NCBI GenBank assembly: GCA_023512255.1
Contig: JAILZY010000006.1
Span: forward strand, 14,273-78,272
Direction: 5' to 3'
From: a bacterium
GTDB taxonomy: Bacteria > SZUA-182 > DTGQ01
Length of the DNA: 64,000 nucleotides
The translations under genes were made by a program, and so were the position numbers. Under the pieces are notes generated by a model. That model made no database searches. It was not told where the DNA came from and worked only from the letters and a program-made list of their open reading frames with translations. Positions 1-64,000 of the stretch are shown one piece after another (the first letter of the stretch is position 1; each line of letters opens with the position of its first letter).

Positions 1-1
1 T

Positions 2-562
2 GAGAGTATCACCCATCTTGGGGAAGGGAGCGGACAGAGAATAGGGAGGGTTGAGATTACAGTGCGCGAAATTGAAGATCATGAGTTATCCTTACGGCAG
101 AGGGCCTTAAAGCTTAACCAGAAATACCACAGGATTCAGAAGGAATACTCGCTTGGCCGAACGGATGCGTTGATCACGGTTAACATCCAGTCTGAAACCA
201 TTCTAAGAGACCAAAATGGCAGACCGCTCACCAAGCTAAGCTCATCTTTCCTGGCAGAAACCATACAGCGGATTTACCGCCAGATTGCAGGTGAGGATCT
301 TTCTGCCGAGGAGGCAGCCTGTCAGGAGGTAGTCTCTTTTTCGCGGCCTGTGTACACAGGTGGATGGAAATCAAGCCGTGAGGCCACAATAGCCATAGCC
401 AGAGGAAGCGTATTTGTTTTTTCTTTCCCTAACTTGAGCCCAAAACTTTTCCTGGCTCTCGATCATCTTGAAAAACATGGCCTCGGTGAAAAACGGGGTG
501 AGGGGTATGGCCAGATTCTAATTTGCGATCCCTTCCACCTAGAAGTAGGCGGCGTGGTGTAA
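2..562 (+). CDS. RAMP-superfamily CRISPR type III protein, Csx10-like, 5' truncated by the window edge
   Basis: The reading frame is open from base 2, so the gene starts outside the window; a GTG at 62 is only an internal codon. Near the visible N-end is a glycine-rich loop, GEGSGQRIGRVEI, and near the C-end is GLGEKRGEGYGQI. Both resemble the G-rich loops of RAMP (repeat-associated mysterious protein) folds that bind crRNA, and the GxGE+RxEGYG form is typical of Csx10 of type III-D effector complexes. Role by family: a backbone subunit of a type III interference complex. No other cas gene or CRISPR array is visible, so neighbours must lie to the left. Subtype is an inference; another RAMP (Cmr or Csm type) is possible. 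The gene converges on the Memo-like gene. Confidence 0.7.
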   Translation, partial: ESITHLGEGSGQRIGRVEITVREIEDHELSLRQRALKLNQKYHRIQKEYSLGRTDALITVNIQSETILRDQNGRPLTKLSSSFLAETIQRIYRQIAGEDLSAEEAACQEVVSFSRPVYTGGWKSSREATIAIARGSVFVFSFPNLSPKLFLALDHLEKHGLGEKRGEGYGQILICDPFHLEVGGVV

Positions 563-570
563 CCACTGAT

Positions 571-795
571 GAGGTTTTTGGAGGCTTGCGGTGCCAGCTT
601 TTCTCCTCCTACCTTTTCTCCTCCACAAAAAGCAAGGCAGGCAAATCCAGCCACCTGCTTTAGACCTGCTTTACTTTCTTCTTGTTTCCTTGCTACTTCG
701 TTTTGAGGTTTTTAGAGGCTTGTGGTGCCAGCTTTTCTCCTCCTACCTTTTCTCCTCCACAAAAAGCAAGGCAGGCAAATCCAGCCACCTGCTTT
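571..795. repeat. Spaced direct duplication of the 3' end of the Memo-like gene (91 bp x2)
   Basis: Bases 571-661 and 705-795 are the same 91-bp sequence with two mismatches, offset by 134 bp. The second copy is the last coding stretch of the minus-strand Memo-like gene. The first copy lies in the spacer and would encode the same C-terminal peptide (VAGFACLAFCGGEK...), detached from any gene. It is a partial gene-end duplication. Confidence 0.92.
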
Positions 796-1706
796 CTCGC
801 TCTGGTGGTGTAGCCTGAATTTTGGTACTCAATGAGCTGAGGAGACCATTGTTTCTGTCTAGCTATCTCCATAAGAGTGGCTATGGAAGCTCTGCCGCAG
901 GCCTCTGATGAGGACAAGGTTTTGAAATCAAATGAGGTTATGGCTTTGATGGTTTTTTGATCCACAGAAGATGCCTGATCAAAAGGGTAGCCTTCGGATA
1001 GATCCGAGCTAGCGATAATTAGGCATTCTTCAGTCAGGTATGGCAAAATCTGCCTAGCTAAAGTTGTCGGCTCAACCTTTTGGCCAACCAGGATGGGAAC
1101 AAGCTCAAAACTCTTTACGGTCTGCTGGAGAAACGGAAGTTGCATCTCAATGGAGCGATCGGTAGCCTCGCCCTTAGGAGGAGCAACAAACCCAGGCTGT
1201 TGGCTTAGTTTGGCAGCTATGGATGAGAGCGGTATTTCTCCGAGGGGAGTCCGGTATGACTTTATGGCTGGGATAAAGGCACCAGAGACCTTACCCTTTT
1301 GGTGGACCGGACCGAGGATAAAAACCCTCTTAATCGGCAAAGTTAATTGCTTGTAGCCTGCCGCGGCCACGATACCAGAGGAGAGGTATCCGTGATGGGG
1401 ACAGATGAGGCCAAAGATTCTTCCCCGAACCTTGGCTCCTGAGGCCGCGGACAAAAGTCGCTGGATTATGAGTCGAAGGGTAAGCGGATCAGGAGGATAA
1501 AAACGGCTAGAAGCTTCTGGGCTGGCTTTGGAAGTGGTGGTGGATTGAGCTACAGCAGCTTTTCCTACTGCTCCGCCTGCTGCTGCCCTAGACTCTTTGG
1601 CCGCAGCTTGCCTGTTGTTTAAGGCTAGCGGAGAGGTGAAATTTGCCGCCCTGAGAAGCAAAAATCCTGCTAATGATAAAATAATCACCTGCCATCGATG
1701 GATCAT
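693..1706 (-). CDS. Memo-like protein (AmmeMemoRadiSam system protein B family), with N-terminal anchor
   Basis: This 337-residue protein has an N-terminal hydrophobic segment (about residues 8-22, IILSLAGFLLLRA), an Ala-rich linker, then a Memo domain from about residue 95. Family hallmarks are CPHHGYLSSG, the FILGPVHQ strand and loop, an ATDRSIEMQLPFLQ segment and SSDLSEGYPF near the dioxygenase-like pocket. The family is related to class III non-haem iron dioxygenases, but its bacterial reaction is not established. The signal or anchor suggests an extracytoplasmic location. In many genomes Memo sits with AMMECR1 and a radical-SAM partner; neither is adjacent here. The last residues are duplicated downstream (571-661). 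It follows the trk cluster after a 226-bp gap. Confidence 0.8.
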   Translation of the reverse strand: MIHRWQVIILSLAGFLLLRAANFTSPLALNNRQAAAKESRAAAGGAVGKAAVAQSTTTSKASPEASSRFYPPDPLTLRLIIQRLLSAASGAKVRGRIFGLICPHHGYLSSGIVAAAGYKQLTLPIKRVFILGPVHQKGKVSGAFIPAIKSYRTPLGEIPLSSIAAKLSQQPGFVAPPKGEATDRSIEMQLPFLQQTVKSFELVPILVGQKVEPTTLARQILPYLTEECLIIASSDLSEGYPFDQASSVDQKTIKAITSFDFKTLSSSEACGRASIATLMEIARQKQWSPQLIEYQNSGYTTRARKQVAGFACLAFCGGEKVGGEKLAPQASKNLKTK

Positions 1707-1870
1707 TTTCTTACTCCTTCAAAAGCCACTATACTCGTTCAAGTTAGGTTTTGATTGGCATGAATATTGATAATCACGCCGAGAACATATTTTTTAGGTT
1801 TTAAAAAGCCACTAGGTTTTATTAAATGGGAGGCTCTTTCTCTGGCTATGATAGGGGGATCATCCCTTAT

Positions 1871-1953
1871 TTATTGCGCCGCGGCTTGGTAAGTCAGAGC
1901 TAGTTGTCGCCTGGCCTACTGCCGCGGGATTTTCACTTATTGCGCCGCGGCTT
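1871..1953. repeat. 17-bp gene-end duplication behind the OB-fold-like gene
   Basis: TTATTGCGCCGCGGCTT occurs at 1871-1887 and again at 1937-1953, where it encodes the C-terminal KPRRNK region of the minus-strand gene ending at 1933. The upstream copy is a non-coding echo 66 bp past the gene end. Confidence 0.85.
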
Positions 1954-2466
1954 GAGTCTTTTCCGATAGACGTATAGCCCCATGATGAGAAGGGTGCATG
2001 AAAATAAGGACATTGCCAGGTACAGCTTGGATATCATGACTGGATGAGGCCGCCTTGCTCCAGGCCGAATTATTTTTAATGCCTCAGCGTGAATATCCAG
2101 CTCTCCCCCATGTTGGGGACATGCCCGGTGGAAGGTGCCGATAATTTCAACCATGTCCCCGCTATATCTATAGTCTCCGACATATCGGATGGATTTGACG
2201 AGCTCGGTCGGGCAATAGACTCCAAGGGCCTGAGAGCCGTCATTGACATTGATCCAACAATGCGTGCCACGGAGCATGATATCTCCAATCACTTCTCCAC
2301 GAAATCGAACAAGTTGCCGATCCCATTGTTTGCTCTGGCGAAGGAGAGTGTCGCTGGACAGAAGCCTTGCTGTTGCCTGAGCAGGGCAGGAGGAAAGGGT
2401 GATGATCGAAAGAGCGATCAGGGCTGTGATGAGAAAAAGAATCGGTTTGTGCCTACTCACATTCAT
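1933..2466 (-). CDS. Small membrane-anchored protein with predicted OB-fold-like domain
   Basis: This 177-residue protein has an N-terminal signal or anchor (about residues 9-31), a soluble middle and one C-terminal membrane segment (about 147-167), followed by a basic tail KRLKPRRNK. The middle (QWDRQLVRFRGEVIGDIMLRGTHCWINVNDGSQALGVYC) looks like the first strands of an OB fold, as in DNA/tRNA-anticodon-type domains of small exported proteins. Specific function is unknown. Its ATG overlaps the trkH stop by 4 bases (ATGA-type coupling), which places it in the potassium-uptake operon and suggests co-translation. Three cysteines after the signal region could be structural. Confidence 0.6.
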   Translation of the reverse strand: MNVSRHKPILFLITALIALSIITLSSCPAQATARLLSSDTLLRQSKQWDRQLVRFRGEVIGDIMLRGTHCWINVNDGSQALGVYCPTELVKSIRYVGDYRYSGDMVEIIGTFHRACPQHGGELDIHAEALKIIRPGARRPHPVMISKLYLAMSLFSCTLLIMGLYVYRKRLKPRRNK

Positions 2467-3965
2467 CGCCCCTTTGCCTGAGCCCAGATAAAGCCTAGCA
2501 GAGCAAAAATCGACATAAATTCAAGCCTTCCGGCCCACATCATGAAGATATAGACCATCTTCATCACTGAGGGCATGGCTGCGCAGGTCAAGCCGCAAGA
2601 GAGGCCGCTATTGCTGCCCGCAGAGATAGAATCAAAGAGTGAAGGCAAAAGGGGATATCCATAGAAGAGCCCAACTACAGCCCCAAGGAGATATATACCC
2701 ATGTAAGAGATAGTGATCAGGCTTGCGGCCCGCACATGGCGGTCTTCTAGGACCACATCCCGAATGTGGTGGAATTTATGGATGATTATTGCCGAATCAG
2801 GGGAAAAGATTCGATGGATATCGTTGATTAAGGCCTTAAAGAGAATACCCACCCGCAGGCCCTTGATCCCGCCAGCCGTGGAGCAGGCGCTGCCGCCAAT
2901 AGACATGGCGATCATAATGCCTATAGCCGCCAGGAGGTTCCAATGATTGACAAATTGCACAGCATAGACAGTCATGTTGCCAGTCGTGGTGTGAGCTGAA
3001 ACTATCTGATATAAGCAGCGGCGAAGCAAAGCGAAAACATTAGGATAGGCGAAGGCTTGCATCAAGCCGAGAAAGCTGAGGATACAGGTGATGGTAACCG
3101 TAGTTGAAAAGGAAACCGTTTCGATGTTACGGCGCACCTCATGGTAATTCCCCTGCCAGATCGAATAATGGAGAGCGAAATTGTAGGAGCCAATAACAAA
3201 GATAATAATGGTGATAAATTCGACCAGAGGACTATGATAGTAGAGGAGATTTTGGGTTTGGGGAGCAAATCCTCCAGTGCTCCAAGAACCCATGAAGATC
3301 CACAGTCCATGCAGCAGGGATCTGATCGGCGACATTCCAGCCAGCATATTAGCCACAAACAGCATAGCTCCGCCCACAGCCAGATAGGTCAGGCTGATCA
3401 TCCAGATAGCCCTGGCTGTTTGGATGACATTGGGCATAAGGCGCTCGTCTTTGCCCTCTCCCACATACAGACGGTAAGCCCCGGCTGTTCCCTTGAACAA
3501 AAAGGTAATGGCCACTACGATCATGCCCTGGCCACCAAGGTAGGTTAAGAGATGCCGCCACATGTTCAGACCATGAGAGACATGATCTAGGTCTTGAATC
3601 AAGACCAGCCCAGTAGTGGTGTAGCCACTCATAATATCAAAACAGGCATCTAGGTAGGAGAGAAAGTGCCCGCTCAGATAATGGGGAATAGCTCCCAGTA
3701 GGGTAGCCAATACCCAGGAAAAGGCAGCAGTAACCATGCCGTGCATCCAGAGCAGATCACGGTCAGTCTCACAGAGCATTATCAAACCAAGGCCAGTGAT
3801 AAAGCAAGCGCAGATGCCAATGACAAAGTCGAGGGCCGGACCCCATTCGGCAAACAGGAGTGAGGTCAGCAGGGGCACGACCATGACCAGTCCTACGCCA
3901 ATGATGATCTTTCCCGTATAGTAGCCGATTATTTTATAATCGTTCTTGTGAGGTCGAAGTAGCAT
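2463..3965 (-). CDS. trkH: Trk/Ktr-type potassium channel-transporter subunit TrkH
   Basis: At 500 residues this matches the usual TrkH length. It is strongly hydrophobic with four pore-loop filter motifs in order: SGYTTTGL (about residue 113), STGGF (about 236), TTTGN (about 327) and SNSGLSCG (about 454). Each of the four P-loops keeps a filter glycine, as expected for a K+ pathway with four-fold pseudosymmetry. It acts in the inner membrane and is gated by the cytoplasmic NAD/ATP-binding TrkA subunits encoded just upstream on the same strand. The order trkA, trkA, small peptide, trkH, OB-like protein with short gaps supports one transcript. No truncation is seen. Confidence 0.95.
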   Translation of the reverse strand: MLLRPHKNDYKIIGYYTGKIIIGVGLVMVVPLLTSLLFAEWGPALDFVIGICACFITGLGLIMLCETDRDLLWMHGMVTAAFSWVLATLLGAIPHYLSGHFLSYLDACFDIMSGYTTTGLVLIQDLDHVSHGLNMWRHLLTYLGGQGMIVVAITFLFKGTAGAYRLYVGEGKDERLMPNVIQTARAIWMISLTYLAVGGAMLFVANMLAGMSPIRSLLHGLWIFMGSWSTGGFAPQTQNLLYYHSPLVEFITIIIFVIGSYNFALHYSIWQGNYHEVRRNIETVSFSTTVTITCILSFLGLMQAFAYPNVFALLRRCLYQIVSAHTTTGNMTVYAVQFVNHWNLLAAIGIMIAMSIGGSACSTAGGIKGLRVGILFKALINDIHRIFSPDSAIIIHKFHHIRDVVLEDRHVRAASLITISYMGIYLLGAVVGLFYGYPLLPSLFDSISAGSNSGLSCGLTCAAMPSVMKMVYIFMMWAGRLEFMSIFALLGFIWAQAKGR

Positions 3966-4001
3966 CAGGGTTAAAAGCCTCTTGCTGGGATAAAGAGGTC
4001 T

Positions 4002-4142
4002 TTAGAAGAATAGAAGTTTTAAGGCTAAAGCAATGATTGATGATATCAATACCAAAGCCAGGGGAAGGGATGACTCGATGAGCATTCCCCATATCGACAG
4101 CATAATCTTTCGCCCTAAGGCTTGCGAATTAGTTTGGTCCAT
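4002..4142 (-). CDS. 46-residue single-pass membrane peptide between trkA and trkH
   Basis: An uninterrupted 47-codon frame reads MDQTNSQALGRKIMLSIWGM, then a hydrophobic helix (about residues 24-44) ending in LKLLFF. A GGAGG lies 13 bases before the ATG inside the end of the trkA gene, and the ATG is 8 bases after the trkA stop. The following trkH starts 37 bases later. The topology (polar N-terminus, one helix, very short C-end) and the position inside the K+ operon suggest an accessory membrane peptide for TrkH, analogous in position to small subunits of other K+ systems. No family was recognised, so this is inference from frame, position and hydropathy. Confidence 0.5.
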   Translation of the reverse strand: MDQTNSQALGRKIMLSIWGMLIESSLPLALVLISSIIALALKLLFF

Positions 4143-4150
4143 AAGCAATC

Positions 4151-4819
4151 TTAATCCTCCAGCTTTCCTACCAGGATACTAAAGGCCTCCCGTTCATTTT
4201 CAATTGTAGTCAAGGCCACTACTTCATCTCCTTCCATCAGCAGGGTATCACCACTTGGAATGAGCAGATCTTCGCCCCGCAGAATGGATACCAGCACACA
4301 GTCTTTGGGCAGCTTAATGTCTCGCAATTTCTTATTCGTAACCGGCGAGGTGGGTGGAAGATCAACCCTCACAATGGCTAACTTGCCTTTTTTAAAGGTA
4401 AATAAGGGCAGGATATCCTCCAGGGTAGTTTCCTCCGCAATAATTTTGGCGATGATCGAGGTGCTGTTGACCGGAACATCAATTCCTAACTGGCTAAATG
4501 AAGACTCATTCAGGGGATCATTGACTCTGGCCACTGTCCTCCTGATAGCAAAAGACCTTTGAGCCACCTGGCAGGCGATGAGATTATCCTCATCACTGCC
4601 GGTTACCGCAGCCAGAACATCAGCCCGCTCAATTCCAGCCTCCCGAAGATATCTTTTTTCACAGCCATTGCCATTGATCACCAGAACATTAAGCCGCTCA
4701 GCGATATATTGACAGCGGTCCTCATCCTTTTCAATAACCACTACCGTATGGTTATCCGCAGCTAGGGATTTGGCCAGATGATAGCCTACCTTTCCACCTC
4801 CTACCAGAATAATATACAT
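4151..4819 (-). CDS. TrkA/Ktr-type potassium uptake regulatory subunit (RCK protein)
   Basis: This 222-residue cytosolic subunit starts MYIILVGGGKVGYHLAKSLA, a Rossmann nucleotide-binding loop (GGGKVG), with the acidic residue at the end of strand 2 (VVVIEKDEDRC) expected to bind the adenine ribose. Residues 1-~130 form the RCK-N domain and ~140-222 the RCK-C (TrkA-C) domain (LPPTSPVTNKKLRDI, ending LVGKLED). It gates TrkH in response to NAD(H) or ATP/ADP. E. coli TrkA is about twice this length with two RCK modules; here the two modules are separate genes of equal size. It is followed after 8 bases by the small membrane peptide. Confidence 0.9.
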   Translation of the reverse strand: MYIILVGGGKVGYHLAKSLAADNHTVVVIEKDEDRCQYIAERLNVLVINGNGCEKRYLREAGIERADVLAAVTGSDEDNLIACQVAQRSFAIRRTVARVNDPLNESSFSQLGIDVPVNSTSIIAKIIAEETTLEDILPLFTFKKGKLAIVRVDLPPTSPVTNKKLRDIKLPKDCVLVSILRGEDLLIPSGDTLLMEGDEVVALTTIENEREAFSILVGKLED

Positions 4820-4913
4820 TCGATCCAGTGCCTCTTAATACTAAGATTTTAATTTTTTAATATAATTTTCTAATTTGTTGAATTTATTTTCCATTCAGTT
4901 ATAGATTATAGAT

Positions 4914-4935
4914 ATAGAGCTTGCATAGAGCTTGC
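4914..4935. repeat. Tandem 11-bp duplication
   Basis: ATAGAGCTTGC is present twice head to tail (4914-4924, 4925-4935) in the AT-rich spacer between the two trkA genes. Confidence 0.85.
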
Positions 4936-4975
4936 ATATTGGTACATCATTCAAGGGGATCATGGCCATTGCAAA

Positions 4976-5644
4976 CTAAAGTTTCGGTTGATTAAAGGCA
5001 GGACCAAGGAGGTCAAGAACTTCATTCCGCTTAGCCTGATTCAAGAGGCACAAAAGCGTGTCCTCTTTTCGCACCACCATATCTGGAGTGGGCATGAGCA
5101 GGTTTGAGCCATTTTTGCAAGTAATGATGGTAAACACGCCTGGAACATTTAAGTTGCCATATTTTTTGCCGATAATTTTCTCATGCGATGGAACTTCCAC
5201 TAACTCAAGCCGCCCTTCATATCCCCGATAACAAACGCGCAGGGAATCCTCAATAAAGCGGTCCCTGACTAACTGTGAAATCAGCACTGTAGTACTGATA
5301 ATATCGAACCCAAAGTCCCGCAGGGTATCAGCCAGCTCCGGATCGTAGATTTTAGCTATGACCCGCTTTACCTGGTAAATCTTTTTGGCTATTTGAGCCA
5401 TCATGGCGTTGCTGGTATCCGAATTGGTCATCAGGGCAATCCCATGAGCCTTTTGAATTCCAGCCTCTTCAAGCAGATTGCGGTCAGTACCGTTGCCTTG
5501 ATAAGTGAGCCCGTTGAACAGAGAACCAAGGCGCTGAAAGGCCTGTTTATCCTTATCAATAACTACGATATCATGTCCTTCTTCGGACAATTGGTTGGCT
5601 AGCCTTGATCCTGATCTGCCGCAGCCGACAATAATGATGTACAT
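4976..5644 (-). CDS. TrkA/Ktr-type potassium uptake regulatory subunit, first of two
   Basis: RCK protein of 222 residues when started at MYIIIVGCGRSGSRLANQL. This start is preferred over an in-frame ATG 39 bases upstream because GGGGAG lies 7 bases before it and because it gives exactly the same length and N-end as its sister at 4151-4819. The nucleotide loop is GCGRSG, strand 2 ends VVIDKDKQ, and the TrkA-C domain runs from about residue 140 to 215. With its sister it probably forms the hetero-ring that E. coli makes from one double-length TrkA. It is the first gene of the trk transcript, with a promoter at 5728-5756. Confidence 0.88.
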   Translation of the reverse strand: MYIIIVGCGRSGSRLANQLSEEGHDIVVIDKDKQAFQRLGSLFNGLTYQGNGTDRNLLEEAGIQKAHGIALMTNSDTSNAMMAQIAKKIYQVKRVIAKIYDPELADTLRDFGFDIISTTVLISQLVRDRFIEDSLRVCYRGYEGRLELVEVPSHEKIIGKKYGNLNVPGVFTIITCKNGSNLLMPTPDMVVRKEDTLLCLLNQAKRNEVLDLLGPAFNQPKL

Positions 5645-5727
5645 TGCAAGACTCCCCTTTTTGCTGCCCTCATCTTTCGGCATCTGGCATTTTCTGCCTT
5701 GCCTACGAGGGTAAAATAATAAAATGA

Positions 5728-5756
5728 ATTATAAGCCTTGCAATTTAAAAAATCAA
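5728..5756 (-). promoter_or_regulatory. Sigma-70 promoter for the trk operon
   Basis: On the minus strand TTGATT (5751-5756) is followed after 17 bases by TATAAT (5728-5733), about 84 bases upstream of the first trkA ATG. It lies back to back with the bioDA promoter. Confidence 0.6.
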
Positions 5757-5790
5757 TAGATGTTGTTTTCTGAAAGATGTCTTTTCTGTC

Positions 5791-5819
5791 TTGAACAGAG
5801 GGTCTTTTTGTTTTATTAT
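5791..5819 (+). promoter_or_regulatory. Sigma-70 promoter for the bioD-bioA fusion gene
   Basis: TTGAAC (5791-5796), a 17-base spacer and TATTAT (5814-5819) lie about 94 bases before the chosen start codon. The motif match is good but unproven. Confidence 0.55.
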
Positions 5820-5912
5820 TTATGACTATTATATTTTATCTTATGGTTGCTGGTTTTTCTCCTCGAATTGCGGACCAAAGATTCGGGGAAAGAGATGGTA
5901 AGGAGAATGATG

Positions 5913-8087
5913 ATGCCAAGAATTGGTGGAATTTTTGTTACCGGCACCGACACCGGAGTGGGGAAAACCATTGTCGCGGCTGGTCTAGCCTTGGGTATGA
6001 AACGCCGCGGGTGGCAGGTAGGGGTTATGAAGCCCATTCAGACCGGTGCTGCCGAGCGCGGCGGGGAAAGAGGAGAGCTGTATTCGCCCGATGCCGAATT
6101 TATCCAAGCAGCTTTGGCAGGTGGAGGTAAATTGAAAGATAGCCCTGGCGAGCCTGAAGCCGGCGTTGCCCACTCCCCATTCCCCTTCAATCCTCACACT
6201 CCCTATGTGTTGAGGGAGCCTCTGGCACCTCTTGTTTGCGCCCGACTGGAAGGGTTAGAAATAGAGCCTGAGCGAATCATCAAGGCCAGCCAGTGGATGG
6301 AAGAGCACTACTCTTACCTGGTGATTGAGGGAGCAGGAGGGGTGCTGGTGCCTATCTGCCGAAATTATTTTATGATTGACCTGATTAAAGAGCTTGGCTT
6401 CCCAGTGGTTGTAGTAGCCAGGGCCTCCCTTGGCACTATCAACCATACGCTCCTTACCCTTGAGGCCCTGCGTAGTCGACAAATTAAGGTCCTTGGAGTG
6501 GTTCTCAATCAGCCGACTCCATCCCAGTCAGGTATCTGTGAGCAGACTAATCCCGAGGTCATCCAATCCCTTGGGCAGGTCGATCTTCTGGGAGTTTTGC
6601 CCCACTCGCCAGCCATAAGTCTGGAGAAGGGAGAGGTCGGCAATCTGGAAGAGCTGGTCCAAAAGCACCTTGATCTTGAGCCTCTTATCAGAGCGCTGGA
6701 GAGACCTTCCTCTCCCCTACCCTATTTACAGCGTCGTCGCTCCGCTTTGCTCAAGGAACTTGACAGGCGATACCTTTGGCATCCTTTTACCCAGATGCAG
6801 GAGTGGACCAGGGGAGAAGATCTGCTGGTAATTGAGCGGGGGGATGGAGTATACCTAGAGGATTCTGACGGCAGGCGATATATTGATGGAGTGGCTAGCC
6901 TTTGGACTAACGTCCACGGCCATCGCAAGAGAGAAATCGATCAGGCCATCGAGGATCAGCTGACCCGAATTGGGCACTCTACTCTGCTTGGCCTAACCCA
7001 TGCTCCGGCCATAGAGCTAGCCGAGCGTCTTATCAAAATCGCGCCGGCAGGCTTGAGCCGGGTTTTCTACTCAGATAACGGGGCCACAGCCTGCGAAATC
7101 GCTCTGAAGATGGCCTTTCAGTACTGGCAGCAGCAGGGTGAGGTTGAAAGAGCTAGTTTTGTCTACTTTGAAAACAGCTATCATGGCGATACTCTCGGAG
7201 CGGTCAGTGTCGGCGGCATTGACCTATTCCATCGGCTGTATAAGCCACTGCTTTTTCAAGCCGTTCGCTCGCCTTCTCCCTACTGCTATCGCTGCCCCCA
7301 CCAGCTTGATCCCTTATCGTGCGGGCTTCGCTGTCTGGATGATCTTGAGCGTATTTTTAAGAAGCAGGCCGATAGAATCTGCGCCCTGATCATCGAGCCC
7401 TGCGTGCAGGGTGCCGGCGGCATGTTGGTTGCCCCATCCGGTTTTTTACGCCGAGTGCGGGATCTGTGCGACCAATACCAAGTGCTGATGATCGCCGATG
7501 AAGTCGCGGTCGGCTTTGGCCGCACTGGCAAGATGTTTGCCTGCGAGCATGAAGATGTCCAGCCAGATATCTTGTGTCTAGCCAAGGGGATCACCGGCGG
7601 ATACCTTCCCTTGGCTGCTACCCTGACCACAGAGAGAATCTATGCTGGCTTTTTGGGAGACTACAGCCAGAAGCGGACCTTTTTCCATGGCCATACCTAT
7701 ACAGGAAACCCACTAGCCTGTCGGGCTGCCTTGGCCAATCTAGATATCTTTGACCGAGAGCGGGTGATCGAGCGGGTTCAGGAAAGATCAAGGCAGCTAG
7801 CCGAAGGGCTTGGCCGCTTGTGGGAACTTGAGCACGTCGGAGATATACGGCAAAAGGGCCTCTTGGCCGGCATTGAGCTAGTCAGAGACAAATCGAGCCG
7901 CGATGCTTATAAATTTGAAGAGAAGATCGGCATCAGGGTCATTCAAAAGGCTCGCACCATGGGGGTGATTCTCCGTCCCTTGGGTGATGTGATTGTGCTC
8001 ATGCCCCCCTTGTCCATCAGCGCCAGAGAACTCGATGAGCTTGTGTCAGTTACCTTCGAGGCTATCAGGCAGGTTACGGAAGGGTAA
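5913..8087 (+). CDS. bioDA: Fused dethiobiotin synthetase - DAPA aminotransferase (BioD-BioA)
   Basis: One continuous frame encodes two successive biotin enzymes. Residues 1-~235 are BioD: the Walker A GTDTGVGKT is at the N-end, MKPIQTG follows, and VIEGAGGVLVP is the second phosphate loop. From about residue 275 it is BioA, a fold-type I PLP enzyme: RYLWHPFTQMQEW is the BioA signature, SYHGDT and ADEVAVGFGRTGK are conserved, and the Schiff-base lysine is in CLAKGITGG (about residue 558). BioA makes 7,8-diaminopelargonate from KAPA, and BioD closes the ureido ring to dethiobiotin, so the fusion could channel DAPA. Three adjacent ATGs exist; 5913 has AAGGAG seven bases upstream. The remaining bio genes are at 59589-63795. 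Symbol describes the fusion. Confidence 0.93.
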   Translation: MPRIGGIFVTGTDTGVGKTIVAAGLALGMKRRGWQVGVMKPIQTGAAERGGERGELYSPDAEFIQAALAGGGKLKDSPGEPEAGVAHSPFPFNPHTPYVLREPLAPLVCARLEGLEIEPERIIKASQWMEEHYSYLVIEGAGGVLVPICRNYFMIDLIKELGFPVVVVARASLGTINHTLLTLEALRSRQIKVLGVVLNQPTPSQSGICEQTNPEVIQSLGQVDLLGVLPHSPAISLEKGEVGNLEELVQKHLDLEPLIRALERPSSPLPYLQRRRSALLKELDRRYLWHPFTQMQEWTRGEDLLVIERGDGVYLEDSDGRRYIDGVASLWTNVHGHRKREIDQAIEDQLTRIGHSTLLGLTHAPAIELAERLIKIAPAGLSRVFYSDNGATACEIALKMAFQYWQQQGEVERASFVYFENSYHGDTLGAVSVGGIDLFHRLYKPLLFQAVRSPSPYCYRCPHQLDPLSCGLRCLDDLERIFKKQADRICALIIEPCVQGAGGMLVAPSGFLRRVRDLCDQYQVLMIADEVAVGFGRTGKMFACEHEDVQPDILCLAKGITGGYLPLAATLTTERIYAGFLGDYSQKRTFFHGHTYTGNPLACRAALANLDIFDRERVIERVQERSRQLAEGLGRLWELEHVGDIRQKGLLAGIELVRDKSSRDAYKFEEKIGIRVIQKARTMGVILRPLGDVIVLMPPLSISARELDELVSVTFEAIRQVTEG

Positions 8088-8125
8088 ATCAGGTTATGGA
8101 AGGATAAAATTACGGGAGAATAAAT
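8070..8125. repeat. Degenerate tandem repeat across the bioDA stop codon
   Basis: A 20-bp unit (CAGGTTACGGAAGGGTAAAT, 8070-8089) contains the bioDA stop codon. It is followed by a 17/20 copy (8090-8109) and a partial third copy (8110-8125). Confidence 0.75.
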
Positions 8126-8224
8126 AAAGCTTTTAATGCTTCCGATGGCCAGACCCTTATGAGGCGAAAAAATAAGTATAGTGCCTCAAAAACGGTAAGT
8201 GTCCTATTCATAAAGGCTTATAAT

Positions 8225-8254
8225 TTGACAGAGCATTTTCCATCGAATTAGAAA
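8225..8254 (+). promoter_or_regulatory. Possible promoter for cheY-cheX
   Basis: A perfect TTGACA at 8225-8230 is followed after 18 bases by TAGAAA (4/6 match to TATAAT), 22 bases before the cheY ATG. The -10 is weak, so this is tentative. Confidence 0.3.
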
Positions 8255-8275
8255 AAGTTTGAGGAGGATAAGGGT

Positions 8276-8656
8276 ATGGCTGCCTTGAAGGTATTGATTG
8301 TTGATGACTCTCTGGTAATGAGAAAACTAATTGTTAAGAGTCTCAAAGAGGTTGGCTTTGAGGTAGATCCGATCGAGGCCTCTGATGGGAAAGATGCCTT
8401 GCGGAAACTTGATCCCAAAACAGTCAATTTGATTATCAGTGATTGGAATATGCCCCAAATGGATGGCCTCTCCTTCGTCAAAAAGGTTAGAGAAAACAAG
8501 GATACCAAGCGCATTCCAATTATCATGCTCACAACCGAAGGGAGTATGGCCAAATTTGAGGAGGCGCTAAACTCTGGAGTCGATGATTACATTACCAAGC
8601 CGTTTACTCCTGACAAGCTGAAGAAGAAACTGGAAAAGGTGATGGGGAAGAGCTGA
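8276..8656 (+). CDS. cheY: Chemotaxis response regulator CheY
   Basis: A single receiver domain of 126 residues with no output domain, as in CheY. The acidic pair is in VLIVDDS, the phospho-acceptor Asp in LIISDWNMPQMDG (about residue 57), the conserved Thr in MLTTEG and the Lys in ITKPFTP. The W next to the phospho-Asp and the TTEG loop are common in CheY proteins that bind FliM. Role: when phosphorylated by CheA it binds the flagellar switch. A good GAGGA ribosome site precedes the ATG. It is followed 30 bases later by the CheX phosphatase gene. No cheA or receptor gene is in the window, so the signalling core lies elsewhere. Confidence 0.93.
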   Translation: MAALKVLIVDDSLVMRKLIVKSLKEVGFEVDPIEASDGKDALRKLDPKTVNLIISDWNMPQMDGLSFVKKVRENKDTKRIPIIMLTTEGSMAKFEEALNSGVDDYITKPFTPDKLKKKLEKVMGKS

Positions 8657-8686
8657 TTTAGAATCTGGAATAAGGAGATGAGGTTT

Positions 8687-9172
8687 ATGAATGAGAGATT
8701 ATTCCAAAATATCATCCAGGCCCTAATTCATTCTGCTCATGATGTTTTCCAGACAATGATTTTTATGGATATCCAGCCTAAGGAGCCTTTTGACAGAAAG
8801 GGGCTCGATTGTCTATCGGATATTACCGGTGTCATCTCGCTGACGGGAAGCGTTGTCGGCTCTATCATTCTCAGCATGGATACCCAATTTGCTCGGAAAG
8901 CGGTCTCGAACATGCTCGGCGATCAAATCGAGTCTGAGCAGGAAGTCGTTGATGGGGTAGGAGAAATCACCAACATGGTAGTCGGCATGGCTAAAACGGA
9001 GCTCGCTAACCTCTCCTGTGATTTTGAAATTTCCGTACCGGTCATGATTGTTGGCAAAGGGTCAACGATCAAACATCTCTCCCTTGAGGGGAGCTCGCTG
9101 ACTACTATCCCCTTTATGGCTGATGGTCAAACCATTTTTCATCTGGAACTGTATGCCAAGGATGCTCCCTGA
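8687..9172 (+). CDS. cheX: CheX-type CheY-P phosphatase
   Basis: This protein of 161 residues (start at ATG 8687, nine bases after AAGGAG; the ATG at 8678 directly abuts that site and is unlikely) belongs to the CheC/CheX/FliY superfamily. The helix GVGEITNMVVGMAKTEL carries the family's catalytic Glu and Asn (E..N..G). The N-end RLFQNIIQALIHSAHDVFQTM and the PFMADGQTIFHLELYA C-end fit CheX, which has one active helix. It should dephosphorylate CheY-P, and it sits directly behind cheY, probably translated from the same mRNA. Complete; nothing unusual. FliY or CheC are less likely because only one active-site helix and no SpoA domain are present. Confidence 0.85.
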   Translation: MNERLFQNIIQALIHSAHDVFQTMIFMDIQPKEPFDRKGLDCLSDITGVISLTGSVVGSIILSMDTQFARKAVSNMLGDQIESEQEVVDGVGEITNMVVGMAKTELANLSCDFEISVPVMIVGKGSTIKHLSLEGSSLTTIPFMADGQTIFHLELYAKDAP

Positions 9173-9186
9173 AGAGGCTAATCTTT

Positions 9187-9293
9187 CGCTCTTATTTATT
9201 AGCTACCATTGAGAGACATAATAAGAGCTAAGCCCCTTCGAGGGTTTATGGTTGTTCTGATATAGGGTTTATGGTGTCTGATATATAAGAGCG
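9187..9293. mobile_element. Family 1 MITE, copy A
   Basis: Non-coding 107-bp element beginning CGCTCTTATTTATTAGC and ending ATATAAGAGCG, so its ends are inverted repeats. Internally a block near 9240-9283 is tandemly duplicated (GGGTTTATGG ... GATATA twice). The flanking 8-mers TAATCTTT and AACCCTTT match at 5 of 8 positions, suggesting a decayed target duplication. It lies just after the cheX stop. Confidence 0.85.
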
Positions 9294-9294
9294 A

Positions 9295-9747
9295 ACCCTT
9301 TTTAAGCCTAACTTTCTTTTTCTTTTTTCTCTCCCTTAGGAGAGAATTTGATTGCTCAAAATAGAGTTAATAGAGTTAGAGAAAAAATAAAAAATCTTAT
9401 TGACTCATCAGCACTCTTAATGCTACTATTATAAAAATTACCTAACAAGGTATTTTCTCTTCGAAACGTCTATCTCTCAAAGCAATTCAAGGCGAATAGT
9501 AACTAACCATGGCTGTCTTGGGTATTTTACTCAAGGGGCGATGGTATTCTTCTGAAAGCAGAAAGTGTGGAAAGACAAGTGGTTTTGTGGTCTAATCTAT
9601 ATGGTTTTAATCTATAAGCAGTACCATGTATAAGCAGTACAATGAGGGAAAAGGGATAAGAGATAAGAGTTATCGCTACTGAGTTAGTCATTATGATTAT
9701 CTGGGTAGTCAGGATGATTATTTCAACAGCATCTCGATAGTAAGGAG
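9295..9747. other. Gene-free stretch before the PilZ gene
   Basis: About 450 bases of AT-rich spacer without a credible coding frame, tRNA or riboswitch. The only structure seen is a 16-bp tandem duplication (TATAAGCAGTACCATG at 9613-9628, repeated with one change at 9629-9644) and a looser GATTATYT repeat near 9690-9720. Confidence 0.6.
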
Positions 9748-10434
9748 ATGAGATCTGAACTAATGGCGGAAAGCATCTCTGCTCAAATTAAGGAAAGAGA
9801 GACAATTCTGGATGTTGGTCTGGTAATTTTTATTCAACCGAAAGGAAGCCCCAAAAACATTCGCTATAAAACCGCAGTGGTAGGCTGGAAGACCGATTAT
9901 CTTGTTATTATTGATATGCCCATATTAAATGGAACATATGTCAACCTGGTTGAGGGATCAAGCTGCATTGTTCGCTACATTCGCTGCGGTGATGCTTATG
10001 GATTTGAAACCAAAGTGATAAAAAATATCAATGACGCCAGACTCCCATTGATTTATCTTAGCTACCCAAAATCCGTGGAAAAGATTTCCCTTCGACAACA
10101 CCCCAGAATTCAAACCCGAATACCGGTACAGATTGAGGTAGCGGTTGAGGAGGAGAAAAGGCGGGAAGTGAGGGGGAATATCTTGGACTTGAGCGTCGGA
10201 GGCTGCCTTCTGGAGATTGAAGGCGCTGCTTCTCAAAAAGTTGACCTGGATATTAACCAGAGACTAAAGCTTGTTTTTACCCTCAAAAACAGTGCAGAGT
10301 GCGTTGTAGAGATTTTCGCCATGATCAAAAGGGTTCAGAAAACGCCGAATAATATCATGGCTGGTGCGCAATTTGTTGATTTATCTCCAGATAATTTTGA
10401 AAAAATTCGCCATTTCTGTGAATCACTGACTTAA
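9748..10434 (+). CDS. YcgR-like PilZ domain c-di-GMP receptor
   Basis: This 228-residue protein has an N-terminal YcgR-type beta domain (about residues 20-110) followed by a PilZ domain. The PilZ c-di-GMP signature is complete: LRQHPRIQTRIP gives the RxxxR and ILDLSVGGCLL the D/NxSxxG motif. The YcgR/FlgZ family slows or reorients the flagellar motor when c-di-GMP is high, which suits a neighbour of cheY and a flagellar cluster. Start choice is uncertain: ATG 9748 directly abuts AAGGAG (very short spacing), and ATG 9763 (MAESISAQ) is 15 bases from it. A role as an adhesion or alginate-type PilZ protein cannot be excluded. Confidence 0.85.
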   Translation: MRSELMAESISAQIKERETILDVGLVIFIQPKGSPKNIRYKTAVVGWKTDYLVIIDMPILNGTYVNLVEGSSCIVRYIRCGDAYGFETKVIKNINDARLPLIYLSYPKSVEKISLRQHPRIQTRIPVQIEVAVEEEKRREVRGNILDLSVGGCLLEIEGAASQKVDLDINQRLKLVFTLKNSAECVVEIFAMIKRVQKTPNNIMAGAQFVDLSPDNFEKIRHFCESLT

Positions 10435-10692
10435 AAGTGATGATAAGAGCCTACAGATTAAATAGCCTATCCAAGCCTCTGTCCGGGAGGATAATTCTGC
10501 TCTCACTTTGGGGGAGGTAGGGATGGTCGTTTATAAACTTCGCGATTTATGATAAAAATTGTGCTTACTTAGCTTGCTGAAATATATTTAGAGCACATTA
10601 ATTTTGTGTATTAATTACGTATTGAATTGATTATGGTGATGGTTGTCCACAGTGGCTAAAAACAGGCTTCTCAACCCCCAGCAGGAACTTGT

Positions 10693-12075
10693 ATGGCCAG
10701 AAAAAACGTAAAGAATGTTCTGTTAGTTGATGACGAAAAAAAGATTCACGAGGCTCTCGCTGAATATTTTGATAGCAAATCCTACCGACTAATCAGTGTC
10801 TTTGATGGATATGAGGCTCTGAAGAAAGTCGAGGAGGAGAAGGTTGATATAGTTCTTCTCGATATCAACCTGCCCGGCATGAGCGGTCTTGAGACCCTGC
10901 GAGAGCTTAAAAAGATCGACTCTCAGCTCATTGTCATCATCATAACCGGATACGGAACAGCAGACACAGCTATCGATGCCATGAAGTGCGGCTGCTACGA
11001 TTACGTTACCAAACCCTTCCGACTGATGGAGATCAAAAATGTAATCGAAGCTGCCCTAATTGACCGAGCCTACCATAAAAAAAATAGGATTACTACCTCT
11101 CTCCTTCCCTCTCAGGCCGGTAGCATACCGATTATTGGGCGAAGCAAAAAGATGCAGGAGGTGTATCGGCTCATTGCCAGAGTAATCAATACCGACTCAA
11201 CGGTCCTGATTCAGGGCGAGAGCGGCACTGGCAAGGATTTGGTAGCTCGAATTCTCCACTTTAATGGACCGCGGGCCAACAAACCATTTGTTACTGTCAA
11301 CTGTGCGGCTATTCCAGAAAATCTCCTCGAGAGCGAGCTCTTCGGACATGAAAAAGGGGTCTATACCGGCGCCCATATCGCCAGAAGAGGAAAATTCGAG
11401 CAGGCTGATGGAGGGACCATATTCCTAGATGAAATCGGCGATATGAGTCTAAATACTCAGGCTAAAATTCTGCGGGTCATGCAGAGTAAAACCTTTACCC
11501 GAATTGGAGGGGAGAAAAATATTTACGCCGATGTTCGGTTGATTGCCGCCACAAATAAAGAGCTACGAAAGGCTATGAAAGAGGGGCTCTTTCGTGAGGA
11601 CCTCTTCTATCGGCTCGATGTCCTTCCACTGACCCTGCCCTCGCTGAGAGAGAGGAAGGAGGACATTCCTGATCTGATCAACTATTTTATCGCCCGCTAC
11701 AATGAGAGTATTAACAAAAAGGTCTCCTTTGTATCACCTGAGGCTATGGATTTGCTTATGCGGCATGACTGGCCGGGAAATGTCCGAGAGCTGGAGCATG
11801 CTATCGAGCATGCTATTGTTCTGGCCAACGGATATGTGTTGCTGCCCGAACACCTGCCTGACAGCATTAAGGTTCAGGCTCAGAAAAACACCTCTATTTC
11901 TTTGGAACTTGGTCTTTCCCTTGAAGAAGTGGAAAAATTTTATATTCAAGAGACCCTGAAGATGGTGAGTGGAAATCAAACCAAGGCAGCTAATATCCTG
12001 CGTATTCATCGAAATACCCTGCATCGCCTGATGGAAAAGATGAACATCAAGCCTACGAAGGATGACTACGCCTAA
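10693..12075 (+). CDS. NtrC-family sigma-54 response regulator with altered GAFTGA loop
   Basis: At 460 residues it has the full NtrC plan: receiver (about 8-125, phospho-Asp in VLLDINLPGMSG), AAA+ domain with Walker A GESGTGKD and Walker B GGTIFLDEIGD, and a Fis-type HTH at the C-end (GNQTKAANILRIHRNTLHRLM). The sigma-54 contact loop, usually GAFTGA, reads GVYTGA (11356-11373). Location before a flagellar cluster suggests an FlrC/FlgR-like regulator of flagellar genes, but no cognate kinase is adjacent and I found no clear -24/-12 promoter nearby. The ATG is preceded by AGGAA. Complete, with no frameshift. Confidence 0.9.
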   Translation: MARKNVKNVLLVDDEKKIHEALAEYFDSKSYRLISVFDGYEALKKVEEEKVDIVLLDINLPGMSGLETLRELKKIDSQLIVIIITGYGTADTAIDAMKCGCYDYVTKPFRLMEIKNVIEAALIDRAYHKKNRITTSLLPSQAGSIPIIGRSKKMQEVYRLIARVINTDSTVLIQGESGTGKDLVARILHFNGPRANKPFVTVNCAAIPENLLESELFGHEKGVYTGAHIARRGKFEQADGGTIFLDEIGDMSLNTQAKILRVMQSKTFTRIGGEKNIYADVRLIAATNKELRKAMKEGLFREDLFYRLDVLPLTLPSLRERKEDIPDLINYFIARYNESINKKVSFVSPEAMDLLMRHDWPGNVRELEHAIEHAIVLANGYVLLPEHLPDSIKVQAQKNTSISLELGLSLEEVEKFYIQETLKMVSGNQTKAANILRIHRNTLHRLMEKMNIKPTKDDYA

Positions 12076-12114
12076 TCTGCCTTTTCTTTCTCCTTATTTC
12101 CTCTGCCGCTGAAA

Positions 12115-12200
12115 AGACTTTCAGCCTCGAAGAGAAGTTCAAGAGGGTGTCATGATCAGACTTTCAGCCTCGAAGAGAAGTTCAAGAGGGTGTCATGATC
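12115..12200. repeat. Perfect 43-bp tandem duplication
   Basis: Bases 12115-12157 and 12158-12200 are identical and head to tail. The unit contains CTCGAAGAGAAG and GTGTCATGATC. It lies 40 bases after the NtrC-type gene stop; the perfect identity implies a recent event. Confidence 0.95.
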
Positions 12201-12245
12201 AGCCGCCCCCTATTTCCCCAAAAAAACATTGCCTACCTACTACAG

Positions 12246-12356
12246 ATAAGTGCCCGACCATAAAAGGTTTATAACTTGAGATAATGACGTAGCAGTGGAC
12301 AAGTGAAATAATTATCCTGGCCAGTAGGTTATAACTCATTATGGTTGGTCGCTTAT
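12246..12356. mobile_element. Family 3 MITE-like element, intact copy
   Basis: A 111-bp element with imperfect ~31-bp terminal inverted repeats: the left begins ATAAGTGCCCGACCATAA and the right, on the other strand, ATAAGCGACCAACCATAA. Both ends and an internal TTATCCT block match the element at 58786-58904. No clear target duplication. No coding capacity. Confidence 0.65.
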
Positions 12357-12386
12357 GATTTTTATTTTCAGAAGCCTATCGAAAAC

Positions 12387-13346
12387 CTATCGAAGCCAGT
12401 AAGGTTTTTTTATTTCTTCAAAAGCATGGATCGCAGCGATAATACCCTCGGCGCAGGCAGTGGCTATCAGCTTTATCTCTCCGGTAACATCCCCGGCTGC
12501 AAATACTCCCTCGATATTGGTCTGAAGGTTTTGATCAACCCTGATTGAACCATCCTCCCTGACGATAAATCCGTTATTTTCAAGAAATCGTCTGATCGGC
12601 TCAAACCCTATGGCTATGAAAAGCTCATCAGCCTTTATACTCTCTGTTTTGCCTGTTTCAAGATCTACCACCTGGACGCCCTGAAGCAGGCCGGAAGCTT
12701 TTTTGGAAATTTTCACTGGGCTAGTGTGGTATAGCACTTTTACGCCCATCTGCTGGGCAAGCTTGACGCTGCTTTCCTTTGCCTTGGCATAAGCCTCCCT
12801 AACCAGAACGGTGGTTTTGGCTGCAACCTCGCTCAACTGGATAGCGGTGTCAAAGGCGTGGTCTCCACCACCCACAATCACTACCTCTTTTCCCTTGAAC
12901 CTGGATGGAACTTCCACTCGATAGTGGACATTGGGACCGGTATAATTCTTCAATATCTCAAGCTTTTTGGGAACATTATAGGATCCGGTGCAGAGGATAA
13001 CCCTTTTGGCCTGATACTCTCCCAGGCTGGTTTTTACCACGAGGGGTGGCGTTTCATCCTCTCTGCTGCTGGCTGATCTTTCAATTCTTACAACCTCTTC
13101 ATCGCAGCGGATCTGCGCTCCGGCATTCTGAGCCTGAATGACCAGCATCCTGCTCAGCTCTTTGCCCAAGATACCCACCGGAAAACCAGGGTGATCCCTG
13201 ATGATCTTGTCAGGATAGACAAGTGTAGGCAACCCACCCGGAAAGCTCTGCTTTTCGATTACCAGACTCTTTAACCCTCGGTGAGCCGTATTGGCCGCAG
13301 CCGTTAAACCAGCAGGCCCTGCACCCACTATAAGCACGTCATACAT
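12387..13346 (-). CDS. Thioredoxin reductase-fold flavoprotein without CxxC, likely ferredoxin-NADP reductase
   Basis: The 319-residue flavoprotein has an FAD loop VGAGPAGLTAA at the N-end, an NADPH-binding VGGGDHAFD (about residue 160) and the FAD C-terminal motif GVFAAGDVTG. The redox CxxC found in thioredoxin reductase near residue 135 is absent; that region reads CTGSYNVPKKLEIL. The segment FPGGLPTLVYPDKIIRDHPGF resembles the active face of YumC-type ferredoxin/flavodoxin-NADP reductases, so electron exchange between NADPH and a ferredoxin is the best guess. A cytosolic single gene with a family 1 MITE directly upstream (13365), which may displace or supply its promoter. Confidence 0.8.
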   Translation of the reverse strand: MYDVLIVGAGPAGLTAAANTAHRGLKSLVIEKQSFPGGLPTLVYPDKIIRDHPGFPVGILGKELSRMLVIQAQNAGAQIRCDEEVVRIERSASSREDETPPLVVKTSLGEYQAKRVILCTGSYNVPKKLEILKNYTGPNVHYRVEVPSRFKGKEVVIVGGGDHAFDTAIQLSEVAAKTTVLVREAYAKAKESSVKLAQQMGVKVLYHTSPVKISKKASGLLQGVQVVDLETGKTESIKADELFIAIGFEPIRRFLENNGFIVREDGSIRVDQNLQTNIEGVFAAGDVTGEIKLIATACAEGIIAAIHAFEEIKKPYWLR

Positions 13347-13364
13347 ACTGTGGATAATCCATTA

Positions 13365-13443
13365 CGCTCTCATATATCAGACACCATAAACCCTCAAAGG
13401 AGCTTAGCTCTTATTAGGGAATGGTAGCTAATAAATAAGAGCG
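13365..13443. mobile_element. Family 1 MITE, copy B (inverted, short form)
   Basis: A 79-bp member in reverse orientation to the other three. It lacks the ~24-bp internal duplication found in them, so it may be the older form. Perfect 8-bp direct repeats ATCCATTA flank it (13357-13364 and 13444-13451), the signature of transposition. Confidence 0.88.
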
Positions 13444-13592
13444 ATCCATTAATGTAATGGTTAACTTTATCTTAATGGTTAATTTTCAATAATTCCCATA
13501 ATTTTCCCATATTTCCGTAATTTTTCTGTTTCGCAATCCGTTTCAGCATAATCATAATCTATATATATTTCACCATAAATATATTTCACCAT

Positions 13593-13646
13593 AAGAAAAA
13601 GAAAGGCCGCGGCGAATGCTGTCTCGCACACGGCCTTCTTTTTCTT
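13593..13646 (-). terminator. Rho-independent-type terminator behind the repeat-protein gene
   Basis: Arms AAGAAAAAGAAAGGCCG (13593-13609) and CGGCCTTCTTTTTCTT (13631-13646) pair almost perfectly around a 21-base loop. On the minus strand the GC-rich GGCCG stem is followed by a T-rich tract, about 110 bases past the stop at 13756. The symmetric A/T flanks could make it bidirectional. Confidence 0.75.
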
Positions 13647-13755
13647 CGACAAAATTCAAAATTTCCCTGACTATCCCTACTGGCTATCCCTATCTTTCAG
13701 CTATCCTCATATGGACAGCTATCCTTAATATGGGATAGTTTTATGTAGGATACTT

Positions 13756-16700
13756 TTATGGCGTATACTTTCCACAGTTATAATCCTCAAGCTCCTTGAG
13801 CCACTTTTTGATCTGGGTCTTCTGGCCCTTGGTCAATCTTGGGTACCATTGCCGAGAGCTATAGACAGCCAGAAAAGAATCGATCTCGCTGAGTAGCTCT
13901 TCGAGACTAGCCGAGTCGTTTATTTGAACGCTAGCCTCTGCGCCGCTTGCCAGATTTAATTTGCAGGCAAGCACCTGAGCATAGAGATTAGCCAGGTTGC
14001 TCATCCTGCTAATCTGCTTCGGGGCAAGAATATCATAGACTTGATCGCAGGTGCTGATCTTGATACTCTGCTGGCCGCCTGGAGTCCCAAGCCAGATAGG
14101 CAGCAGGGATTTGAGATAGTCGGAGTCAGCATAAGCATCATCTTTCCATGAGGATAGGCTCCGTGGCCGAGGAGAGGGAGCGGCGGTTGCGGTTTGCGGT
14201 GCGCTGCTGGCCGCGGCTGTCAGGGTAATGGGCAGCGGCGTAGTTATGGCTGAGCAGCGATCCCAAGGAAGTTGATCCCACTGGCCGACACTGCCAGCGC
14301 AGCTTATCTCCTCTCCATTGGTTAGCCGCACAGCTTCAACCTTGGCGCTCAGACCTTCATTGGTGGTAACCTTGGCGCTGCCAGTATTGGTATCTTGACC
14401 ATTGTAGAAGATCGTCTGCGGTGCGCTGGTCGGCTCAAGCTTTTCTGCGGGGTTAAACTCTGTCCCAACCTTGATCAACAGGGTTCGACTCTCCAGAGCT
14501 GGGATGCTGCCCACCGTCCAGGTCAGCTTTTCCTTCTCAAATCCGCCGGGGCTTGGCGGAGGGGCAATGATTACATGGGTGGGGTCGCTGGTTTCAAAGG
14601 GATAGGCTTCATTGTTGAAGGTGTCGGTAACCACTACGCCAGTTAGGGGAGTATCATTGCAGTTTTCCACTGTGATCTCAACCAAAAAGTAGAACACCGG
14701 GCTACCTTGAGCTATCTCCTCTTTGACCGCGACCGGAATGATCCGGTCAGTGAGAAACAGGTTGTCCGAGGTGCGATAGGGGCCATTGATGGTCTTGGTC
14801 AGCTTCAGGCAGGGCTTTGCTGGCGACACTCCGAAGTAGCAGCTTGGATCTTTGGCTGTGAGCTCATTGCCAAGCGGATCAAGAGCAGTAGCAGTGCCAG
14901 TATTCTTATACTGTCCGGCCTGGGCTGTGCCAGTGGCCGTGCAGGTCATGGATTCACCTTGATCTAGGGTAGTTTTTGGACAGGTGATGAGACCTAGCTT
15001 ATCATCAGATACAGTAATGCCGGTAAGTTTAGTATTGCCGGTATTTTTAACTTCATAGGTCCAAGTAATCTGATTACCCACCGGAATTTCAGGACATGGA
15101 GTGGTATTGGCATCCTGCCCATTGGTGAGTTTCTTGAGGCTGAGGCCGCTGGCTACGCCAAAGTAGCAGCTTGGATCTTCAGCCGTGAGCTCATTGCCGG
15201 ATGGATCAAGAGCAGTAGCTGTGCCGTTATTCTTATACTGTCCGGCCTGGGCTATGCCTGTGGCCGTGCAGATCATGGACTCACCCACCCCTAGGCTGTC
15301 ATTCGGGCAGTCGATTTCGCCTAGCTTATCATCGACTACCTTAATGTCGGAGAGGGTAGTATTGCCAGTATTTTTAACTTCATAGGTCCAGGTAACCTGA
15401 TCGCCAACTTGGATCAGTGGACCAGGGGAAGTATTGGCATCCTGCCCATTGGTGAGTTTCTTGAAGCTGAGGCCGCTGGCTACACCGAAATAATAGCTGG
15501 TGTCGGTGAAGATAAGCTTTTCCCCTCCTGGGCCTGTGGCTGTAGCGGTGCCGGTATTTTTATACTGTCCGGCCTGGGCTGTGCCTTCAGCTTCGCAGGT
15601 CATAGATTCGTTCGGCTCCAGGGTGGTTTTTGGGCAGGTAACCGTAGACCCCTCACTGTCCGTCACGGTTACATTCGATATGGTGACATTGCTGGTATTG
15701 GTAACCTCATATTTCCAGTAAACCGGATTGCCAACCGGAATCGAGGGGCCGGGTGGTGAATCAACATGCTGGTCATTGGTAAACTTCTTGATAGTAATTC
15801 CACAGGTGCAGCCAAAGTAATGGCTGGGATCTGAGTCCATAAACTCTCTCCCAAGCGTATCCAAGGCCTTGACGATCCCTACATTTTTATACTGGCCAGC
15901 TGTGGCTGTACCAGTGGCTTCGCAGGTCATGTACTCACCCACCGCTAGGCTATTCTTCGGACAGGCGATGGGACCTAGTTTATCATCATATACAGTAATG
16001 CCAGAGAGCGGGGTATTACCAGTATTGGTAACTTTATAGCTCCAGGTAACCAGACCACCAACTGGTATTGAGGGGCCGGGCGGTGAGTTAGCATCCTCAC
16101 CATTGGTGCTCTTCTTGATGCTGACCCCGGCACTGACTCCAAAGTAATGGCTAGGGTCAGTGTCGATAAGCTGATTGCCGGTTGAGTCTTTGGCGGTAAC
16201 CGTAGCCAGGTTGGCATACTGGCCGAGCGCGGCTGTACCAGAGGCTTCGCAGGTCATGGACTGACCAGGACCTAGAGTATTCTTCGGGCAGGTGATTAGG
16301 CCTAGCTTATCATCAGATACGGTAATGCCAGTGAGAGTATCATCACCAGTGTTAGTAACTACGTAGCGCCAAGTAACCAGCCCACCAACGGGTATTGAGG
16401 GGCCGGGTGGTGAGTCAGCATCCTGGCCATTGGTGCTTTTCTTGATGTTGATCCCACTGGTGTAGCCGAAATAGTGACTAGGATCTTCGGCCGTGAGCTG
16501 ATTTCCGAGAATATCTGTGGCCGTAGCTGTAGCTATATTTTTATACTGGCCAGCCCGGGCTATACCGCTGGCTGTACAGGTCATGGACTGACCAGGATCT
16601 AGCATAGTAGCAGGGCAGGTGATGGCGCCTATCTGATTGTCGACTACTTTGATATTACTGATCGGGATATTGCCAGTATTAGTTATCCGATAGGTCCAAA

Positions 16701-19626
16701 AAACCTGACTACCAGTGGGTATTCTGGGGCCGGGCGGTGAGTCGGCATCCTGGCCATTGGTGCTCTTCTCGATGCTGATCCCACTGGTGTAGCCAAAATA
16801 GTGGCTAGGATCATTGAAGGTGAGCTGCTGTCCATCAGGAGCTGTGGCCGTGACTGTGCCGGAATTTGTGTACTGTCCAGCCTGAGCAGTGCCGCTGGCT
16901 GTGCAGGTCATGGACTGGCCAGCCTCCAGGGTATCCTGTGGGCAGCTAACAATAACTCCTTGATTATCAACTACTTTTACGTTTGATAAAAGAACATTGC
17001 TGAGGTTGCTAACCTCGTATGTCCAGAGAACCTTAGAGCCAGGCAAAACAAAAGGGCCAGGAGGAGTATCGGCATCCTGACCGTTGGTGAATTTCTTAAT
17101 TTTGATGCCGCAAGTGCAGCCAAAGTAATGGCTTGGGTCTTCAGCCATAAGCTGATTTCCCAAAGGATCCTTAGCCACAACTTTGCCGATGTTGCTATGC
17201 TGACCTGGTTGAGAGATCCCCTGGGCTGTGCAGGTCATGGACTGGCCCGCATCCAGGGTATCCTCGGGGCAGATGACCGCAACTGCCTGATCATCCGATA
17301 CCCTGATTTCAGAGATAGGCACATCGCTGATGTTAGTAACCTCATAGCTCCAGTAAACAGGATCGCCGACACTTATGGAGGGGCCGGGAGGAGTATCGGC
17401 ATCCTGACCGTTGGTGAATTTCTTAATTTTGATGCCACAGGTGCAGCCAAAGTAATAGCTGGAAGAGCTGGCTGTAATCTGTTTGCCATCTGGATCGGTG
17501 GCGATGACACTACCAATGTTTTCGTGTTGGCCTACTTTGGCCAATCCGCTGGCAGCACAGGTCATGGACTGGCCTGCCTCCAGGGTATCCTTGGGGCAGA
17601 TGACCGAAACTCCCTGATCATCCGTGACCTTGATATTACTTAAGATAACATTGCCGGTATTGGTTACCTTGTAGGTCCAGGTGATCGGATCGCCGACCGT
17701 CAGCTTGATGCCTGGTGGCTTGTCGGCAATTTGATCGTTGATAAATTTGGTCATGATAAGATTGCTGGCCGAACCAAAGTAATGACTAACATCGCTGGCC
17801 ATGACTGTATTGCCAGCAGGATCGAAGGAGATAACAGTGCAGATATTCGTGTACTGACCAGGTTTGGCCTTACCGCTAGCTGTGCAGGTCATGATCTCAC
17901 CTGGGGCTAGATTATCCTTCGGGCAGCTAACAGTCACATCCTGATCATCAATTACGCTCACCTGGCTGAGAGGGACCTCGCCAGTATTGGTAACGATATA
18001 TTTCCAGGTAACTTCACTGTCTACAGGGATGAATGGGCCTGGTTTTTCTTTGGCCTCCTGGTCGTTGGTCAATTTCTGAATGGTTATGCTTCCACCAGCT
18101 ACGCCAAAGTAGTTAGCCGGATCAGAATCATAGAGAATCTTTTTAACTTTCTTCAGGCACTTGGCGGTAACTTTGGCCGTATTTGTCTGCTGTCCGCTCT
18201 TGGCTGTAACAGGACCAATTATGCACTCAAATGATGCCCCACCTTTCAGAACTTCCGGCCCCTGGCAGGTTTCTGTGGAATATTGGGAATCGGTCAGCGA
18301 CACTGAGTAAAGCTTAAAAAGGTTAGGATTGGTAACCACAATTTTAAAGTAGAGTTTACTTCCCTCCGCCACCCTGGGACCTGGCGGCGTATCAGCATCA
18401 ATAAAGGTTTTTCCTTCATCTGTGGAGATATACTTTTTGACCGTGATCAGCGGCTGGCAGGGTTTGCAGCACAGGCAGCAGAGCATAAAGAGGCGGCCAT
18501 CAAGGTATTGGATTCCCTGCGGCCTGCTCCAGGTTAGATAATCGCAGATCACCCGCTCATCGCTGAGGCCATCATCCCTGCCAAGGACGATAGGCTCGCT
18601 TAGATCAATCCCTGATTCCAGCGGACAGACTGCTCGAAGCAGCTCCCCTGTGGTAAAGTCAACTATGGCAATTTCATCCTCAGAGTCAGAATAGGCCGTA
18701 TCTCGACTGAGATAGAGAACCTGCCTCATCTCCCCTTCCCAGGGGATGCAGGCATATGAGATGCCCGAATAGGTAGAGGGATAAAGTGACAGGGCAGAGC
18801 TTGCCTTATCAATAGTTATCAGCCGACATGGTGAGTCTTGAAAATTACCCGCCTCATCGAGAGGGATTTTCCACACGGTGTTGTAGAGAAGATTGCTGGT
18901 GATAGCCAGCAGGAAGTTCTCTCCACTAGCAGGATCAGAGACATAGTCTAGGCCGCCGACAGGCTCGGGCAGAATCACAAATTTACCGCTCAATCCCTGT
19001 CGAACCATCCGACCTTCTGAAAAATAAAACCTATCCTCTTTCTGCGCTAGGCCACTGATCCGGGTTTTTAGATTCAGGTGCCTGCTCAGTTTCCCGGTCT
19101 CAAGGTCAAGTTGAAAGATAGCATTATTGATTGAAAGATTGCCGCTATTGTTGAGAAGATAGATGAGGGGCTTATCAGATGTTCCCGTACCGCTTATCTC
19201 CCAGGTGTTAGCCCCACACTGCCAGGCACCACTTGGCTCAAGCAGCCAAAAATTTTGCGGACCCTTGAGCTGAAGGGTTAAGGGATCAAGCTCAACCAGA
19301 GCCTGGCCGATGACCTCATGCTGAAGATCAGCAGCCCTTAACCATCGACCACTGTCCCTGAATGCAGTTGATTGGCTTGGGGGATTCGAGCCTCTGATTG
19401 ATCTAGTGGAAGGGTTGACTGAGGTTGGGGGAGAATACATCAACTGTGGCTCTAGGTTAGTAGCTGTGGGCTCTAGGTTAATAGCTGTGGGACTTAGATT
19501 TTTCAGTTTCGAGGGAGGTGTTGATTCGGCAGCCAAAAAAGCTACCCTACCTGGAGAGGAGTTTAGGCCAATTAAAATGAGTGTAAGCATCATGACGAGC
19601 AATCTTTGACTTTGTCTCATGTTCAT
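13756..19626 (-). CDS. Giant secreted protein with DUF7507/DUF11-like repeats
   Basis: This 1956-residue protein starts with a signal peptide (MNMRQSQRLLVMMLTLILIG). Residues ~90-395 form a non-repetitive region with beta-propeller-like phrases (for example FYFSEGRMVRQG). Then come one divergent and ten regular ~109-residue repeats. Each repeat has TNGQDADxPPGP, a W-x-YxVTNTGN strand, a CP.xTLxxGxSMTC cysteine pair and ends DPSHYFG. A further DUF11-like module (VENCNDTPLTGVVVTDTFN) and a C-terminal ~200-residue domain ending in YNCGKYTP follow. Such repeats occur in large bacterial surface or adhesion proteins; the Cys pairs probably form disulfides. No sortase or autotransporter signal was recognised. 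AAGGAGG five bases before the ATG supports the start. Confidence 0.85.
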   Translation of the reverse strand: MNMRQSQRLLVMMLTLILIGLNSSPGRVAFLAAESTPPSKLKNLSPTAINLEPTATNLEPQLMYSPPTSVNPSTRSIRGSNPPSQSTAFRDSGRWLRAADLQHEVIGQALVELDPLTLQLKGPQNFWLLEPSGAWQCGANTWEISGTGTSDKPLIYLLNNSGNLSINNAIFQLDLETGKLSRHLNLKTRISGLAQKEDRFYFSEGRMVRQGLSGKFVILPEPVGGLDYVSDPASGENFLLAITSNLLYNTVWKIPLDEAGNFQDSPCRLITIDKASSALSLYPSTYSGISYACIPWEGEMRQVLYLSRDTAYSDSEDEIAIVDFTTGELLRAVCPLESGIDLSEPIVLGRDDGLSDERVICDYLTWSRPQGIQYLDGRLFMLCCLCCKPCQPLITVKKYISTDEGKTFIDADTPPGPRVAEGSKLYFKIVVTNPNLFKLYSVSLTDSQYSTETCQGPEVLKGGASFECIIGPVTAKSGQQTNTAKVTAKCLKKVKKILYDSDPANYFGVAGGSITIQKLTNDQEAKEKPGPFIPVDSEVTWKYIVTNTGEVPLSQVSVIDDQDVTVSCPKDNLAPGEIMTCTASGKAKPGQYTNICTVISFDPAGNTVMASDVSHYFGSASNLIMTKFINDQIADKPPGIKLTVGDPITWTYKVTNTGNVILSNIKVTDDQGVSVICPKDTLEAGQSMTCAASGLAKVGQHENIGSVIATDPDGKQITASSSSYYFGCTCGIKIKKFTNGQDADTPPGPSISVGDPVYWSYEVTNISDVPISEIRVSDDQAVAVICPEDTLDAGQSMTCTAQGISQPGQHSNIGKVVAKDPLGNQLMAEDPSHYFGCTCGIKIKKFTNGQDADTPPGPFVLPGSKVLWTYEVSNLSNVLLSNVKVVDNQGVIVSCPQDTLEAGQSMTCTASGTAQAGQYTNSGTVTATAPDGQQLTFNDPSHYFGYTSGISIEKSTNGQDADSPPGPRIPTGSQVFWTYRITNTGNIPISNIKVVDNQIGAITCPATMLDPGQSMTCTASGIARAGQYKNIATATATDILGNQLTAEDPSHYFGYTSGINIKKSTNGQDADSPPGPSIPVGGLVTWRYVVTNTGDDTLTGITVSDDKLGLITCPKNTLGPGQSMTCEASGTAALGQYANLATVTAKDSTGNQLIDTDPSHYFGVSAGVSIKKSTNGEDANSPPGPSIPVGGLVTWSYKVTNTGNTPLSGITVYDDKLGPIACPKNSLAVGEYMTCEATGTATAGQYKNVGIVKALDTLGREFMDSDPSHYFGCTCGITIKKFTNDQHVDSPPGPSIPVGNPVYWKYEVTNTSNVTISNVTVTDSEGSTVTCPKTTLEPNESMTCEAEGTAQAGQYKNTGTATATGPGGEKLIFTDTSYYFGVASGLSFKKLTNGQDANTSPGPLIQVGDQVTWTYEVKNTGNTTLSDIKVVDDKLGEIDCPNDSLGVGESMICTATGIAQAGQYKNNGTATALDPSGNELTAEDPSCYFGVASGLSLKKLTNGQDANTTPCPEIPVGNQITWTYEVKNTGNTKLTGITVSDDKLGLITCPKTTLDQGESMTCTATGTAQAGQYKNTGTATALDPLGNELTAKDPSCYFGVSPAKPCLKLTKTINGPYRTSDNLFLTDRIIPVAVKEEIAQGSPVFYFLVEITVENCNDTPLTGVVVTDTFNNEAYPFETSDPTHVIIAPPPSPGGFEKEKLTWTVGSIPALESRTLLIKVGTEFNPAEKLEPTSAPQTIFYNGQDTNTGSAKVTTNEGLSAKVEAVRLTNGEEISCAGSVGQWDQLPWDRCSAITTPLPITLTAAASSAPQTATAAPSPRPRSLSSWKDDAYADSDYLKSLLPIWLGTPGGQQSIKISTCDQVYDILAPKQISRMSNLANLYAQVLACKLNLASGAEASVQINDSASLEELLSEIDSFLAVYSSRQWYPRLTKGQKTQIKKWLKELEDYNCGKYTP
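14824..18093 (-). repeat. Ten 327-bp coding repeats in the giant protein gene
   Basis: Ten head-to-tail units of 109 codons run from SITIQKLTNDQ to the last DPSCYFG. They begin alike (GxxIKKxTNGQDAD) and end alike (DPSHYFG). Adjacent units differ mostly in the middle, and phrases such as GQDADSPPGP are shared by neighbouring units, which fits growth by unequal recombination. Confidence 0.88.
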
Positions 19627-20081
19627 TGCGGCCTCCTTATAATGTGGTGGTGATTATCAATATATTCTATTATTAATGCGATAATACTAATATATCGATC
19701 AAAAACGAAAGGATAACTACTCATCTCTGTTTAAAAATTTATGTTTAAAAAATGGATGAGCTTGAAGCATTGCTGAAGAATAAGGCAAAAAAAGGGATAT
19801 CCTCCGCCCACTGATTTTCCAATATAACAGCAAAACAGCTTATCTTGCGATGGCTTCTCATGAGGAATAAAAATTGCTATCATTACTAGATAAGATAAAA
19901 TCTCTCTGCTGGATGCTATAAGCCCATTCTGCTGATGCTATAAGCCCATAATGGTGTGAAGAGCAAAGAAAGCTTTGATATTGCAGGCGACAGCAGGACG
20001 ACGATGACTGTGATGTGGTTAAAGTGGTGTGTGGTTTTTGAGCGAGTGCGCAAAGAGTAGTGATAGTGAGCCATCAGTTAA
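19627..20081. other. Divergent spacer between the giant-protein gene and the flagellar cluster
   Basis: 455 bases with no credible gene. It should hold the promoters for both directions, but no convincing sigma-70, sigma-54 or sigma-28 site was identified. It contains a tandem 22-23-bp duplication at 19905-19927 and 19928-19949 (CTGCTG(G)ATGCTATAAGCCCAT). Confidence 0.6.
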
Positions 20082-22178
20082 ATGCGGAAAAATCGGATGA
20101 GCAGAAAAAAATCCAGCCCAACCCTAACTAATTCTCGGCCCCAAAAAGGCCTATCGCTTTGCCTCATCTTGCTCTTCTCTTGCCTTACCTTCCTTTTCTT
20201 TCCCCTGCACCATGTCGCCGCACCCTTATCCTCATTTCTGATTCAATCTGAAGCAGCAAATTCCTCCCCTGCTCCATCGCCATCGCCCTCGTCCTCGTCC
20301 TCCTCATCGGCATCTTCCTCATCGGCATCATCTTCATCGAAGACCTCGCAGATCTTTGAGCAGGCCGTCAGTGCCTGGCAGAGCAGCCACCTTAAGGCAG
20401 CTCAGAAAGGCTTTGAGGAATTGATTTTCCGCTACCCTGATGCTCCCCAGGTTGCGGACAGCCTCTTCTATCTTGGAGAAATTTACGAAAAGCAAAATCT
20501 CCTCTACGAGGCTCAGGCCTTATATCGTCAATTCGCTGAACGCTATCCCAATCATCAGTCAACTCCTGAGGCTTTGATCAGGCAGGGTGAAATCTCCTAT
20601 CGCCTCGGAGAGGTGAAGAAGGCGCAAAAGATTTTCAAACAAATCCTCTTCCACTATCCTAATAGCAGTCTGGCTCCCAAAGTTGCCTTTCGCCTGGGAG
20701 ACTGCCTCTATGAATCAGGGGATACAGCCTCCGCTAGGCTCTATTACGATGAGGGAATGAAGCGGCTTCCATCCTATCTGGATGAGCATCCGCAGACGGC
20801 TTTCAATATTGGCAGCCTCTACCTCCAGGATAAGCGGCTCGATCAGGCGCTCTCGGTTTTTCTAGCGCTCGGGAAAAATCACCCGAAATTCGAGGCCGCT
20901 GACAAGGTACTCACCTTTTGTGGCGATATCTACGCCGAGCAGGGAAAGATTGCCGAAGCTGTCCTTGCCTACCAACGGGTAATCGAGAGCTATCCTGACT
21001 CTATCGGAGCCCAAGTCAGCCAGATCAGAATGGCTGACCTAGGAGTAGAATATCCACAGCTGAAAAATTCCTCTGCTCCTCCTGCCTTCCGTGACCCGAT
21101 TGCGGCCTATCGGCAGATGATCCAAAGAAAGAACACCGATCCTGTGCTGGCTCAACTGGCCGAATATAAACTTGCTCTAGCTTTACAAAAAAAGGAAGAG
21201 CATAAGGAGGCTATAGGTGTCTTGCGATCCCTATTGGCTAAAGCTCCTAAGGAGAGCATTCAGCAAGGTGGCCTTTTTGCTCTCAAGCAGGAGCTGGTCA
21301 ATTACATCAACCAGTGTTTTCAGAGAAAGGATTATTTGGGAGTGATCAAATTGTACGAGGAGAATAAAAATCTGGTGGATTCCTTTCTGCAGCAACAAAA
21401 AACTCCCCTACCCTATTTCAGGATCGCTCAAAGTTACCAGAACCTCAGATTCTATCCTCCGGCAATTCAATTGTATCGGCAGGCTAAGACAATGATCGAC
21501 GGCCAGGAAAAGGCTACAGACTCTCTCTCCCCTCAGATCAATTTCCAGCTAGGCTGGATTTTCTTTCAGACCGAAGAGTATCAGAAGGCTATCGACTCCC
21601 TAAAGCAGGCTGTCAGCCAAGAGGCCGCATCTTCCAATTCCACCCCCCCAAGGGTATCCTTTTTCGCCCTCTCCTTAATGGGAGATATCTGCCGAGAGAG
21701 GAAAGACTACCCAACAGCCATCAGCTACTATCAGGCCAGCCTGAAGCTCAGACCACCCCGCCAGGGGGTGGAACAGCTCCTGAAAATGGGGCAATGCTAT
21801 CGGAGGCTGGGCAAGATCAGCGAAGCTATCGAATCCTTTTCAGAAGCTGTCAATCTTGCCCAGGGGGAAAAAGAACAACAGGTGCTGGCCCAAGGATATC
21901 TCTATTTGGCAGACTGCCAATACCAGGCCGAGAGGTATTCCGAAGCCCTCGTAAACTACCGCAAGGCACAGGGCCTTTCCCTGCCCCCACAGGACCGCGA
22001 CTGGGTGCTCTATCAGATTGGTAATTGCCTGCTGAAAGAGGCAAAACCAAAAGCCGCTGGCGAAACCTTTGCTAAGATCAAGGCAGCTACTCAGGACCCT
22101 ATCTGGCCGATTATTGTTGATTTTAAGGAATCTGAGATTAATTGGGAATCATCTGACACAAGGAGAAAACCGCTATGA
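20082..22178 (+). CDS. Exported TPR-repeat protein heading the flagellar cluster
   Basis: The 698-residue protein has an N-terminal membrane or signal segment (about residues 24-45), a Ser-rich linker (about 60-85) and then at least ten TPR-like units over the rest, for example SLFYLGEIYEKQNLLYEAQA and FRLGDCLYESGDTASARLYY. The first units resemble the YbgF/BamD-like tetratricopeptide type (RYPDAPQVADSLFYLGE). The stop overlaps the fliE start by 4 bases (ATGA), so translation is probably coupled. That suggests an envelope scaffold or assembly factor for the flagellum, but this is inferred only from position. No ribosome site clearly separates ATG 20082 from ATG 20097. Confidence 0.75.
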   Translation: MRKNRMSRKKSSPTLTNSRPQKGLSLCLILLFSCLTFLFFPLHHVAAPLSSFLIQSEAANSSPAPSPSPSSSSSSSASSSSASSSSKTSQIFEQAVSAWQSSHLKAAQKGFEELIFRYPDAPQVADSLFYLGEIYEKQNLLYEAQALYRQFAERYPNHQSTPEALIRQGEISYRLGEVKKAQKIFKQILFHYPNSSLAPKVAFRLGDCLYESGDTASARLYYDEGMKRLPSYLDEHPQTAFNIGSLYLQDKRLDQALSVFLALGKNHPKFEAADKVLTFCGDIYAEQGKIAEAVLAYQRVIESYPDSIGAQVSQIRMADLGVEYPQLKNSSAPPAFRDPIAAYRQMIQRKNTDPVLAQLAEYKLALALQKKEEHKEAIGVLRSLLAKAPKESIQQGGLFALKQELVNYINQCFQRKDYLGVIKLYEENKNLVDSFLQQQKTPLPYFRIAQSYQNLRFYPPAIQLYRQAKTMIDGQEKATDSLSPQINFQLGWIFFQTEEYQKAIDSLKQAVSQEAASSNSTPPRVSFFALSLMGDICRERKDYPTAISYYQASLKLRPPRQGVEQLLKMGQCYRRLGKISEAIESFSEAVNLAQGEKEQQVLAQGYLYLADCQYQAERYSEALVNYRKAQGLSLPPQDRDWVLYQIGNCLLKEAKPKAAGETFAKIKAATQDPIWPIIVDFKESEINWESSDTRRKPL

Positions 22179-22483
22179 AACAAATCAGCCTAATTGACCT
22201 AAAGCCAGTGCTCGCAAACCAGCTCATTCTGCCGCCCTCTTCCTCCCCAAAAAAGGATGAAGTGCCTTCATTTGGTGAAGTTATCAGGGAAGCAATTCAG
22301 AGGGTTGACGATCTGCAGGCGACGGCAGATCAAAACCTGCAGGATTTTATAACCAATAAAAGTAGAGACCTTCATGAAGTAATGATTTCCTGGGAGAAGG
22401 CGGATACATCCTTGAGGCTTCTGATGCAGGTTCGCTCTAAGATTTTGGAGGCTTACCAGGAAATTATGAGAATGCCTGTCTGA
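22175..22483 (+). CDS. fliE: Flagellar hook-basal body complex protein FliE
   Basis: At 102 residues this is the normal FliE size. The conserved C-terminal part is present: FGEVIREAIQRVDDLQATAD followed by VMISWEKADTSLRLLMQVRSK and AYQEIMRMPV. FliE is the first rod-side component exported and joins the MS ring to the rod. It begins in the last codons of the TPR protein gene (ATGA overlap). The gap to fliF is 240 bases and holds a palindrome and a hairpin. Confidence 0.92.
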   Translation: MKQISLIDLKPVLANQLILPPSSSPKKDEVPSFGEVIREAIQRVDDLQATADQNLQDFITNKSRDLHEVMISWEKADTSLRLLMQVRSKILEAYQEIMRMPV

Positions 22484-22557
22484 TTGCCTGTTTTGATCTG
22501 TCTGAATAATATTTATTCGAAGAATATGGAGGAAAGTTATACCTTACTAAAAAGGAG

Positions 22558-22578
22558 TCAATATTAAGTTAATATTGA
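22558..22578. promoter_or_regulatory. Perfect 21-base palindrome upstream of fliF
   Basis: TCAATATTAA, a central G and TTAATATTGA form an exact dyad with 10-bp arms. It could be an operator for a dimeric regulator. It lies 146 bases before the fliF ATG. Confidence 0.45.
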
Positions 22579-22670
22579 GTAAAAATATTCACTTAATAGA
22601 AGTAAAATATTTACAGAATTACCATCATCTGTAGAGATCACAATATCAGTTGTAGAGATCAATATCGGTC

Positions 22671-22690
22671 CGATGACTGAAAAGTCATCG
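22671..22690. other. Small hairpin with GAAA tetraloop in the fliF leader
   Basis: CGATGACT-GAAA-AGTCATCG: an 8-bp perfect stem closed by a GNRA tetraloop, 33 bases before the fliF start. No U-run follows, so it is more likely an mRNA structural or stability element than a terminator. Confidence 0.45.
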
Positions 22691-22723
22691 CCATGAGGCC
22701 CACACCATACCAGGGAAAATCTC

Positions 22724-24364
22724 ATGCCAGCTTTTCTTGAGGCCATAAGAAAATTCGCTGACTCATTCCGCAGCCTTCCGCTGAACCGGAAGATTGCGCT
22801 CTCTCTAGTATTGGTTATCCTGGTCGGCGGAGTGGTGGCTCTGATGAGCTGGGCCAACAGAGCCAACTATCAGCCCCTTTACTCACGCCTTGATCCAGAG
22901 GATGCCGGAGCTATTCTTACCAGGCTCAAGGAGAGCAAAATTCCCTACCGGTTGAAAAATGGAGGCACTACGATCCTGGTTCCAGAGGATAAGGTGTATG
23001 AGCTTCGACTACAGATGGCCACTGATCGGGTGTTTCAGAAAGGGATTGTTGGCTTTGAGCTATTTGACCAGACAAACCTTGGAACCACTGAATTTGTTCA
23101 GACCGTAAATTACCATCGGGCTCTGGAGGGTGAGCTTAGCCGCACCATCGGCAGTTTGGCTGAGGTCGAATGGGCTAGGGTTCATCTGGCCATTCCTCAA
23201 AAAAGTCTGTTTATCGAGAAAGAGCAGCCACCGACCGCCTCAGTGGTTATTCGCTTACGTGAGGGGAGCAGCCTACGCAAGGCCCAGATCAACGGTATTG
23301 TCCATCTGGTCTCCTGTAGCGTGGAAGGGCTCATTCCGGAGAATGTCAAGGTTATTGACCATCAGGGAAGGATTCTGAGCGAAAATCCCAATGATTTTTC
23401 CAGCCAGCTTATCCAAGCCAACAAGGTAGAATATCAGATGCAGGTGGAAGAGATTTTGGAGAAGAAGGTTACGGCCATGCTGGAGAAGGCCTTAGGCGAG
23501 GGCAAGGTAATTGCCAAGGTTTCGGTCAGCCTAAATCTGAAGCAGGTTGAGACGACCGAAGAAAAGTACGATCCCGACCGAACAGTAGTCAAGACCGAAC
23601 AACGAACCCAGGAGGCAGCCCAGGGACAGACGCCAGTTACTCCAGCTGCCGGCAATAATTCCAATTATCAGAAATCGGATGAAATCATCAAATATGAACT
23701 GACCAAGGCAACCAATCACATTATTGAATTGCCTGGGCAAATCAACCGCCTGTCGGTTGCGGTGTTGGTGGATGGAAGATATGAGAAGCAGGATAAGGGA
23801 GTAAAATATATCCCCAGGACACCTGAAGAGATAAAGAGTATTAGGACCATTGCCGAAAAGGCTGTCGGCTATGATCCGAGCCGTGGAGATCAGATTGAAG
23901 TGGTCAATATCCCCTTTTCCCTCGATTCAGCTCAAGGACACGGCCAGGCATCGCTTGACATTTTAAAAAATTGGCCGCTCTGGCTTAGCCTGGCTAAATA
24001 TGGAAGCAAACTGCTGCTGATCTTGATTATCCTGCTCTTTATCTTCCGGCCATTGGTAAAATGGCTCTACCACTTCACCCCCCAACCTCTCCCTGAAAAC
24101 ATAACTCCTCCCCTGCCGCCGGAAGATGAGGCCCGAAAGATTGAAGAGGCGCTGACCGATGAGCAGGCCATGATCAGCGAGCTTCAGCAAAAACTGCCCA
24201 GTCGGCTTAGCCAGGTAGAGCAGGCCTTTCAAATGGCGAATAATGAAGAAAGCCGAGCGCTTGAAGATATGGTCAAGGTAATTCGGGAAATCGCCAAACA
24301 GGAGCCAAAGCGAATTTCTCAGTTGACCCACGAATGGTTACTTGAGGAGAGAAAGCAGTCATGA
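22724..24364 (+). CDS. fliF: Flagellar MS-ring protein FliF
   Basis: This 546-residue protein is of standard length. It has an N-terminal membrane helix (about 25-45, ALSLVLVILVGGVVALMSW), the YscJ/FliF ring-building motif region with YRLKNGGTTILVPEDKVYELRLQMA and GFELFDQTNLGTTEFVQ, a Thr/Gln/Asn-rich periplasmic loop (about 285-325), a second membrane helix (about 428-448) and a C-terminal cytoplasmic tail that should bind FliG (RALEDMVKVIREIAKQEP). It forms the inner-membrane ring on which the export apparatus and rotor are built. Its stop overlaps the fliG start by 4 bases. Confidence 0.96.
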   Translation: MPAFLEAIRKFADSFRSLPLNRKIALSLVLVILVGGVVALMSWANRANYQPLYSRLDPEDAGAILTRLKESKIPYRLKNGGTTILVPEDKVYELRLQMATDRVFQKGIVGFELFDQTNLGTTEFVQTVNYHRALEGELSRTIGSLAEVEWARVHLAIPQKSLFIEKEQPPTASVVIRLREGSSLRKAQINGIVHLVSCSVEGLIPENVKVIDHQGRILSENPNDFSSQLIQANKVEYQMQVEEILEKKVTAMLEKALGEGKVIAKVSVSLNLKQVETTEEKYDPDRTVVKTEQRTQEAAQGQTPVTPAAGNNSNYQKSDEIIKYELTKATNHIIELPGQINRLSVAVLVDGRYEKQDKGVKYIPRTPEEIKSIRTIAEKAVGYDPSRGDQIEVVNIPFSLDSAQGHGQASLDILKNWPLWLSLAKYGSKLLLILIILLFIFRPLVKWLYHFTPQPLPENITPPLPPEDEARKIEEALTDEQAMISELQQKLPSRLSQVEQAFQMANNEESRALEDMVKVIREIAKQEPKRISQLTHEWLLEERKQS

Positions 24365-25368
24365 GTAGGCAACTGACCAATTCGGAAAAAGCAGCTATTC
24401 TTTTTTTGGCTCTTGGAGAGGAAATCACTGCCGAGGTCTTTCGGGGGCTAGAAGAGTCAGAAATCCAGCTCATCACCCAGTACATTACCAATATGGAAAC
24501 TCCCACCCTAGATGATATCAAGGCTGTGCTTCAGGAAACCATGGAGCGAATTTCCTATCGGCACGTTTTGCCGCAGGAGGTAGCCGAGTATATCAATAAT
24601 GTTCTCATCAAGGCCCTGGGGGAGAAAAAAGCGGCGGAAATCCTGCGTAAGCTCCAAGCACCGATGATTGGCAAGTCAGCTAATCTTAAGGTGGTCAAGG
24701 ATCTTGATTCAGAGACCCTGGTCAATCTAATTCGAGGAGAGCATCCCCAGATCATGGCTTTGGTTCTGGCTCACTTGAATCCGGACAAGGCGGCCGAGGT
24801 ACTTGCTTTTTTGCCTGAAGATATCAGGACTGATGTGGCCCTTCGGATCTGCAATCTGGAGCGGATCAGACCGGGAGTAATGCAAGAGATAAGCGAATTT
24901 TTTCGGAATAAGCTTATTAGCATGCAGGATTCGGAAAGCCAGACCGTAGGTGGGGTCAGCAAGCTTGCCGAGATCATGAACCATATTGATCGGACTTCAG
25001 AAGACAGCATTATGTCGAATATTGAGAAAATAGATCCATCTTTGTCTGAAAATATTCGTATGCTTATGTTTACTTTTGAGGATCTGGCTGGGATCAGTAA
25101 TCAGGAGATGCAGACCCTGCTTAAGGAAATTCCCAAGGATGAGCTGGTTTTGGCTCTCAAGACTGCCAGTGTCGAGTTGAAGGATCTGATCCTGCGGAAT
25201 ATGTCCGAGCGGGCAGCGCAGATGACCATTGAAGATATGGAATCTATGGGTGCGGTAAAGCTTCACGATGTGGAAAAGGCACAGCAGAATATTGTCAAAA
25301 TCGCCAGACGTCTTGAAGAGGAAGGCAAGCTCGTTCTCAAGGGCGGCAAGGGCGATATCATGGTTTAA
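24361..25368 (+). CDS. fliG: Flagellar motor switch protein FliG
   Basis: The 335-residue rotor protein has the full set of FliG domains: the N-domain binding FliF (LTNSEKAAILFLALGEE), a middle domain with the EHPQ motif (LIRGEHPQIMALVLAHL) and a C-domain with the torque helix (FTFEDLAGISNQEMQTLLKEIPKDELVLALKTA). The charged residues facing MotA (K/E/D pattern in DELVLALK and LKDLILRNMSERA) are present. It transmits stator force and, with FliM, sets rotation direction. Coupled to fliF by a 4-base overlap and separated by 45 bases of TCTAAAATTAT-type repeats from fliH. Confidence 0.96.
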   Translation: MSRQLTNSEKAAILFLALGEEITAEVFRGLEESEIQLITQYITNMETPTLDDIKAVLQETMERISYRHVLPQEVAEYINNVLIKALGEKKAAEILRKLQAPMIGKSANLKVVKDLDSETLVNLIRGEHPQIMALVLAHLNPDKAAEVLAFLPEDIRTDVALRICNLERIRPGVMQEISEFFRNKLISMQDSESQTVGGVSKLAEIMNHIDRTSEDSIMSNIEKIDPSLSENIRMLMFTFEDLAGISNQEMQTLLKEIPKDELVLALKTASVELKDLILRNMSERAAQMTIEDMESMGAVKLHDVEKAQQNIVKIARRLEEEGKLVLKGGKGDIMV

Positions 25369-25413
25369 AATTAAATATAGTCTAAAATTATGATCTAAAA
25401 TTATAGTCTAAAA

Positions 25414-26310
25414 ATGGATAAGCCGATATTTGAACGAGAAGATGTTCAGGGTGAATCTTTTCAGGCCCTGATGGAGCAAAAGCTCCCCTTTTTTCAGGCC
25501 TTTCAGCATAATGGGAAGAAAGAGGCTAGCTTTCAGCCAGCACCTTTCCTTAAAAAGTGGAGGGGCTTTGAGGCCGGATCTCCTGATAAGGCTGCCCACT
25601 CAGCGAGCACTCAGAATGATGAGTCTGAGCAGAGGGCGGAGGAGGAAGAGGAGGAGAAGCAGAAGCAGGAGGCACTCTGCCGGCTCAGAGAGGAGATTAT
25701 TGCCGCGGCCACTCAGGAAGCTGCTAAGATCAAAGAGGATGCCTATCAACAGGGGCTGGCTCAAGGGCTGGCCCAGGGGAGAGAGAAAGGGAAGCGAGAG
25801 GCGGCGGAGGAAATCAAAAGTCGACTCCTTCCTCTTGAAACTACCCTCAAGAATATGATTTGGCAGATTGAGCAGGTTCAGCAGACGATCTTGATCAGGC
25901 AAGAGCAGGAAATTCTCCATTTATGCCTTGAGATGGCCAAAAAGGTTATCTGTACCGAAATCAGCCAAAGCCGAAGCGTCCTTTTGGCCAGCCTTCGTGA
26001 AGGGCTCAAATTTGTCGGCCATCATAAGGTTGTCGCCATAAGACTGAATCCTCACGACCTTGACCTCCTGAAGGAGGTCAAGCAAGAGATTGCTCATAAC
26101 TTCCTCAACCTGGATGGAGTAAGTGTTGAAGCCGATCCTGCTGTTGTAGCTGGAGGATGTCTGATTCAGACCGATATGGGGTATGTGGATGCCACAATAG
26201 ATCGCCGGGTGAGAGAGTTAGAAAAAATTTTTATGGCTAATGGCGGATCTTTGGCTGATCACGGGACAGGGGCTATGGGGGGTGATGATGAGGCCAGAAG
26301 CTTGTGCTGA
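25414..26310 (+). CDS. fliH: Flagellar export ATPase regulator FliH
   Basis: This 298-residue protein has an acidic, Glu/Gln-rich coiled-coil first half (about 60-150) containing the GxxxG-like run [17 protein letters not shown] typical of FliH, followed by the HrpE/YscL-type C-domain ([56 protein letters not shown]). It forms the stalk that restrains and positions the FliI ATPase. It overlaps fliI by 26 bases with the start chosen for fliI. The C-terminal tail after LEKIFM is longer than usual. Confidence 0.9.
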
Positions 26311-27694
26311 CAGCCGCGGAAGAAAGCCGGTTAATCAGGAGCTTGATCTGGCTAAGTATTACACCGCCCTACAAACCATAAGTCCGGCTATCCTGTGCGG
26401 ACGAGTAAAGAGGGTTATCGGCCTGGTGATCGAGGGCTTTGGTCCGGCTGTGCCGCTTGGAGGCATATGTGAAATAGAATCTCTTAGCCATCAGCCGATC
26501 AGGGCTGAGGTAGTGGGTTTTAGAGAGGATGGGGTTTTGATGATGCCCCTTGGAGAGCTTCAAGGAATAAAACCAGGGAGCGTCATTCGGGCAGTCAAGC
26601 TGAAGGATACGATCAGGGTTGGGCCAAAACTTTTAGGTAGGGTGATCGATGCCTTGGGAAGACCGATCGACTGGCAGGGAGAGCTGAGTCTGCCCGAGGA
26701 GTATCCCTTCTATGCCAGCCCCTTGCGGCCAATGGAGCGGGAGAGGATCTGTCAGCCGCTCGATGTCGGCATCCGGGCCATCAATAGCCTTCTTACCATT
26801 GGTCGGGGACAGAAAATCGGCATCTTTGCCGGAAGTGGCGTAGGAAAGAGTGTGCTGATGGGGCAAATAGCTAGAAACACTGAGGCGGATGTCAATGTCA
26901 TTGCCCTGATCGGAGAGCGGGGCCGGGAGGTCAAGGAGTTCATTGACAAGGATCTTGGAGAAGAAGGGCTAAGAAGGTCAGTCCTGGTAGTGGTTACTTC
27001 GGATGAGCCCCCTCTTTTGCGAAGGCGGGGAGCCTTTGTGGCTACAGCCATAGCCGAATACTTTCGGGATCAGGGAAAGCAAGTCCTTTTGATGATGGAT
27101 TCTCTGACCCGCTTTGCTATGGCCCAGCGGGAAATCGGCCTGGCTGTGGGAGAGCCGCCAACTAGCCGAGGCTATACCCCTTCGGTTTTTGCCCTCCTGC
27201 CCGCGCTCTTGGAGCGGGTCGGAGCCTCACGGAAAGGCGGAAGCATTACCGGCATCTACACCGTGCTGGTCGAGGGAGATGATCTGAGTGAGCCGGTGGC
27301 TGATTCGGCCCGATCCATCCTGGATGGCCACATTGTCTTATCTCGTGACCTTGCTGCCCGAAACCATTACCCGGCCATTGACATTTTGTCCAGCATCAGC
27401 CGGGTTAGGGGTGATATCACCACTGGTGAGCAAAGGGAGGATGCTCACTATCTGGTTGAACTGCTGGCCACTTTTCGGCGAGTTGAAGACCTGGTGCAAA
27501 TTGGTGCTTATAAGAAGGGGAGCAATCCCAAATCCGATCTTGCCCTGAGCATGATTGATTCAATCAACGAATTTCTCAGGCAAAAAATCAACGAAAGACA
27601 AGATTTGGCTAGTAGTTTCAAAGCCCTCCATGAGCTTTTGGCCCCAGTGAAGGACGCTCTCCATCGATCCGATAATAAAAACAGCAGTCATTAA
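26285..27694 (+). CDS. fliI: Flagellum-specific ATP synthase FliI
   Basis: The export ATPase is 469 residues if started at 26285, behind GGGGGG in the end of fliH. An in-frame start at 26240 would overlap fliH by 71 bases and add residues unlike FliI, so it is disfavoured. The Walker A is [12 protein letters not shown], with [11 protein letters not shown] and [17 protein letters not shown] (Walker B region), and the arginine-finger region VRGDI. It forms a hexamer on the cytoplasmic side and unfolds export substrates for the FlhA/FlhB gate. Full length for the family. Confidence 0.93.
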
Positions 27695-27789
27695 ATCGCG
27701 GTCAAAAGGCTCTCAAAAATCTAGCACAATAAACCAACACAGCCACCAAGCCTCGCCTTTATGAGGCGAATTAGGGCTTTGAGACCATA

Positions 27790-28260
27790 GTGAAAACATT
27801 TCGCTTACAGTCTGTTCTCGAATATCGAAAGAGTCTTGAAGAGGAAATTCAGCGGGAATTTTCCGAGCTTCAGGCCAAGCTTTACCAAGAGAGAGAGCTT
27901 GGCCTGCGGATCAAAGAGCAGATTTGCGCTTGGCAGCAGAAATTCCATGATCGACAAAAACAGCCGCAAGGTATTTGCTCCGCTGAGATTGACCTCTACC
28001 ATAAGTTTTTGCATTTTTTGACCAATGAGGCCGCAAGGCAGGAAGAGAAAATCCGCTCCCTTGAGTTGGCTGTTGAGCAAAAGCGGCAGGTCCTGCTTGA
28101 GGCCAGAAGGGAAAAGAAGATTATGGAGAGGTTGAGAGAAAAAACCCTTATCCTCTGGAGGAAAGACATGCTGCGGAAAGAGCAAAAGCTCTTGGATGAG
28201 AGAGCTGCAAACCGCCGCCGTAGGGGCAGCCAGGATATGGCACCAGGATATGGCAGATGA
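27790..28260 (+). CDS. fliJ: Flagellar export protein FliJ
   Basis: This 156-residue protein starts with GTG (MKTFRLQSVLEYRKSLEEE, the FliJ N-end) and is almost entirely charged heptad coiled coil, for example ERELGLRIKEQIC and RSLELAVEQKRQVLLEARREK. FliJ is the central stalk of the FliI ring and helps load substrates. The position after fliI agrees. Its stop overlaps the start of the next gene by 4 bases. Confidence 0.9.
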   Translation: MKTFRLQSVLEYRKSLEEEIQREFSELQAKLYQERELGLRIKEQICAWQQKFHDRQKQPQGICSAEIDLYHKFLHFLTNEAARQEEKIRSLELAVEQKRQVLLEARREKKIMERLREKTLILWRKDMLRKEQKLLDERAANRRRRGSQDMAPGYGR

Positions 28261-28988
28261 AGAAGGATAGAGGCTTGAGCAAGGGATTGGGACTTCTGCC
28301 TGCACCGCAGCCTTCATTGAACAGGGAAGCAAAGATGATTAGAGCCACAGCCCGCAGTCTTCCTCGAACTCTTCTTGGATCAGCCATAGTGGCTGTGGCT
28401 GTTTACGCTGCTTTTCTCAAGGGCTTTTCGATCAGCCGCCCGCGCTTGGTCCGTGAAAGCCTGGCTGGCCAGTCAAAGGCATCCTCGGCTTCCGCGACCG
28501 CGGGTGGAAGCCCTACTTGGGAAAGCCTGGCTCAGGTTCAACAATCCCTGGCTGAGCGGGAAGCCAAGCTCAGGGAGAGGGAAAAGACACTCGATGAGCA
28601 AGAGCAGCGGCTTTCTGCTATCAAGCAGGAGATTATTCAGAGTCTTGAGCTTATGAAAGCGCTTCAGAGGGAAATTGAGGAAAAAGGCCGAAAGCTGGAT
28701 GAGCAGCAGGAGAAGCGAATCAAAGAGCTGTCCAAGATCTTCGAAAGCGCTCCTCCGGAGAAGGCCGGCTCAATCATCGCTCAGACCGATCTTTTGACCG
28801 CAGCGGAAATCATCATGCGGATTGATAAGAGAAAAGCAGGCCGGATCTGGGGATATGTAGACCCAAAATTAGCCGCGAAGATTACCCAACATATAGCCCA
28901 GCAAGATGCCTGGAAAAGAGGACTACCCTCCTCTTCTTCCCTGACTGATGAAGCTTCCGGTCAGGGTGAGGCAGAAAATAAGGAATAA
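28257..28988 (+). CDS. MotE-like flagellar protein (MgtE-N-type domain)
   Basis: This 243-residue protein has one N-terminal membrane helix (about 40-55), a long coiled coil (about 80-155) and a C-domain of MgtE-N-like helical repeats: IFESAPPEKAGSIIAQTDLLTAAEIIMRIDKRKAGRIWGYVDPKLAAKI. That plan fits the MotE family, an envelope chaperone for the stator proteins in Campylobacter and a common gene after fliJ. It is directly followed by motA and two motB-like genes, which supports the stator-chaperone reading. An alternative start is the ATG at 28335 (MIRATARS). Function is inferred from family and context. Confidence 0.75.
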   Translation: MKKDRGLSKGLGLLPAPQPSLNREAKMIRATARSLPRTLLGSAIVAVAVYAAFLKGFSISRPRLVRESLAGQSKASSASATAGGSPTWESLAQVQQSLAEREAKLREREKTLDEQEQRLSAIKQEIIQSLELMKALQREIEEKGRKLDEQQEKRIKELSKIFESAPPEKAGSIIAQTDLLTAAEIIMRIDKRKAGRIWGYVDPKLAAKITQHIAQQDAWKRGLPSSSSLTDEASGQGEAENKE

Positions 28989-29137
28989 CATGCAGTAGAA
29001 AAAAATAATAAGTTATATTTACCTATTTTCACATTTTAACTTATAATGAAATTAATATAAAATTTTAATATTTTAAATACTTATAAAAAGCAAAAAAGTG
29101 TAGTAATAGTAGTAGTAATAAGAGGTGAATAAGGTTT

Positions 29138-29902
29138 ATGGATATTGCTACCGTATCTGGAATTGCGTCTGCCTTCGCCCTGGTGGTGATTGCCATATTC
29201 ATGGGCGGAAGTCTGATGATTTTTGTCGATATTCCCTCGGTCATGATTACGGTCGGGGGAACGATCGGAGTTAGCCTCATTCACTATCCCCTGGGGGATA
29301 TTCTGGGAGTGATGAAGGTAGTGAAAAATACCTTCTTTTCAAAAACGCACAATCCTCAGGAGTTGATTAAGAAAATTATCGAAATGGCCAGCCTGGCCCG
29401 CAAAGAAGGGCTTCTGGCTTTACAAAATACAGCTAAAAGCCTAGAGGACCCCTTCATACGGGTAGGAATTCAGGGGCTGGTTGACGGCCTGGAGCCTGAA
29501 GCCATCAGACAGATCCTGAATACTGATATCGAGCAGATGGAAGATCGCCACTCCCACGGAGCCGAGATCCTGACCAGTATGGCTGCCTATGCCCCAGCTA
29601 TGGGGCTCATCGGCACCCTCATCGGACTGGTGCAGATGCTGCAAAACCTGAATGACCCCAGCAAGATCGGCCCTGGTATGGCTGTCGCTCTCCTCACCAC
29701 CTTTTACGGAGCCATTATGGCCAACATGGTTTTCCTCCCTTTGAGCGGGAAATTGAAAACTCGAAGCTCCGAAGAGGCCCAATATCGGCAGATTGCCCTG
29801 GAAGGCATCATTTCTATCTCAACCGGCACCAATCCTCGCATTATTGAGCAAAAGCTCCACGCTTTTTTGCCGCCTAAGATGCGAATTTCAAGCTTCAATT
29901 AA
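29138..29902 (+). CDS. motA: Flagellar stator protein MotA
   Basis: The 254-residue protein has four membrane helices. Key segments are the N-end MDIATVSGIASAFALVVIAIF, the cytoplasmic loop with charged residues (QMEDRHSHGAEILTSMAAYAPAMGLIGTLIGL) and ALLTTFYGAIMANMVFLPL, which carry the conserved prolines and the Thr-rich channel wall. The sequence type resembles PomA/MotA of polar flagella. It forms the ion channel with MotB-type subunits encoded at 30134 and 30999. An AGAGGTG ribosome site precedes the ATG. Confidence 0.94.
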   Translation: MDIATVSGIASAFALVVIAIFMGGSLMIFVDIPSVMITVGGTIGVSLIHYPLGDILGVMKVVKNTFFSKTHNPQELIKKIIEMASLARKEGLLALQNTAKSLEDPFIRVGIQGLVDGLEPEAIRQILNTDIEQMEDRHSHGAEILTSMAAYAPAMGLIGTLIGLVQMLQNLNDPSKIGPGMAVALLTTFYGAIMANMVFLPLSGKLKTRSSEEAQYRQIALEGIISISTGTNPRIIEQKLHAFLPPKMRISSFN

Positions 29903-30133
29903 TTTCATACCCGCATTCATGCACCAATATAATGCGCATCCTGAGACAAGAGGTCTTCATGGCTTGGAGAATGGTTATTGAATATTGATAACTATTTGAT
30001 TTAATGATTTATTTTTTAGCTTTATTTTTCGTGTCTGTCGGCATTAATCTTGCTGGAATATAAATAATGAAAAGCTGCTAACCTCATATATTTCACTCTT
30101 AACCATTAGAGTGGGAAAATCTGATCATTATTT

Positions 30134-30973
30134 ATGAAAATCAACGCAAAAATTCATCCTATCTATAAGATTTTGCTTGGAGAGTTTTGGCTGTCTGAAG
30201 AGGGAGACTCAACAGTCGTGCTCATGTGTGCCTTGGTTCTCCTGATGATGGCTTTTTTTGCAGTCTTAAATTCCATTTCGGTGAAGGATAAAAAAAGGGA
30301 GCGGGCGGCGCTGGGCTCAGTTACAGAAAGTTTTGGCGCTCTGCCGGGTGGGGTTCTGCCGAATGCAGGCAAACAGTTCCTGCTTGCCTCCCCGCCAATG
30401 GTTGATTCGCAGCATGAGCTGGCCAGCAAGGGAATCAGCCCTGAGACCCTTTATGAGCTGGTGCGGTTAAATTCAGATAAGAAGTGGTATCAGATTATAA
30501 CCCTTAAAAAATCGCTTGAGGGATTAAGTATTGCCCTTTCGGATCAGGGTTTTTTCACTCCCGGCAGAGCGGAATTAGCCGCGGAGAAACTGCCCATGCT
30601 AAATAAAATCAGTGCGCTTATTCAGGACTCATCCTGTGATGTGGTCATTAAAGGGTATACGGATAATACCCCTATTGCCTCAAGTAATTTTGGGTCAAAC
30701 TGGGAGCTGTCTGCGGCGAGAGCCATGAATGTTATGAAATATTTCATCCAGCAGGGGATCTCCCCCTCCCGGCTGGAAGCAGCAGGCTATGGGGAGTATG
30801 ATCCTCTCTTCCCCAATGATACCGAGGAGCATCGGGCCCTAAATCGAAGAGTGGAGATTCAATTGGTTCAAAAGGAAAAAAAAGAGCTTCCCTCAAGGGA
30901 TGACTCAAATGATAAGGATGGAATCATGGTTCATGGCTTTTGGTTTAAAATGCGAAGCCTCATGCAAAAATAA
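30134..30973 (+). CDS. MotB-like stator protein 1 with canonical OmpA domain and divergent membrane segment
   Basis: The protein is 279 residues with one N-terminal helix (about 26-50) just after Asp25 in SEEGDSTVVLMC, a plausible but atypical position for the ion-binding Asp; the usual ADMMTLLLxFF context is missing. The C-terminal peptidoglycan-binding OmpA/MotB domain is canonical: VVIKGYTDNTPIASSNFG, NWELSAARAMNV, GYGEYDPLFPNDTEEHRALN and NRRVEIQL. Together with the next gene it makes a pair of MotB-type proteins behind one motA. It may act as the B subunit itself or as an accessory peptidoglycan anchor. Confidence 0.82.
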   Translation: MKINAKIHPIYKILLGEFWLSEEGDSTVVLMCALVLLMMAFFAVLNSISVKDKKRERAALGSVTESFGALPGGVLPNAGKQFLLASPPMVDSQHELASKGISPETLYELVRLNSDKKWYQIITLKKSLEGLSIALSDQGFFTPGRAELAAEKLPMLNKISALIQDSSCDVVIKGYTDNTPIASSNFGSNWELSAARAMNVMKYFIQQGISPSRLEAAGYGEYDPLFPNDTEEHRALNRRVEIQLVQKEKKELPSRDDSNDKDGIMVHGFWFKMRSLMQK

Positions 30974-30998
30974 AATCCAAAGATAAAATCAGGGTAAT

Positions 30999-31706
30999 AT
31001 GGCCAAGAAAAAAGAAAAGAAAGAAATGGATCCGCAAGCCTGGATGTTCAGCTTTTCAGATCTATTGACCAATATGCTGACCTTCTTTGTGCTGCTCTAT
31101 TCCATGTCATCTATGAACAACCTGGCCTTTGAACACTACCTTGCCCCTTCGCTTCGGGGCGCCTTGGGAGTGATTAACCGTGGGGAGCTGACCAGTATTG
31201 GAAAGCCCCGCTTTATGCCGGTTTCTCTACCGCCGACTGAGGAATTCTCTCTCATTGAGGATGCGTTCATCAAGGCCCTGTTGAGCGATGCCAAAGAGCA
31301 AGATGAGGCCGGGCCGGATTCTAAAAATTTGCAGACCATAGATATCTATGCCAATCAAAAATTTGCCCAGGTATTATTTCCAGCCAAGGTCCTGTTTGAA
31401 AAAAACAGTGCCGAGATTTCTCCTCAGATGGCCAAGCACCTTCGGGGAATTGCTGTGATTTTAAACAAATTCGCCCACCCTGTGCGGATCAATGGCTATA
31501 GCTACTCAGCAGGGGGGCAAGAGAGTGAGGTCTTGTCGCTTAAGAGGGCCTCGGCAGTGTTAAATTTTCTCATTACTGAGGGAGGGCTTGCCCCGGAGAG
31601 GTGCAGTTTGGCTGGTTATGGAGAGCTGCGGCCTGAGGGAAGAAGAGTAAAGAGTGAGGATTATGTAGAGATTTACATTATTAAAGCGATCAATTACACC
31701 ACATAA
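30999..31706 (+). CDS. MotB-like stator protein 2 with canonical membrane segment and degenerate OmpA domain
   Basis: In this 235-residue protein the N-end is textbook MotB: WMFSFSDLLTNMLTFFVLLYSMSS with Asp21 as the likely ion-binding residue, followed by a plug-like linker. The C-terminal OmpA-type domain is eroded: the NGYSYSAGGQESEVLSLKRA stretch replaces the TDNxP loop, and the NRRVEI end has become SEDYVEIYI. Peptidoglycan binding may thus be weak. It starts 25 bases after the first motB-like gene. The pair is complementary: one has the good channel end, the other the good anchoring end. Confidence 0.82.
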   Translation: MAKKKEKKEMDPQAWMFSFSDLLTNMLTFFVLLYSMSSMNNLAFEHYLAPSLRGALGVINRGELTSIGKPRFMPVSLPPTEEFSLIEDAFIKALLSDAKEQDEAGPDSKNLQTIDIYANQKFAQVLFPAKVLFEKNSAEISPQMAKHLRGIAVILNKFAHPVRINGYSYSAGGQESEVLSLKRASAVLNFLITEGGLAPERCSLAGYGELRPEGRRVKSEDYVEIYIIKAINYTT

Positions 31707-31787
31707 AGACTATTTTTCAACCTCAAAGACACCTTGAGAATCTCCATCCTGGTTGCTGTTGAAAGTCAAAAATAGTGCACAACTAGC

Positions 31788-31932
31788 TTAATGGTTTTCT
31801 CGCTAAGTGCGTAACACAAGTGGGCAGCGGATCAATTAGGCTATCAATTATAGGTTTATAGGTTACGTTATCAATTGTGGCGCGCGGACCTTGTGCCTGA
31901 ACAGTTTGCTTATTAGTGAGAAGGCCACTTAA
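31788..31932. mobile_element. Family 2 MITE-like element, uninterrupted copy
   Basis: A 145-bp non-coding element whose ends are imperfect inverted repeats (TTAATGGTTTTCTCGCTAAG at the left; on the opposite strand TTAAGTGGCCTTCTCACTAA at the right). Read on the minus strand it matches 58700-58960 along its length, including CTAATTGATCCGCTG. It lies between the motB-like genes and fliL. No clear target duplication. Confidence 0.65.
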
Positions 31933-31972
31933 TGCAGGTAGCTAATTTACAAATTTTTGAGGAGAGAAGTTT

Positions 31973-32473
31973 ATGGGTATTCGAAATGAACAAGGCTTTT
32001 TATCAACCAAGCTACTGATCATTATCAGCGCGGTGGTGCTCCTTTTAATCGGAGCAGGCATTTTCATCTACCTGAAATTTCTCTCGTCTCCCAAAAATGC
32101 TGCGGCTCAACCTCGCTCTGCCCCACCCCAGGAGGAGAGCTTGCCTCAGCAGCCTGCCGCGGCTGATATCCAAGGCCCTATTTTTGATTTAAATACCTTC
32201 ATTGTCAACCTTATGGGAGATTCGGGGAGGAGATATCTGAAGGTTACCATTAAGCTTGAGTTGAGCAGCGAGCTGCTGAAAGAGGAAATTAGTAAAAAAA
32301 TGCCGGAGATTCAAGACAATATGCTGGTTTTGCTATCCAGCAAATCGTACGATGATATCGCCGATGTCTCAGGCAAGATACGGCTTCGGGCTGAAATCAT
32401 GAATCGGATCAATGCGGTATTGACCTCTGGTCAGGTTCGCAAGGTCTACTTTACCGAGTTTGTCATTCAGTAA
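31973..32473 (+). CDS. fliL: Flagellar basal body-associated protein FliL
   Basis: This 166-residue protein has a short basic N-end, one membrane helix (about 13-35, LLIIISAVVLLLIGAGIFIYL), a Pro/Gln linker and a periplasmic FliL domain (FIVNLMGDSGRRYLKVTIKLELSS ... MPEIQDNMLVLLSSKSYDDI ... VRKVYFTEFVIQ). FliL rings surround and stabilise the stator units. Position between the stator genes and the switch genes is usual. A strong GAGGAGAG site precedes the ATG. Its stop lies in a degenerate 30-bp tandem repeat. Confidence 0.93.
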   Translation: MGIRNEQGFLSTKLLIIISAVVLLLIGAGIFIYLKFLSSPKNAAAQPRSAPPQEESLPQQPAAADIQGPIFDLNTFIVNLMGDSGRRYLKVTIKLELSSELLKEEISKKMPEIQDNMLVLLSSKSYDDIADVSGKIRLRAEIMNRINAVLTSGQVRKVYFTEFVIQ

Positions 32474-32516
32474 ATTTTTGGGAATAAGTTTGTCATTTAT
32501 TAGCTTTTTGGAAAGA
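32457..32516. repeat. Degenerate 30-bp tandem duplication over the fliL stop
   Basis: 32457-32486 and 32487-32516 match at 24 of 30 bases (both start AGTTTGTCAT and carry a TTTTTGG). The first unit contains the FliL stop; the second unit ends just before the fliM start. Confidence 0.7.
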
Positions 32517-32522
32517 TGAACT

Positions 32523-33551
32523 ATGTCAACCGAGACCAATATTAACGATATTCTATCTCCTGATGAAATTAAGGCCCTGAGCGAAGCAGTCTTTGACGGA
32601 AAGATCGAAACCGAAGGCCAGACTCTCCCATCCCAGATGGTGACGGAGTTTGATCTGACTGACAAAAAGACGCTGCCCTCAAAAATGGTGGGGCTTGAGA
32701 TCATCAACAACCGATTCATCCGCAAATTCAGAGCCACGCTGTCCACTATGCTGCGCAAGGTGGTGGAGGTGGAGATTATTTCCACCAATCACCTGAGCTT
32801 TGCTGATGTCTCAAAATCAATCCCTGTTCCCTCTTGGATCAACCTCCTGCACTTTGATCCTCTGCCTGGCTCTCCTTTTATCGCCTTTGATACCCATCTG
32901 GCCACGGTTATCATCGACTATATGTGTGGAGGAAACGGCCAGATCAGCAAGAGTTTGAAAAAAGAGGAATTTGGGCCCATTGAGCAGCATCTGATGAGCA
33001 AGGTTACTCATGAAGTCATTGGCTGTCTTGAGGAAGTGTGGAAAATCATTTTACCCGTCAGCATAGATGCCGGAGATATAGAGTTTGACAGCCGCTACAT
33101 TACCAGTGTTTCCCATGACGAAATGTTTGTGGTTACCTACTTTTCAACCAAGATCGAAGAATCAAGCGGCGTGCTTACCCTGGCCCTACCCTACACTACC
33201 CTTGAGCCAATCAAGCAGAAGCTGACCAGCACGGTCGGCCATGATGAGCAAAAGGCTAACTTTTCATGGATGAGCAGCCTGAAGGAGTACCTTCCTGATA
33301 TTCGGGCCAATATCACGGTTGAGCTGGGAAAGAAAAATGTCACTGTTCGGGACCTTTTATCCATGAGAGTTGGAGATGTTATTATTTTGGATCAATTTAT
33401 CGGGGATGAGCTGATGGTCTATGTAGAGGGCGTGCCTAAATTTAAAGGCTATCCAGGCCACTATAAGGGCAACAATGCCCTCAATATCACCTCTGTTCTC
33501 TACCCGCTCAAAGGAGAAGTGCCTAATGTCGGGAAAAACATCACCAGTTGA
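32523..33551 (+). CDS. fliM: Flagellar motor switch protein FliM
   Basis: The 342-residue protein shows an N-terminal CheY-P-binding helix (ILSPDEIKALSEA), a CheC-like middle domain (RFIRKFRATLSTMLRK, PGSPFIAFDTHLATVIIDYMCGGNGQ, EQHLMSKVTHEVI) and a C-terminal SpoA domain (ANITVELGKKNVTVRDLLSMRVGDVI). It links CheY signalling to FliG in the C-ring. The loop usually read as FGGxG is CGGNGQ here, an ordinary variant. It overlaps fliN by 26 bases. Confidence 0.95.
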   Translation: MSTETNINDILSPDEIKALSEAVFDGKIETEGQTLPSQMVTEFDLTDKKTLPSKMVGLEIINNRFIRKFRATLSTMLRKVVEVEIISTNHLSFADVSKSIPVPSWINLLHFDPLPGSPFIAFDTHLATVIIDYMCGGNGQISKSLKKEEFGPIEQHLMSKVTHEVIGCLEEVWKIILPVSIDAGDIEFDSRYITSVSHDEMFVVTYFSTKIEESSGVLTLALPYTTLEPIKQKLTSTVGHDEQKANFSWMSSLKEYLPDIRANITVELGKKNVTVRDLLSMRVGDVIILDQFIGDELMVYVEGVPKFKGYPGHYKGNNALNITSVLYPLKGEVPNVGKNITS

Positions 33552-33972
33552 ATCTACCTCTATGAACGAAAAGGGCGATCAAGCAGCTATGTCTCAAGAG
33601 GGCTTCACTCCCTCATCTTTCCCGGAACCATCGCCGGAGCAGGAGCAATTCATCCCTCGTGGCTCCTTTCCCCAGGCAGGAGAGGTGCTATCGCAGGATC
33701 AGCACTCCTTTCCCCGCAACCTAGATTTTATCCTCGACATCCCCCTGGAAATCTCGGTTGAGCTAGGGAGGACCAAGGTCCGCATCGCCGATATCCTAAA
33801 ACTTGGACAAGGATCGATAATCGAGCTTACCAATCCAGCCGGAAGCGCCCTTGAGGTCTTGGTTAACCACAAACCTATTGCCAAGGGCGAAGTAGTCGTA
33901 GTCAACGAAAAATATGGCATTAGACTTACCGAAATTCTCAGTGTCATGGAAAGGATTGAAAAACTCAGATGA
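33526..33972 (+). CDS. fliN: Flagellar motor switch protein FliN
   Basis: The product has 148 residues when started at ATG 33526 (MSGKTSPVES), nine bases after AAAGGAG inside fliM. An upstream in-frame ATG at 33475 gives a longer, unconvincing N-end. The N-half is Pro/Glu-rich and disordered; the C-half is a clean SpoA domain: LDIPLEISVELGRTKVRIADILKLGQGSIIEL and NHKPIAKGEVVVVNEKYGIRLTEI. It forms the lower C-ring with FliM and docks FliH. The stop overlaps the fliO start (ATGA). Confidence 0.94.
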   Translation: MSGKTSPVESTSMNEKGDQAAMSQEGFTPSSFPEPSPEQEQFIPRGSFPQAGEVLSQDQHSFPRNLDFILDIPLEISVELGRTKVRIADILKLGQGSIIELTNPAGSALEVLVNHKPIAKGEVVVVNEKYGIRLTEILSVMERIEKLR

Positions 33973-34925
33973 AGCCACTCTCTGCTTTCATTATCGACAG
34001 GAAAATGAAAAATCTTGGGCTAACCTTGCGGGAAAAAAGAGGGATGCTTATGCTCTTTCTTCTTCTTGCGCTCTGTCTGTTAGTAAGCCTGATGCTGGTG
34101 GAGGCTGAATCATCCTCATCTACTCTGGGGCTAGATTCTACCCGGCGTCGAATGCTCAGCAGAGAAGGGAAAAAAGGCCCTCAGGCTCAGCCTGGGCAAA
34201 AAGCAAGCCAAGAGTTTGAGCATCTGCATTTGAGCCAAGAGCCTGGGCAAACAAATCAGTCTGGGCAGGCAAGCCAACCTGAGCAAGCCAGCCAGCAGTC
34301 TGAGCAAGCAAGCCAGCAGCCTGGACAAGTAACCCAGCCTGAGCAAGCAAGCCAACCTGAGCAAGCCAGCCAGCAGCCCCCCGCGGCCGCTGATGAGGAG
34401 AGCACCACCTTGTCAGATGATTTTGATCTCCTGAAGGAGAGACTCAGCGAGAGGCTTCAGCCCAAGCAGCCCCCTTCTTCGTCTGCTATTGTCAATCTTG
34501 CCCCTCCCCTGCTGAAGGCCACCCTCTCCTTGGCCTTGGTTTTAGCGGTCATCTTCGGTTTGAGTTACCTGGTGAAAAAATATTATCTTAAGGGAAATCT
34601 GCCGGGCGGGAAATACATACAGCTTCTCGATACCTGTCCCTTGGGACTTAAAAATTCCCTCATTCTGGTGAGGGTAGAAACCCAGACCCTGCTGCTTGGG
34701 CTGAGTGGTCAGCAGATCGTTCTCCTGACCCAGGTTAACTCTGCGGCGGGGAAATCAAAGTCTTCCGAGGAAGCTGCCAAAGGCAGACCGAAGGCTTCTG
34801 AAAGCTTTGCTGAGCAACTATCAATGAATACAATGAAATTGCAGCCGTCTTTACAGGTTTCGGAAAGTGCCACCAATATCGCCGATATCCTGGAGAGCCG
34901 ACTAAAAGGGCTGAAAAAGGTATGA
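33969..34925 (+). CDS. fliO: Flagellar biosynthetic protein FliO
   Basis: The 318-residue protein is long for FliO because of a periplasmic linker rich in Gln/Ser/Pro with short tandem repeats (QASQPEQ, QASQQ; about residues 85-140). A first hydrophobic segment (about 25-45) is followed by the linker and a second helix (LSLALVLAVIFGLSYLVKKYYL). The FliO domain proper follows: GKYIQLLDTCPLGLKNSLILVRVETQTLLLGLSGQQI. FliO helps assemble FliP pentamers. Its stop and the fliP start overlap (ATGATGA). Confidence 0.88.
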   Translation: MKPLSAFIIDRKMKNLGLTLREKRGMLMLFLLLALCLLVSLMLVEAESSSSTLGLDSTRRRMLSREGKKGPQAQPGQKASQEFEHLHLSQEPGQTNQSGQASQPEQASQQSEQASQQPGQVTQPEQASQPEQASQQPPAAADEESTTLSDDFDLLKERLSERLQPKQPPSSSAIVNLAPPLLKATLSLALVLAVIFGLSYLVKKYYLKGNLPGGKYIQLLDTCPLGLKNSLILVRVETQTLLLGLSGQQIVLLTQVNSAAGKSKSSEEAAKGRPKASESFAEQLSMNTMKLQPSLQVSESATNIADILESRLKGLKKV

Positions 34926-35725
34926 TGAGAAAAAATATTCAAAGGTATATTTTAACCGCATCTGCTTTTCTCTTTTTGATTTCCGCTATCCTTCTGCTGC
35001 GGCCTAATCTGGCCGCGGCTCAGCCAGGGGCGCAGCAGCAGGGCGGGTTATCTATTCCCAAAATCAGTATTAGTATGGATGACTCGAGTCGGCCAAAGGA
35101 CGTTGGCACTTCGCTCCAGATACTTTTCCTTTTGACCATTCTCTCCCTGGCTCCGGCTATTCTGATGATGGTTACCTCATTTACTAGGATCGTGGTAGTG
35201 CTCTCTTTCTTCCGCCAAGCCCTTGGAACCCAGCAGTTGCCAACTAATCAGATCATTATTGGTCTATCCTTATTTTTGACCTTTTTTGTTATGTCTCCTG
35301 TACTGAAAAAAATCAATGCCGAGGCCCTTCAGCCCTATCTCAGCCAGCAGATCAGCCAGGCTGAGGCCTGGGAAAAAACCATTACTCCCTTGCGGGGATT
35401 TATGTTTCGTCAAACCAGAGAGAAGGATTTGGCCCTGTTTGTTGAGCTGGCTAAGCTAAAGAGGCCGCGAAAGCCGGACGATATTCCCACCTCAGTTCTC
35501 ATTCCTTCCTTTATTATCAGTGAGCTTAAGACCGCCTTCCAGATCGGCTTTTTAATATATCTTCCCTTTTTGGTAGTTGATATGGTGGTCTCTTCGGTCC
35601 TATTGTCTATGGGTATGATGATGCTGCCACCGATTATGATTTCCCTTCCCTTTAAGTTGATTTTCTTTGTCCTGATTGATGGCTGGAATCTGATGGTAGG
35701 TTCACTGGTGAAAAGTTTTGCTTAA
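34922..35725 (+). CDS. fliP: Flagellar export gate protein FliP
   Basis: This 267-residue protein begins with a cleavable-type signal (ILTASAFLFLISAILLLRPNLAAAQ) and has the FliP core: LTILSLAPAILMMVTSFTRIVVVLSFFRQALGTQQLP, FMFRQTREKDLALFVEL, IPSFIISELKTAFQIGFLIYLPFLVVDMVVSSVLLSMGMMMLPP and the C-end LIFFVLIDGWNLMVGSLVKSF. It forms the core of the inner-membrane export gate with FliQ and FliR, which follow at once. Confidence 0.96.
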   Translation: MMRKNIQRYILTASAFLFLISAILLLRPNLAAAQPGAQQQGGLSIPKISISMDDSSRPKDVGTSLQILFLLTILSLAPAILMMVTSFTRIVVVLSFFRQALGTQQLPTNQIIIGLSLFLTFFVMSPVLKKINAEALQPYLSQQISQAEAWEKTITPLRGFMFRQTREKDLALFVELAKLKRPRKPDDIPTSVLIPSFIISELKTAFQIGFLIYLPFLVVDMVVSSVLLSMGMMMLPPIMISLPFKLIFFVLIDGWNLMVGSLVKSFA

Positions 35726-35740
35726 AGGAGTAAATAGGCT

Positions 35741-36010
35741 ATGACCACGGAATTAGTGATTCAATACGTCAATGAAACGCTAAAACTTGCCCTGCTCATC
35801 TCGGCTCCGATGCTGATTTTCGGGCTAATTGGCGGGATAGTGGTGGCTTTATTTCAGGCTGCCACCCAGATTCAGGAGATGACCCTAACCTTTATTCCCA
35901 AAATTTTGGCCGTAGCCATCTCCCTACTGCTGTTTTTCCCTTGGATGATTGCCATGCTAAAAGGGTTTGCCACTCGGATATTTATTAATATCCCTATGTA
36001 CATCAGGTAA
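35741..36010 (+). CDS. fliQ: Flagellar export gate protein FliQ
   Basis: At 89 residues with two membrane helices it has the normal size. Conserved phrases: ALLISAPMLIFGLIGGIVVALFQAATQIQEMTLTFIPKI. An AAAGGAG site precedes the ATG. The family role is to wrap around the FliP-FliR core. Directly between fliP and fliR. Confidence 0.95.
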   Translation: MTTELVIQYVNETLKLALLISAPMLIFGLIGGIVVALFQAATQIQEMTLTFIPKILAVAISLLLFFPWMIAMLKGFATRIFINIPMYIR

Positions 36011-36020
36011 GAGCAAGTTT

Positions 36021-36806
36021 ATGGATATATTCTGGATTACTGAGACACAGCTTATACCCTTCCTTCTGATCTTTATCCGGGTCAGCGGAATCCTCTTTGC
36101 CGCTCCGATGTTCGGCGAGCGGGCAATACCGGTACAGGTTAGGATCTGTCTTGGGCTTCTGCTTGCCCTCATTCTTGTTCCTGTAGTTCAAAAGGACAGA
36201 TGGCCGTCATTTTCTGAGACTCCACAGCCGATTGTTCTGGTCTCTCTGGCCTTGATCGAGCTTATGGTAGGGTTGATCCTCGGTTTTATCAGCCGGCTAT
36301 TTTTTGATGCGGCTCAACTAGCCGGGCATCTTGCCGGCTATCAGATGGGATTGGCTATGGCCAATATAATTGATCCAATGAGCGCCGCGCACGTGTCCTT
36401 GCCGGGTCAGCTTCAGACTCTTGTGGCTGGCCTTATCTTTTTGAATCTCAATGCTCATCATCTGCTGATCAGGGCCCTGGTCAAAAGCTTTGGATTGATT
36501 CCTCCCACCAGGTTTCAGCTCCAGGGTGTGCTGGTGGAAAGGGTTATGGTTCTGGCTGGCAGGATGTTTATCCTGGCCATCCAGATCGCCGCGCCAGTGA
36601 TTGCGGTCAGCTTGTTTGTCAATCTTTTCCTGGCGCTCATGGCCAGGACCATACCGCAAATAAATGTTTTTATTGTGGCCATGCCGCTAGGCATAGCTAT
36701 CGGCCTGTTTATCCTGGCTATGTCCATGCCCTTGGTGGTTCAGGTACTCGGCCAAGCTTTTCATGATTTAGATAAGACTTTGCTTTTTTTGATGAGGAGG
36801 ATGTAG
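36021..36806 (+). CDS. fliR: Flagellar export gate protein FliR
   Basis: The protein has 261 residues from ATG 36021 (MDIFWITETQLIPFLLIFIRVSG), a typical FliR N-end; an upstream in-frame start at 35967 would overlap fliQ. About six membrane helices; hallmark PMFGERAIPVQVRICLGLLLALIL and GLALNLNA-like FLNLNAHHLLIRAL. It completes the FliP5-FliQ4-FliR1 gate. It is followed after 3 bases by flhB. Confidence 0.94.
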   Translation: MDIFWITETQLIPFLLIFIRVSGILFAAPMFGERAIPVQVRICLGLLLALILVPVVQKDRWPSFSETPQPIVLVSLALIELMVGLILGFISRLFFDAAQLAGHLAGYQMGLAMANIIDPMSAAHVSLPGQLQTLVAGLIFLNLNAHHLLIRALVKSFGLIPPTRFQLQGVLVERVMVLAGRMFILAIQIAAPVIAVSLFVNLFLALMARTIPQINVFIVAMPLGIAIGLFILAMSMPLVVQVLGQAFHDLDKTLLFLMRRM

Positions 36807-36809
36807 CCT

Positions 36810-37883
36810 TTGCCTGATATCGACAGATCGAAAAGAACCGAGCAGCCGACTCCCAAGCGAAAGCATGAGGCTTGGGCCAAGGGACAGGTGGCCAAATCAC
36901 GTGAGCTTGGCACTGTCTCTATCCTTCTGGCCAGCCTGATCGCTTTCCACTTCTTCGGAGCCAGATTTATCCATCATCTGGCTGAACTTGTTCGGTGGTT
37001 GATTCGATCGAGTGGGGAGCTGCCCATCCAGGACAGCAACCTGGTTGGCCTTCTGTTTCAGATCGAGGTGAGGCTATTATACCTCCTTGGGCCAATTATT
37101 CTGCTGATGTCTGTCTTTGCTCTTGGGGCTAACTTTGGCCAGGTCGGCTTTCTGGTTACCACTCAACCCCTGAAGCCTGATTTTAGCAGGCTTGATCCGA
37201 TCAGGGGATTTTCGGCTCTCTTTTCACTCAGATCGCTGGTAGAGCTGATAAAGTCTCTGCTCAAGCTGGGGGTTCTTGGCTACATCGCCTATGTTACCAT
37301 GAGGCAGGAGTTGCCCACTGTCCTTCTGCTTACGACTATGCCTCTTGGCGGCATCTTCTCCTCTATCTGCTCTGTTTCATTCAGGATACTTCTTCGCTCG
37401 ACCATTGCTCTTTTGATTATGGCGGCTTTGGATTACTTCTATCAGCGGTATGAATGGAACAAGAGCCTGATGATGACCAAAGAGGAAGTCAAGGAGGAGC
37501 TTCGCCAGGCTGAAGGTGATCCCAAGGTGCGGGCCCAGATCCGCAAGACTCAGCAGCGGATTGCCCGCCAGCGCATGATGGCCCGTGTCCCTCAGGCCGA
37601 TGTGGTCATCACTAACCCGCAGCATCTGGCTGTGGCCCTGCGCTATGAGGTTCAAGAGATGGCCGCCCCGACAGTCATTGCCAAGGGAGCGGGATTCATT
37701 GCTGAAAAAATCAAACAGATAGCCAGAGAGCACGATATTCCCCTAGTGGAGGACAAGCCCCTGGCTCAACTGCTGTATAAAACCGTGGACATTGGACAGA
37801 CGATCCCACCGCATCTTTACCAAGCAGTGGCTGAGATCCTAGCCTATGTCTATCGTCTGAAACCGGAAAAGTATAAGAAATAG
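36810..37883 (+). CDS. flhB: Flagellar export switch protein FlhB with NPQH autocleavage site variant
   Basis: A 357-residue protein starting with TTG (PDIDRSKRTEQPTPKRKHEA, the usual FlhB N-end), nine bases after GGAGG. Four membrane helices fill the first ~210 residues, followed by the cytoplasmic FlhBC domain. The self-cleavage motif normally NPTH reads NPQH (VVITNPQHLAVALRY). The catalytic N and P are kept, but the T is replaced. Cleavage between N and P switches export from rod/hook to filament substrates. The C-tail (GQTIPPHLYQAVAEILAYVYRL) is canonical. Confidence 0.94.
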   Translation: MPDIDRSKRTEQPTPKRKHEAWAKGQVAKSRELGTVSILLASLIAFHFFGARFIHHLAELVRWLIRSSGELPIQDSNLVGLLFQIEVRLLYLLGPIILLMSVFALGANFGQVGFLVTTQPLKPDFSRLDPIRGFSALFSLRSLVELIKSLLKLGVLGYIAYVTMRQELPTVLLLTTMPLGGIFSSICSVSFRILLRSTIALLIMAALDYFYQRYEWNKSLMMTKEEVKEELRQAEGDPKVRAQIRKTQQRIARQRMMARVPQADVVITNPQHLAVALRYEVQEMAAPTVIAKGAGFIAEKIKQIAREHDIPLVEDKPLAQLLYKTVDIGQTIPPHLYQAVAEILAYVYRLKPEKYKK

Positions 37884-37893
37884 GTAGTTACTG

Positions 37894-39987
37894 ATGGCCG
37901 AGCAATCTCAACTTCAGGTTCCAATCAGAATCTTGAGTGCAAAGAGCGATCTTTTGATTGCCCTTGGGGTGATCGGCATCGTTGGGGTGATGATCATTCC
38001 GCTTCCTCCCCTGATGCTCGATTTTTTGTTGAGCTTTGATATTGCCCTCTCAGTGGTCATTCTACTCTCTGCTCTCTATACCCTTGATCCTCTTGAGTTC
38101 TCGGTTTTCCCCTCACTGCTTCTTTTGGCCACCCTCTTTCGGCTGTCGCTCAATGTGGCCTCCACCCGGCTTATCCTGTTGCATGGGGAAAATGGAGTGG
38201 AAGCTGCTGGTAAAGTGATCATGGCCTTTGGCAGCTTTGTCATCGGTGGCAACTATGTGGTTGGGCTACTGGTGTTCTTTATCCTGGTCCTGATCAATTT
38301 TATCGTAATCACCAGGGGTGCGGAGCGCACCGCCGAGGTTTCAGCCCGCTTTACCTTGGATGCTATGCCGGGCAAGCAGATGAGCATTGACGCTGATCTC
38401 AATGCTGGCCTCATCAATGAGGAGCAGGCCAGGCTGCGGCGGCTCAAAATCTCCCAAGAGGCTGAATTCTATGGTTCTATGGATGGTGCTAGCAAATTCG
38501 TCAAGGGAGATGCCATTGCTGGCATGGTTATTACTTTTATCAACATTGTTGGCGGGCTAGTGATCGGCGTGCTGCAAAAGGGAATGTCTGTGAGTGAGGC
38601 CGCAACTACCTATATTATCCTGACCGTAGGAGATGGCCTAGTAAGTCAGATTCCAGCTCTGATCGTCTCCACTGCTTCAGGAATCATTGTTACCCGGGCG
38701 ATCTCAGAAAGCAATATCGGCCAGGAAATGACTAAGCAGCTTCTGATTCACCCAAAGGCCATCGGCTTGACCTCAGCTATTCTGTTCTGCTTTGGGCTTG
38801 TGCCCGGCTTGCCGACCTTCTCTTTTCTCAGCCTATCAGCAGCCAGCGCCATCCTGGCTTATTCGGTCTATAAAGTGCAGATAGGTGAAACCAAAAAGGC
38901 CGCAGAAGAATTCACAGCTAAACCCGCCCCGTCCGAGGCTGAAAGTAAGCTTATCAGCCTGGTTGAGCCCCTGGGGCTTGAGGTTGGCCTTCGCCTTATT
39001 CCGCTCATTGACTTGAATCAGCATGGGGAAATCCTAGATCGGATTACAGCCATCCGCAAGCAGTATGCTTCGGAGATGGGATTTGCCTTTCCGGCGGTCA
39101 GAATAAGGGATAATCTGCGGCTTGATCCCAATTCCTACTCAATTCTAATCAAAGGGGTCTCTGTAGCGCAAGGAAGCCTAATGCCCGGCCACTGCCTGGC
39201 CATGAATACGGATGAGCAGGCAGTGCCCATCGAAGGTATCCCGACCCGGGATCCGACTTTTGGACTTCCAGCCCTGTGGATTCCCGAAAAAGATACTAAT
39301 AAGGCTAGAGCCCTTGGATACACTGTCGTGGACCTATCCACGGTCGTAGCCACTCACTTCAAAGAGATTGTCAGGATGCATTCTCATGAGATCTTGAGCC
39401 GGCAAGATGTCCAGACCATGCTCGATACTCTGGCTGAAAGCCATCCCAAGGTGGTAGAGGAGGTAACTCCTGCTTTGCTTCCGCTCGGCACTATTCAGAA
39501 AGTGCTGCAAAACCTGCTGAAAGAGCAGATTCCAGTCCGCGACCTGGTAACTATTATCGAGACTTTGGGAGACTATGGTCGGTCGGTTAAGGATCCAGAC
39601 CTTCTGACCGAATATGTCCGGGGCAGGCTGGCCCGCACCATCTCAAGCCTTTATCAGGATGAGGCCGGGATAGTGTCTGCCTTTATTTTGGATCAGAAGA
39701 TTGAGGATCTGATCAGCCGCTCGGTTCAGCATACGGATCAGGGGAGCCATCTGGCTATGAATCCGGCGCTGGCGCAGCAGATTATTGCCCGGATCGGCGA
39801 GGTGGTCACTCAGAGTGAAGAAGGGGACAATTATCCCATTCTCCTCTGCTCTGGTACGGTCAGGCGGTATGTTAGGGGATTGACCGAGAGGTTCGTCCCT
39901 AAGTTAGTTGTCTTGGCTTACCATGAAATTGCGGATAACGTCAAACTTCAATCACGAGGTGTAGTGGAGTTAGGGGATGCAAATTAA
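37894..39987 (+). CDS. flhA: Flagellar export gate protein FlhA
   Basis: The 697-residue protein is of full family length. N-half: eight membrane helices with the FHIPEP-family phrases PLPPLMLDFLLSFDIALSV, FPSLLLLATLFRLSLNVASTRLIL and the loop MPGKQMSIDADLNAGLI with its conserved charged residues. C-half: the cytoplasmic nonameric ring domain (LGLEVGLRLIPLIDL, GYTVVDLSTVVATH, ILSRQDVQTMLDTL). It couples proton-motive force to export and docks chaperone-substrate complexes. The last 11 bases overlap flhF. Confidence 0.96.
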   Translation: MAEQSQLQVPIRILSAKSDLLIALGVIGIVGVMIIPLPPLMLDFLLSFDIALSVVILLSALYTLDPLEFSVFPSLLLLATLFRLSLNVASTRLILLHGENGVEAAGKVIMAFGSFVIGGNYVVGLLVFFILVLINFIVITRGAERTAEVSARFTLDAMPGKQMSIDADLNAGLINEEQARLRRLKISQEAEFYGSMDGASKFVKGDAIAGMVITFINIVGGLVIGVLQKGMSVSEAATTYIILTVGDGLVSQIPALIVSTASGIIVTRAISESNIGQEMTKQLLIHPKAIGLTSAILFCFGLVPGLPTFSFLSLSAASAILAYSVYKVQIGETKKAAEEFTAKPAPSEAESKLISLVEPLGLEVGLRLIPLIDLNQHGEILDRITAIRKQYASEMGFAFPAVRIRDNLRLDPNSYSILIKGVSVAQGSLMPGHCLAMNTDEQAVPIEGIPTRDPTFGLPALWIPEKDTNKARALGYTVVDLSTVVATHFKEIVRMHSHEILSRQDVQTMLDTLAESHPKVVEEVTPALLPLGTIQKVLQNLLKEQIPVRDLVTIIETLGDYGRSVKDPDLLTEYVRGRLARTISSLYQDEAGIVSAFILDQKIEDLISRSVQHTDQGSHLAMNPALAQQIIARIGEVVTQSEEGDNYPILLCSGTVRRYVRGLTERFVPKLVVLAYHEIADNVKLQSRGVVELGDAN

Positions 39988-41302
39988 AAAATATGTAGCC
40001 AGCACAATTCAGGAAGCTTTGCGGCAGGTAAAAAAGGAGCTTGGACCAGAGGCGCTAATATTGTCGGTAAACAATATCGGGGCTAAGGCTGGGCCGCTGG
40101 CTCTTTTGTCTCCAGCCCGAGTGGAAGTAACCGCCGCTATTGACGAGGATGCTCTCGCTGGCCATCCCCCAGCACGATATCCAGCCAGTGTGCTGCCTTC
40201 TTCTTCGGTAAACCCATCATCTAATCTGGATCTTGGGCAGAGGGTTAAATCTTTCAGCCCGGCATCGGCCAAATCTGCTGATCTTGATTTCCCCTCCAAT
40301 CAGCGGCACTCATCATCCAGCAGGCACTTGGCCGACGATCTCCAGCGAATGACCCAAGGGGCAATGAAGATGGCCAAGAGCATGAGAGGGGCTCTGATCA
40401 GCACCCTGTGCGGAAGGCATTCTGGACCGCTGGCCCATGCAAACCAAAAGAGTGATTTGGGGCCGATTGCCTCTCTGTGCCAGATTCTCAAAAACATCGG
40501 TCTTCAGGAAGATATTGTTGAGCATATATTTGATGTTCTGACTATGGAAATACCACAGCCTGAAACCTATACCAGCCTACACCTGGAAGAGCTGGCCAAG
40601 GGAATCCTGTCGCGGCTAGTCAAAACCTCAGGGCCAATTAAGCTAGGAGGGTCGCGAAAGCCAAAATATGTGGCCTTGGTCGGACCTACTGGGACCGGCA
40701 AAACTACCACTATTGCCAAACTGTCCGCTGAACTCCTTCTCAAGAGAAAAAAGAAGGTCGGCCTGATCACTATTGATACCTATCGGATCGGAGCCGTGGA
40801 GCAGCTAAATACCTATGCTAGCATCATGAATATTCCCGTAGTTGCAGCCTGCACCTTCGAGCAGATGCGAAAAGCCCTGCTCCAATACCAGGATCAGGAT
40901 ATAGTTCTTATTGACACTGCCGGCTTCAGCCATCATGACCAGGAGCACCTGCAGCTTCTTAGCGCCTTCATGTCCCAGCTTGCTGATCCTGAGATTCACC
41001 TTGTGCTGAGCATAAATACTAATGAAAAGGAGTTGATCAATATAAGCCAAAAGTTCAGCCTACTGCGATATGAGCGTCTGCTGTTTACCAAACTTGATGA
41101 AAGCTCATATCCAGGCACGATCTTTAATCACATGGTTTATACCGGAAAACCCATCTCCTATATAACTACAGGCCAGAGGGTCCCTGAGGATATCGAGGTG
41201 GCTACACCAGGTGGCATCATTAATTTGTTGTTTCGCAAAAGCCACCCTCTGCCTTCAGTTGATCTTTTGGGGCCCAAGGCAAGTGAGCGCACCAGAGAAT
41301 GA
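39977..41302 (+). CDS. flhF: Flagellar SRP-like GTPase FlhF
   Basis: This 441-residue protein has a variable N-terminal B-domain (about 1-150), then N and G domains of the SRP GTPase type: VALVGPTGTGKTTTIAKLSA (P-loop), ITIDTYRIGAVEQLNTYA, ILIDTAGFSHHDQ and FTKLDESSYPG. FlhF sets the site of the flagellum (usually the pole) and recruits the first basal-body parts. The presence of FlhF and FlhG together predicts a controlled number and location of flagella. Confidence 0.93.
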   Translation: MQIKKYVASTIQEALRQVKKELGPEALILSVNNIGAKAGPLALLSPARVEVTAAIDEDALAGHPPARYPASVLPSSSVNPSSNLDLGQRVKSFSPASAKSADLDFPSNQRHSSSSRHLADDLQRMTQGAMKMAKSMRGALISTLCGRHSGPLAHANQKSDLGPIASLCQILKNIGLQEDIVEHIFDVLTMEIPQPETYTSLHLEELAKGILSRLVKTSGPIKLGGSRKPKYVALVGPTGTGKTTTIAKLSAELLLKRKKKVGLITIDTYRIGAVEQLNTYASIMNIPVVAACTFEQMRKALLQYQDQDIVLIDTAGFSHHDQEHLQLLSAFMSQLADPEIHLVLSINTNEKELINISQKFSLLRYERLLFTKLDESSYPGTIFNHMVYTGKPISYITTGQRVPEDIEVATPGGIINLLFRKSHPLPSVDLLGPKASERTRE

Positions 41303-41314
41303 GGGAAAAAGCAG

Positions 41315-42208
41315 ATGTTTGACCAGGCAGACAATCTTCGCCAAATAGTAGCCGAAGCCGCTGTCCAACCTGATAAGACAGACTCCCTTCGGCTCATTCG
41401 CCGGGCCAGAATATTTTCTATTACCAGCGGTAAAGGAGGCGTGGGAAAAACTAACATTGCCGTAAATCTGGCCTATGCCCTGCAGCAGTTCAACAAAAGG
41501 GTGCTGATCGTCGATGCTGATCTTGGGCTGGCCAATGTCAACATTCTGCTGGGAATCTCGTCTCAATGGACGCTCCAGCATGTTATCCGGCAGGAAAAAA
41601 GCATCTTTGAGGTGATTGCCGAAAGCCCTGATGGACTTTCGATCTTGCCGGCACCCTCAGGTATTGAAGAGATGACCAATTTAAGTGCAGCTCAAAAGCT
41701 TGCCCTGAAATCCCAACTAGATCTGCTGGATCAGCACTACGATTTCATCTTGATCGACACCGCGGCCGGCATTTCTTCTAACGTCATGGCTTTTAACCAA
41801 ATGGCACAGGAGGTGATTGTCATTCTCTCGCCAGACCCAACCTCTTTGGCCGATGCCTATGCCACCATCAAGGTTTTGGCCACAAGGTACGGAGTCAGCG
41901 GGTTTCATGTTATTGCTAACCATACCCATAATGCCCTCCATGGGAGGGAGCTTTTTCAGAAATTGGAGAAAATCTGCCAGCGCTTTCTCAAAGTTCCTAT
42001 CCGACACCTGGGGACTCTGTCGGCTGATCCCAAACTGACTCAGGCCTCAAGGAACCAGCAGATCGTGGTCAAGCAGTATCCGAAAGCCAAGATCAGCCAG
42101 GAGATCCTAAGGATAGCAGAGTCTGTTGGCGGTATCCCCTATGACCCGTGGTCTAACAGAAGTATTTATTTTTTCTTGAGTAATGTCCTTAATCTAGGAC
42201 AGGAGTGA
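41315..42208 (+). CDS. flhG: Flagellar number regulator FlhG (MinD-like ATPase)
   Basis: A 297-residue ParA/MinD-type ATPase with deviant Walker A SGKGGVGKTNIAVNLAYAL, switch I DADLGLANVNILLG and IDTAAGISSNVMAF. The N-terminal ~25 residues (MFDQADNLRQIVAE) match the DQAxxLR helix by which FlhG contacts FlhF. It limits flagellar number and often restrains FlrA/FlrC-type regulators. Coupled to flhF (13-base gap) and to fliA (11-base gap). Confidence 0.93.
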   Translation: MFDQADNLRQIVAEAAVQPDKTDSLRLIRRARIFSITSGKGGVGKTNIAVNLAYALQQFNKRVLIVDADLGLANVNILLGISSQWTLQHVIRQEKSIFEVIAESPDGLSILPAPSGIEEMTNLSAAQKLALKSQLDLLDQHYDFILIDTAAGISSNVMAFNQMAQEVIVILSPDPTSLADAYATIKVLATRYGVSGFHVIANHTHNALHGRELFQKLEKICQRFLKVPIRHLGTLSADPKLTQASRNQQIVVKQYPKAKISQEILRIAESVGGIPYDPWSNRSIYFFLSNVLNLGQE

Positions 42209-42218
42209 GAGGTACCCG

Positions 42219-42983
42219 ATGAAAAATATTCCAAAACCCGAAAAACAGTACGAGACATCCTGGATTGAAACCGAAGAGGAGCGCAATCAGCTTATCCTAG
42301 AGCATCTGCCGATGATTAAATTCATCGCTACCCGCATTGCCAACCGTCTGCCTCCCAATGTCCAGACCGAAGACCTGATTGAAGCAGGCATCATTGGCCT
42401 GCTTGATGCGATTGAAAAATTTGACGCCTCCAAGGATGTCAAATTCAAAACCTATGCCGAATTCCGAATCCGTGGGGCCATTCTCGATGAGCTGCGGGCC
42501 CAGGACTGGACCCCCCGCTCCATCCACCAGAAGATCAAGAAGGTGGAAAAAGCCTACATCGACGTAGAGCAAAGGACAGGCCGAGCTGCTACGGACGAGG
42601 AAATCGCCGCCGAAATGAATATCTCCTTGGAGAAATATCACAAGCTGATCAATCAGGTGCGCAACGTATCCATTATCAGTCTTGAAGATTTAACTAAACT
42701 TTTGCCTCTTGATGAGAAGGATAACATTCTCGAATGCCTGAAGAGCTCGCAGGATGAAACCATCTATGAAAAGGTCAATCTGAAGCAGATTAAAGACCTT
42801 CTGGCCAAGGCCATCAATGAGTTGAATGTCAAGGACCAGATGATTCTCTCACTCTACTACTGGGATGAGTTGACCATGAAAGAGATCGGCAATATCCTGG
42901 GGTTGGCCGAATCAACCATTTCCGAGCGGCATACCAAGGCCATGCTTTTGCTGAAGCAGAAGCTGCGGGAGGTTATTCTGTGA
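42219..42983 (+). CDS. fliA: RNA polymerase sigma factor FliA (sigma-28)
   Basis: The 254-residue sigma factor has regions 2, 3 and 4: MIKFIATRIANRLPPNVQTEDLIEAGIIGLLDAIEKFD, FRIRGAILDELRAQDWTPRSI (2.4/3.0 block of FliA/WhiG type) and SLYYWDELTMKEIGNILGLAESTISERHTKA (4.2). FliA directs late flagellar genes such as flagellin. Region 4.2 has SERHTKA where SQIHTKA is common, a minor change. No anti-sigma FlgM is recognised in the window. Confidence 0.94.
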   Translation: MKNIPKPEKQYETSWIETEEERNQLILEHLPMIKFIATRIANRLPPNVQTEDLIEAGIIGLLDAIEKFDASKDVKFKTYAEFRIRGAILDELRAQDWTPRSIHQKIKKVEKAYIDVEQRTGRAATDEEIAAEMNISLEKYHKLINQVRNVSIISLEDLTKLLPLDEKDNILECLKSSQDETIYEKVNLKQIKDLLAKAINELNVKDQMILSLYYWDELTMKEIGNILGLAESTISERHTKAMLLLKQKLREVIL

Positions 42984-43050
42984 GCGCAAAGCCGCGCTTT
43001 GATCATCAGGAATGATAATGATATGGTGGGGGATAAAGAAAGGGGGAGAT

Positions 43051-43290
43051 ATGATCAATCCAATCAGCATACAGCCGCCAGTGGCTGGTTCTCCGGCTGT
43101 GGGCAAGAAAAATCAGGAGAGGCAAAAGAGCGGACGCACTCCGCTCAAGGAGTTGGCTCAAGCGGGAGTGAAGAAAAGACCCAAAGAGGCGCCCTCACCA
43201 CAGGAGCAGCCAAAGCAGGCGCCCCCAAGGGATGATGTTCCTAGGATTTCACCAAGTGATGATATTCCTAGGATTGATGTATTGATATGA
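43051..43290 (+). CDS. Short Pro/Lys-rich protein of unknown function between fliA and flgB
   Basis: The chosen start is ATG 43051 (MINPISIQPPVAGSPAVGKK), with AAGGGGGAG five bases upstream, giving 79 residues. The chain is basic and rich in Pro, Lys and Gln with a repeated DDVPRIS / DDIPRID ending. No membrane segment. FlgM often stands near fliA and is of similar size, but the helical C-half of FlgM is not visible, so I do not assign it. The stop is followed by an AT-rich tandem repeat (43290-43340). Confidence 0.5.
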   Translation: MINPISIQPPVAGSPAVGKKNQERQKSGRTPLKELAQAGVKKRPKEAPSPQEQPKQAPPRDDVPRISPSDDIPRIDVLI

Positions 43291-43416
43291 ATTTATTAGT
43301 ATATAAATTTATTAGTATAAATTTTAGTATAAATTTATGAATTTATGTTATGAGGTAATTATTTTCATGGGTAATTGTTTTGCGGATAATTGTATTTTGC
43401 AGGGAGAATTATAAAA

Positions 43417-43812
43417 GTGCCAATTAGAATAGATAATATGCCTATGAAAGTCGAAACTGAGTCAAGCAGAGAAGCTGGCCAGATTATCCAGAGAAAATTG
43501 TTTGATCAACCCTTTCCTGCTCTTGAGAAGGGGGTGGACTATCGCGTCAGGCGCAATAGCCTGATCTCATCAAATATCGCTAACCTGAATACTCCTAACT
43601 ACCGGGCATTTGATCTGATTATGAATGAAAAACTGCAAGAGCCTAAACTGGTGCCAACTTCCACGCCGGTCAAGAATGATGGAAATTCTGTGGATCTGGA
43701 TCTAGAAATGAGCAAACTGACTGAAAACCAGCTCATGTTCACTACTCTGACCCTAATGCTCTCGAAACGGTTCGAGCAACTGCGAACAGTAATCGCCGAA
43801 GGGAGAAAATAG
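43417..43812 (+). CDS. flgB: Flagellar proximal rod protein FlgB
   Basis: Start at GTG 43417 (PIRIDNMPMKVET), ten bases after GGGAG; a further ATG at 43438 is possible. The product has about 131 residues. The rod signature is NSLISSNIANLNTPNYRAFD, and the C-end ENQLMFTTLTLMLSKRFEQLRTVIAEG is the usual FlgB helix. It forms the first rod segment together with FlgC and FliE. Confidence 0.93.
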   Translation: MPIRIDNMPMKVETESSREAGQIIQRKLFDQPFPALEKGVDYRVRRNSLISSNIANLNTPNYRAFDLIMNEKLQEPKLVPTSTPVKNDGNSVDLDLEMSKLTENQLMFTTLTLMLSKRFEQLRTVIAEGRK

Positions 43813-43815
43813 GCC

Positions 43816-44253
43816 ATGAATCTTTTTACCTCACTTGATATCAGCTCCTCCGGACTGATGGCCCAGCGCTATCGGATGAATCTTATTTCCAGCAATATTG
43901 CCAATGCTACCACCACCAGGACTGCTGATGGCGGCGGCCCCTATCGCCGTCAGGACGCCATCTTGGCTCCAGTGGCAGTTCAGCAACCACCCTTTGATGA
44001 GCTACTGAGATCATTTGGAGCCAGGCCAGTGAATAAAGTCGAAGTGATTGGCACCTTTACCGATCCCAGACAGCCAAATCTGGTCTACGATCCTTCGCAT
44101 CCAGATGCAGATGCCGACGGGATTGTGGCCATGCCCAATATTAATCCCATCGAGGAGATGGCTAACTTGCTCACTACGGTCCGAGCCTATGAAGCAAATC
44201 TGGTGGCGGTGAGTGCGACTAAGGATATGATCAAAAATACTCTCAAGATCTAG
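43816..44253 (+). CDS. flgC: Flagellar proximal rod protein FlgC
   Basis: This 145-residue protein contains MNLISSNIANATTTRTADGG and the FlgC signature GGPYRRQDAIL, then VYDPSHPDADADGIVAMPNINPIEEMANLLTTVRAYEANLV. Proximal rod component. It begins 3 bases after flgB. Complete. Confidence 0.95.
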   Translation: MNLFTSLDISSSGLMAQRYRMNLISSNIANATTTRTADGGGPYRRQDAILAPVAVQQPPFDELLRSFGARPVNKVEVIGTFTDPRQPNLVYDPSHPDADADGIVAMPNINPIEEMANLLTTVRAYEANLVAVSATKDMIKNTLKI

Positions 44254-44319
44254 ACCTTCACGTTTTATAAGAATAAATAAGGAAAAAAATTTAATAAAAA
44301 CCGCTTGAGGACAAAAAGA

Positions 44320-45972
44320 ATGATTGTGGCCAACGATATGCAACCATCAGCAGGAGTGGCTATCTGCCGCCCTTATCAGGGTGAAAAAATCAGAGCAGGC
44401 AGGCAGCCTAAGGCAAGCTCCCCACAAGAGAGCAAATTCCAAGCAGCTAACCTTATCTTTGGCCACCTCTTCTTTCAACTCCTGAGCCACTCTCCAGGCT
44501 CCTTTGGCCAGACTCAAGCAGAGGATGATAGGCGGCAGGCTCCTCATAAGGGGGCAGGAGTAAAAGGCCTTCTGCTCTGCTCAGATCGAGTAAAAGCGCC
44601 TCCCTTGTCCCATCCCCCATCCCCTGCTGAGAGCGAAGTTTCCCGTCTCAGGGGTGAGGAAAAGAGCAAGGAGGTCTTTCCCGGCAAGGGGGGTGAGGGA
44701 CGGCAGGCCGCTGCCAGAAAATCCAGTGAGTCAAAAGCTACTCACTACATTCCAGGTGAGACTGCGAGCAAAGAGTTTGGGGAAGGAGCGGCTCTCAAAA
44801 GGAGCGGTCTTATCCCCATAAAGATTGGCCACTCTAACCTCCTCATCCCGCCTCGGCATCTTACCCTAGAGAGGAGATTTTCAGCCAAAGCGGAGAAGAA
44901 TGAGGCTAGCAGCAGCCTACTCGAAAAGGAGGTCAGCAGCCTACTAAAGGAGAGAAAAAATCCGATCTTACAACCTTCGGCAGGAGGAGAAAAACTATCG
45001 GCAGAAGGACGAGCGGGCGGAGGCAGGCCTTTATCCAAGGAAATTGACTGGCAGAGCATGAGGCTCTCTGGTGAGTTTAATCCTTTCGAGAGCAAGTCTA
45101 GCCAGTCAGCCCCCACCAGGCATGGTCAGCAGCAGGATAAGCCCAACCCGATGGCATCTTCCCCGCTGGGTGAGAAGAGCAGCCTAAAGCCGCATGGCGG
45201 GCAGGAAGAGCGGCAGCCGCAGCAGCAGCAAGGCCAATCATTTTCTTCCCCGCTTCGGTCTGCATCTTTAGACACTGATTTTTCAGCCATTTTTCGAACC
45301 ACGGGAGAAGAAAAGCAAGCTTTCTACTCTCATGAGCAGCCAAAAGCCAACCCTTCTGGTCCCCATGAGGAGAAAGCCCAAAAAGTGGCAGCAGCAGCGG
45401 CAGTGGCAGCTTATGGAAAATATGCCGCCAAGCCATATCCTGCAGAGGGTGTCTCTCTGCCAGCCTCGTGGGCAGCCCACACAGCTTCATCTTCCCCGCT
45501 AGAGGAGATCTGGCAGCAGATTGCACCTCGGCTTAATGCCCGAATTTGGGACCACGGCCATAGTCTGACCGTTGATCTCCATCCAGATCACCTTGGCAGG
45601 CTGCACATTAGCCTTGAGCTGAAGGGAGATATGTTCAGAGCTCATCTTGCCGCCGAAAGCCCCAAGACGCAGAAAATCCTTGAGGAAAATCTAGCCTCCC
45701 TCAAGCTCTCACTGGCCAGACACCTGGCTGATTGGGGAATCGAGGTAAAGCAATTTTCTGTCTCCATCGGGGGAGGAGGCGGCGCTGGCGGTGAAGGCAG
45801 TGGGGTTAATGGCGAGGGGGGGGGATTTTCTGGATATCCAAAAGGAGGAGAATATCCGCCAAGGAGAGAGCAGAGCATCATCTGGGACAGCTTCTCCGAT
45901 GAGCTCTTTGTCTCACCCTCTGATCAGATGGGAAAGCAGTCTGGAGAGGATGGAATAAATTATTTAGCTTGA
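44320..45972 (+). CDS. fliK: Flagellar hook-length control protein FliK
   Basis: About 550 residues from ATG 44320 (MIVANDMQPSAG), nine bases after GAGG. The first ~390 residues are low-complexity, rich in Ser, Glu, Lys, Gln, Pro, as expected of the FliK ruler. The C-terminal Flg_hook domain (about 400-485) has SLTVDLHPDHLGRLHISLEL and LSLARHLADWGIEVKQFSVSI. A Gly-rich run follows (GGGGGAGGEGSG). It measures hook length and triggers the FlhB switch. Placement between flgC and flgD is common. Confidence 0.85.
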   Translation: MIVANDMQPSAGVAICRPYQGEKIRAGRQPKASSPQESKFQAANLIFGHLFFQLLSHSPGSFGQTQAEDDRRQAPHKGAGVKGLLLCSDRVKAPPLSHPPSPAESEVSRLRGEEKSKEVFPGKGGEGRQAAARKSSESKATHYIPGETASKEFGEGAALKRSGLIPIKIGHSNLLIPPRHLTLERRFSAKAEKNEASSSLLEKEVSSLLKERKNPILQPSAGGEKLSAEGRAGGGRPLSKEIDWQSMRLSGEFNPFESKSSQSAPTRHGQQQDKPNPMASSPLGEKSSLKPHGGQEERQPQQQQGQSFSSPLRSASLDTDFSAIFRTTGEEKQAFYSHEQPKANPSGPHEEKAQKVAAAAAVAAYGKYAAKPYPAEGVSLPASWAAHTASSSPLEEIWQQIAPRLNARIWDHGHSLTVDLHPDHLGRLHISLELKGDMFRAHLAAESPKTQKILEENLASLKLSLARHLADWGIEVKQFSVSIGGGGGAGGEGSGVNGEGGGFSGYPKGGEYPPRREQSIIWDSFSDELFVSPSDQMGKQSGEDGINYLA

Positions 45973-46038
45973 GGTTTTTTGAGATTTACCTTTTTGAGTA
46001 CCATAATTACCATCTGAATTTACAAGGAGATAAGAAAC

Positions 46039-46704
46039 ATGCAAGCATCCAGATTAGTTGAGTCAGCGATTTCTCCGCCGGTCAAGGAAATGGTCTCAAA
46101 ACCAGACAGCCTAAACAAAGACGACTTTTTAAAGCTTCTCCTGGCTCAGATCCAGCACCAGGACCCTTTAAATCCTCTGAATAATACGGATTTTCTTGCT
46201 CAGTTGTCCCAGTTCAGCCAGCTTGAGCAAATCTACAACCTCAATCAGAGTTTTCAGACCCTAGCTGCGACTCAAAATTCCATTCGCGATTCCCTCCTGG
46301 CCAATCTTCTTGGGAAAACAGCCAGGGTGGAGGCATCAGAAATTTACCTCGACCATCAAAATAGCATCAACCTCAGCTATGAACTGATTGATTGGGCTGA
46401 TAAGGTAACAATTAATATCTACGATCCAGATGGTCATCTGGTTAGAACTATCGAAACTTCTAATCAGGATAGCGGAATGCAAAAGATTGTATGGGATGGT
46501 ACTGATAATAAGGGGGTGAGACTGCCGGTAGGGAAATATACGGTTGAGATAACCGCCTATAGCCAAGGCGAATCAAGCTGGCTAACTCCCTATCTGATTG
46601 ATCAGGTCAAGGAGGTTATCTTCTCTCAAGGGGGTGATCCTCTACTGCTGGTGGCGGATCAGGCTGTGCCTATCTCAAGTCTTGTGCAAATCAGCGGACA
46701 GTGA
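46039..46704 (+). CDS. flgD: Flagellar hook cap protein FlgD
   Basis: This 221-residue protein has the FlgD N-domain NKDDFLKLLLAQIQHQDPLNPLNNTDFLAQLSQFSQLEQI, then a FlgD Ig-like domain (VTINIYDPDGHLVRTIE, WDGTDNKGVRLPVGKYTVEI). It caps the growing hook and is removed afterwards. A good AAGGAG precedes the ATG. The stop lies in a 13-bp tandem duplication. Confidence 0.93.
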   Translation: MQASRLVESAISPPVKEMVSKPDSLNKDDFLKLLLAQIQHQDPLNPLNNTDFLAQLSQFSQLEQIYNLNQSFQTLAATQNSIRDSLLANLLGKTARVEASEIYLDHQNSINLSYELIDWADKVTINIYDPDGHLVRTIETSNQDSGMQKIVWDGTDNKGVRLPVGKYTVEITAYSQGESSWLTPYLIDQVKEVIFSQGGDPLLLVADQAVPISSLVQISGQ

Positions 46705-46724
46705 TCTTAGAGACAGTGATCTTA
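46697..46724. repeat. 13-bp duplication over the flgD stop codon
   Basis: GACAGTGATCTTA occurs at 46697-46709, where it contains the flgD stop TGA, and again at 46712-46724. Confidence 0.85.
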
Positions 46725-46791
46725 CAAGCAATTAAGCAAGCGGTTAAGCTCAAAGTGACCCTTCGTTAAGAAGCTTTAAGGAGGAAGTGAT

Positions 46792-47988
46792 ATGCTCGGT
46801 TGCCTATCAACAGGAGTCAGCGGTTTAAGCGCCAGTAACAGCGATATGTCCATCATCGCCAACAACATCGCCAATGTCAATACCCCTGGCTATAAAGCCA
46901 GGCGGGCGGAATTTGCCGATCTTCTCTCTCAACAGACCGGAAATATGGAAATTGGAACCGGAGTAGCGATCAGCAATGTCTCTTCGGTCTTAAGTCAGGG
47001 GCCACTGACCGCCACCAGCAATATATACGATCTGGCTATCGACGGGGCCGGCTTCTTCGTGGTGAAGGACGATCGCGGCCTATTTTATACTAGGGCCGGC
47101 CAATTCCATAAGGATAAAGAGGGCAAACTAGTTACTCCCAAAGGCCAGGTAGTTCAGGGCTGGATGCTCCAAGAAGGAGGAGGAGGTATGGTCGGCTCTC
47201 CCTCGGATATTGTCATTTCCAATGTCTCGATTCCCCCAAAGGCTACCGAAAATGTTACTATGAGCGTAAATCTTGATTCCAACACGCCGCTTTCGGCTGG
47301 AGCAGCTTTTGATCCGCAAGATCCTTCAAGCACTTCCAGCTACTCCACCTCTTTGTCATTTTTTGATTCTCTCGGCAACAGGCATGATCTCACCTTCTAC
47401 TTCCGCAAGCAGGCTGAAAATCAATGGGAATGGCATGCCTTCGAAGGCGGAACTTCGCTTGAGCAAAGCGGCACTTTGAGCTTTACTGCTGAGGGAGTTT
47501 TGGATAGTACCACGCCAGGCACCGGCAAGGTTACTTTCGGCAGGCAGGTGATTAATGTCGATTTTAGGGGATCGACCCAATTTGCCGCTGACTCCTCCAC
47601 CACTGCTCTTTCCCAGGATGGCTATGAGGCAGGCTCTTTAAGCCGGATCTCGATCACTAGGGAGGGGATCATTCAAGGGACCTTCACCAATGGCTACTCC
47701 AAGGACATAGCCCGCATCGCTCTGGCCGATTTTAATAATCCCGATGGTCTGGTGCATATGGGGAATAACCTCTATCAGGCTAGTGCTGAGTCAGGCCAGC
47801 CAATCATTAATCCACCAGGGACAGGAGGGATGGGAAACATTGCCGCCTATAGTCTGGAAAATTCGAATGTTGACCTTGCGGCTGAATTCGTGAAGATGAT
47901 TGTTACCCAGCGAGCCTTCCAGGCCAATGCCCGAACTATCACTACGGCTGATCAACTGCTGGCCGAGCTGGTGAGCCTGAAACGGTAG
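46792..47988 (+). CDS. flgE: Flagellar hook protein FlgE
   Basis: The 398-residue protein begins MLGCLSTGVSGLSASNSDMS and has NNIANVNTPGYKARRAEFADLL, the rod/hook N-signature, the D1/D2 hook domain (SYSTSLSFFDSLGNRHDLTFYF) and the C-end ENSNVDLAAEFVKMIVTQRAFQANARTITTADQLL. An AAGGAGG site precedes it. It is the subunit of the hook. Confidence 0.95.
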   Translation: MLGCLSTGVSGLSASNSDMSIIANNIANVNTPGYKARRAEFADLLSQQTGNMEIGTGVAISNVSSVLSQGPLTATSNIYDLAIDGAGFFVVKDDRGLFYTRAGQFHKDKEGKLVTPKGQVVQGWMLQEGGGGMVGSPSDIVISNVSIPPKATENVTMSVNLDSNTPLSAGAAFDPQDPSSTSSYSTSLSFFDSLGNRHDLTFYFRKQAENQWEWHAFEGGTSLEQSGTLSFTAEGVLDSTTPGTGKVTFGRQVINVDFRGSTQFAADSSTTALSQDGYEAGSLSRISITREGIIQGTFTNGYSKDIARIALADFNNPDGLVHMGNNLYQASAESGQPIINPPGTGGMGNIAAYSLENSNVDLAAEFVKMIVTQRAFQANARTITTADQLLAELVSLKR

Positions 47989-48066
47989 CCGCTATTCACC
48001 CTACTTATCCGCAAAGAGCCAAGCCCATGAATAATCAGGCATTAACAATCAGGAGAGAGCAAGCTT

Positions 48067-48759
48067 ATGAATATCGGGATGTATCGGGCCGTAGCTGGCT
48101 GCATTGTTCAACAAGAGCGACTTGATGCCGCTAGCATGAACATGGCCAATAGCAGCACTATCGGCTACAAAGCCATTCGCCTTAGCGTGGGATTCAACAA
48201 CGATGTCGTCCAGGTGGATAGAAAAAGCATCGACTTTACCGAGGGGGGAAGGCAGGATACCAGGAATAAGTTAGATCTTGCCCTCGACGGCGATGGTTTT
48301 TTCGTTGTCCAGACCAGCCGAGGGCCTGCCTACACTAGAAAAGGGAATTTTTCCCTAAATGCCCAAGGTGAGCTGGTTACTCAGGAAGGAATGCCGGTTC
48401 TCGGACAAAATGGACCGGTGAAGATCACAGGCCATGATATCCACATCAGCGCTGACGGAACGATTCGGGCTGATGGCCGCAGGGTGGATAAATTGCGTTT
48501 GGCTACTTTTCGCAGGCCCTATCCCTTTGATACTAGAAGCGGGAGCCTGTTCTTTCCAGATCCGGCGACAGGAGCACAGGAAGAGCCAGCCAAGGGAGCA
48601 GTGGTCCAGCAGGGCCAAATTGAGCTCTCTAATGTCAACCTGATGAAGGAGATGGTTCGGCTGATCGAGATCTCGACCAGTTATGAGTCATGCCAGAAGG
48701 TTATTCAGACTGTGGATGAGATGGACCAAAAGATAATCAATGAAACCAATAAGATGTAA
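48067..48759 (+). CDS. flgF: Flagellar distal-rod-type protein FlgF
   Basis: This 230-residue member of the FlgF/FlgG family has SMNMANSSTIGYKA in place of the usual [12 protein letters not shown], LDLALDGDGFFVVQTSRGPAYTRKGNFSLN and the C-end VQQGQIELSNVNLMKEMVRLIEISTSYESCQKVIQTVDEM. Length and position just before flgG fit FlgF, the proximal part of the distal rod. It is separated from flgG by 230 bases containing a family 1 MITE. Confidence 0.88.
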   Translation: MNIGMYRAVAGCIVQQERLDAASMNMANSSTIGYKAIRLSVGFNNDVVQVDRKSIDFTEGGRQDTRNKLDLALDGDGFFVVQTSRGPAYTRKGNFSLNAQGELVTQEGMPVLGQNGPVKITGHDIHISADGTIRADGRRVDKLRLATFRRPYPFDTRSGSLFFPDPATGAQEEPAKGAVVQQGQIELSNVNLMKEMVRLIEISTSYESCQKVIQTVDEMDQKIINETNKM

Positions 48760-48848
48760 TCATAAGATGAGCTCTATCAGAGCTTGAGGTGAAGGGCAAA
48801 AAAAATATTATGACTGACTGAAAAACTGGCAGATTTCGAATAAATAGT

Positions 48849-48961
48849 CGCTCTTATTTATTAGCTACCATTAAAGAGACATAACCCTAATAAGAGCTAA
48901 GCCCCTTTCTAGGGTTTATGGTTGTTCTAATATAGGGTTTATGGTGTCTGATATAAGAGCG
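48849..48961. mobile_element. Family 1 MITE, copy C, inside the flagellar operon
   Basis: A 113-bp element (CGCTCTTATTTATTAGC ... GATATAAGAGCG) between flgF and flgG. It is flanked by perfect 8-bp direct repeats TAAATAGT (48841-48848 and 48962-48969), so it inserted at this site. Same orientation as the genes; the internal ~23-bp duplication is present. Confidence 0.92.
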
Positions 48962-48989
48962 TAAATAGTACAAGGAAGGAGCATAAGAT

Positions 48990-49778
48990 ATGATTCGCTC
49001 TCTATGGATCTCAGCTTCCGGCATGGAAGCCCAAACACTCAATATTGATGTCATTTCCAATAATCTAGCTAATGTCAACACTACGGGTTTTAAGCGTAGC
49101 CGAGCTGATTTTCAAGATCTTCTCTATCAAACTCTTCGACCTGCCGGAGCCTCTTCTTCTTTGGGTACCCAGGTCCCTACCGGCATCGAGCTAGGGCAGG
49201 GAGCCCGAGCAGTGGCTGTTCAAAAGCTCTTCCTTCAAGGGGATTACCAGAAAACAGAGAATGAGCTTGATTTGGCTATCGAAGGAGATGGCTTTTTCCA
49301 GGTCATCAAACCAAACGGCGAGATGGCCTATACCCGCTCAGGCGCCTTGAAATTGGACAGCCAGGGCAGGCTGGTAACCTCTGACGGATTCCCAATCGCC
49401 CCTGAGATCACCATTCCTGCTGATACGGAGAAAATCAACATCGGCTCAGATGGTCTGGTTTCAGTTAAACTGGCTGGCCAGGAGAGCTTTACTGAGCTTG
49501 GGAGCATCGAGCTGGTGAATTTTCCAAACCCATCCGGCCTGAGCAGTATTGGCCGCAATCTCTATGAGAGAACAGGTGCCTCGGGCGATCCGGTTGCCGG
49601 CACCCCTGGCCAGGATGGCTTAGGGACCATTGCTCAAGGGTATCTTGAGATGTCGAACGTCAGCATCATGGAGGAGATGGTCAATATGATCATTGCCCAG
49701 AGGGCCTATGAGGTCAATTCCAAGGCCATGCAGACCGCAGATGAAATGATGCGCCTGGCTAGCAATGTGAAGAGATGA
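48990..49778 (+). CDS. flgG: Flagellar distal rod protein FlgG
   Basis: This 262-residue protein is the standard length. It starts [25 protein letters not shown], has [23 protein letters not shown] and ends [36 protein letters not shown], all canonical. AAGGAG precedes the ATG, close behind the MITE. Its stop overlaps the flgA start (ATGATGA). Confidence 0.96.
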
Positions 49779-50860
49779 TGAAGACCGGTAGGGCAAAAAA
49801 AATCAATAGCGGATCAGGCAAGAGGCTGGCCGCGGCCAGCAGCCTGTTTTTGCTGATTCTGCTGCTTGCGCTTTGGCCAGAATATGGTCGAGCAGTGCAG
49901 GCAGATGAGCCGCCTGCGGACAAAAGCCGCGTTGCAGATAAAAATTGGGCTACAGCCGTAATCCTCAAGGATCGGTGGGCCGCAGAGCGTGATGATGAGG
50001 TTCTGCTTGGCGATATCGCCCGGCTTCAGGGGAGTGATGCAGCCCTGATCGAGGAGTTAAGCCGCATTCCGGTGGGAAGACCACCCCGGGCGGGCACCGC
50101 GGCCACTGTCGTTACCCTTCAGGGGATCAGGCACCTGCTCAGGAGATCTCTTCCGACAGATATTTTTGTCAAAATTGCTTTTTCCGGCTCTGATCGCTGT
50201 CTGATTGAGCGAGCCTATCGGGAGATTGAGGCCGCCGAGATAGAGCGGCTTTTCAGGGAGTGGTTTTCGGAGCGCTTTTCCAGGCAGGAATTTGAACTTG
50301 AGCGGGTCAGGGTTTTTCTCACTCAGCCGGTGAAAGTGCCAGATGGAGGAGAGATCAACTATGAGGTTCATAACCCTGAGCCTCCAAGCAGACAGGAGGA
50401 AACTTTCCTCTTCAGGATCTCCCATAGGGAAGATCTGATCAGACAAATCAGGATTCTGGCCACAATCGGCTATCGGGCCACCATGCTGGTAGCTGCAAAA
50501 GATCTGGCCAAAGGCGAGGTGATCAGCCCGGCTAAGGTGATCGAAAAAGCCGTAATCCTCCGCAATCGTCCCGATCCTGAGCAAGCGGTTGATCCTAGCC
50601 GAATCATAGGCCTGGTTTGCCGCCAGCCAATCCGAGCGGGAAGTGAACTAACCCTCAAGATGCTCGATCAGCCCATTTTGATCAGAAAGGGAGCGATCAT
50701 CAAAATGGTGCTCGAGAGCAATAACCTTCGAATTATCGGCCTTGGGAGGGCCAGGGCTGACGGGCGGCAGGGGGAGATCATCCGGGCTGAAAACCTGAGT
50801 TCGCAGGGGGATGTGTATGGAAAAGTCGTTAGTGAAAATCAGATTTTGGTTAGTTTTTAA
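49775..50860 (+). CDS. flgA: P-ring assembly chaperone FlgA
   Basis: At 361 residues this is longer than E. coli FlgA, with an N-terminal signal ([18 protein letters not shown]) and an extra N-terminal domain ([27 protein letters not shown]). The C-terminal SAF/ChapFlgA domain is clear: [45 protein letters not shown] and [15 protein letters not shown]. It assists FlgI assembly in the periplasm. It overlaps flgH by 44 bases. Confidence 0.88.
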
Positions 50861-51599
50861 GGCTATCTGCGGCCTGTGGCTAGCTTGCATCCTAGGGATG
50901 TCTGCCGGGGGATGTAGCGGAATCATCAAAAAGTCAGGCCAGGGGCTGGAGAATGGTGCAGCCTTGGATTTGTCCCAGCAGGAGGATGATTCGGCAGCTT
51001 CTAAAAAGTGCACCCCCTCGGCAACATCGGCAAGCAGCAATGGCTCCCTCTGGAGCGATTCATCGTCCGCAGGGTATCTATTTGTCGATCCAAGGGCTCG
51101 GGCCGTAGGAGATATCGTTACCGTAAACATTGTAGAGCGGGCCAGTGCCAGCGGCAACGCCAGCACCAAAGCAGGAAGAAAATCATCAGTGTCGGCAGAT
51201 GTTACCTCGCTCCTTGGACTTGAAAAATCCGCAGCCAGCCGAAACCCCAATCTTGACCCAACTAACCTGCTGAGCGCATCAGCCAGCAACAGCTTTGATG
51301 GCTCAGGAGAAATTAGCCGAAGCGGCAGGGTCAGCGCTACCCTCAGCGCACGGGTCATTCGGGTTCTGCCTAACCGTAATTTGCTCATCCGAGGCACCAG
51401 ACAAGTAACTATCAATAACGAGCAGCAGCTTATTGTCATCCAAGGCATTATCCGACCCGAAGATATCGCCCCGGATAATACCGTATCCTCAACCTCTATC
51501 GCCGATGCCCAAATAGCCTATACAGGCAGGGGCGTGATGAGCGAAAAACAGCATCCAGGCTGGCTGAGTAGGATCATTGATCTGGTTTGGCCGTTTTAA
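50817..51599 (+). CDS. flgH: Flagellar L-ring lipoprotein FlgH
   Basis: Start at ATG 50817 ([11 protein letters not shown]), six bases after GGGGG; an ATG at 50811 is also in frame. About 260 residues. The signal ends in a lipobox-like GMSAGGC. The FlgH core is GSLWSDSSSAGYLFVDPRARAVGDIVTVNIVERA ... RNLLIRGTRQVTINNEQQLIVIQGIIRPEDIAPDNTVSSTSIADAQIAYTGRG. It forms the outer-membrane bushing, showing the cell is diderm. Confidence 0.93.
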   Translation: MEKSLVKIRFWLVFKAICGLWLACILGMSAGGCSGIIKKSGQGLENGAALDLSQQEDDSAASKKCTPSATSASSNGSLWSDSSSAGYLFVDPRARAVGDIVTVNIVERASASGNASTKAGRKSSVSADVTSLLGLEKSAASRNPNLDPTNLLSASASNSFDGSGEISRSGRVSATLSARVIRVLPNRNLLIRGTRQVTINNEQQLIVIQGIIRPEDIAPDNTVSSTSIADAQIAYTGRGVMSEKQHPGWLSRIIDLVWPF

Positions 51600-51610
51600 A
51601 AACCCATCCT

Positions 51611-51647
51611 CCCAAAACTTTAATATCTTAAATATTAAAATTTTGGG
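51611..51647. other. Strong intergenic hairpin between flgH and flgI
   Basis: CCCAAAACTTTAATAT (51611-51626) pairs with ATATTAAAATTTTGGG (51632-51647), 15 of 16 bp, around a 5-base loop. AACCC before and GGGTT after (about 51601-51605 and 51652-51656) can extend the stem. No T-run follows, so a processing, stability or attenuation element is more likely than a terminator. Confidence 0.6.
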
Positions 51648-51675
51648 AAAAGGGTTACAAATAAGGAGCATGACC

Positions 51676-52794
51676 ATGAGAATTGGCACAATCGCATCAA
51701 CTCTCCTGTGCCCACTCATCATGAGCCTGGCCGGAGTCTGGCTCCCTGAATGTTGCCAGGCAAGTCGGATCAAAGACTTGGTCCATATCCAGGGCGTCAG
51801 GGAAAACCAGTTGATCGGCTATGGTCTGATCGTCGGTCTAAAGGGAACCGGAGACAAAGGGGGAGGCAAGTTCACCATCAATTCGCTGGCCAATATGCTG
51901 AGAAAGCTCGGAGTATCGGTTGATCCTGCTGAACTCAAGGTTAAAAATGTAGCCGCAGTCATTGTTACCGCTACCCTGCCTCCCTTTGCCAGACGGGGAG
52001 AGCGGATCGATGTAACTATCTCATCCCTAGGGGATGCTAGTAGTCTTCAGGGCGGCACACTGCTTTTGACCCCGCTTAAGGGAGCAGATGATCAGGTCTA
52101 TGCCGTAGCTCAAGGACCTCTGTCAGTGGGTGGATTTGCCGCCGAAGGTGGAGCCGCAGGAGTGCAGAAAAATCACCCCACTGTAGCCAGAATCCCACAG
52201 GGAGCCTTGATCGAGCGGGAGGTCCCTTTTAGCCTCAATCCCCAAAGCCCCTTGATAATGACTCTTGATAGAGCAGATTTTGTAACCGCGGCCAGAATTG
52301 CTAAGAAAATTAATGACACCCTAAATATGGACCTTGCCCATGCTCAGGATCCCCGAAGCATCAGCCTGACTATTCCCTCTCAGTTTCAAAAAAATCTGGT
52401 GGAACTTGTGGCCACTATTCAGGAGATTGAGGTCGAGCCAGATACCCAGGCTCGGGTAGTGATCAATGAGCGCACCGGCACCGTAGTGGTCGGCGAGAAT
52501 GTCCGAATTTCCAGCGTGGCCATATCACACGGCAATCTGAGCATTGAAATTAAGGAAACTCAGCAGGTCTCTCAGCCCCCTCCCCTCTCGCCAGGAGAAA
52601 CCCAAAAGGTTCCTCAAACAGATATCACTATCCATGAGGAGCGGGGAAATTTGATCCCTCTGCCAGCCAACACTACGGTTGGCGAGCTGGTCAGGGCACT
52701 GAATGCCATTGGGGTAAGCCCAAGAGACCTGATTGCCATCCTGCAATCCATCAGGGCCGCTGGAGCACTCCATGCAGAGTTGGAAATCATATAA
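51676..52794 (+). CDS. flgI: Flagellar P-ring protein FlgI
   Basis: About 372 residues from ATG 51676 (MRIGTIASTLLCPLIMS), seven bases after AAGGAG. Signal peptide, then canonical FlgI: RIKDLVHIQGVRENQLIGYGLIVGLKGTGD, FTINSLANMLRKLGV, VKNVAAVIVTATLPPFARRGERIDVTISSLGDA and the C-end TTVGELVRALNAIGVSPRDLIAILQSIRAAGALHAELEI. It forms the periplasmic P-ring. Confidence 0.95.
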   Translation: MRIGTIASTLLCPLIMSLAGVWLPECCQASRIKDLVHIQGVRENQLIGYGLIVGLKGTGDKGGGKFTINSLANMLRKLGVSVDPAELKVKNVAAVIVTATLPPFARRGERIDVTISSLGDASSLQGGTLLLTPLKGADDQVYAVAQGPLSVGGFAAEGGAAGVQKNHPTVARIPQGALIEREVPFSLNPQSPLIMTLDRADFVTAARIAKKINDTLNMDLAHAQDPRSISLTIPSQFQKNLVELVATIQEIEVEPDTQARVVINERTGTVVVGENVRISSVAISHGNLSIEIKETQQVSQPPPLSPGETQKVPQTDITIHEERGNLIPLPANTTVGELVRALNAIGVSPRDLIAILQSIRAAGALHAELEII

Positions 52795-52830
52795 CCCAAG
52801 ATTGGAGATAACTAACCCAAGATTGGAGAT
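52792..52830. repeat. 18-bp duplication beginning at the flgI stop codon
   Basis: TAACCCAAGATTGGAGAT occurs at 52792-52809, with its first three bases being the flgI stop, and perfectly again at 52813-52830, just before flgJ. Confidence 0.88.
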
Positions 52831-52838
52831 GACAAGCT

Positions 52839-53183
52839 ATGAACCCGATCGAAAACTTTAGCCTAACAAGATTCTGGCCGCCGCAGACACCCACCTGCTC
52901 GCTCGCCGCCGCAAGCCCCAGCGAGACCAAAGTGCGGCATTCGCAGCCGACACGATTTGAACTTGAGCAGGTTTGCACTGAATTTGCCTCCATCCTTTTT
53001 CAGACCCTCCTAAAAAGCATGTATTCCACCATCCCCAAAACATCGCTCTGCCCACAACTTGAGGCTAAGAATCTGGTTAACTCCTTCCTTGATCAGGGAC
53101 TTGTCCGATTCATGGCCCTGCAAAATGCAGCCGGCTTGAAAGACCTACTTATGGCTCAGATTACCAAGGCAGCCAAACCTTAA
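52839..53183 (+). CDS. flgJ: Rod-binding protein, FlgJ N-terminal domain only
   Basis: This 114-residue protein matches the rod-binding half of FlgJ: FELEQVCTEFASILFQTLLKSMYSTIPKT and AKNLVNSFLDQGLVRFMALQNAAGLKDLLM. There is no muramidase domain, so peptidoglycan must be opened by another enzyme. It caps and guides rod assembly. It is the last gene of the flagellar cluster; what follows is ~290 bases of extremely AT-rich spacer. Confidence 0.85.
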   Translation: MNPIENFSLTRFWPPQTPTCSLAAASPSETKVRHSQPTRFELEQVCTEFASILFQTLLKSMYSTIPKTSLCPQLEAKNLVNSFLDQGLVRFMALQNAAGLKDLLMAQITKAAKP

Positions 53184-53328
53184 CTCTTTCTTCATTTAGC
53201 AAGATAGCCGCAAGATCTTATCCTTCCAAAATACAATATCTTCCGATCTATTAAATCATTTTGAAATTTAATAAATAATTAAAATAATATTAATTTAATA
53301 ATTACCAAAATTTAATAACTATATTTAC

Positions 53329-53358
53329 TTGACTTTTTAAGACTAAATAAATTAAAAT
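53329..53358 (+). promoter_or_regulatory. Possible promoter for the lipoprotein gene
   Basis: TTGACT (53329-53334), an 18-base spacer and TAAAAT (53353-53358) lie 115 bases before the chosen start, within the AT-rich spacer where chance matches are frequent. Confidence 0.3.
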
Positions 53359-53472
53359 AATATTAAGATAAAATTAGATCAATTTACTTAAATAAAAAAT
53401 TATATTAACATATTGATATATATTTTTATTGATGAATTTTTATTCATGAATATTGACAAAGGAGTATATATC

Positions 53473-54846
53473 GTGGTGCGAAAGACTAAAACTACTGTAT
53501 TGATAAGGACCGCTGTATTGATCATACTATGTGTAGGCTTATGGTTTCTTCATGGATGCAAGAGCGAAGAGGATCAAGATGTAAGCAAAAAAAGTGATTA
53601 TCATGATATTGGCACAGGCGATAATACAGGCAATAATAATAGCTTGTCTCAAGCCAATAATGTCCCGCCCGCGGTCCATATAGATCGGCCTCTTCAGGGC
53701 AGCACCTTCACAGAAGGCGATTCTGCTGCCCTCATAACCGGGATTGGTAAAGACCAAGAAGATGGGCCCCTGGCCGACAATTCACTTCAGTGGTGGGTAT
53801 CAAAATGGTGGAGCTCAAATCAATGGTCGGGATCAGATGTAGATGACGATGGCAGAAACCCTCTGGCTTGGGGCCCATCCTTTTCTCCAGGCAATCTATC
53901 ATCTGGTCAATACATCATTACCCTGATAGCAGCGGATAGTGCTGGGTTAAGCTCAAGTGATTCGATCAATATCAGGATCTGCTCAAAATGCGATGCTGAC
54001 TCCCAGCAGCCCCAAGGCCAAAACCAAAAAGCCAATGTTGTGGTGCACGGGATAATAAACCGGCTCATGGATGATCAAGGCTACCTTGTGCTCCTTGGTG
54101 AGCTGAAAAACATTGGCTGCCGGGATGCGACCTTTTGCAAAATAACCTTTACCCTGCTGGATAGCTCGCTTCAACCTATTGGAGACCCTGTATTCGCCTA
54201 TGTACATGGTACAAACAAAACCATAACCCAACAGGATGTTGAAAATAATGCTATTCTTGAGCCAGGGGTTTGCGGTGGGTTTTACCTGTCTACGAATGTG
54301 CCCGATGAAAGTGTTTCATTATATGAGTATAAGATTAGCTATCGAGGAGATGAGACCTCTTCTCCTGGTGCCGATTTGGTGGTCGATTACCCGATAGAGC
54401 CTGGTGCCAATGAGACAGATGGTTTTCTGAAGCTGTCAGGTAGAGTAAGGAACAGGGGAAGCAAAACAGCCCTGTTTAGCCAGATAACTTTTATCTTAAA
54501 GGATCGCAATGATATGGTTATTGACGTAATCAGTGCGGATATTCAAGGCTCATTTGTTTATTTGCCGGATATTTATGCTTATACCGATACAGCCGTGCTG
54601 GCTGGAAAAACAGGAGTCTTTACCGCCCAGTCAATAAGGCTCTATCCCAATGAAGTGGACTTTGATCGAAGCTACTACACCCTAGCCTGGCGAGACTGCC
54701 AAAAAACAATATCTTCTAGAGCCTCACGGCAGCGAGGAGGTGGCTTGAGCGCTTTTGCCAAAACTTCCACCGCCCTCTGCCACGATCCTGGCCAAGCATG
54801 TCGAGAGCGAGACAAAAAAATTGATGAGTTGGCAGAAAAAATGTGA
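53473..54846 (+). CDS. Predicted lipoprotein with FxLYD-like domains
   Basis: Start at GTG 53473 (VVRKTKTTVLIRT), eight bases after AAAGGAG; upstream in-frame codons would add a non-signal extension. The N-end is a lipoprotein signal with lipobox FLHGC. After a Ser/Asn linker comes an Ig-like region (PPAVHIDRPLQGSTFTEGD ... DSAGLSSSDSINIRI) and two beta-rich FxLYD-like domains (LVLLGELKNIGCRDATFCKITFTLLD and FLKLSGRVRNRGSKTALFSQITFILKD). The C-end is basic/acidic (CHDPGQACRERDKKIDELAEKM). Likely an outer-membrane or periplasmic surface lipoprotein; no specific function is known. Confidence 0.7.
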   Translation: MVRKTKTTVLIRTAVLIILCVGLWFLHGCKSEEDQDVSKKSDYHDIGTGDNTGNNNSLSQANNVPPAVHIDRPLQGSTFTEGDSAALITGIGKDQEDGPLADNSLQWWVSKWWSSNQWSGSDVDDDGRNPLAWGPSFSPGNLSSGQYIITLIAADSAGLSSSDSINIRICSKCDADSQQPQGQNQKANVVVHGIINRLMDDQGYLVLLGELKNIGCRDATFCKITFTLLDSSLQPIGDPVFAYVHGTNKTITQQDVENNAILEPGVCGGFYLSTNVPDESVSLYEYKISYRGDETSSPGADLVVDYPIEPGANETDGFLKLSGRVRNRGSKTALFSQITFILKDRNDMVIDVISADIQGSFVYLPDIYAYTDTAVLAGKTGVFTAQSIRLYPNEVDFDRSYYTLAWRDCQKTISSRASRQRGGGLSAFAKTSTALCHDPGQACRERDKKIDELAEKM

Positions 54847-54920
54847 AAATTGAGCCAAAAGCACTAAAAAGCACTAAGGCTAGACCGTCTGCCCTGGCTA
54901 GGGAAGCAAGCCCTAAAGGC

Positions 54921-55703
54921 TTAAGCAGCCGCTCTCGCGTAAATCTTGCCGCCAATCAGGATCAGGCTGGCCGTCGCGGTCAAGAGGATGGCAAAATCGG
55001 CTCCCAGCCTTGAGGGTGAGGCAGGCATTTTTCCAGCCAGCATCAGGATGCGAAGCGCATCCACCTCGTAGGTCAGTGGATTGATTTTGGCTATTGCCCT
55101 AAGCCAGCGGGGCATCATCGAAATTGGATAGATGGCGTTACTGGCAAAAAAAAGCGGCATGGTCAGAATCTGGCCTATGCCCATAAAGCGCTCACGGGTT
55201 TTAACTAGACAGGCAATAATCAGGGAGAAGGTTGAGAAAAAGGCTGCGCCGAGGATGACGATGATCACGACACCCAAGAGGGCCAGCGGTGTCCAGTTTA
55301 TTTTCACCCCCAGGATGAAAGCCAGAAGATAAATGATCACCGCCTGGGCCAGGCTGCGCACACCGGCAGCTAGCGCTTTTCCCAGCACCAGGGCCGGCCG
55401 TGGGGTAGGAGAGGCCAAAAATTTGTGAATGATCCCTAAATCTCTCTCCCAGATAATGGCGATGCCGTAGAAAATAGAGATAAAAAGGACGCTTTGAGCC
55501 AGAATACCAGGGGTCATGAAGTCAAGATAGCACAAGCCTGGCGTAGGGATAACCCGACTATGGGTGAATACCTGTCCGAATACCAAAAGCCACAATAGCG
55601 GCTGAACAGCTCGCATGATAAGCTCGGTTGGATCATGGAGGATTTTCCTGACCTCAAAGCCAGCTATGGTGAATGTCTTGCTCAGAAACCGAATGATCGG
55701 CAT
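54921..55703 (-). CDS. ABC-2 type export permease (DrrB-like)
   Basis: 260 residues from the internal ATG at 55703 (MPIIRFLSKTFTIAGFEVRK), the usual permease length; a longer in-frame start at 55847 overlaps the ATPase gene by 101 bases and is less likely. Six hydrophobic helices and the ABC-2 signature region (MPLFFASNAIYPISMMPRWLRAIAKINPLTYEVDALR). Together with the ATPase it should export a small amphiphile or polysaccharide; no biosynthetic genes indicate the substrate. Confidence 0.87.
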   Translation of the reverse strand: MPIIRFLSKTFTIAGFEVRKILHDPTELIMRAVQPLLWLLVFGQVFTHSRVIPTPGLCYLDFMTPGILAQSVLFISIFYGIAIIWERDLGIIHKFLASPTPRPALVLGKALAAGVRSLAQAVIIYLLAFILGVKINWTPLALLGVVIIVILGAAFFSTFSLIIACLVKTRERFMGIGQILTMPLFFASNAIYPISMMPRWLRAIAKINPLTYEVDALRILMLAGKMPASPSRLGADFAILLTATASLILIGGKIYARAAA

Positions 55704-55746
55704 GATGAGTGGTCCGGTCCAAGAAAGCCCTGGCCCCAAGAAATTA

Positions 55747-56547
55747 CTAGCCAAGTCGCTTGGCAGTGCGCCGTGTTCTTGAGGTTTCACGGTAGCCGCC
55801 TCCTCCTGATTCCAATGCCTGACCCGTATAGTGGGCAAAGACATCATTTAGGGTGGCTCCATCCGAGCCGATTGAGGCCTTAAGTTTAGCCGGACTGCCA
55901 AGAGCAACCATCCGGCCAAGGTGCATTACAGCCACTCGATTGCACAGAGCATCGGCCTCTTCCAGATAGTGAGTGGTCAGGAAAATTGTTGTGCCATAGG
56001 TAACCCGAAGCTTTTCAATGTGCTTCCAGACCGCGGTCCGGGCAAGAGGATCAAGCCCTACGGTCGGCTCATCCAGAAAGAGCAACCGAGGCCGGTGCAG
56101 CAAAGACTGGGCAATCTCAAGCCGTCTGATCATTCCTCCTGAGTAAGTGCGCACTAACTTGTTAGCCGCATCGGATAAGCCCATGAACGAGAGAGCCTCA
56201 TCCACCCTGCTCTTTTGCTCTGAGCGGGGCAGATCATAGAGCTTGGCAAAAATGAGTAGATTCTCATAGCCGGTCAGGGAACCATCAGCAGATAAAACCT
56301 GCGGTACATAGCCGATCAGCCGCCGCACCTCAGAAGATTTGCGTATAAGGTCAAAGCCAGCTACTGTGGCTGTGCCCGATGTTGGTGAAAGCAGGGTGGT
56401 CAGCATCTTGATGGCCGTACTCTTGCCCGCCCCATTTGGGCCAAGCAGCCCAAATACCTCACCAGCCTTTACGCAGATATTAAGACCATCTACCGCTATC
56501 ATAGGGCCGAAGCGGCGAGTGAGTTTTTTTGTCTCCAGAATGATCAT
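55747..56547 (-). CDS. ABC-2 type export ATP-binding protein (DrrA-like)
   Basis: This 266-residue ATPase has Walker A GPNGAGKSTAIKML, Q-loop (GYVPQ), signature YSGGMIRRLEIAQSLLHRP, Walker B LLFLDEPTVGLDP and the switch His (LTTHYLEEAD). These are the features of DrrA/CcmA-type exporters paired with an ABC-2 permease. The permease follows on the same strand. Complete. Confidence 0.93.
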   Translation of the reverse strand: MIILETKKLTRRFGPMIAVDGLNICVKAGEVFGLLGPNGAGKSTAIKMLTTLLSPTSGTATVAGFDLIRKSSEVRRLIGYVPQVLSADGSLTGYENLLIFAKLYDLPRSEQKSRVDEALSFMGLSDAANKLVRTYSGGMIRRLEIAQSLLHRPRLLFLDEPTVGLDPLARTAVWKHIEKLRVTYGTTIFLTTHYLEEADALCNRVAVMHLGRMVALGSPAKLKASIGSDGATLNDVFAHYTGQALESGGGGYRETSRTRRTAKRLG

Positions 56548-56561
56548 GATTTTTCCCCAGG

Positions 56562-56703
56562 GAAATGTCCGCGCCTTGTGTGAATTATCCCTATGCCGTG
56601 TCCATCTAACCCACAGAATTACAGAAATGTCCGCTCTTTGGGTGGATTATCCCCTTAGGTTGATTATCCCATTTGAAATATCCGCACCTTGTGCTGATTG
56701 TCC
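56562..56703. repeat. Three degenerate ~29-bp direct repeats upstream of the ABC genes
   Basis: Units of the form GAAATGTCCGC-CTTGTG-GATTATCCC start near 56562, 56624 and 56675, spaced 51-62 bases. They lie upstream (on the minus strand) of the ABC ATPase start, where they could act as regulator sites or be decayed duplications. Confidence 0.55.
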
Positions 56704-56831
56704 AGTTTGTATTGCCGAGGCTGGCGCCCGTGTTCTAAGCCATTATTGGCACATGGGGTTAAGTTTATAACAGAATGTCTTTTCGGTCAATTTTTGAGAT
56801 TATCTTTACCACCTCTTATTGAAAAGATATT

Positions 56832-56944
56832 CGCTCTTATTTATTAGCTACCATTGAGAGACATAACCCTAATAAGAGCTAAGCTCCTTCGAGGGTTTAT
56901 AGTTGTTCTGATATAGGGTTTATGGTGTCTGATATATAAGAGCG
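56832..56944. mobile_element. Family 1 MITE, copy D
   Basis: A 113-bp element closely similar to copies A and C. It is bracketed by perfect 8-bp direct repeats AAGATATT (56824-56831 and 56945-56952). It sits just beyond the 3' end of the glycine-rich protein gene. Confidence 0.92.
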
Positions 56945-56966
56945 AAGATATTAAGAGCGAAAGATA

Positions 56967-58418
56967 TTAAGGGATTAGTCCTCCGCCGCCACCGATTCCA
57001 CCCCCACCGCCGATTCCGCCGCCGCCGCCACCCCCACCCCCGCCGCCAGGTCCTCCGGTAACAGCCACGGTTGGAGTAACCACAGGGGTAAGAGCTACAG
57101 CCGGCAAAGGAGATGTTATCGGAAGCGCCGTACTTACCGGATTAACCGGAGGCTCAATGATAATAGAAGCAGTAGAAACCGGTGTTGCCCCGCTAAACAG
57201 ATAGTCAAACAGTTTGGTATAGAAGGAGTCGCCGACACTGGTTCCTAAAAGGGGACTCAGAATTCCAGAAAGCCCCATCAGGCCCAGGCCGCCCCCTGAA
57301 AGGCCAAGCCCTCCCAGGCCGCCAAGCCCTCCATAAAGCCCCAGTCCAAGCCCCAAGCCACCAAGCCCTCCCAAGGGAGGACCAAATGTGCCCATAGCCA
57401 GCAGGGGCGCACCAAAAAGGCCATATCCCAGACCAAACGGCCCGCCAAATAGCCCTAAGCCAAAGGGAAAAGCAGGGATATACGGCATATAGGGCATAAA
57501 AAAGGGATAGAATCCCAGCGGATCATACCAGACCGAGGAGGAGTAGCGCCAGGCGTCAGATAATAGACCAGAGTACCAATCAGTATCATTGCCGAATCCT
57601 AGATCATTGCTAAATCCATTGCTAAATCCTGAATCCCATCCTGCTCGATTGAAAATAGGATTTATATTCAGCGCCGAAGGATAAGAGGAAGAAATATTAG
57701 AGGAAGAGGAGGATGAGGAATGGGAAGCGGCTGTGCCTGGCGAAAGATCGCTCTTTACCTGAAGATAAGAAAAAGGGCCAGCCGCGCTATCCTGCGCCTG
57801 GACAATCTGAAAGCAATTTCGGCTATTGTTGGAAGTCCAGCCAAGATGGAAGATCGACTTGCCTTCTTCTGTCCGGGGGAAATCGATCAAAAGCTCGTCG
57901 CTGTCTGAAAAGAACCTAATCTTGCGGATATCGAATCGGCTTCCCCTAAGACTTATCCTTTTGATCGAGGAGAAGACCTGATGGGCCAATTGAAGGTCAT
58001 CGGCTATGTCCCTCTGTATGGTTAACCAAGAGGTAGAGTTTGTCTTGCCGAGAGGAATCCTGAGCACTCCCCCTTGAGTAATGGTACTTTCGCCCTCTCC
58101 GGCAAAGTAATAGATCCAGACCGTTGGCTGAAGCCCGCTTTGCGTTTCTACCTCAATTGAGAAAACAAAATCATTCTCACCTCGGAGGACTATCTCAAGC
58201 TTCGGCAGACCTTTAAGTCGCTCACGGTAGGCAGCCATATCCTTGCTGACATATATTGGCTCCTGCTGTTTTGCCCGGCACACCCTGGTCAGGGGAAAAA
58301 CCATCATGGTGAAGAAAAACAAAAAGATACCTAACAGTTTGAATTGAAAAAGCAGTATCCTGATAGCCGCAGCCTTAAAAAACACACGCTGTTGATTCTT
58401 GTTCATATTTATCCTCAC
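56967..58418 (-). CDS. Exported glycine-rich repeat protein
   Basis: This 483-residue protein has an N-terminal hydrophobic segment (about 20-45), a folded middle (about 60-240; for example KLEIVLRGENDFVFSIEVE and WTSNNSRNCFQIVQA), a Ser-rich linker and then a Gly/Leu/Phe/Pro-rich region (FGLGLFGGPFGLGYGLFG, GLGGLGLGLG). It ends in a run of glycines (about 454-481). The second half resembles structural or envelope Gly-rich proteins, the first half is unrecognised. The GC-rich, repetitive 3' end is unlike its neighbours. Function unknown. Confidence 0.7.
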   Translation of the reverse strand: MRINMNKNQQRVFFKAAAIRILLFQFKLLGIFLFFFTMMVFPLTRVCRAKQQEPIYVSKDMAAYRERLKGLPKLEIVLRGENDFVFSIEVETQSGLQPTVWIYYFAGEGESTITQGGVLRIPLGKTNSTSWLTIQRDIADDLQLAHQVFSSIKRISLRGSRFDIRKIRFFSDSDELLIDFPRTEEGKSIFHLGWTSNNSRNCFQIVQAQDSAAGPFSYLQVKSDLSPGTAASHSSSSSSSNISSSYPSALNINPIFNRAGWDSGFSNGFSNDLGFGNDTDWYSGLLSDAWRYSSSVWYDPLGFYPFFMPYMPYIPAFPFGLGLFGGPFGLGYGLFGAPLLAMGTFGPPLGGLGGLGLGLGLYGGLGGLGGLGLSGGGLGLMGLSGILSPLLGTSVGDSFYTKLFDYLFSGATPVSTASIIIEPPVNPVSTALPITSPLPAVALTPVVTPTVAVTGGPGGGGGGGGGGGIGGGGGIGGGGGLIP

Positions 58419-58578
58419 TGTTCTGCTTTAATACCTTCCTCAGAAACTGGTAGCAGGGTGATTTATGGAAATTTTCTTTTCTGACCCATCATGGAAAAGT
58501 TTGGGGAAAATAATTTAGCGCCGGGGAAATCAGTTAGAAAACAGTTAGTTAATTAATTTTTAAAAAGTTTTTCAAAGC

Positions 58579-58657
58579 CCTTGAGCTAGAGGATCAACCA
58601 GAGATAGTCATATAAATCCTTGAGCCAGAGTATCAACCCGAGATAGGTCATATGGAA
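58579..58657. repeat. Degenerate ~39-bp tandem duplication
   Basis: Units at 58579-58617 and 58618-58657 both read CCTTGAGC-AGAG-ATCAACC-GAGATA-GTCATAT with a few differences. It lies upstream of the glycine-rich gene. Confidence 0.7.
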
Positions 58658-58699
58658 AAGCCGTGTTCTCAAATCCTTATCAGTTATTATCCACACCGA

Positions 58700-58960
58700 A
58701 AATGGTCTTTTCGCTAATAAAGTGCGCAAGCTGGGCAAAGGTCCAGCACCTACAATTTATAGCGTAATTGATCCGCTGTGCACTTATAAGTATCCAACCA
58801 TAATAAATTAAACCTTTCAGTAGGATAAGCGCCTCGCTGATCAGACCCAGGCGAGACGCTTGCGCTGCCAGAGTAAGTTACAGATCTTTATGGTCGGGCA
58901 CTTAGCGGATATTTATCTGCTGCGCACTTGTGTTATGCACTTAGCTAAAGAACCACTAAA
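58700..58960. mobile_element. Family 2 MITE-like element interrupted by a family 3 element
   Basis: The outer parts (58700-58785 and 58905-58960) together give a ~142-bp sequence that matches the minus-strand reading of 31788-31932, including GGTCTTTTCGCTAATAA at the left and CACTTGTG, GCACTTAGC and CCACTAAA at the right. The middle 119 bases are a family 3 element. This is a nested insertion. Confidence 0.6.
58786..58904. mobile_element. Family 3 MITE-like element nested in family 2
   Basis: Starts ATAAGTATCCAACCATAATA and ends TTTATGGTCGGGCACTTA. Both ends match those of 12246-12356 in inverted order, and a TTATCCT-type block is shared. The centre holds an imperfect 11-bp stem (AAGCGCCTCGC / GCGAGACGCTT). 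Confidence 0.6.
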
Positions 58961-59204
58961 TCAGCCAGAGAGATATCGTGCTTGGAAAGCGCGTGATGGA
59001 AAAGCGCTGTGTTTTGGTTTAAATTTTCGCAGGGACAGCTGGTATAAGATAGTGAAGTTTAACCTGGATATAGTGAGTTATTATATTTTTCAGCCATAAC
59101 CTTTGTCAAGAAATTTTATACTCAAATTTTCTTAATATTATCAATCTATTAACCTTGCCGGTTCTATCACCACGAGCGAGAGCAGATCAAATTAAACAGT
59201 CAAC

Positions 59205-59261
59205 TGTAGGTGCGGCCCTTAGGTCTGCCCAAATCGCGCACTTTGTTAGCGAAAATACCCC
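59205..59261. repeat. Inverted end fragment of family 2
   Basis: On the minus strand this reads GGGTATTTTCGCTAACAAAG followed by TGCGC and TTGGGCA, and then GCACCTACA. It matches the left end of the element at 58704-58755 but in inverted orientation and 450 bases away; it is a remnant of another copy. Confidence 0.55.
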
Positions 59262-59588
59262 TTAGATCGAAGTTTTCTCTATTACTTTCTCATTTTTCAG
59301 ACAGCTTCTAAAAAATAGGATCGGAGAGAGAGATTTTCCCTTACGATCAAAAATGGGGCTGAGGGATAAACCTCTTGGTATTTTCTGTTTGGTATTCTTT
59401 GTAATTACTTATTTTTATCTCTATTTTCATTTTTATTCCTATCTCATCCTGTGAAGTGCTATTTATATTTATTTTTTCAATATTTAATAGAATTAATCAC
59501 TAACTTATCGACATCTTTTCCACAACTATTGTGGAAATAGCCTCTAACTTATTATCTTTTTAAAATATAATGCGGGCTTTGGCTCTAA
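59262..59588. other. Gene-free AT-rich stretch before bioC
   Basis: About 330 bases with no credible gene, RNA or element. It is AT-rich, and no clear terminator for the minus-strand bio genes was found. Confidence 0.6.
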
Positions 59589-60518
59589 TCACTCTCCTTT
59601 TTCTCCCTCCATCAGGATAACCTGATAGGTGGCCGAAATTCCCCACTCATGGCCGAACTGCTCCTGATAGTAATTCTCCATTTCCCTAAGAATTCTTCTT
59701 CCCCCCAAGCCCGCAGATCGACTCAAGGTAGCGTTCGATGCGCCTGTAGTCTTGAGCTCCATGAGCAGGGAGCGGACAGTGGGATAGGTCCTGAGCATGG
59801 TATATTCTTTGAGTTTAAGGTTAGAAAAACCACAATTTCGCAGCATGGCCCTAAGCTCTCCTGAGCTGAGAAAGGCCTGACCATGTGATTGCCCAGCTTC
59901 CTCGCTGCTCCCCACTCGCTGGTAGGCTTGTCTGAAGGCGGCGTGCAGCTCGCTAAGGGTTCCCTGGCCGAAGGTGGAAAAGAGGAATTTTCCCCCCCAT
60001 TTTAAAACCCGCCAGACCTCCCCAAAGGCCAGGTCATGATCGCTTACCCACTGATAGGTCAGATTGGAGAGCACAAGGTCAAAAACGCTCGAGCGATAGG
60101 GCAGGTTTTCCGCATCGGCCTGGAGGAGAAACAGACGGCGATTCGCTCTGGTAGAGGGTGGTGCATTTGCTTCAGCAGAGGGTGGTGCAGGGGAAAATTG
60201 GCCAGGTGAGGTCGTCGGGGAGGCGGCAGGGTAAGCAGTTGTGTAGTTGAGTTTTCGCTGAGCCTGCCTGAGCATATCGTAGGCAAGGTCGAGGCCGTGC
60301 AATTGGCTATCGGGAAAAGATGCAGCAAGGTCCAGGAGGGTGAGGCCAGTGCCTGTTCCGATATCGAGAATCCGCAACGGAACCTGGCGGGATGACAGGT
60401 GCGGCAGCAGGCAGGAGAGCAGCATCTGGCTGACCTCCCGCTGTAGGCAGGAGATATGGTCATAGATGGCGGCCGCGGCTGAAAAATTCTTCTGTACCTT
60501 CTTCTTATTGATCCGCAT
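59589..60518 (-). CDS. bioC: Malonyl-ACP O-methyltransferase BioC
   Basis: This 309-residue SAM methyltransferase has the family N-end (KKKVQKNFSAAAAIYDHIS), the SAM loop LDIGTGTGLTLLDLA, ADAENLPYRSSVFDLVLSNL and the BioC phrase FSTFGQGTLSELHAAF. BioC masks the malonyl carboxyl as a methyl ester so that fatty-acid synthase can make pimeloyl-ACP methyl ester. Between the two halves of the SAM domain is an unusual Pro/Ala/Ser-rich insert (about residues 98-130) containing a 13-bp repeat at period 24 (60153, 60177). Its start overlaps the bioH end by 14 bases at a 13-bp tandem duplication. The length exceeds most BioC proteins (~250) because of the insert. Confidence 0.9.
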   Translation of the reverse strand: MRINKKKVQKNFSAAAAIYDHISCLQREVSQMLLSCLLPHLSSRQVPLRILDIGTGTGLTLLDLAASFPDSQLHGLDLAYDMLRQAQRKLNYTTAYPAASPTTSPGQFSPAPPSAEANAPPSTRANRRLFLLQADAENLPYRSSVFDLVLSNLTYQWVSDHDLAFGEVWRVLKWGGKFLFSTFGQGTLSELHAAFRQAYQRVGSSEEAGQSHGQAFLSSGELRAMLRNCGFSNLKLKEYTMLRTYPTVRSLLMELKTTGASNATLSRSAGLGGRRILREMENYYQEQFGHEWGISATYQVILMEGEKGE

Positions 60519-60530
60519 TATTGATCCGCA
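60505..60530. repeat. 13-bp tandem duplication at the bioH-bioC junction
   Basis: TTATTGATCCGCA lies at 60505-60517 and 60518-60530. On the minus strand the pair encodes the bioH C-end RINNADQ and supplies the bioC start ATG CGG ATC AAT. Confidence 0.92.
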
Positions 60531-61347
60531 GAGAATCCTTTAGCCCCAGAGAGGCTTTAGCCTCAAGATATTGAAGAAACTCTTCCAGGATTTGATTAAA
60601 CTCTTCTTCCCTGGTGAGAAAAGGGATGTGTCCGCAATCTGGAAGTATTCTAAGTTGAGAGCACGGTATCTGCTGATGCAGATAATGGGCTGCGGCCACA
60701 GGGCAGAGGCGATCTTTCTGGCCATGAATAATGAGTGCTGGCGACTTGATATAAGGTAGATGTGGCCGAAGGTCTTCATCTTCCAGGATATTCAGCCCTT
60801 CAACAAGTGCCTGATCACTGATCGGCTGATCTGTTTTGAGCAGATCCCTGATTTTTAGCACCAGGGGCTCGCTAAGCTCCTGATCGGCGAACAGGAGCTG
60901 ATGAAATGAGCTGAAAGCAAAAAGCCGATCACGAAGCAGCCTGCTGCGAAGCAGACGAAGCTCTCCTCGACCGATTCCATCTGGGAAGCTGTCATCAGCT
61001 ACAAACTTAGGAGTTGTGGCCACCAGAGTAATGGAATTGACAAGATCGGGAAAGCGAAAAGCAAATTTTAGGGCGATCATACCACCTAACGACCAGCCAA
61101 TGAGATGCACTGCCGCAAGTGAGCGGCGGCGGCAGAGGGCAAATAATTCATCAGTCAGGTTGTTCAGGGTCAAGGGAGTTATAAAAAATGATGGCCCGCG
61201 GCAGGTTTGAAGCAGGTAGTCAGGAACCAGTACAGGCCGCCGAGTTGCAGTAAAGTAGGTAGCCTGCCTTTGCCAGATCTTAGCGGTCGATCCCCATCCG
61301 TGGAGAAAGATCAGCGGTGCAGAGCGAAAATATTTCCCTTGACTCAC
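60505..61347 (-). CDS. bioH: Pimeloyl-ACP methyl ester carboxylesterase, BioH-like
   Basis: The alpha/beta hydrolase of 280 residues starts at GTG 61347 (VSQGKYFRSAPLIFLHGWG), five bases after GGGAG; an ATG at 61377 is also in frame. Oxyanion region HGWGSTAKIW, nucleophile elbow GWSLGG with the catalytic Ser, Asp in IHGQKDRLCP and His in DCGHIPFL complete the triad. BioH frees pimeloyl-ACP from its methyl ester. The place between bioF and bioC supports this over a general esterase. The gap to bioF is 212 bases, so it may have its own promoter. Confidence 0.82.
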   Translation of the reverse strand: MSQGKYFRSAPLIFLHGWGSTAKIWQRQATYFTATRRPVLVPDYLLQTCRGPSFFITPLTLNNLTDELFALCRRRSLAAVHLIGWSLGGMIALKFAFRFPDLVNSITLVATTPKFVADDSFPDGIGRGELRLLRSRLLRDRLFAFSSFHQLLFADQELSEPLVLKIRDLLKTDQPISDQALVEGLNILEDEDLRPHLPYIKSPALIIHGQKDRLCPVAAAHYLHQQIPCSQLRILPDCGHIPFLTREEEFNQILEEFLQYLEAKASLGLKDSLRINNADQ

Positions 61348-61559
61348 ATTATCTCCCGATCGTTCACATCTGCCCACTCGCTAATGTTGGCCTCCATATC
61401 CTTCCCGCCTCACTCACGACGTCTTTTCATCCGCACTCACGCTGGCTATTGCTATTAGACTTAAATTTTTATAATTTATTGTTATTTATAGGTTTTCATT
61501 TAAAATAAAAAAGGTAGAGTTAGGTTTACCCCCTACGTCTTTCTAACTTGCCCTGCTCC

Positions 61560-62747
61560 CTAAATCAGCCGAAGCTCCTGGCCAATCCGCTGAATCTTAT
61601 CGGCGGCCTCTTCCAGATCAGCCAGGGTGTGGGTGGCTATCAGGGAAATCCGCAATCTAGCACCTCCCCTAGGGACAGCGGGAGGGCGGATAGCTGGGGC
61701 ATAAATTCCAGCCTCAAGGAGCTTTTGGCTAAAGCTGAGGGCCCTTTCATTATCTCCTACCAGGATGGGGATGATATGAGTCTGGCTGTTTAGGGTATTA
61801 AAGCCTGATTCTTGGAGTTTTTGGCGAAACCAGGCCGCCTGCCTCAGTAGGGTGTCTCGAAGATCAGGGCGGTTATCGACAATATCCAGGGCCATTGAGG
61901 CCGCAGCTACGGCCGGCGGCGGCAGAGCAGTGGTAAAGATAAATGGTCGAGCCCGATTGATTAAAAAGTCAATCAGGAGGGAATCTCCAGCTACATAGGC
62001 TCCAAACGCTCCCAGAGCCTTACTGAGGGTACCCATCTGGATGTCGATCTCACCCTCAAGACCAAAAAGCTCTACGGCTCCACGGCCATGTTCTCCCAGC
62101 ACTCCGGTAGCATGGGCTTCATCCACCATGACCGAGGCCTCGAATTCTGCGGCCAGATCAACAATTTCCCGCAGCGGCGCAAGATCACCATCCATGCTAA
62201 ACAGCGAATCGGTAACAATGAGCCGCTTTCCGCGGCCGCCCGAGTGGCGAGCCAGCAGGCGGCGAAGATCTTCCATATCCCGGTGATTATAGCGCACCAG
62301 CTTAGCCCGGCTCAACAGAACACCATCGACAATGCTGGCATGATTGAGGCGGTCGGAAAAAACCAGATCCTCCCGCTGACAAAGAGCACTTATAAGCCCA
62401 CAGTTGGCCATATAGCCGCAGTTGAAGACCAGGGCTGATTCGGTTTTTTTAAAATTAGCCAGTTTTTTTTCAAGTTCCTCGTGAGGAGGAAAATTCCCAC
62501 CCACTAGCCGCGAGGCCCCAGCTCCTATGCCGAAACCGCTGAGCGCCTGAGCTGCCGCCTGCTTCAAAAAGCCTGATGAGGCCAGCCCCAGGTAGTTATT
62601 GGAAGAAAAATTGATCACCTCTCTCCCTTGCAGAAACACTCTAGCCCCTGCGGCACTATCAACCAGTTTCATCTGGCGGTAGCACCCTGCCTCCTTCAGA
62701 TCGACGATTTGCCGGTGAAGAAATTTTCTCAAGGGTTCCCGGAGCAT
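61560..62747 (-). CDS. bioF: 8-amino-7-oxononanoate synthase BioF
   Basis: This 395-residue PLP enzyme of the alpha-oxoamine synthase family has INFSSNNYLGLAS, GIGAGASRLVGGN, DRLNHASIVDG, VDEAHATGVLGEHGRG and the Schiff-base lysine in MGTLSKALGAFGAY. It joins pimeloyl-ACP and alanine to form KAPA. It follows bioB by 13 bases on the same strand. Full length. Confidence 0.94.
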   Translation of the reverse strand: MLREPLRKFLHRQIVDLKEAGCYRQMKLVDSAAGARVFLQGREVINFSSNNYLGLASSGFLKQAAAQALSGFGIGAGASRLVGGNFPPHEELEKKLANFKKTESALVFNCGYMANCGLISALCQREDLVFSDRLNHASIVDGVLLSRAKLVRYNHRDMEDLRRLLARHSGGRGKRLIVTDSLFSMDGDLAPLREIVDLAAEFEASVMVDEAHATGVLGEHGRGAVELFGLEGEIDIQMGTLSKALGAFGAYVAGDSLLIDFLINRARPFIFTTALPPPAVAAASMALDIVDNRPDLRDTLLRQAAWFRQKLQESGFNTLNSQTHIIPILVGDNERALSFSQKLLEAGIYAPAIRPPAVPRGGARLRISLIATHTLADLEEAADKIQRIGQELRLI

Positions 62748-62760
62748 GGCTAAGATTTCA

Positions 62761-63795
62761 TTATTCTTGAGAAGGGTAGCTGTCTAGGTCGATCTTGCTT
62801 GAGAAGGTAAACCCAAGATCCTGAATCATTCTCTGATCATCTTCCCACCGGCCGCCTTTAGTGGTCAGGAAATTACCCACCATCAGCCCGCTGGCGCCGG
62901 CCAAAAAGATCCACGATTGTAGACTGCGCAAGGTAACTTGACGGCCGCCGCAAACCTGAATACTCACCTTGGGCATGATCAGCCGAAAAAAAGCCACCGA
63001 CCTCAAAGCTTCAAGAGGAGACATAAGCGCTCGGTCCTGATAGCGGGTTCCAGCAATTGGATGGAGAAAATTCACCGGCACCGAGTCAACAGCCAAATCT
63101 CGCAGGCAGAAGGCTAGCTCAAGCCTCTGGCGCCTGCTCTCCCCTAAGCCGATAATTCCTCCGCTACAGACCGAAAGGCCAACTGCCTTAGCGGCCTCGA
63201 TCGTCTGCTTCCGCTCCTCGAAGGTATGGGTGGTGCAAACCTGGGGAAAGAAACTTTCGGCTGTCTCAAGGTTGTGGTGATAGCGCTTCAATCCAGCAGC
63301 TTTGAGACTGGACAGGGCAGAGGCTGAGATGGTGCCCAGGGAAGCAGCACAGGAGAGTGAGGGAAATCGCTCAACTATAAGCCGAATAGTTTCACACAGC
63401 GAATCAATTTCCCGCCTGGTTTCTGTTTTCCCGCCACTGGTTACCAGGCTAAAGCATTGAGCTCCCATAGTTGCGGCCTGAGCCGCTTTTTCCAGAACCT
63501 GATCAGGAGCAAGAAGCGGATAGACAGCCACCTGGGTTTCATGGTGGAGCGACTGGGCGCAAAAGCCGCAATCCTCACCACACCAGCCGCTTTTGGCATT
63601 GATGATAGCACACAGTCTGACTGACCTACCCAAAAATTTATCCCTGATCCGGCTGCTCATCTCAAACAAGGCAGGAAGGTCCTCAAGACCTACTTGCTCA
63701 TCAAGATATAGGGCTTCCTCAAAACTCAAATAGCCCCCTTTGAGAATTTTTTCTCCAAGATTTTGGATGAGACTACCTACTCTTTTATCTGACAT
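62761..63795 (-). CDS. bioB: Biotin synthase BioB
   Basis: This 344-residue radical-SAM enzyme has the CxxxCxxC cluster motif C72-GED-C76-GF-C79 (GWCGEDCGFCAQS), RYHHNLETAESFF and CSGGIIGLGES, which are BioB family motifs. It inserts sulfur into dethiobiotin, using a [4Fe-4S] and a sacrificial [2Fe-2S] cluster. First gene of the minus-strand bio cluster, with a consensus promoter at 63878-63906. Confidence 0.96.
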   Translation of the reverse strand: MSDKRVGSLIQNLGEKILKGGYLSFEEALYLDEQVGLEDLPALFEMSSRIRDKFLGRSVRLCAIINAKSGWCGEDCGFCAQSLHHETQVAVYPLLAPDQVLEKAAQAATMGAQCFSLVTSGGKTETRREIDSLCETIRLIVERFPSLSCAASLGTISASALSSLKAAGLKRYHHNLETAESFFPQVCTTHTFEERKQTIEAAKAVGLSVCSGGIIGLGESRRQRLELAFCLRDLAVDSVPVNFLHPIAGTRYQDRALMSPLEALRSVAFFRLIMPKVSIQVCGGRQVTLRSLQSWIFLAGASGLMVGNFLTTKGGRWEDDQRMIQDLGFTFSSKIDLDSYPSQE

Positions 63796-63877
63796 GGTGG
63801 ATGAGCCAAACGTTTACAGCGGCCACTGCACTTGACCAAGGTGTGATCGTATTGTGCTTATAATAAATTTAAATTTA

Positions 63878-63906
63878 ATTATAGGGTAAATGGAAAAACG
63901 TGTCAA
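63878..63906 (-). promoter_or_regulatory. Perfect-consensus sigma-70 promoter for bioBFHC
   Basis: On the minus strand TTGACA (63901-63906) is followed after exactly 17 bases by TATAAT (63878-63883). The start of transcription would be near 63870, giving a ~75-base leader before bioB. No BirA or BioR operator was recognised over it. Confidence 0.85.
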
Positions 63907-64000
63907 TCTTGACTTTGGAAAGGCAGATGTTCCCCATATTTAAAATTAGGAGAAGTAGATAAGCTGCAGGGGAAGGGTATTGAGGTAAAAGACAATAGTA

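Follow-up and report, generated by a model that had tools for sequence, protein, structure and literature searches.

A MITE family with 8-bp target duplications, very probably moved in trans by an IS1595-type transposase, in a sparsely sampled bacterial lineage

Type II MITEs share only their ends with an insertion sequence (IS), as set out in a review that also describes the MITEs Chunjie and MITEAba12 (PMC10969869). The name IS1595 does not occur in that review, and it is to this family that we tie the MITE reported here. ISApl4, a member of the IS1595 family (IS1016 subgroup), has 8-bp AT-rich duplications (PMC12561309). Our elements resemble prokaryotic type II MITEs (PMC10969869) in being shorter than 500 bp, in their inverted ends, intergenic positions and size variants, in target duplications that decay with age, and in a similarity to an IS that is confined to the ends. 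They differ from the described ones in sequence, which is unrelated to anything in the collections searched apart from the single public contig discussed below. The family is new, and the kind of element is already known and well understood.

The window, by which we mean the whole stretch of 64,000 nucleotides analysed, lies on contig C69 of G000, a draft genome of 3.83 Mb assembled into 172 contigs. It contains four copies of the element, with the following features:

9187-9293, plus strand: MITE copy 1, 107 bp, ends CGCTCTTAT/ATAAGAGCG
13357-13364, unstranded: target duplication ATCCATTA, left of copy 2, exact 8-bp direct repeat
13365-13443, minus strand: MITE copy 2, 79 bp, with an internal deletion and one IS-like end, CGCTCTCAT
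13444-13451, unstranded: target duplication ATCCATTA, right of copy 2, exact 8-bp direct repeat
48841-48848, unstranded: target duplication TAAATAGT, left of copy 3, exact 8-bp direct repeat
48849-48961, plus strand: MITE copy 3, 113 bp, with flgF on one side and flgG on the other
48962-48969, unstranded: target duplication TAAATAGT, right of copy 3, exact 8-bp direct repeat
56824-56831, unstranded: target duplication AAGATATT, left of copy 4, exact 8-bp direct repeat
56832-56944, plus strand: MITE copy 4, 113 bp, with 98% identity to the genome-wide consensus
56945-56952, unstranded: target duplication AAGATATT, right of copy 4, exact 8-bp direct repeat
56953-56968, unstranded: stub after copy 4, made of the last 7 bases of an element end, AAGAGCG (56953-56959), followed by another AAGATATT (56961-56968)

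All four copies are intergenic. Copies 1, 3 and 4 have their left end first on the plus strand and copy 2 lies on the minus strand; the ends are CGCTCTTAT and ATAAGAGCG throughout, with the exception of the one end of copy 2. A preliminary description of this DNA, made from its letters alone, had placed four copies at these positions and perfect 8-bp direct repeats around three of them, and we recovered both, the repeats being exact for copies 2, 3 and 4. The flanks of copy 1 (TAATCTTT and AACCCTTT) mismatch at three of eight positions, and its target duplication is decayed or absent. Elsewhere in the window, a 746-aa open frame (5847-8087) holds BioA at residues 310-740, with ~300 residues ahead of it, and is possibly a BioD-BioA fusion.

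A search of the full genome with the element raised the number of distinct copies, collected from targeted stretches, to at least 69 (72 element rows, less three that gave another possible right end for a copy already counted); the earlier count of four was low because only one window had been visible. With a pattern requiring perfect 9-bp ends, 52 elements were retrieved, 96-126 bp in length; the genome has 167 occurrences of the 16-bp end motif. The copies are short (mostly 102-121 bp, most commonly 113 bp), lack coding capacity and carry 23-bp imperfect terminal inverted repeats starting CGCTCTTAT. Their consensus is CGCTCTTATTTATTAGCTACCATTGAGAGACATAACCCTAATAAGAGCTAAGCCCCTTCGAGGGTTTATGGTTGTTCTGATATAGGGTTTATGGTGTCTGATATATAAGAGCG, from which they diverge by a median of 2.7% in substitutions, with nearly invariant ends and a more variable interior.

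Listing the flanks of all copies revealed an exact 8-bp repeat around 45 of the 69, and one with at most one mismatch around 58. When left flanks were paired with right flanks at random (2000 trials), exact repeats numbered 0.9 on average (maximum 6), and those with no more than one mismatch 1.7. Hardly any exact repeat had another length (6 bp once, 9 bp once, none of 5, 7, 10 or 11 bp), so that the target duplication has a fixed length of 8 bp at many independent sites. These duplications are 82% A+T and take the form A......T; their first position is A in 50 of 59 rows and their eighth is T in 49 of 59. Insertions were concentrated between genes: 58 of the 62 testable sites fell outside open frames of at least 120 codons and 4 inside, compared with 82% of random window positions falling inside such frames.

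Sites devoid of the element exist both in relatives and within the genome itself, which supports insertion. The flgF-flgG gap that houses copy 3 is empty in the same-genus genome G001 (FlgG 91% identical) and in the same-family genome G003 (FlgG 83% identical). Within a dispersed host repeat, a MITE sits at AATCAAAA in two repeat copies (L034 and L058) and this site is empty in two others (L083 and L039); L039 in turn holds a MITE at a different site of the same repeat, empty in L034 and L058. These observations bear on the idea that the copies are a structured regulatory RNA or a protein-binding repeat at fixed sites (BOX/REP-like) rather than mobile DNA. Nearly all copies are indeed intergenic, and the single strand has a somewhat more stable fold than shuffled sequences (z from -2.3 to -4.1), a property explained by the inverted repeats. 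However, the 8-bp duplications and the empty sites lead us to reject an RNA family, the copies vary in length and orientation, and the element has no match in Rfam, all of which makes a non-mobile repeat extremely improbable. The reading of the preliminary description, a family of MITEs that duplicate 8 bp of their target, is upheld. Of the two observations it had named as fatal, neither materialized: 8-bp repeats do flank other genomic copies, and a conserved RNA family occupying the same sites in relatives is contradicted by the empty site there and by the lack of an Rfam match.

The MITE family has a candidate partner. The whole genome contains one match to the IS1595-family transposase domain (PF12762), on contig C83, where the gene belongs to an IS of 1,097 bp bounded by CGCTCTCATATATCAGACACCA on the right, directly at the transposase stop codon, and by CGCTCTCAATTTATTAGACGCCAT on the left, ~60 bp upstream of the transposase start and on the opposite strand. 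This is the kind of full-length IS with such ends that the preliminary description had proposed to look for. The encoded protein combines a zinc ribbon (PF12760, 28.8 bits against a cut-off of 25.4) with a DDE domain (PF12762, 86.5 bits, cut-off 27) and matches NF033547 (133.5 bits, cut-off 75), which makes it an IS1595-type transposase. Its frame is interrupted by one in-frame TAG stop, read through for the profile searches only. The flanks of the IS, TTAAAATT and ATTTTTAT, differ and contain no matching 8-bp pair; together with the TAG, this means that the C83 copy cannot be read as a clean recent insertion. A second copy is only partly seen, because contig C97 ends within it; over 212 bp, it is 99% identical to the first. 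The sequence TTAAAATT, the right flank of the C83 IS, recurs in reverse complement on contig C101 as the flank of a different left end (L105 1341-1348, L137 1491-1500), which suggests that IS copies have recombined or that a contig has been misjoined.

In transposase family (NF033547, PF12762 and the zinc ribbon PF12760) and in having terminal inverted repeats, this IS is like ISApl4, whose 8-bp AT-rich target duplications (PMC12561309) are of the same kind as those seen at the MITE copies. The ends differ, being GGGGCTGTACTAGA in ISApl4 and CGCTCTCA.. in the C83 IS, and the MITE differs in being without a gene. The tip of the IS1016 subgroup as found in ISApl4, GGGGCTGT, is absent from the C83 IS, where the tip reads CGCTCTCA.

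The ends of the MITE match those of this autonomous-type element in a side-specific manner. The right ends of MITE and IS are identical at 21 of 22 bases, and both elements have the same asymmetry between left and right, TTTATTAG on the left and ATATATCAGACACCA on the right, the left ends of both reading TTTATTAG at the place where the right ends read ATATATCAG. Two details count against a partnership with this IS: the left ends agree less well than the right ones (about 18 of 23 bases), and position 7 of the tip is T in the MITE (CGCTCTTAT) and C in the IS. Since only the ends are shared, we class the MITE as type II, and for the same reason the C83 IS is no more than a candidate ancestor.

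Other transposases were also considered as drivers. ISL3 (PF01610) and IS240 transposases had no match in the genome (G000), and the three DDE_Tnp_1 matches all lack such ends; that on contig C29, next to a MITE, has different ends of its own and is a mere neighbour. Single element ends lacking a partner (on C3, C22 and C158) have no adjoining transposase, and the end pattern did not occur in the viral contigs scanned. The earlier observation that the window contains no transposase agrees with our genome-wide searches for four families (IS240, ISL3, IS1595 and DDE_Tnp_1), none of which gave a match on contig C69. From the families put forward in the preliminary description (IS1595, ISL3, IS66 and IS256), IS1595 is thus favoured by an IS with matching ends and ISL3 drops out. 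It could still be argued that another transposase making 8-bp duplications (IS66, IS256, ISL3 or other) drives the MITE and is missing from the draft, the IS1595 ends being similar through shared end ancestry only. The visible IS1595 copy does have a stop codon and shares nothing beyond its ends with the MITE, and a multicopy IS could be missing from an assembly of 172 contigs in which several contig ends lie inside MITE copies. Nevertheless, the side-specific match, the lack of any ISL3 or IS240 match, and the ends of a same-genus ISL3 element (GGCTCAACCAT.. instead of CGCTCT..) render this scenario very unlikely.

On these sequence comparisons, we consider it very probable that the copies form a type II MITE family whose movement depends on an IS1595-type transposase supplied in trans and produces 8-bp duplications. 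The sequence itself establishes the elements, their duplications and empty sites, the side-specific end match with the IS and the family to which its transposase belongs. We infer mobilization by this transposase, its likely source being the 1,097-bp IS on C83, of which C97 carries the second, partial copy, and transposition would presumably follow the usual DDE route. In such a scheme, the enzyme, supplied in trans, would recognize the 23-bp imperfect terminal repeats of a non-autonomous, non-coding DNA element of ~113 bp, cut the element out or copy it, and join it to staggered cuts made 8 bp apart at AT-rich, mostly intergenic targets of the form A......T; repair of the resulting gaps would then leave the 8-bp duplications.

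Whether the family still moves is a separate matter. It might be mobile in origin and now inert, with a transposase that is dead in this lineage and copies that decay or spread together with their surroundings. The TAG in the visible transposase and the copies without recognizable duplications point in this direction, as do four MITEs of 110-119 bp (L024, L027, L064 and L096) located at one and the same site of another dispersed repeat (AAAAACAAT), where either the repeat carried the MITE along as it spread or insertions favour this site. On the other hand, the low median divergence of 2.7% and the 45 exact duplications suggest fairly recent movement, and the second IS copy, truncated by the end of C97, may or may not have an open frame. 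We regard present inertness as a serious possibility, at somewhat less than even chances; it bears on present activity alone and does not conflict with past movement in trans by an IS1595-type enzyme.

Several copies are accompanied by stubs of the element end (7-11 bases), set off from the element by the 8-bp duplication and in some cases followed by that duplication again. They occur at the following loci:

window 56945-56968: beside copy 4
L059, 1547-1669: stub locus
L009, 1501-1640: stub locus
L044, 905-1005: stub locus

These stubs give the impression that one target received two insertions, the second of which was later lost. They might record an abortive or repeated reaction that the IS1595-type transposase reproducibly carries out at a target already used, an explanation that we consider unlikely; if true, they would constitute a mechanistic signature apparently undescribed for the IS1595 family. 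Elements with the same ends and a different interior (GCTCACCAGAATAACAACAG beside one end) are found in the same genome (G000) at C32:6950-7052 (L087 1424-1526) and C158:30444 (L101 1501-1543) and are a second, rarer non-autonomous family. The MITE flanks also hold, at many loci, other dispersed repeat families of ~60-130 bp with 75-95% identity (for example, the upstream flank of L009, L081 1240-1356 and L056 1710-1850), small intergenic repeats being abundant in this genome.

Beyond this genome, neither the 113-bp element nor its end motif had a match in 96 others, including the same-genus G001. The latter has larger non-autonomous elements with similar ends, such as:

L138:1502-1898: non-autonomous element of G001, 397 bp, ends CGCTCTCATTTATTAGACACCAT / CGCTCCCATTTATCAGTCACCAT

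Like the MITE, this element has 8-bp flanks (ATTCTCGT/ATTCTTGT, one mismatch), whereas its interior is different and longer; its ends and flanks count in favour of the explanation given above. A public genome collection contained one full MITE copy, beside a 16S gene on a contig labelled Paenibacillus (JAILZT010000041.1, L067). The label is doubtful, since the 16S of this contig, which bears an rRNA operon, is 94% identical to that of G001; it probably reflects a binning or assembly error (a misbinned or chimeric contig). Plasmid-borne relatives of the transposase are less than 60% identical to it, the best, at about 40%, being from a Thiothrix plasmid, where the ends begin GGCTCAATATG. The tips read GGCTCAATA in the nearest plasmid relative and GCTCTTCTG in a haloarchaeal relative, and the ends of the two plasmid relatives checked contain GCTC.

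The MITE family named here is new, comes from a sparsely sampled bacterial lineage and is tied, with high probability, to an IS1595-family transposase; no new principle is required. The repeats help to explain some of the breaks in the draft genome assembly, and the copies lend themselves as clean material for testing which targets (A......T, 82% AT) an IS1595-type enzyme prefers.
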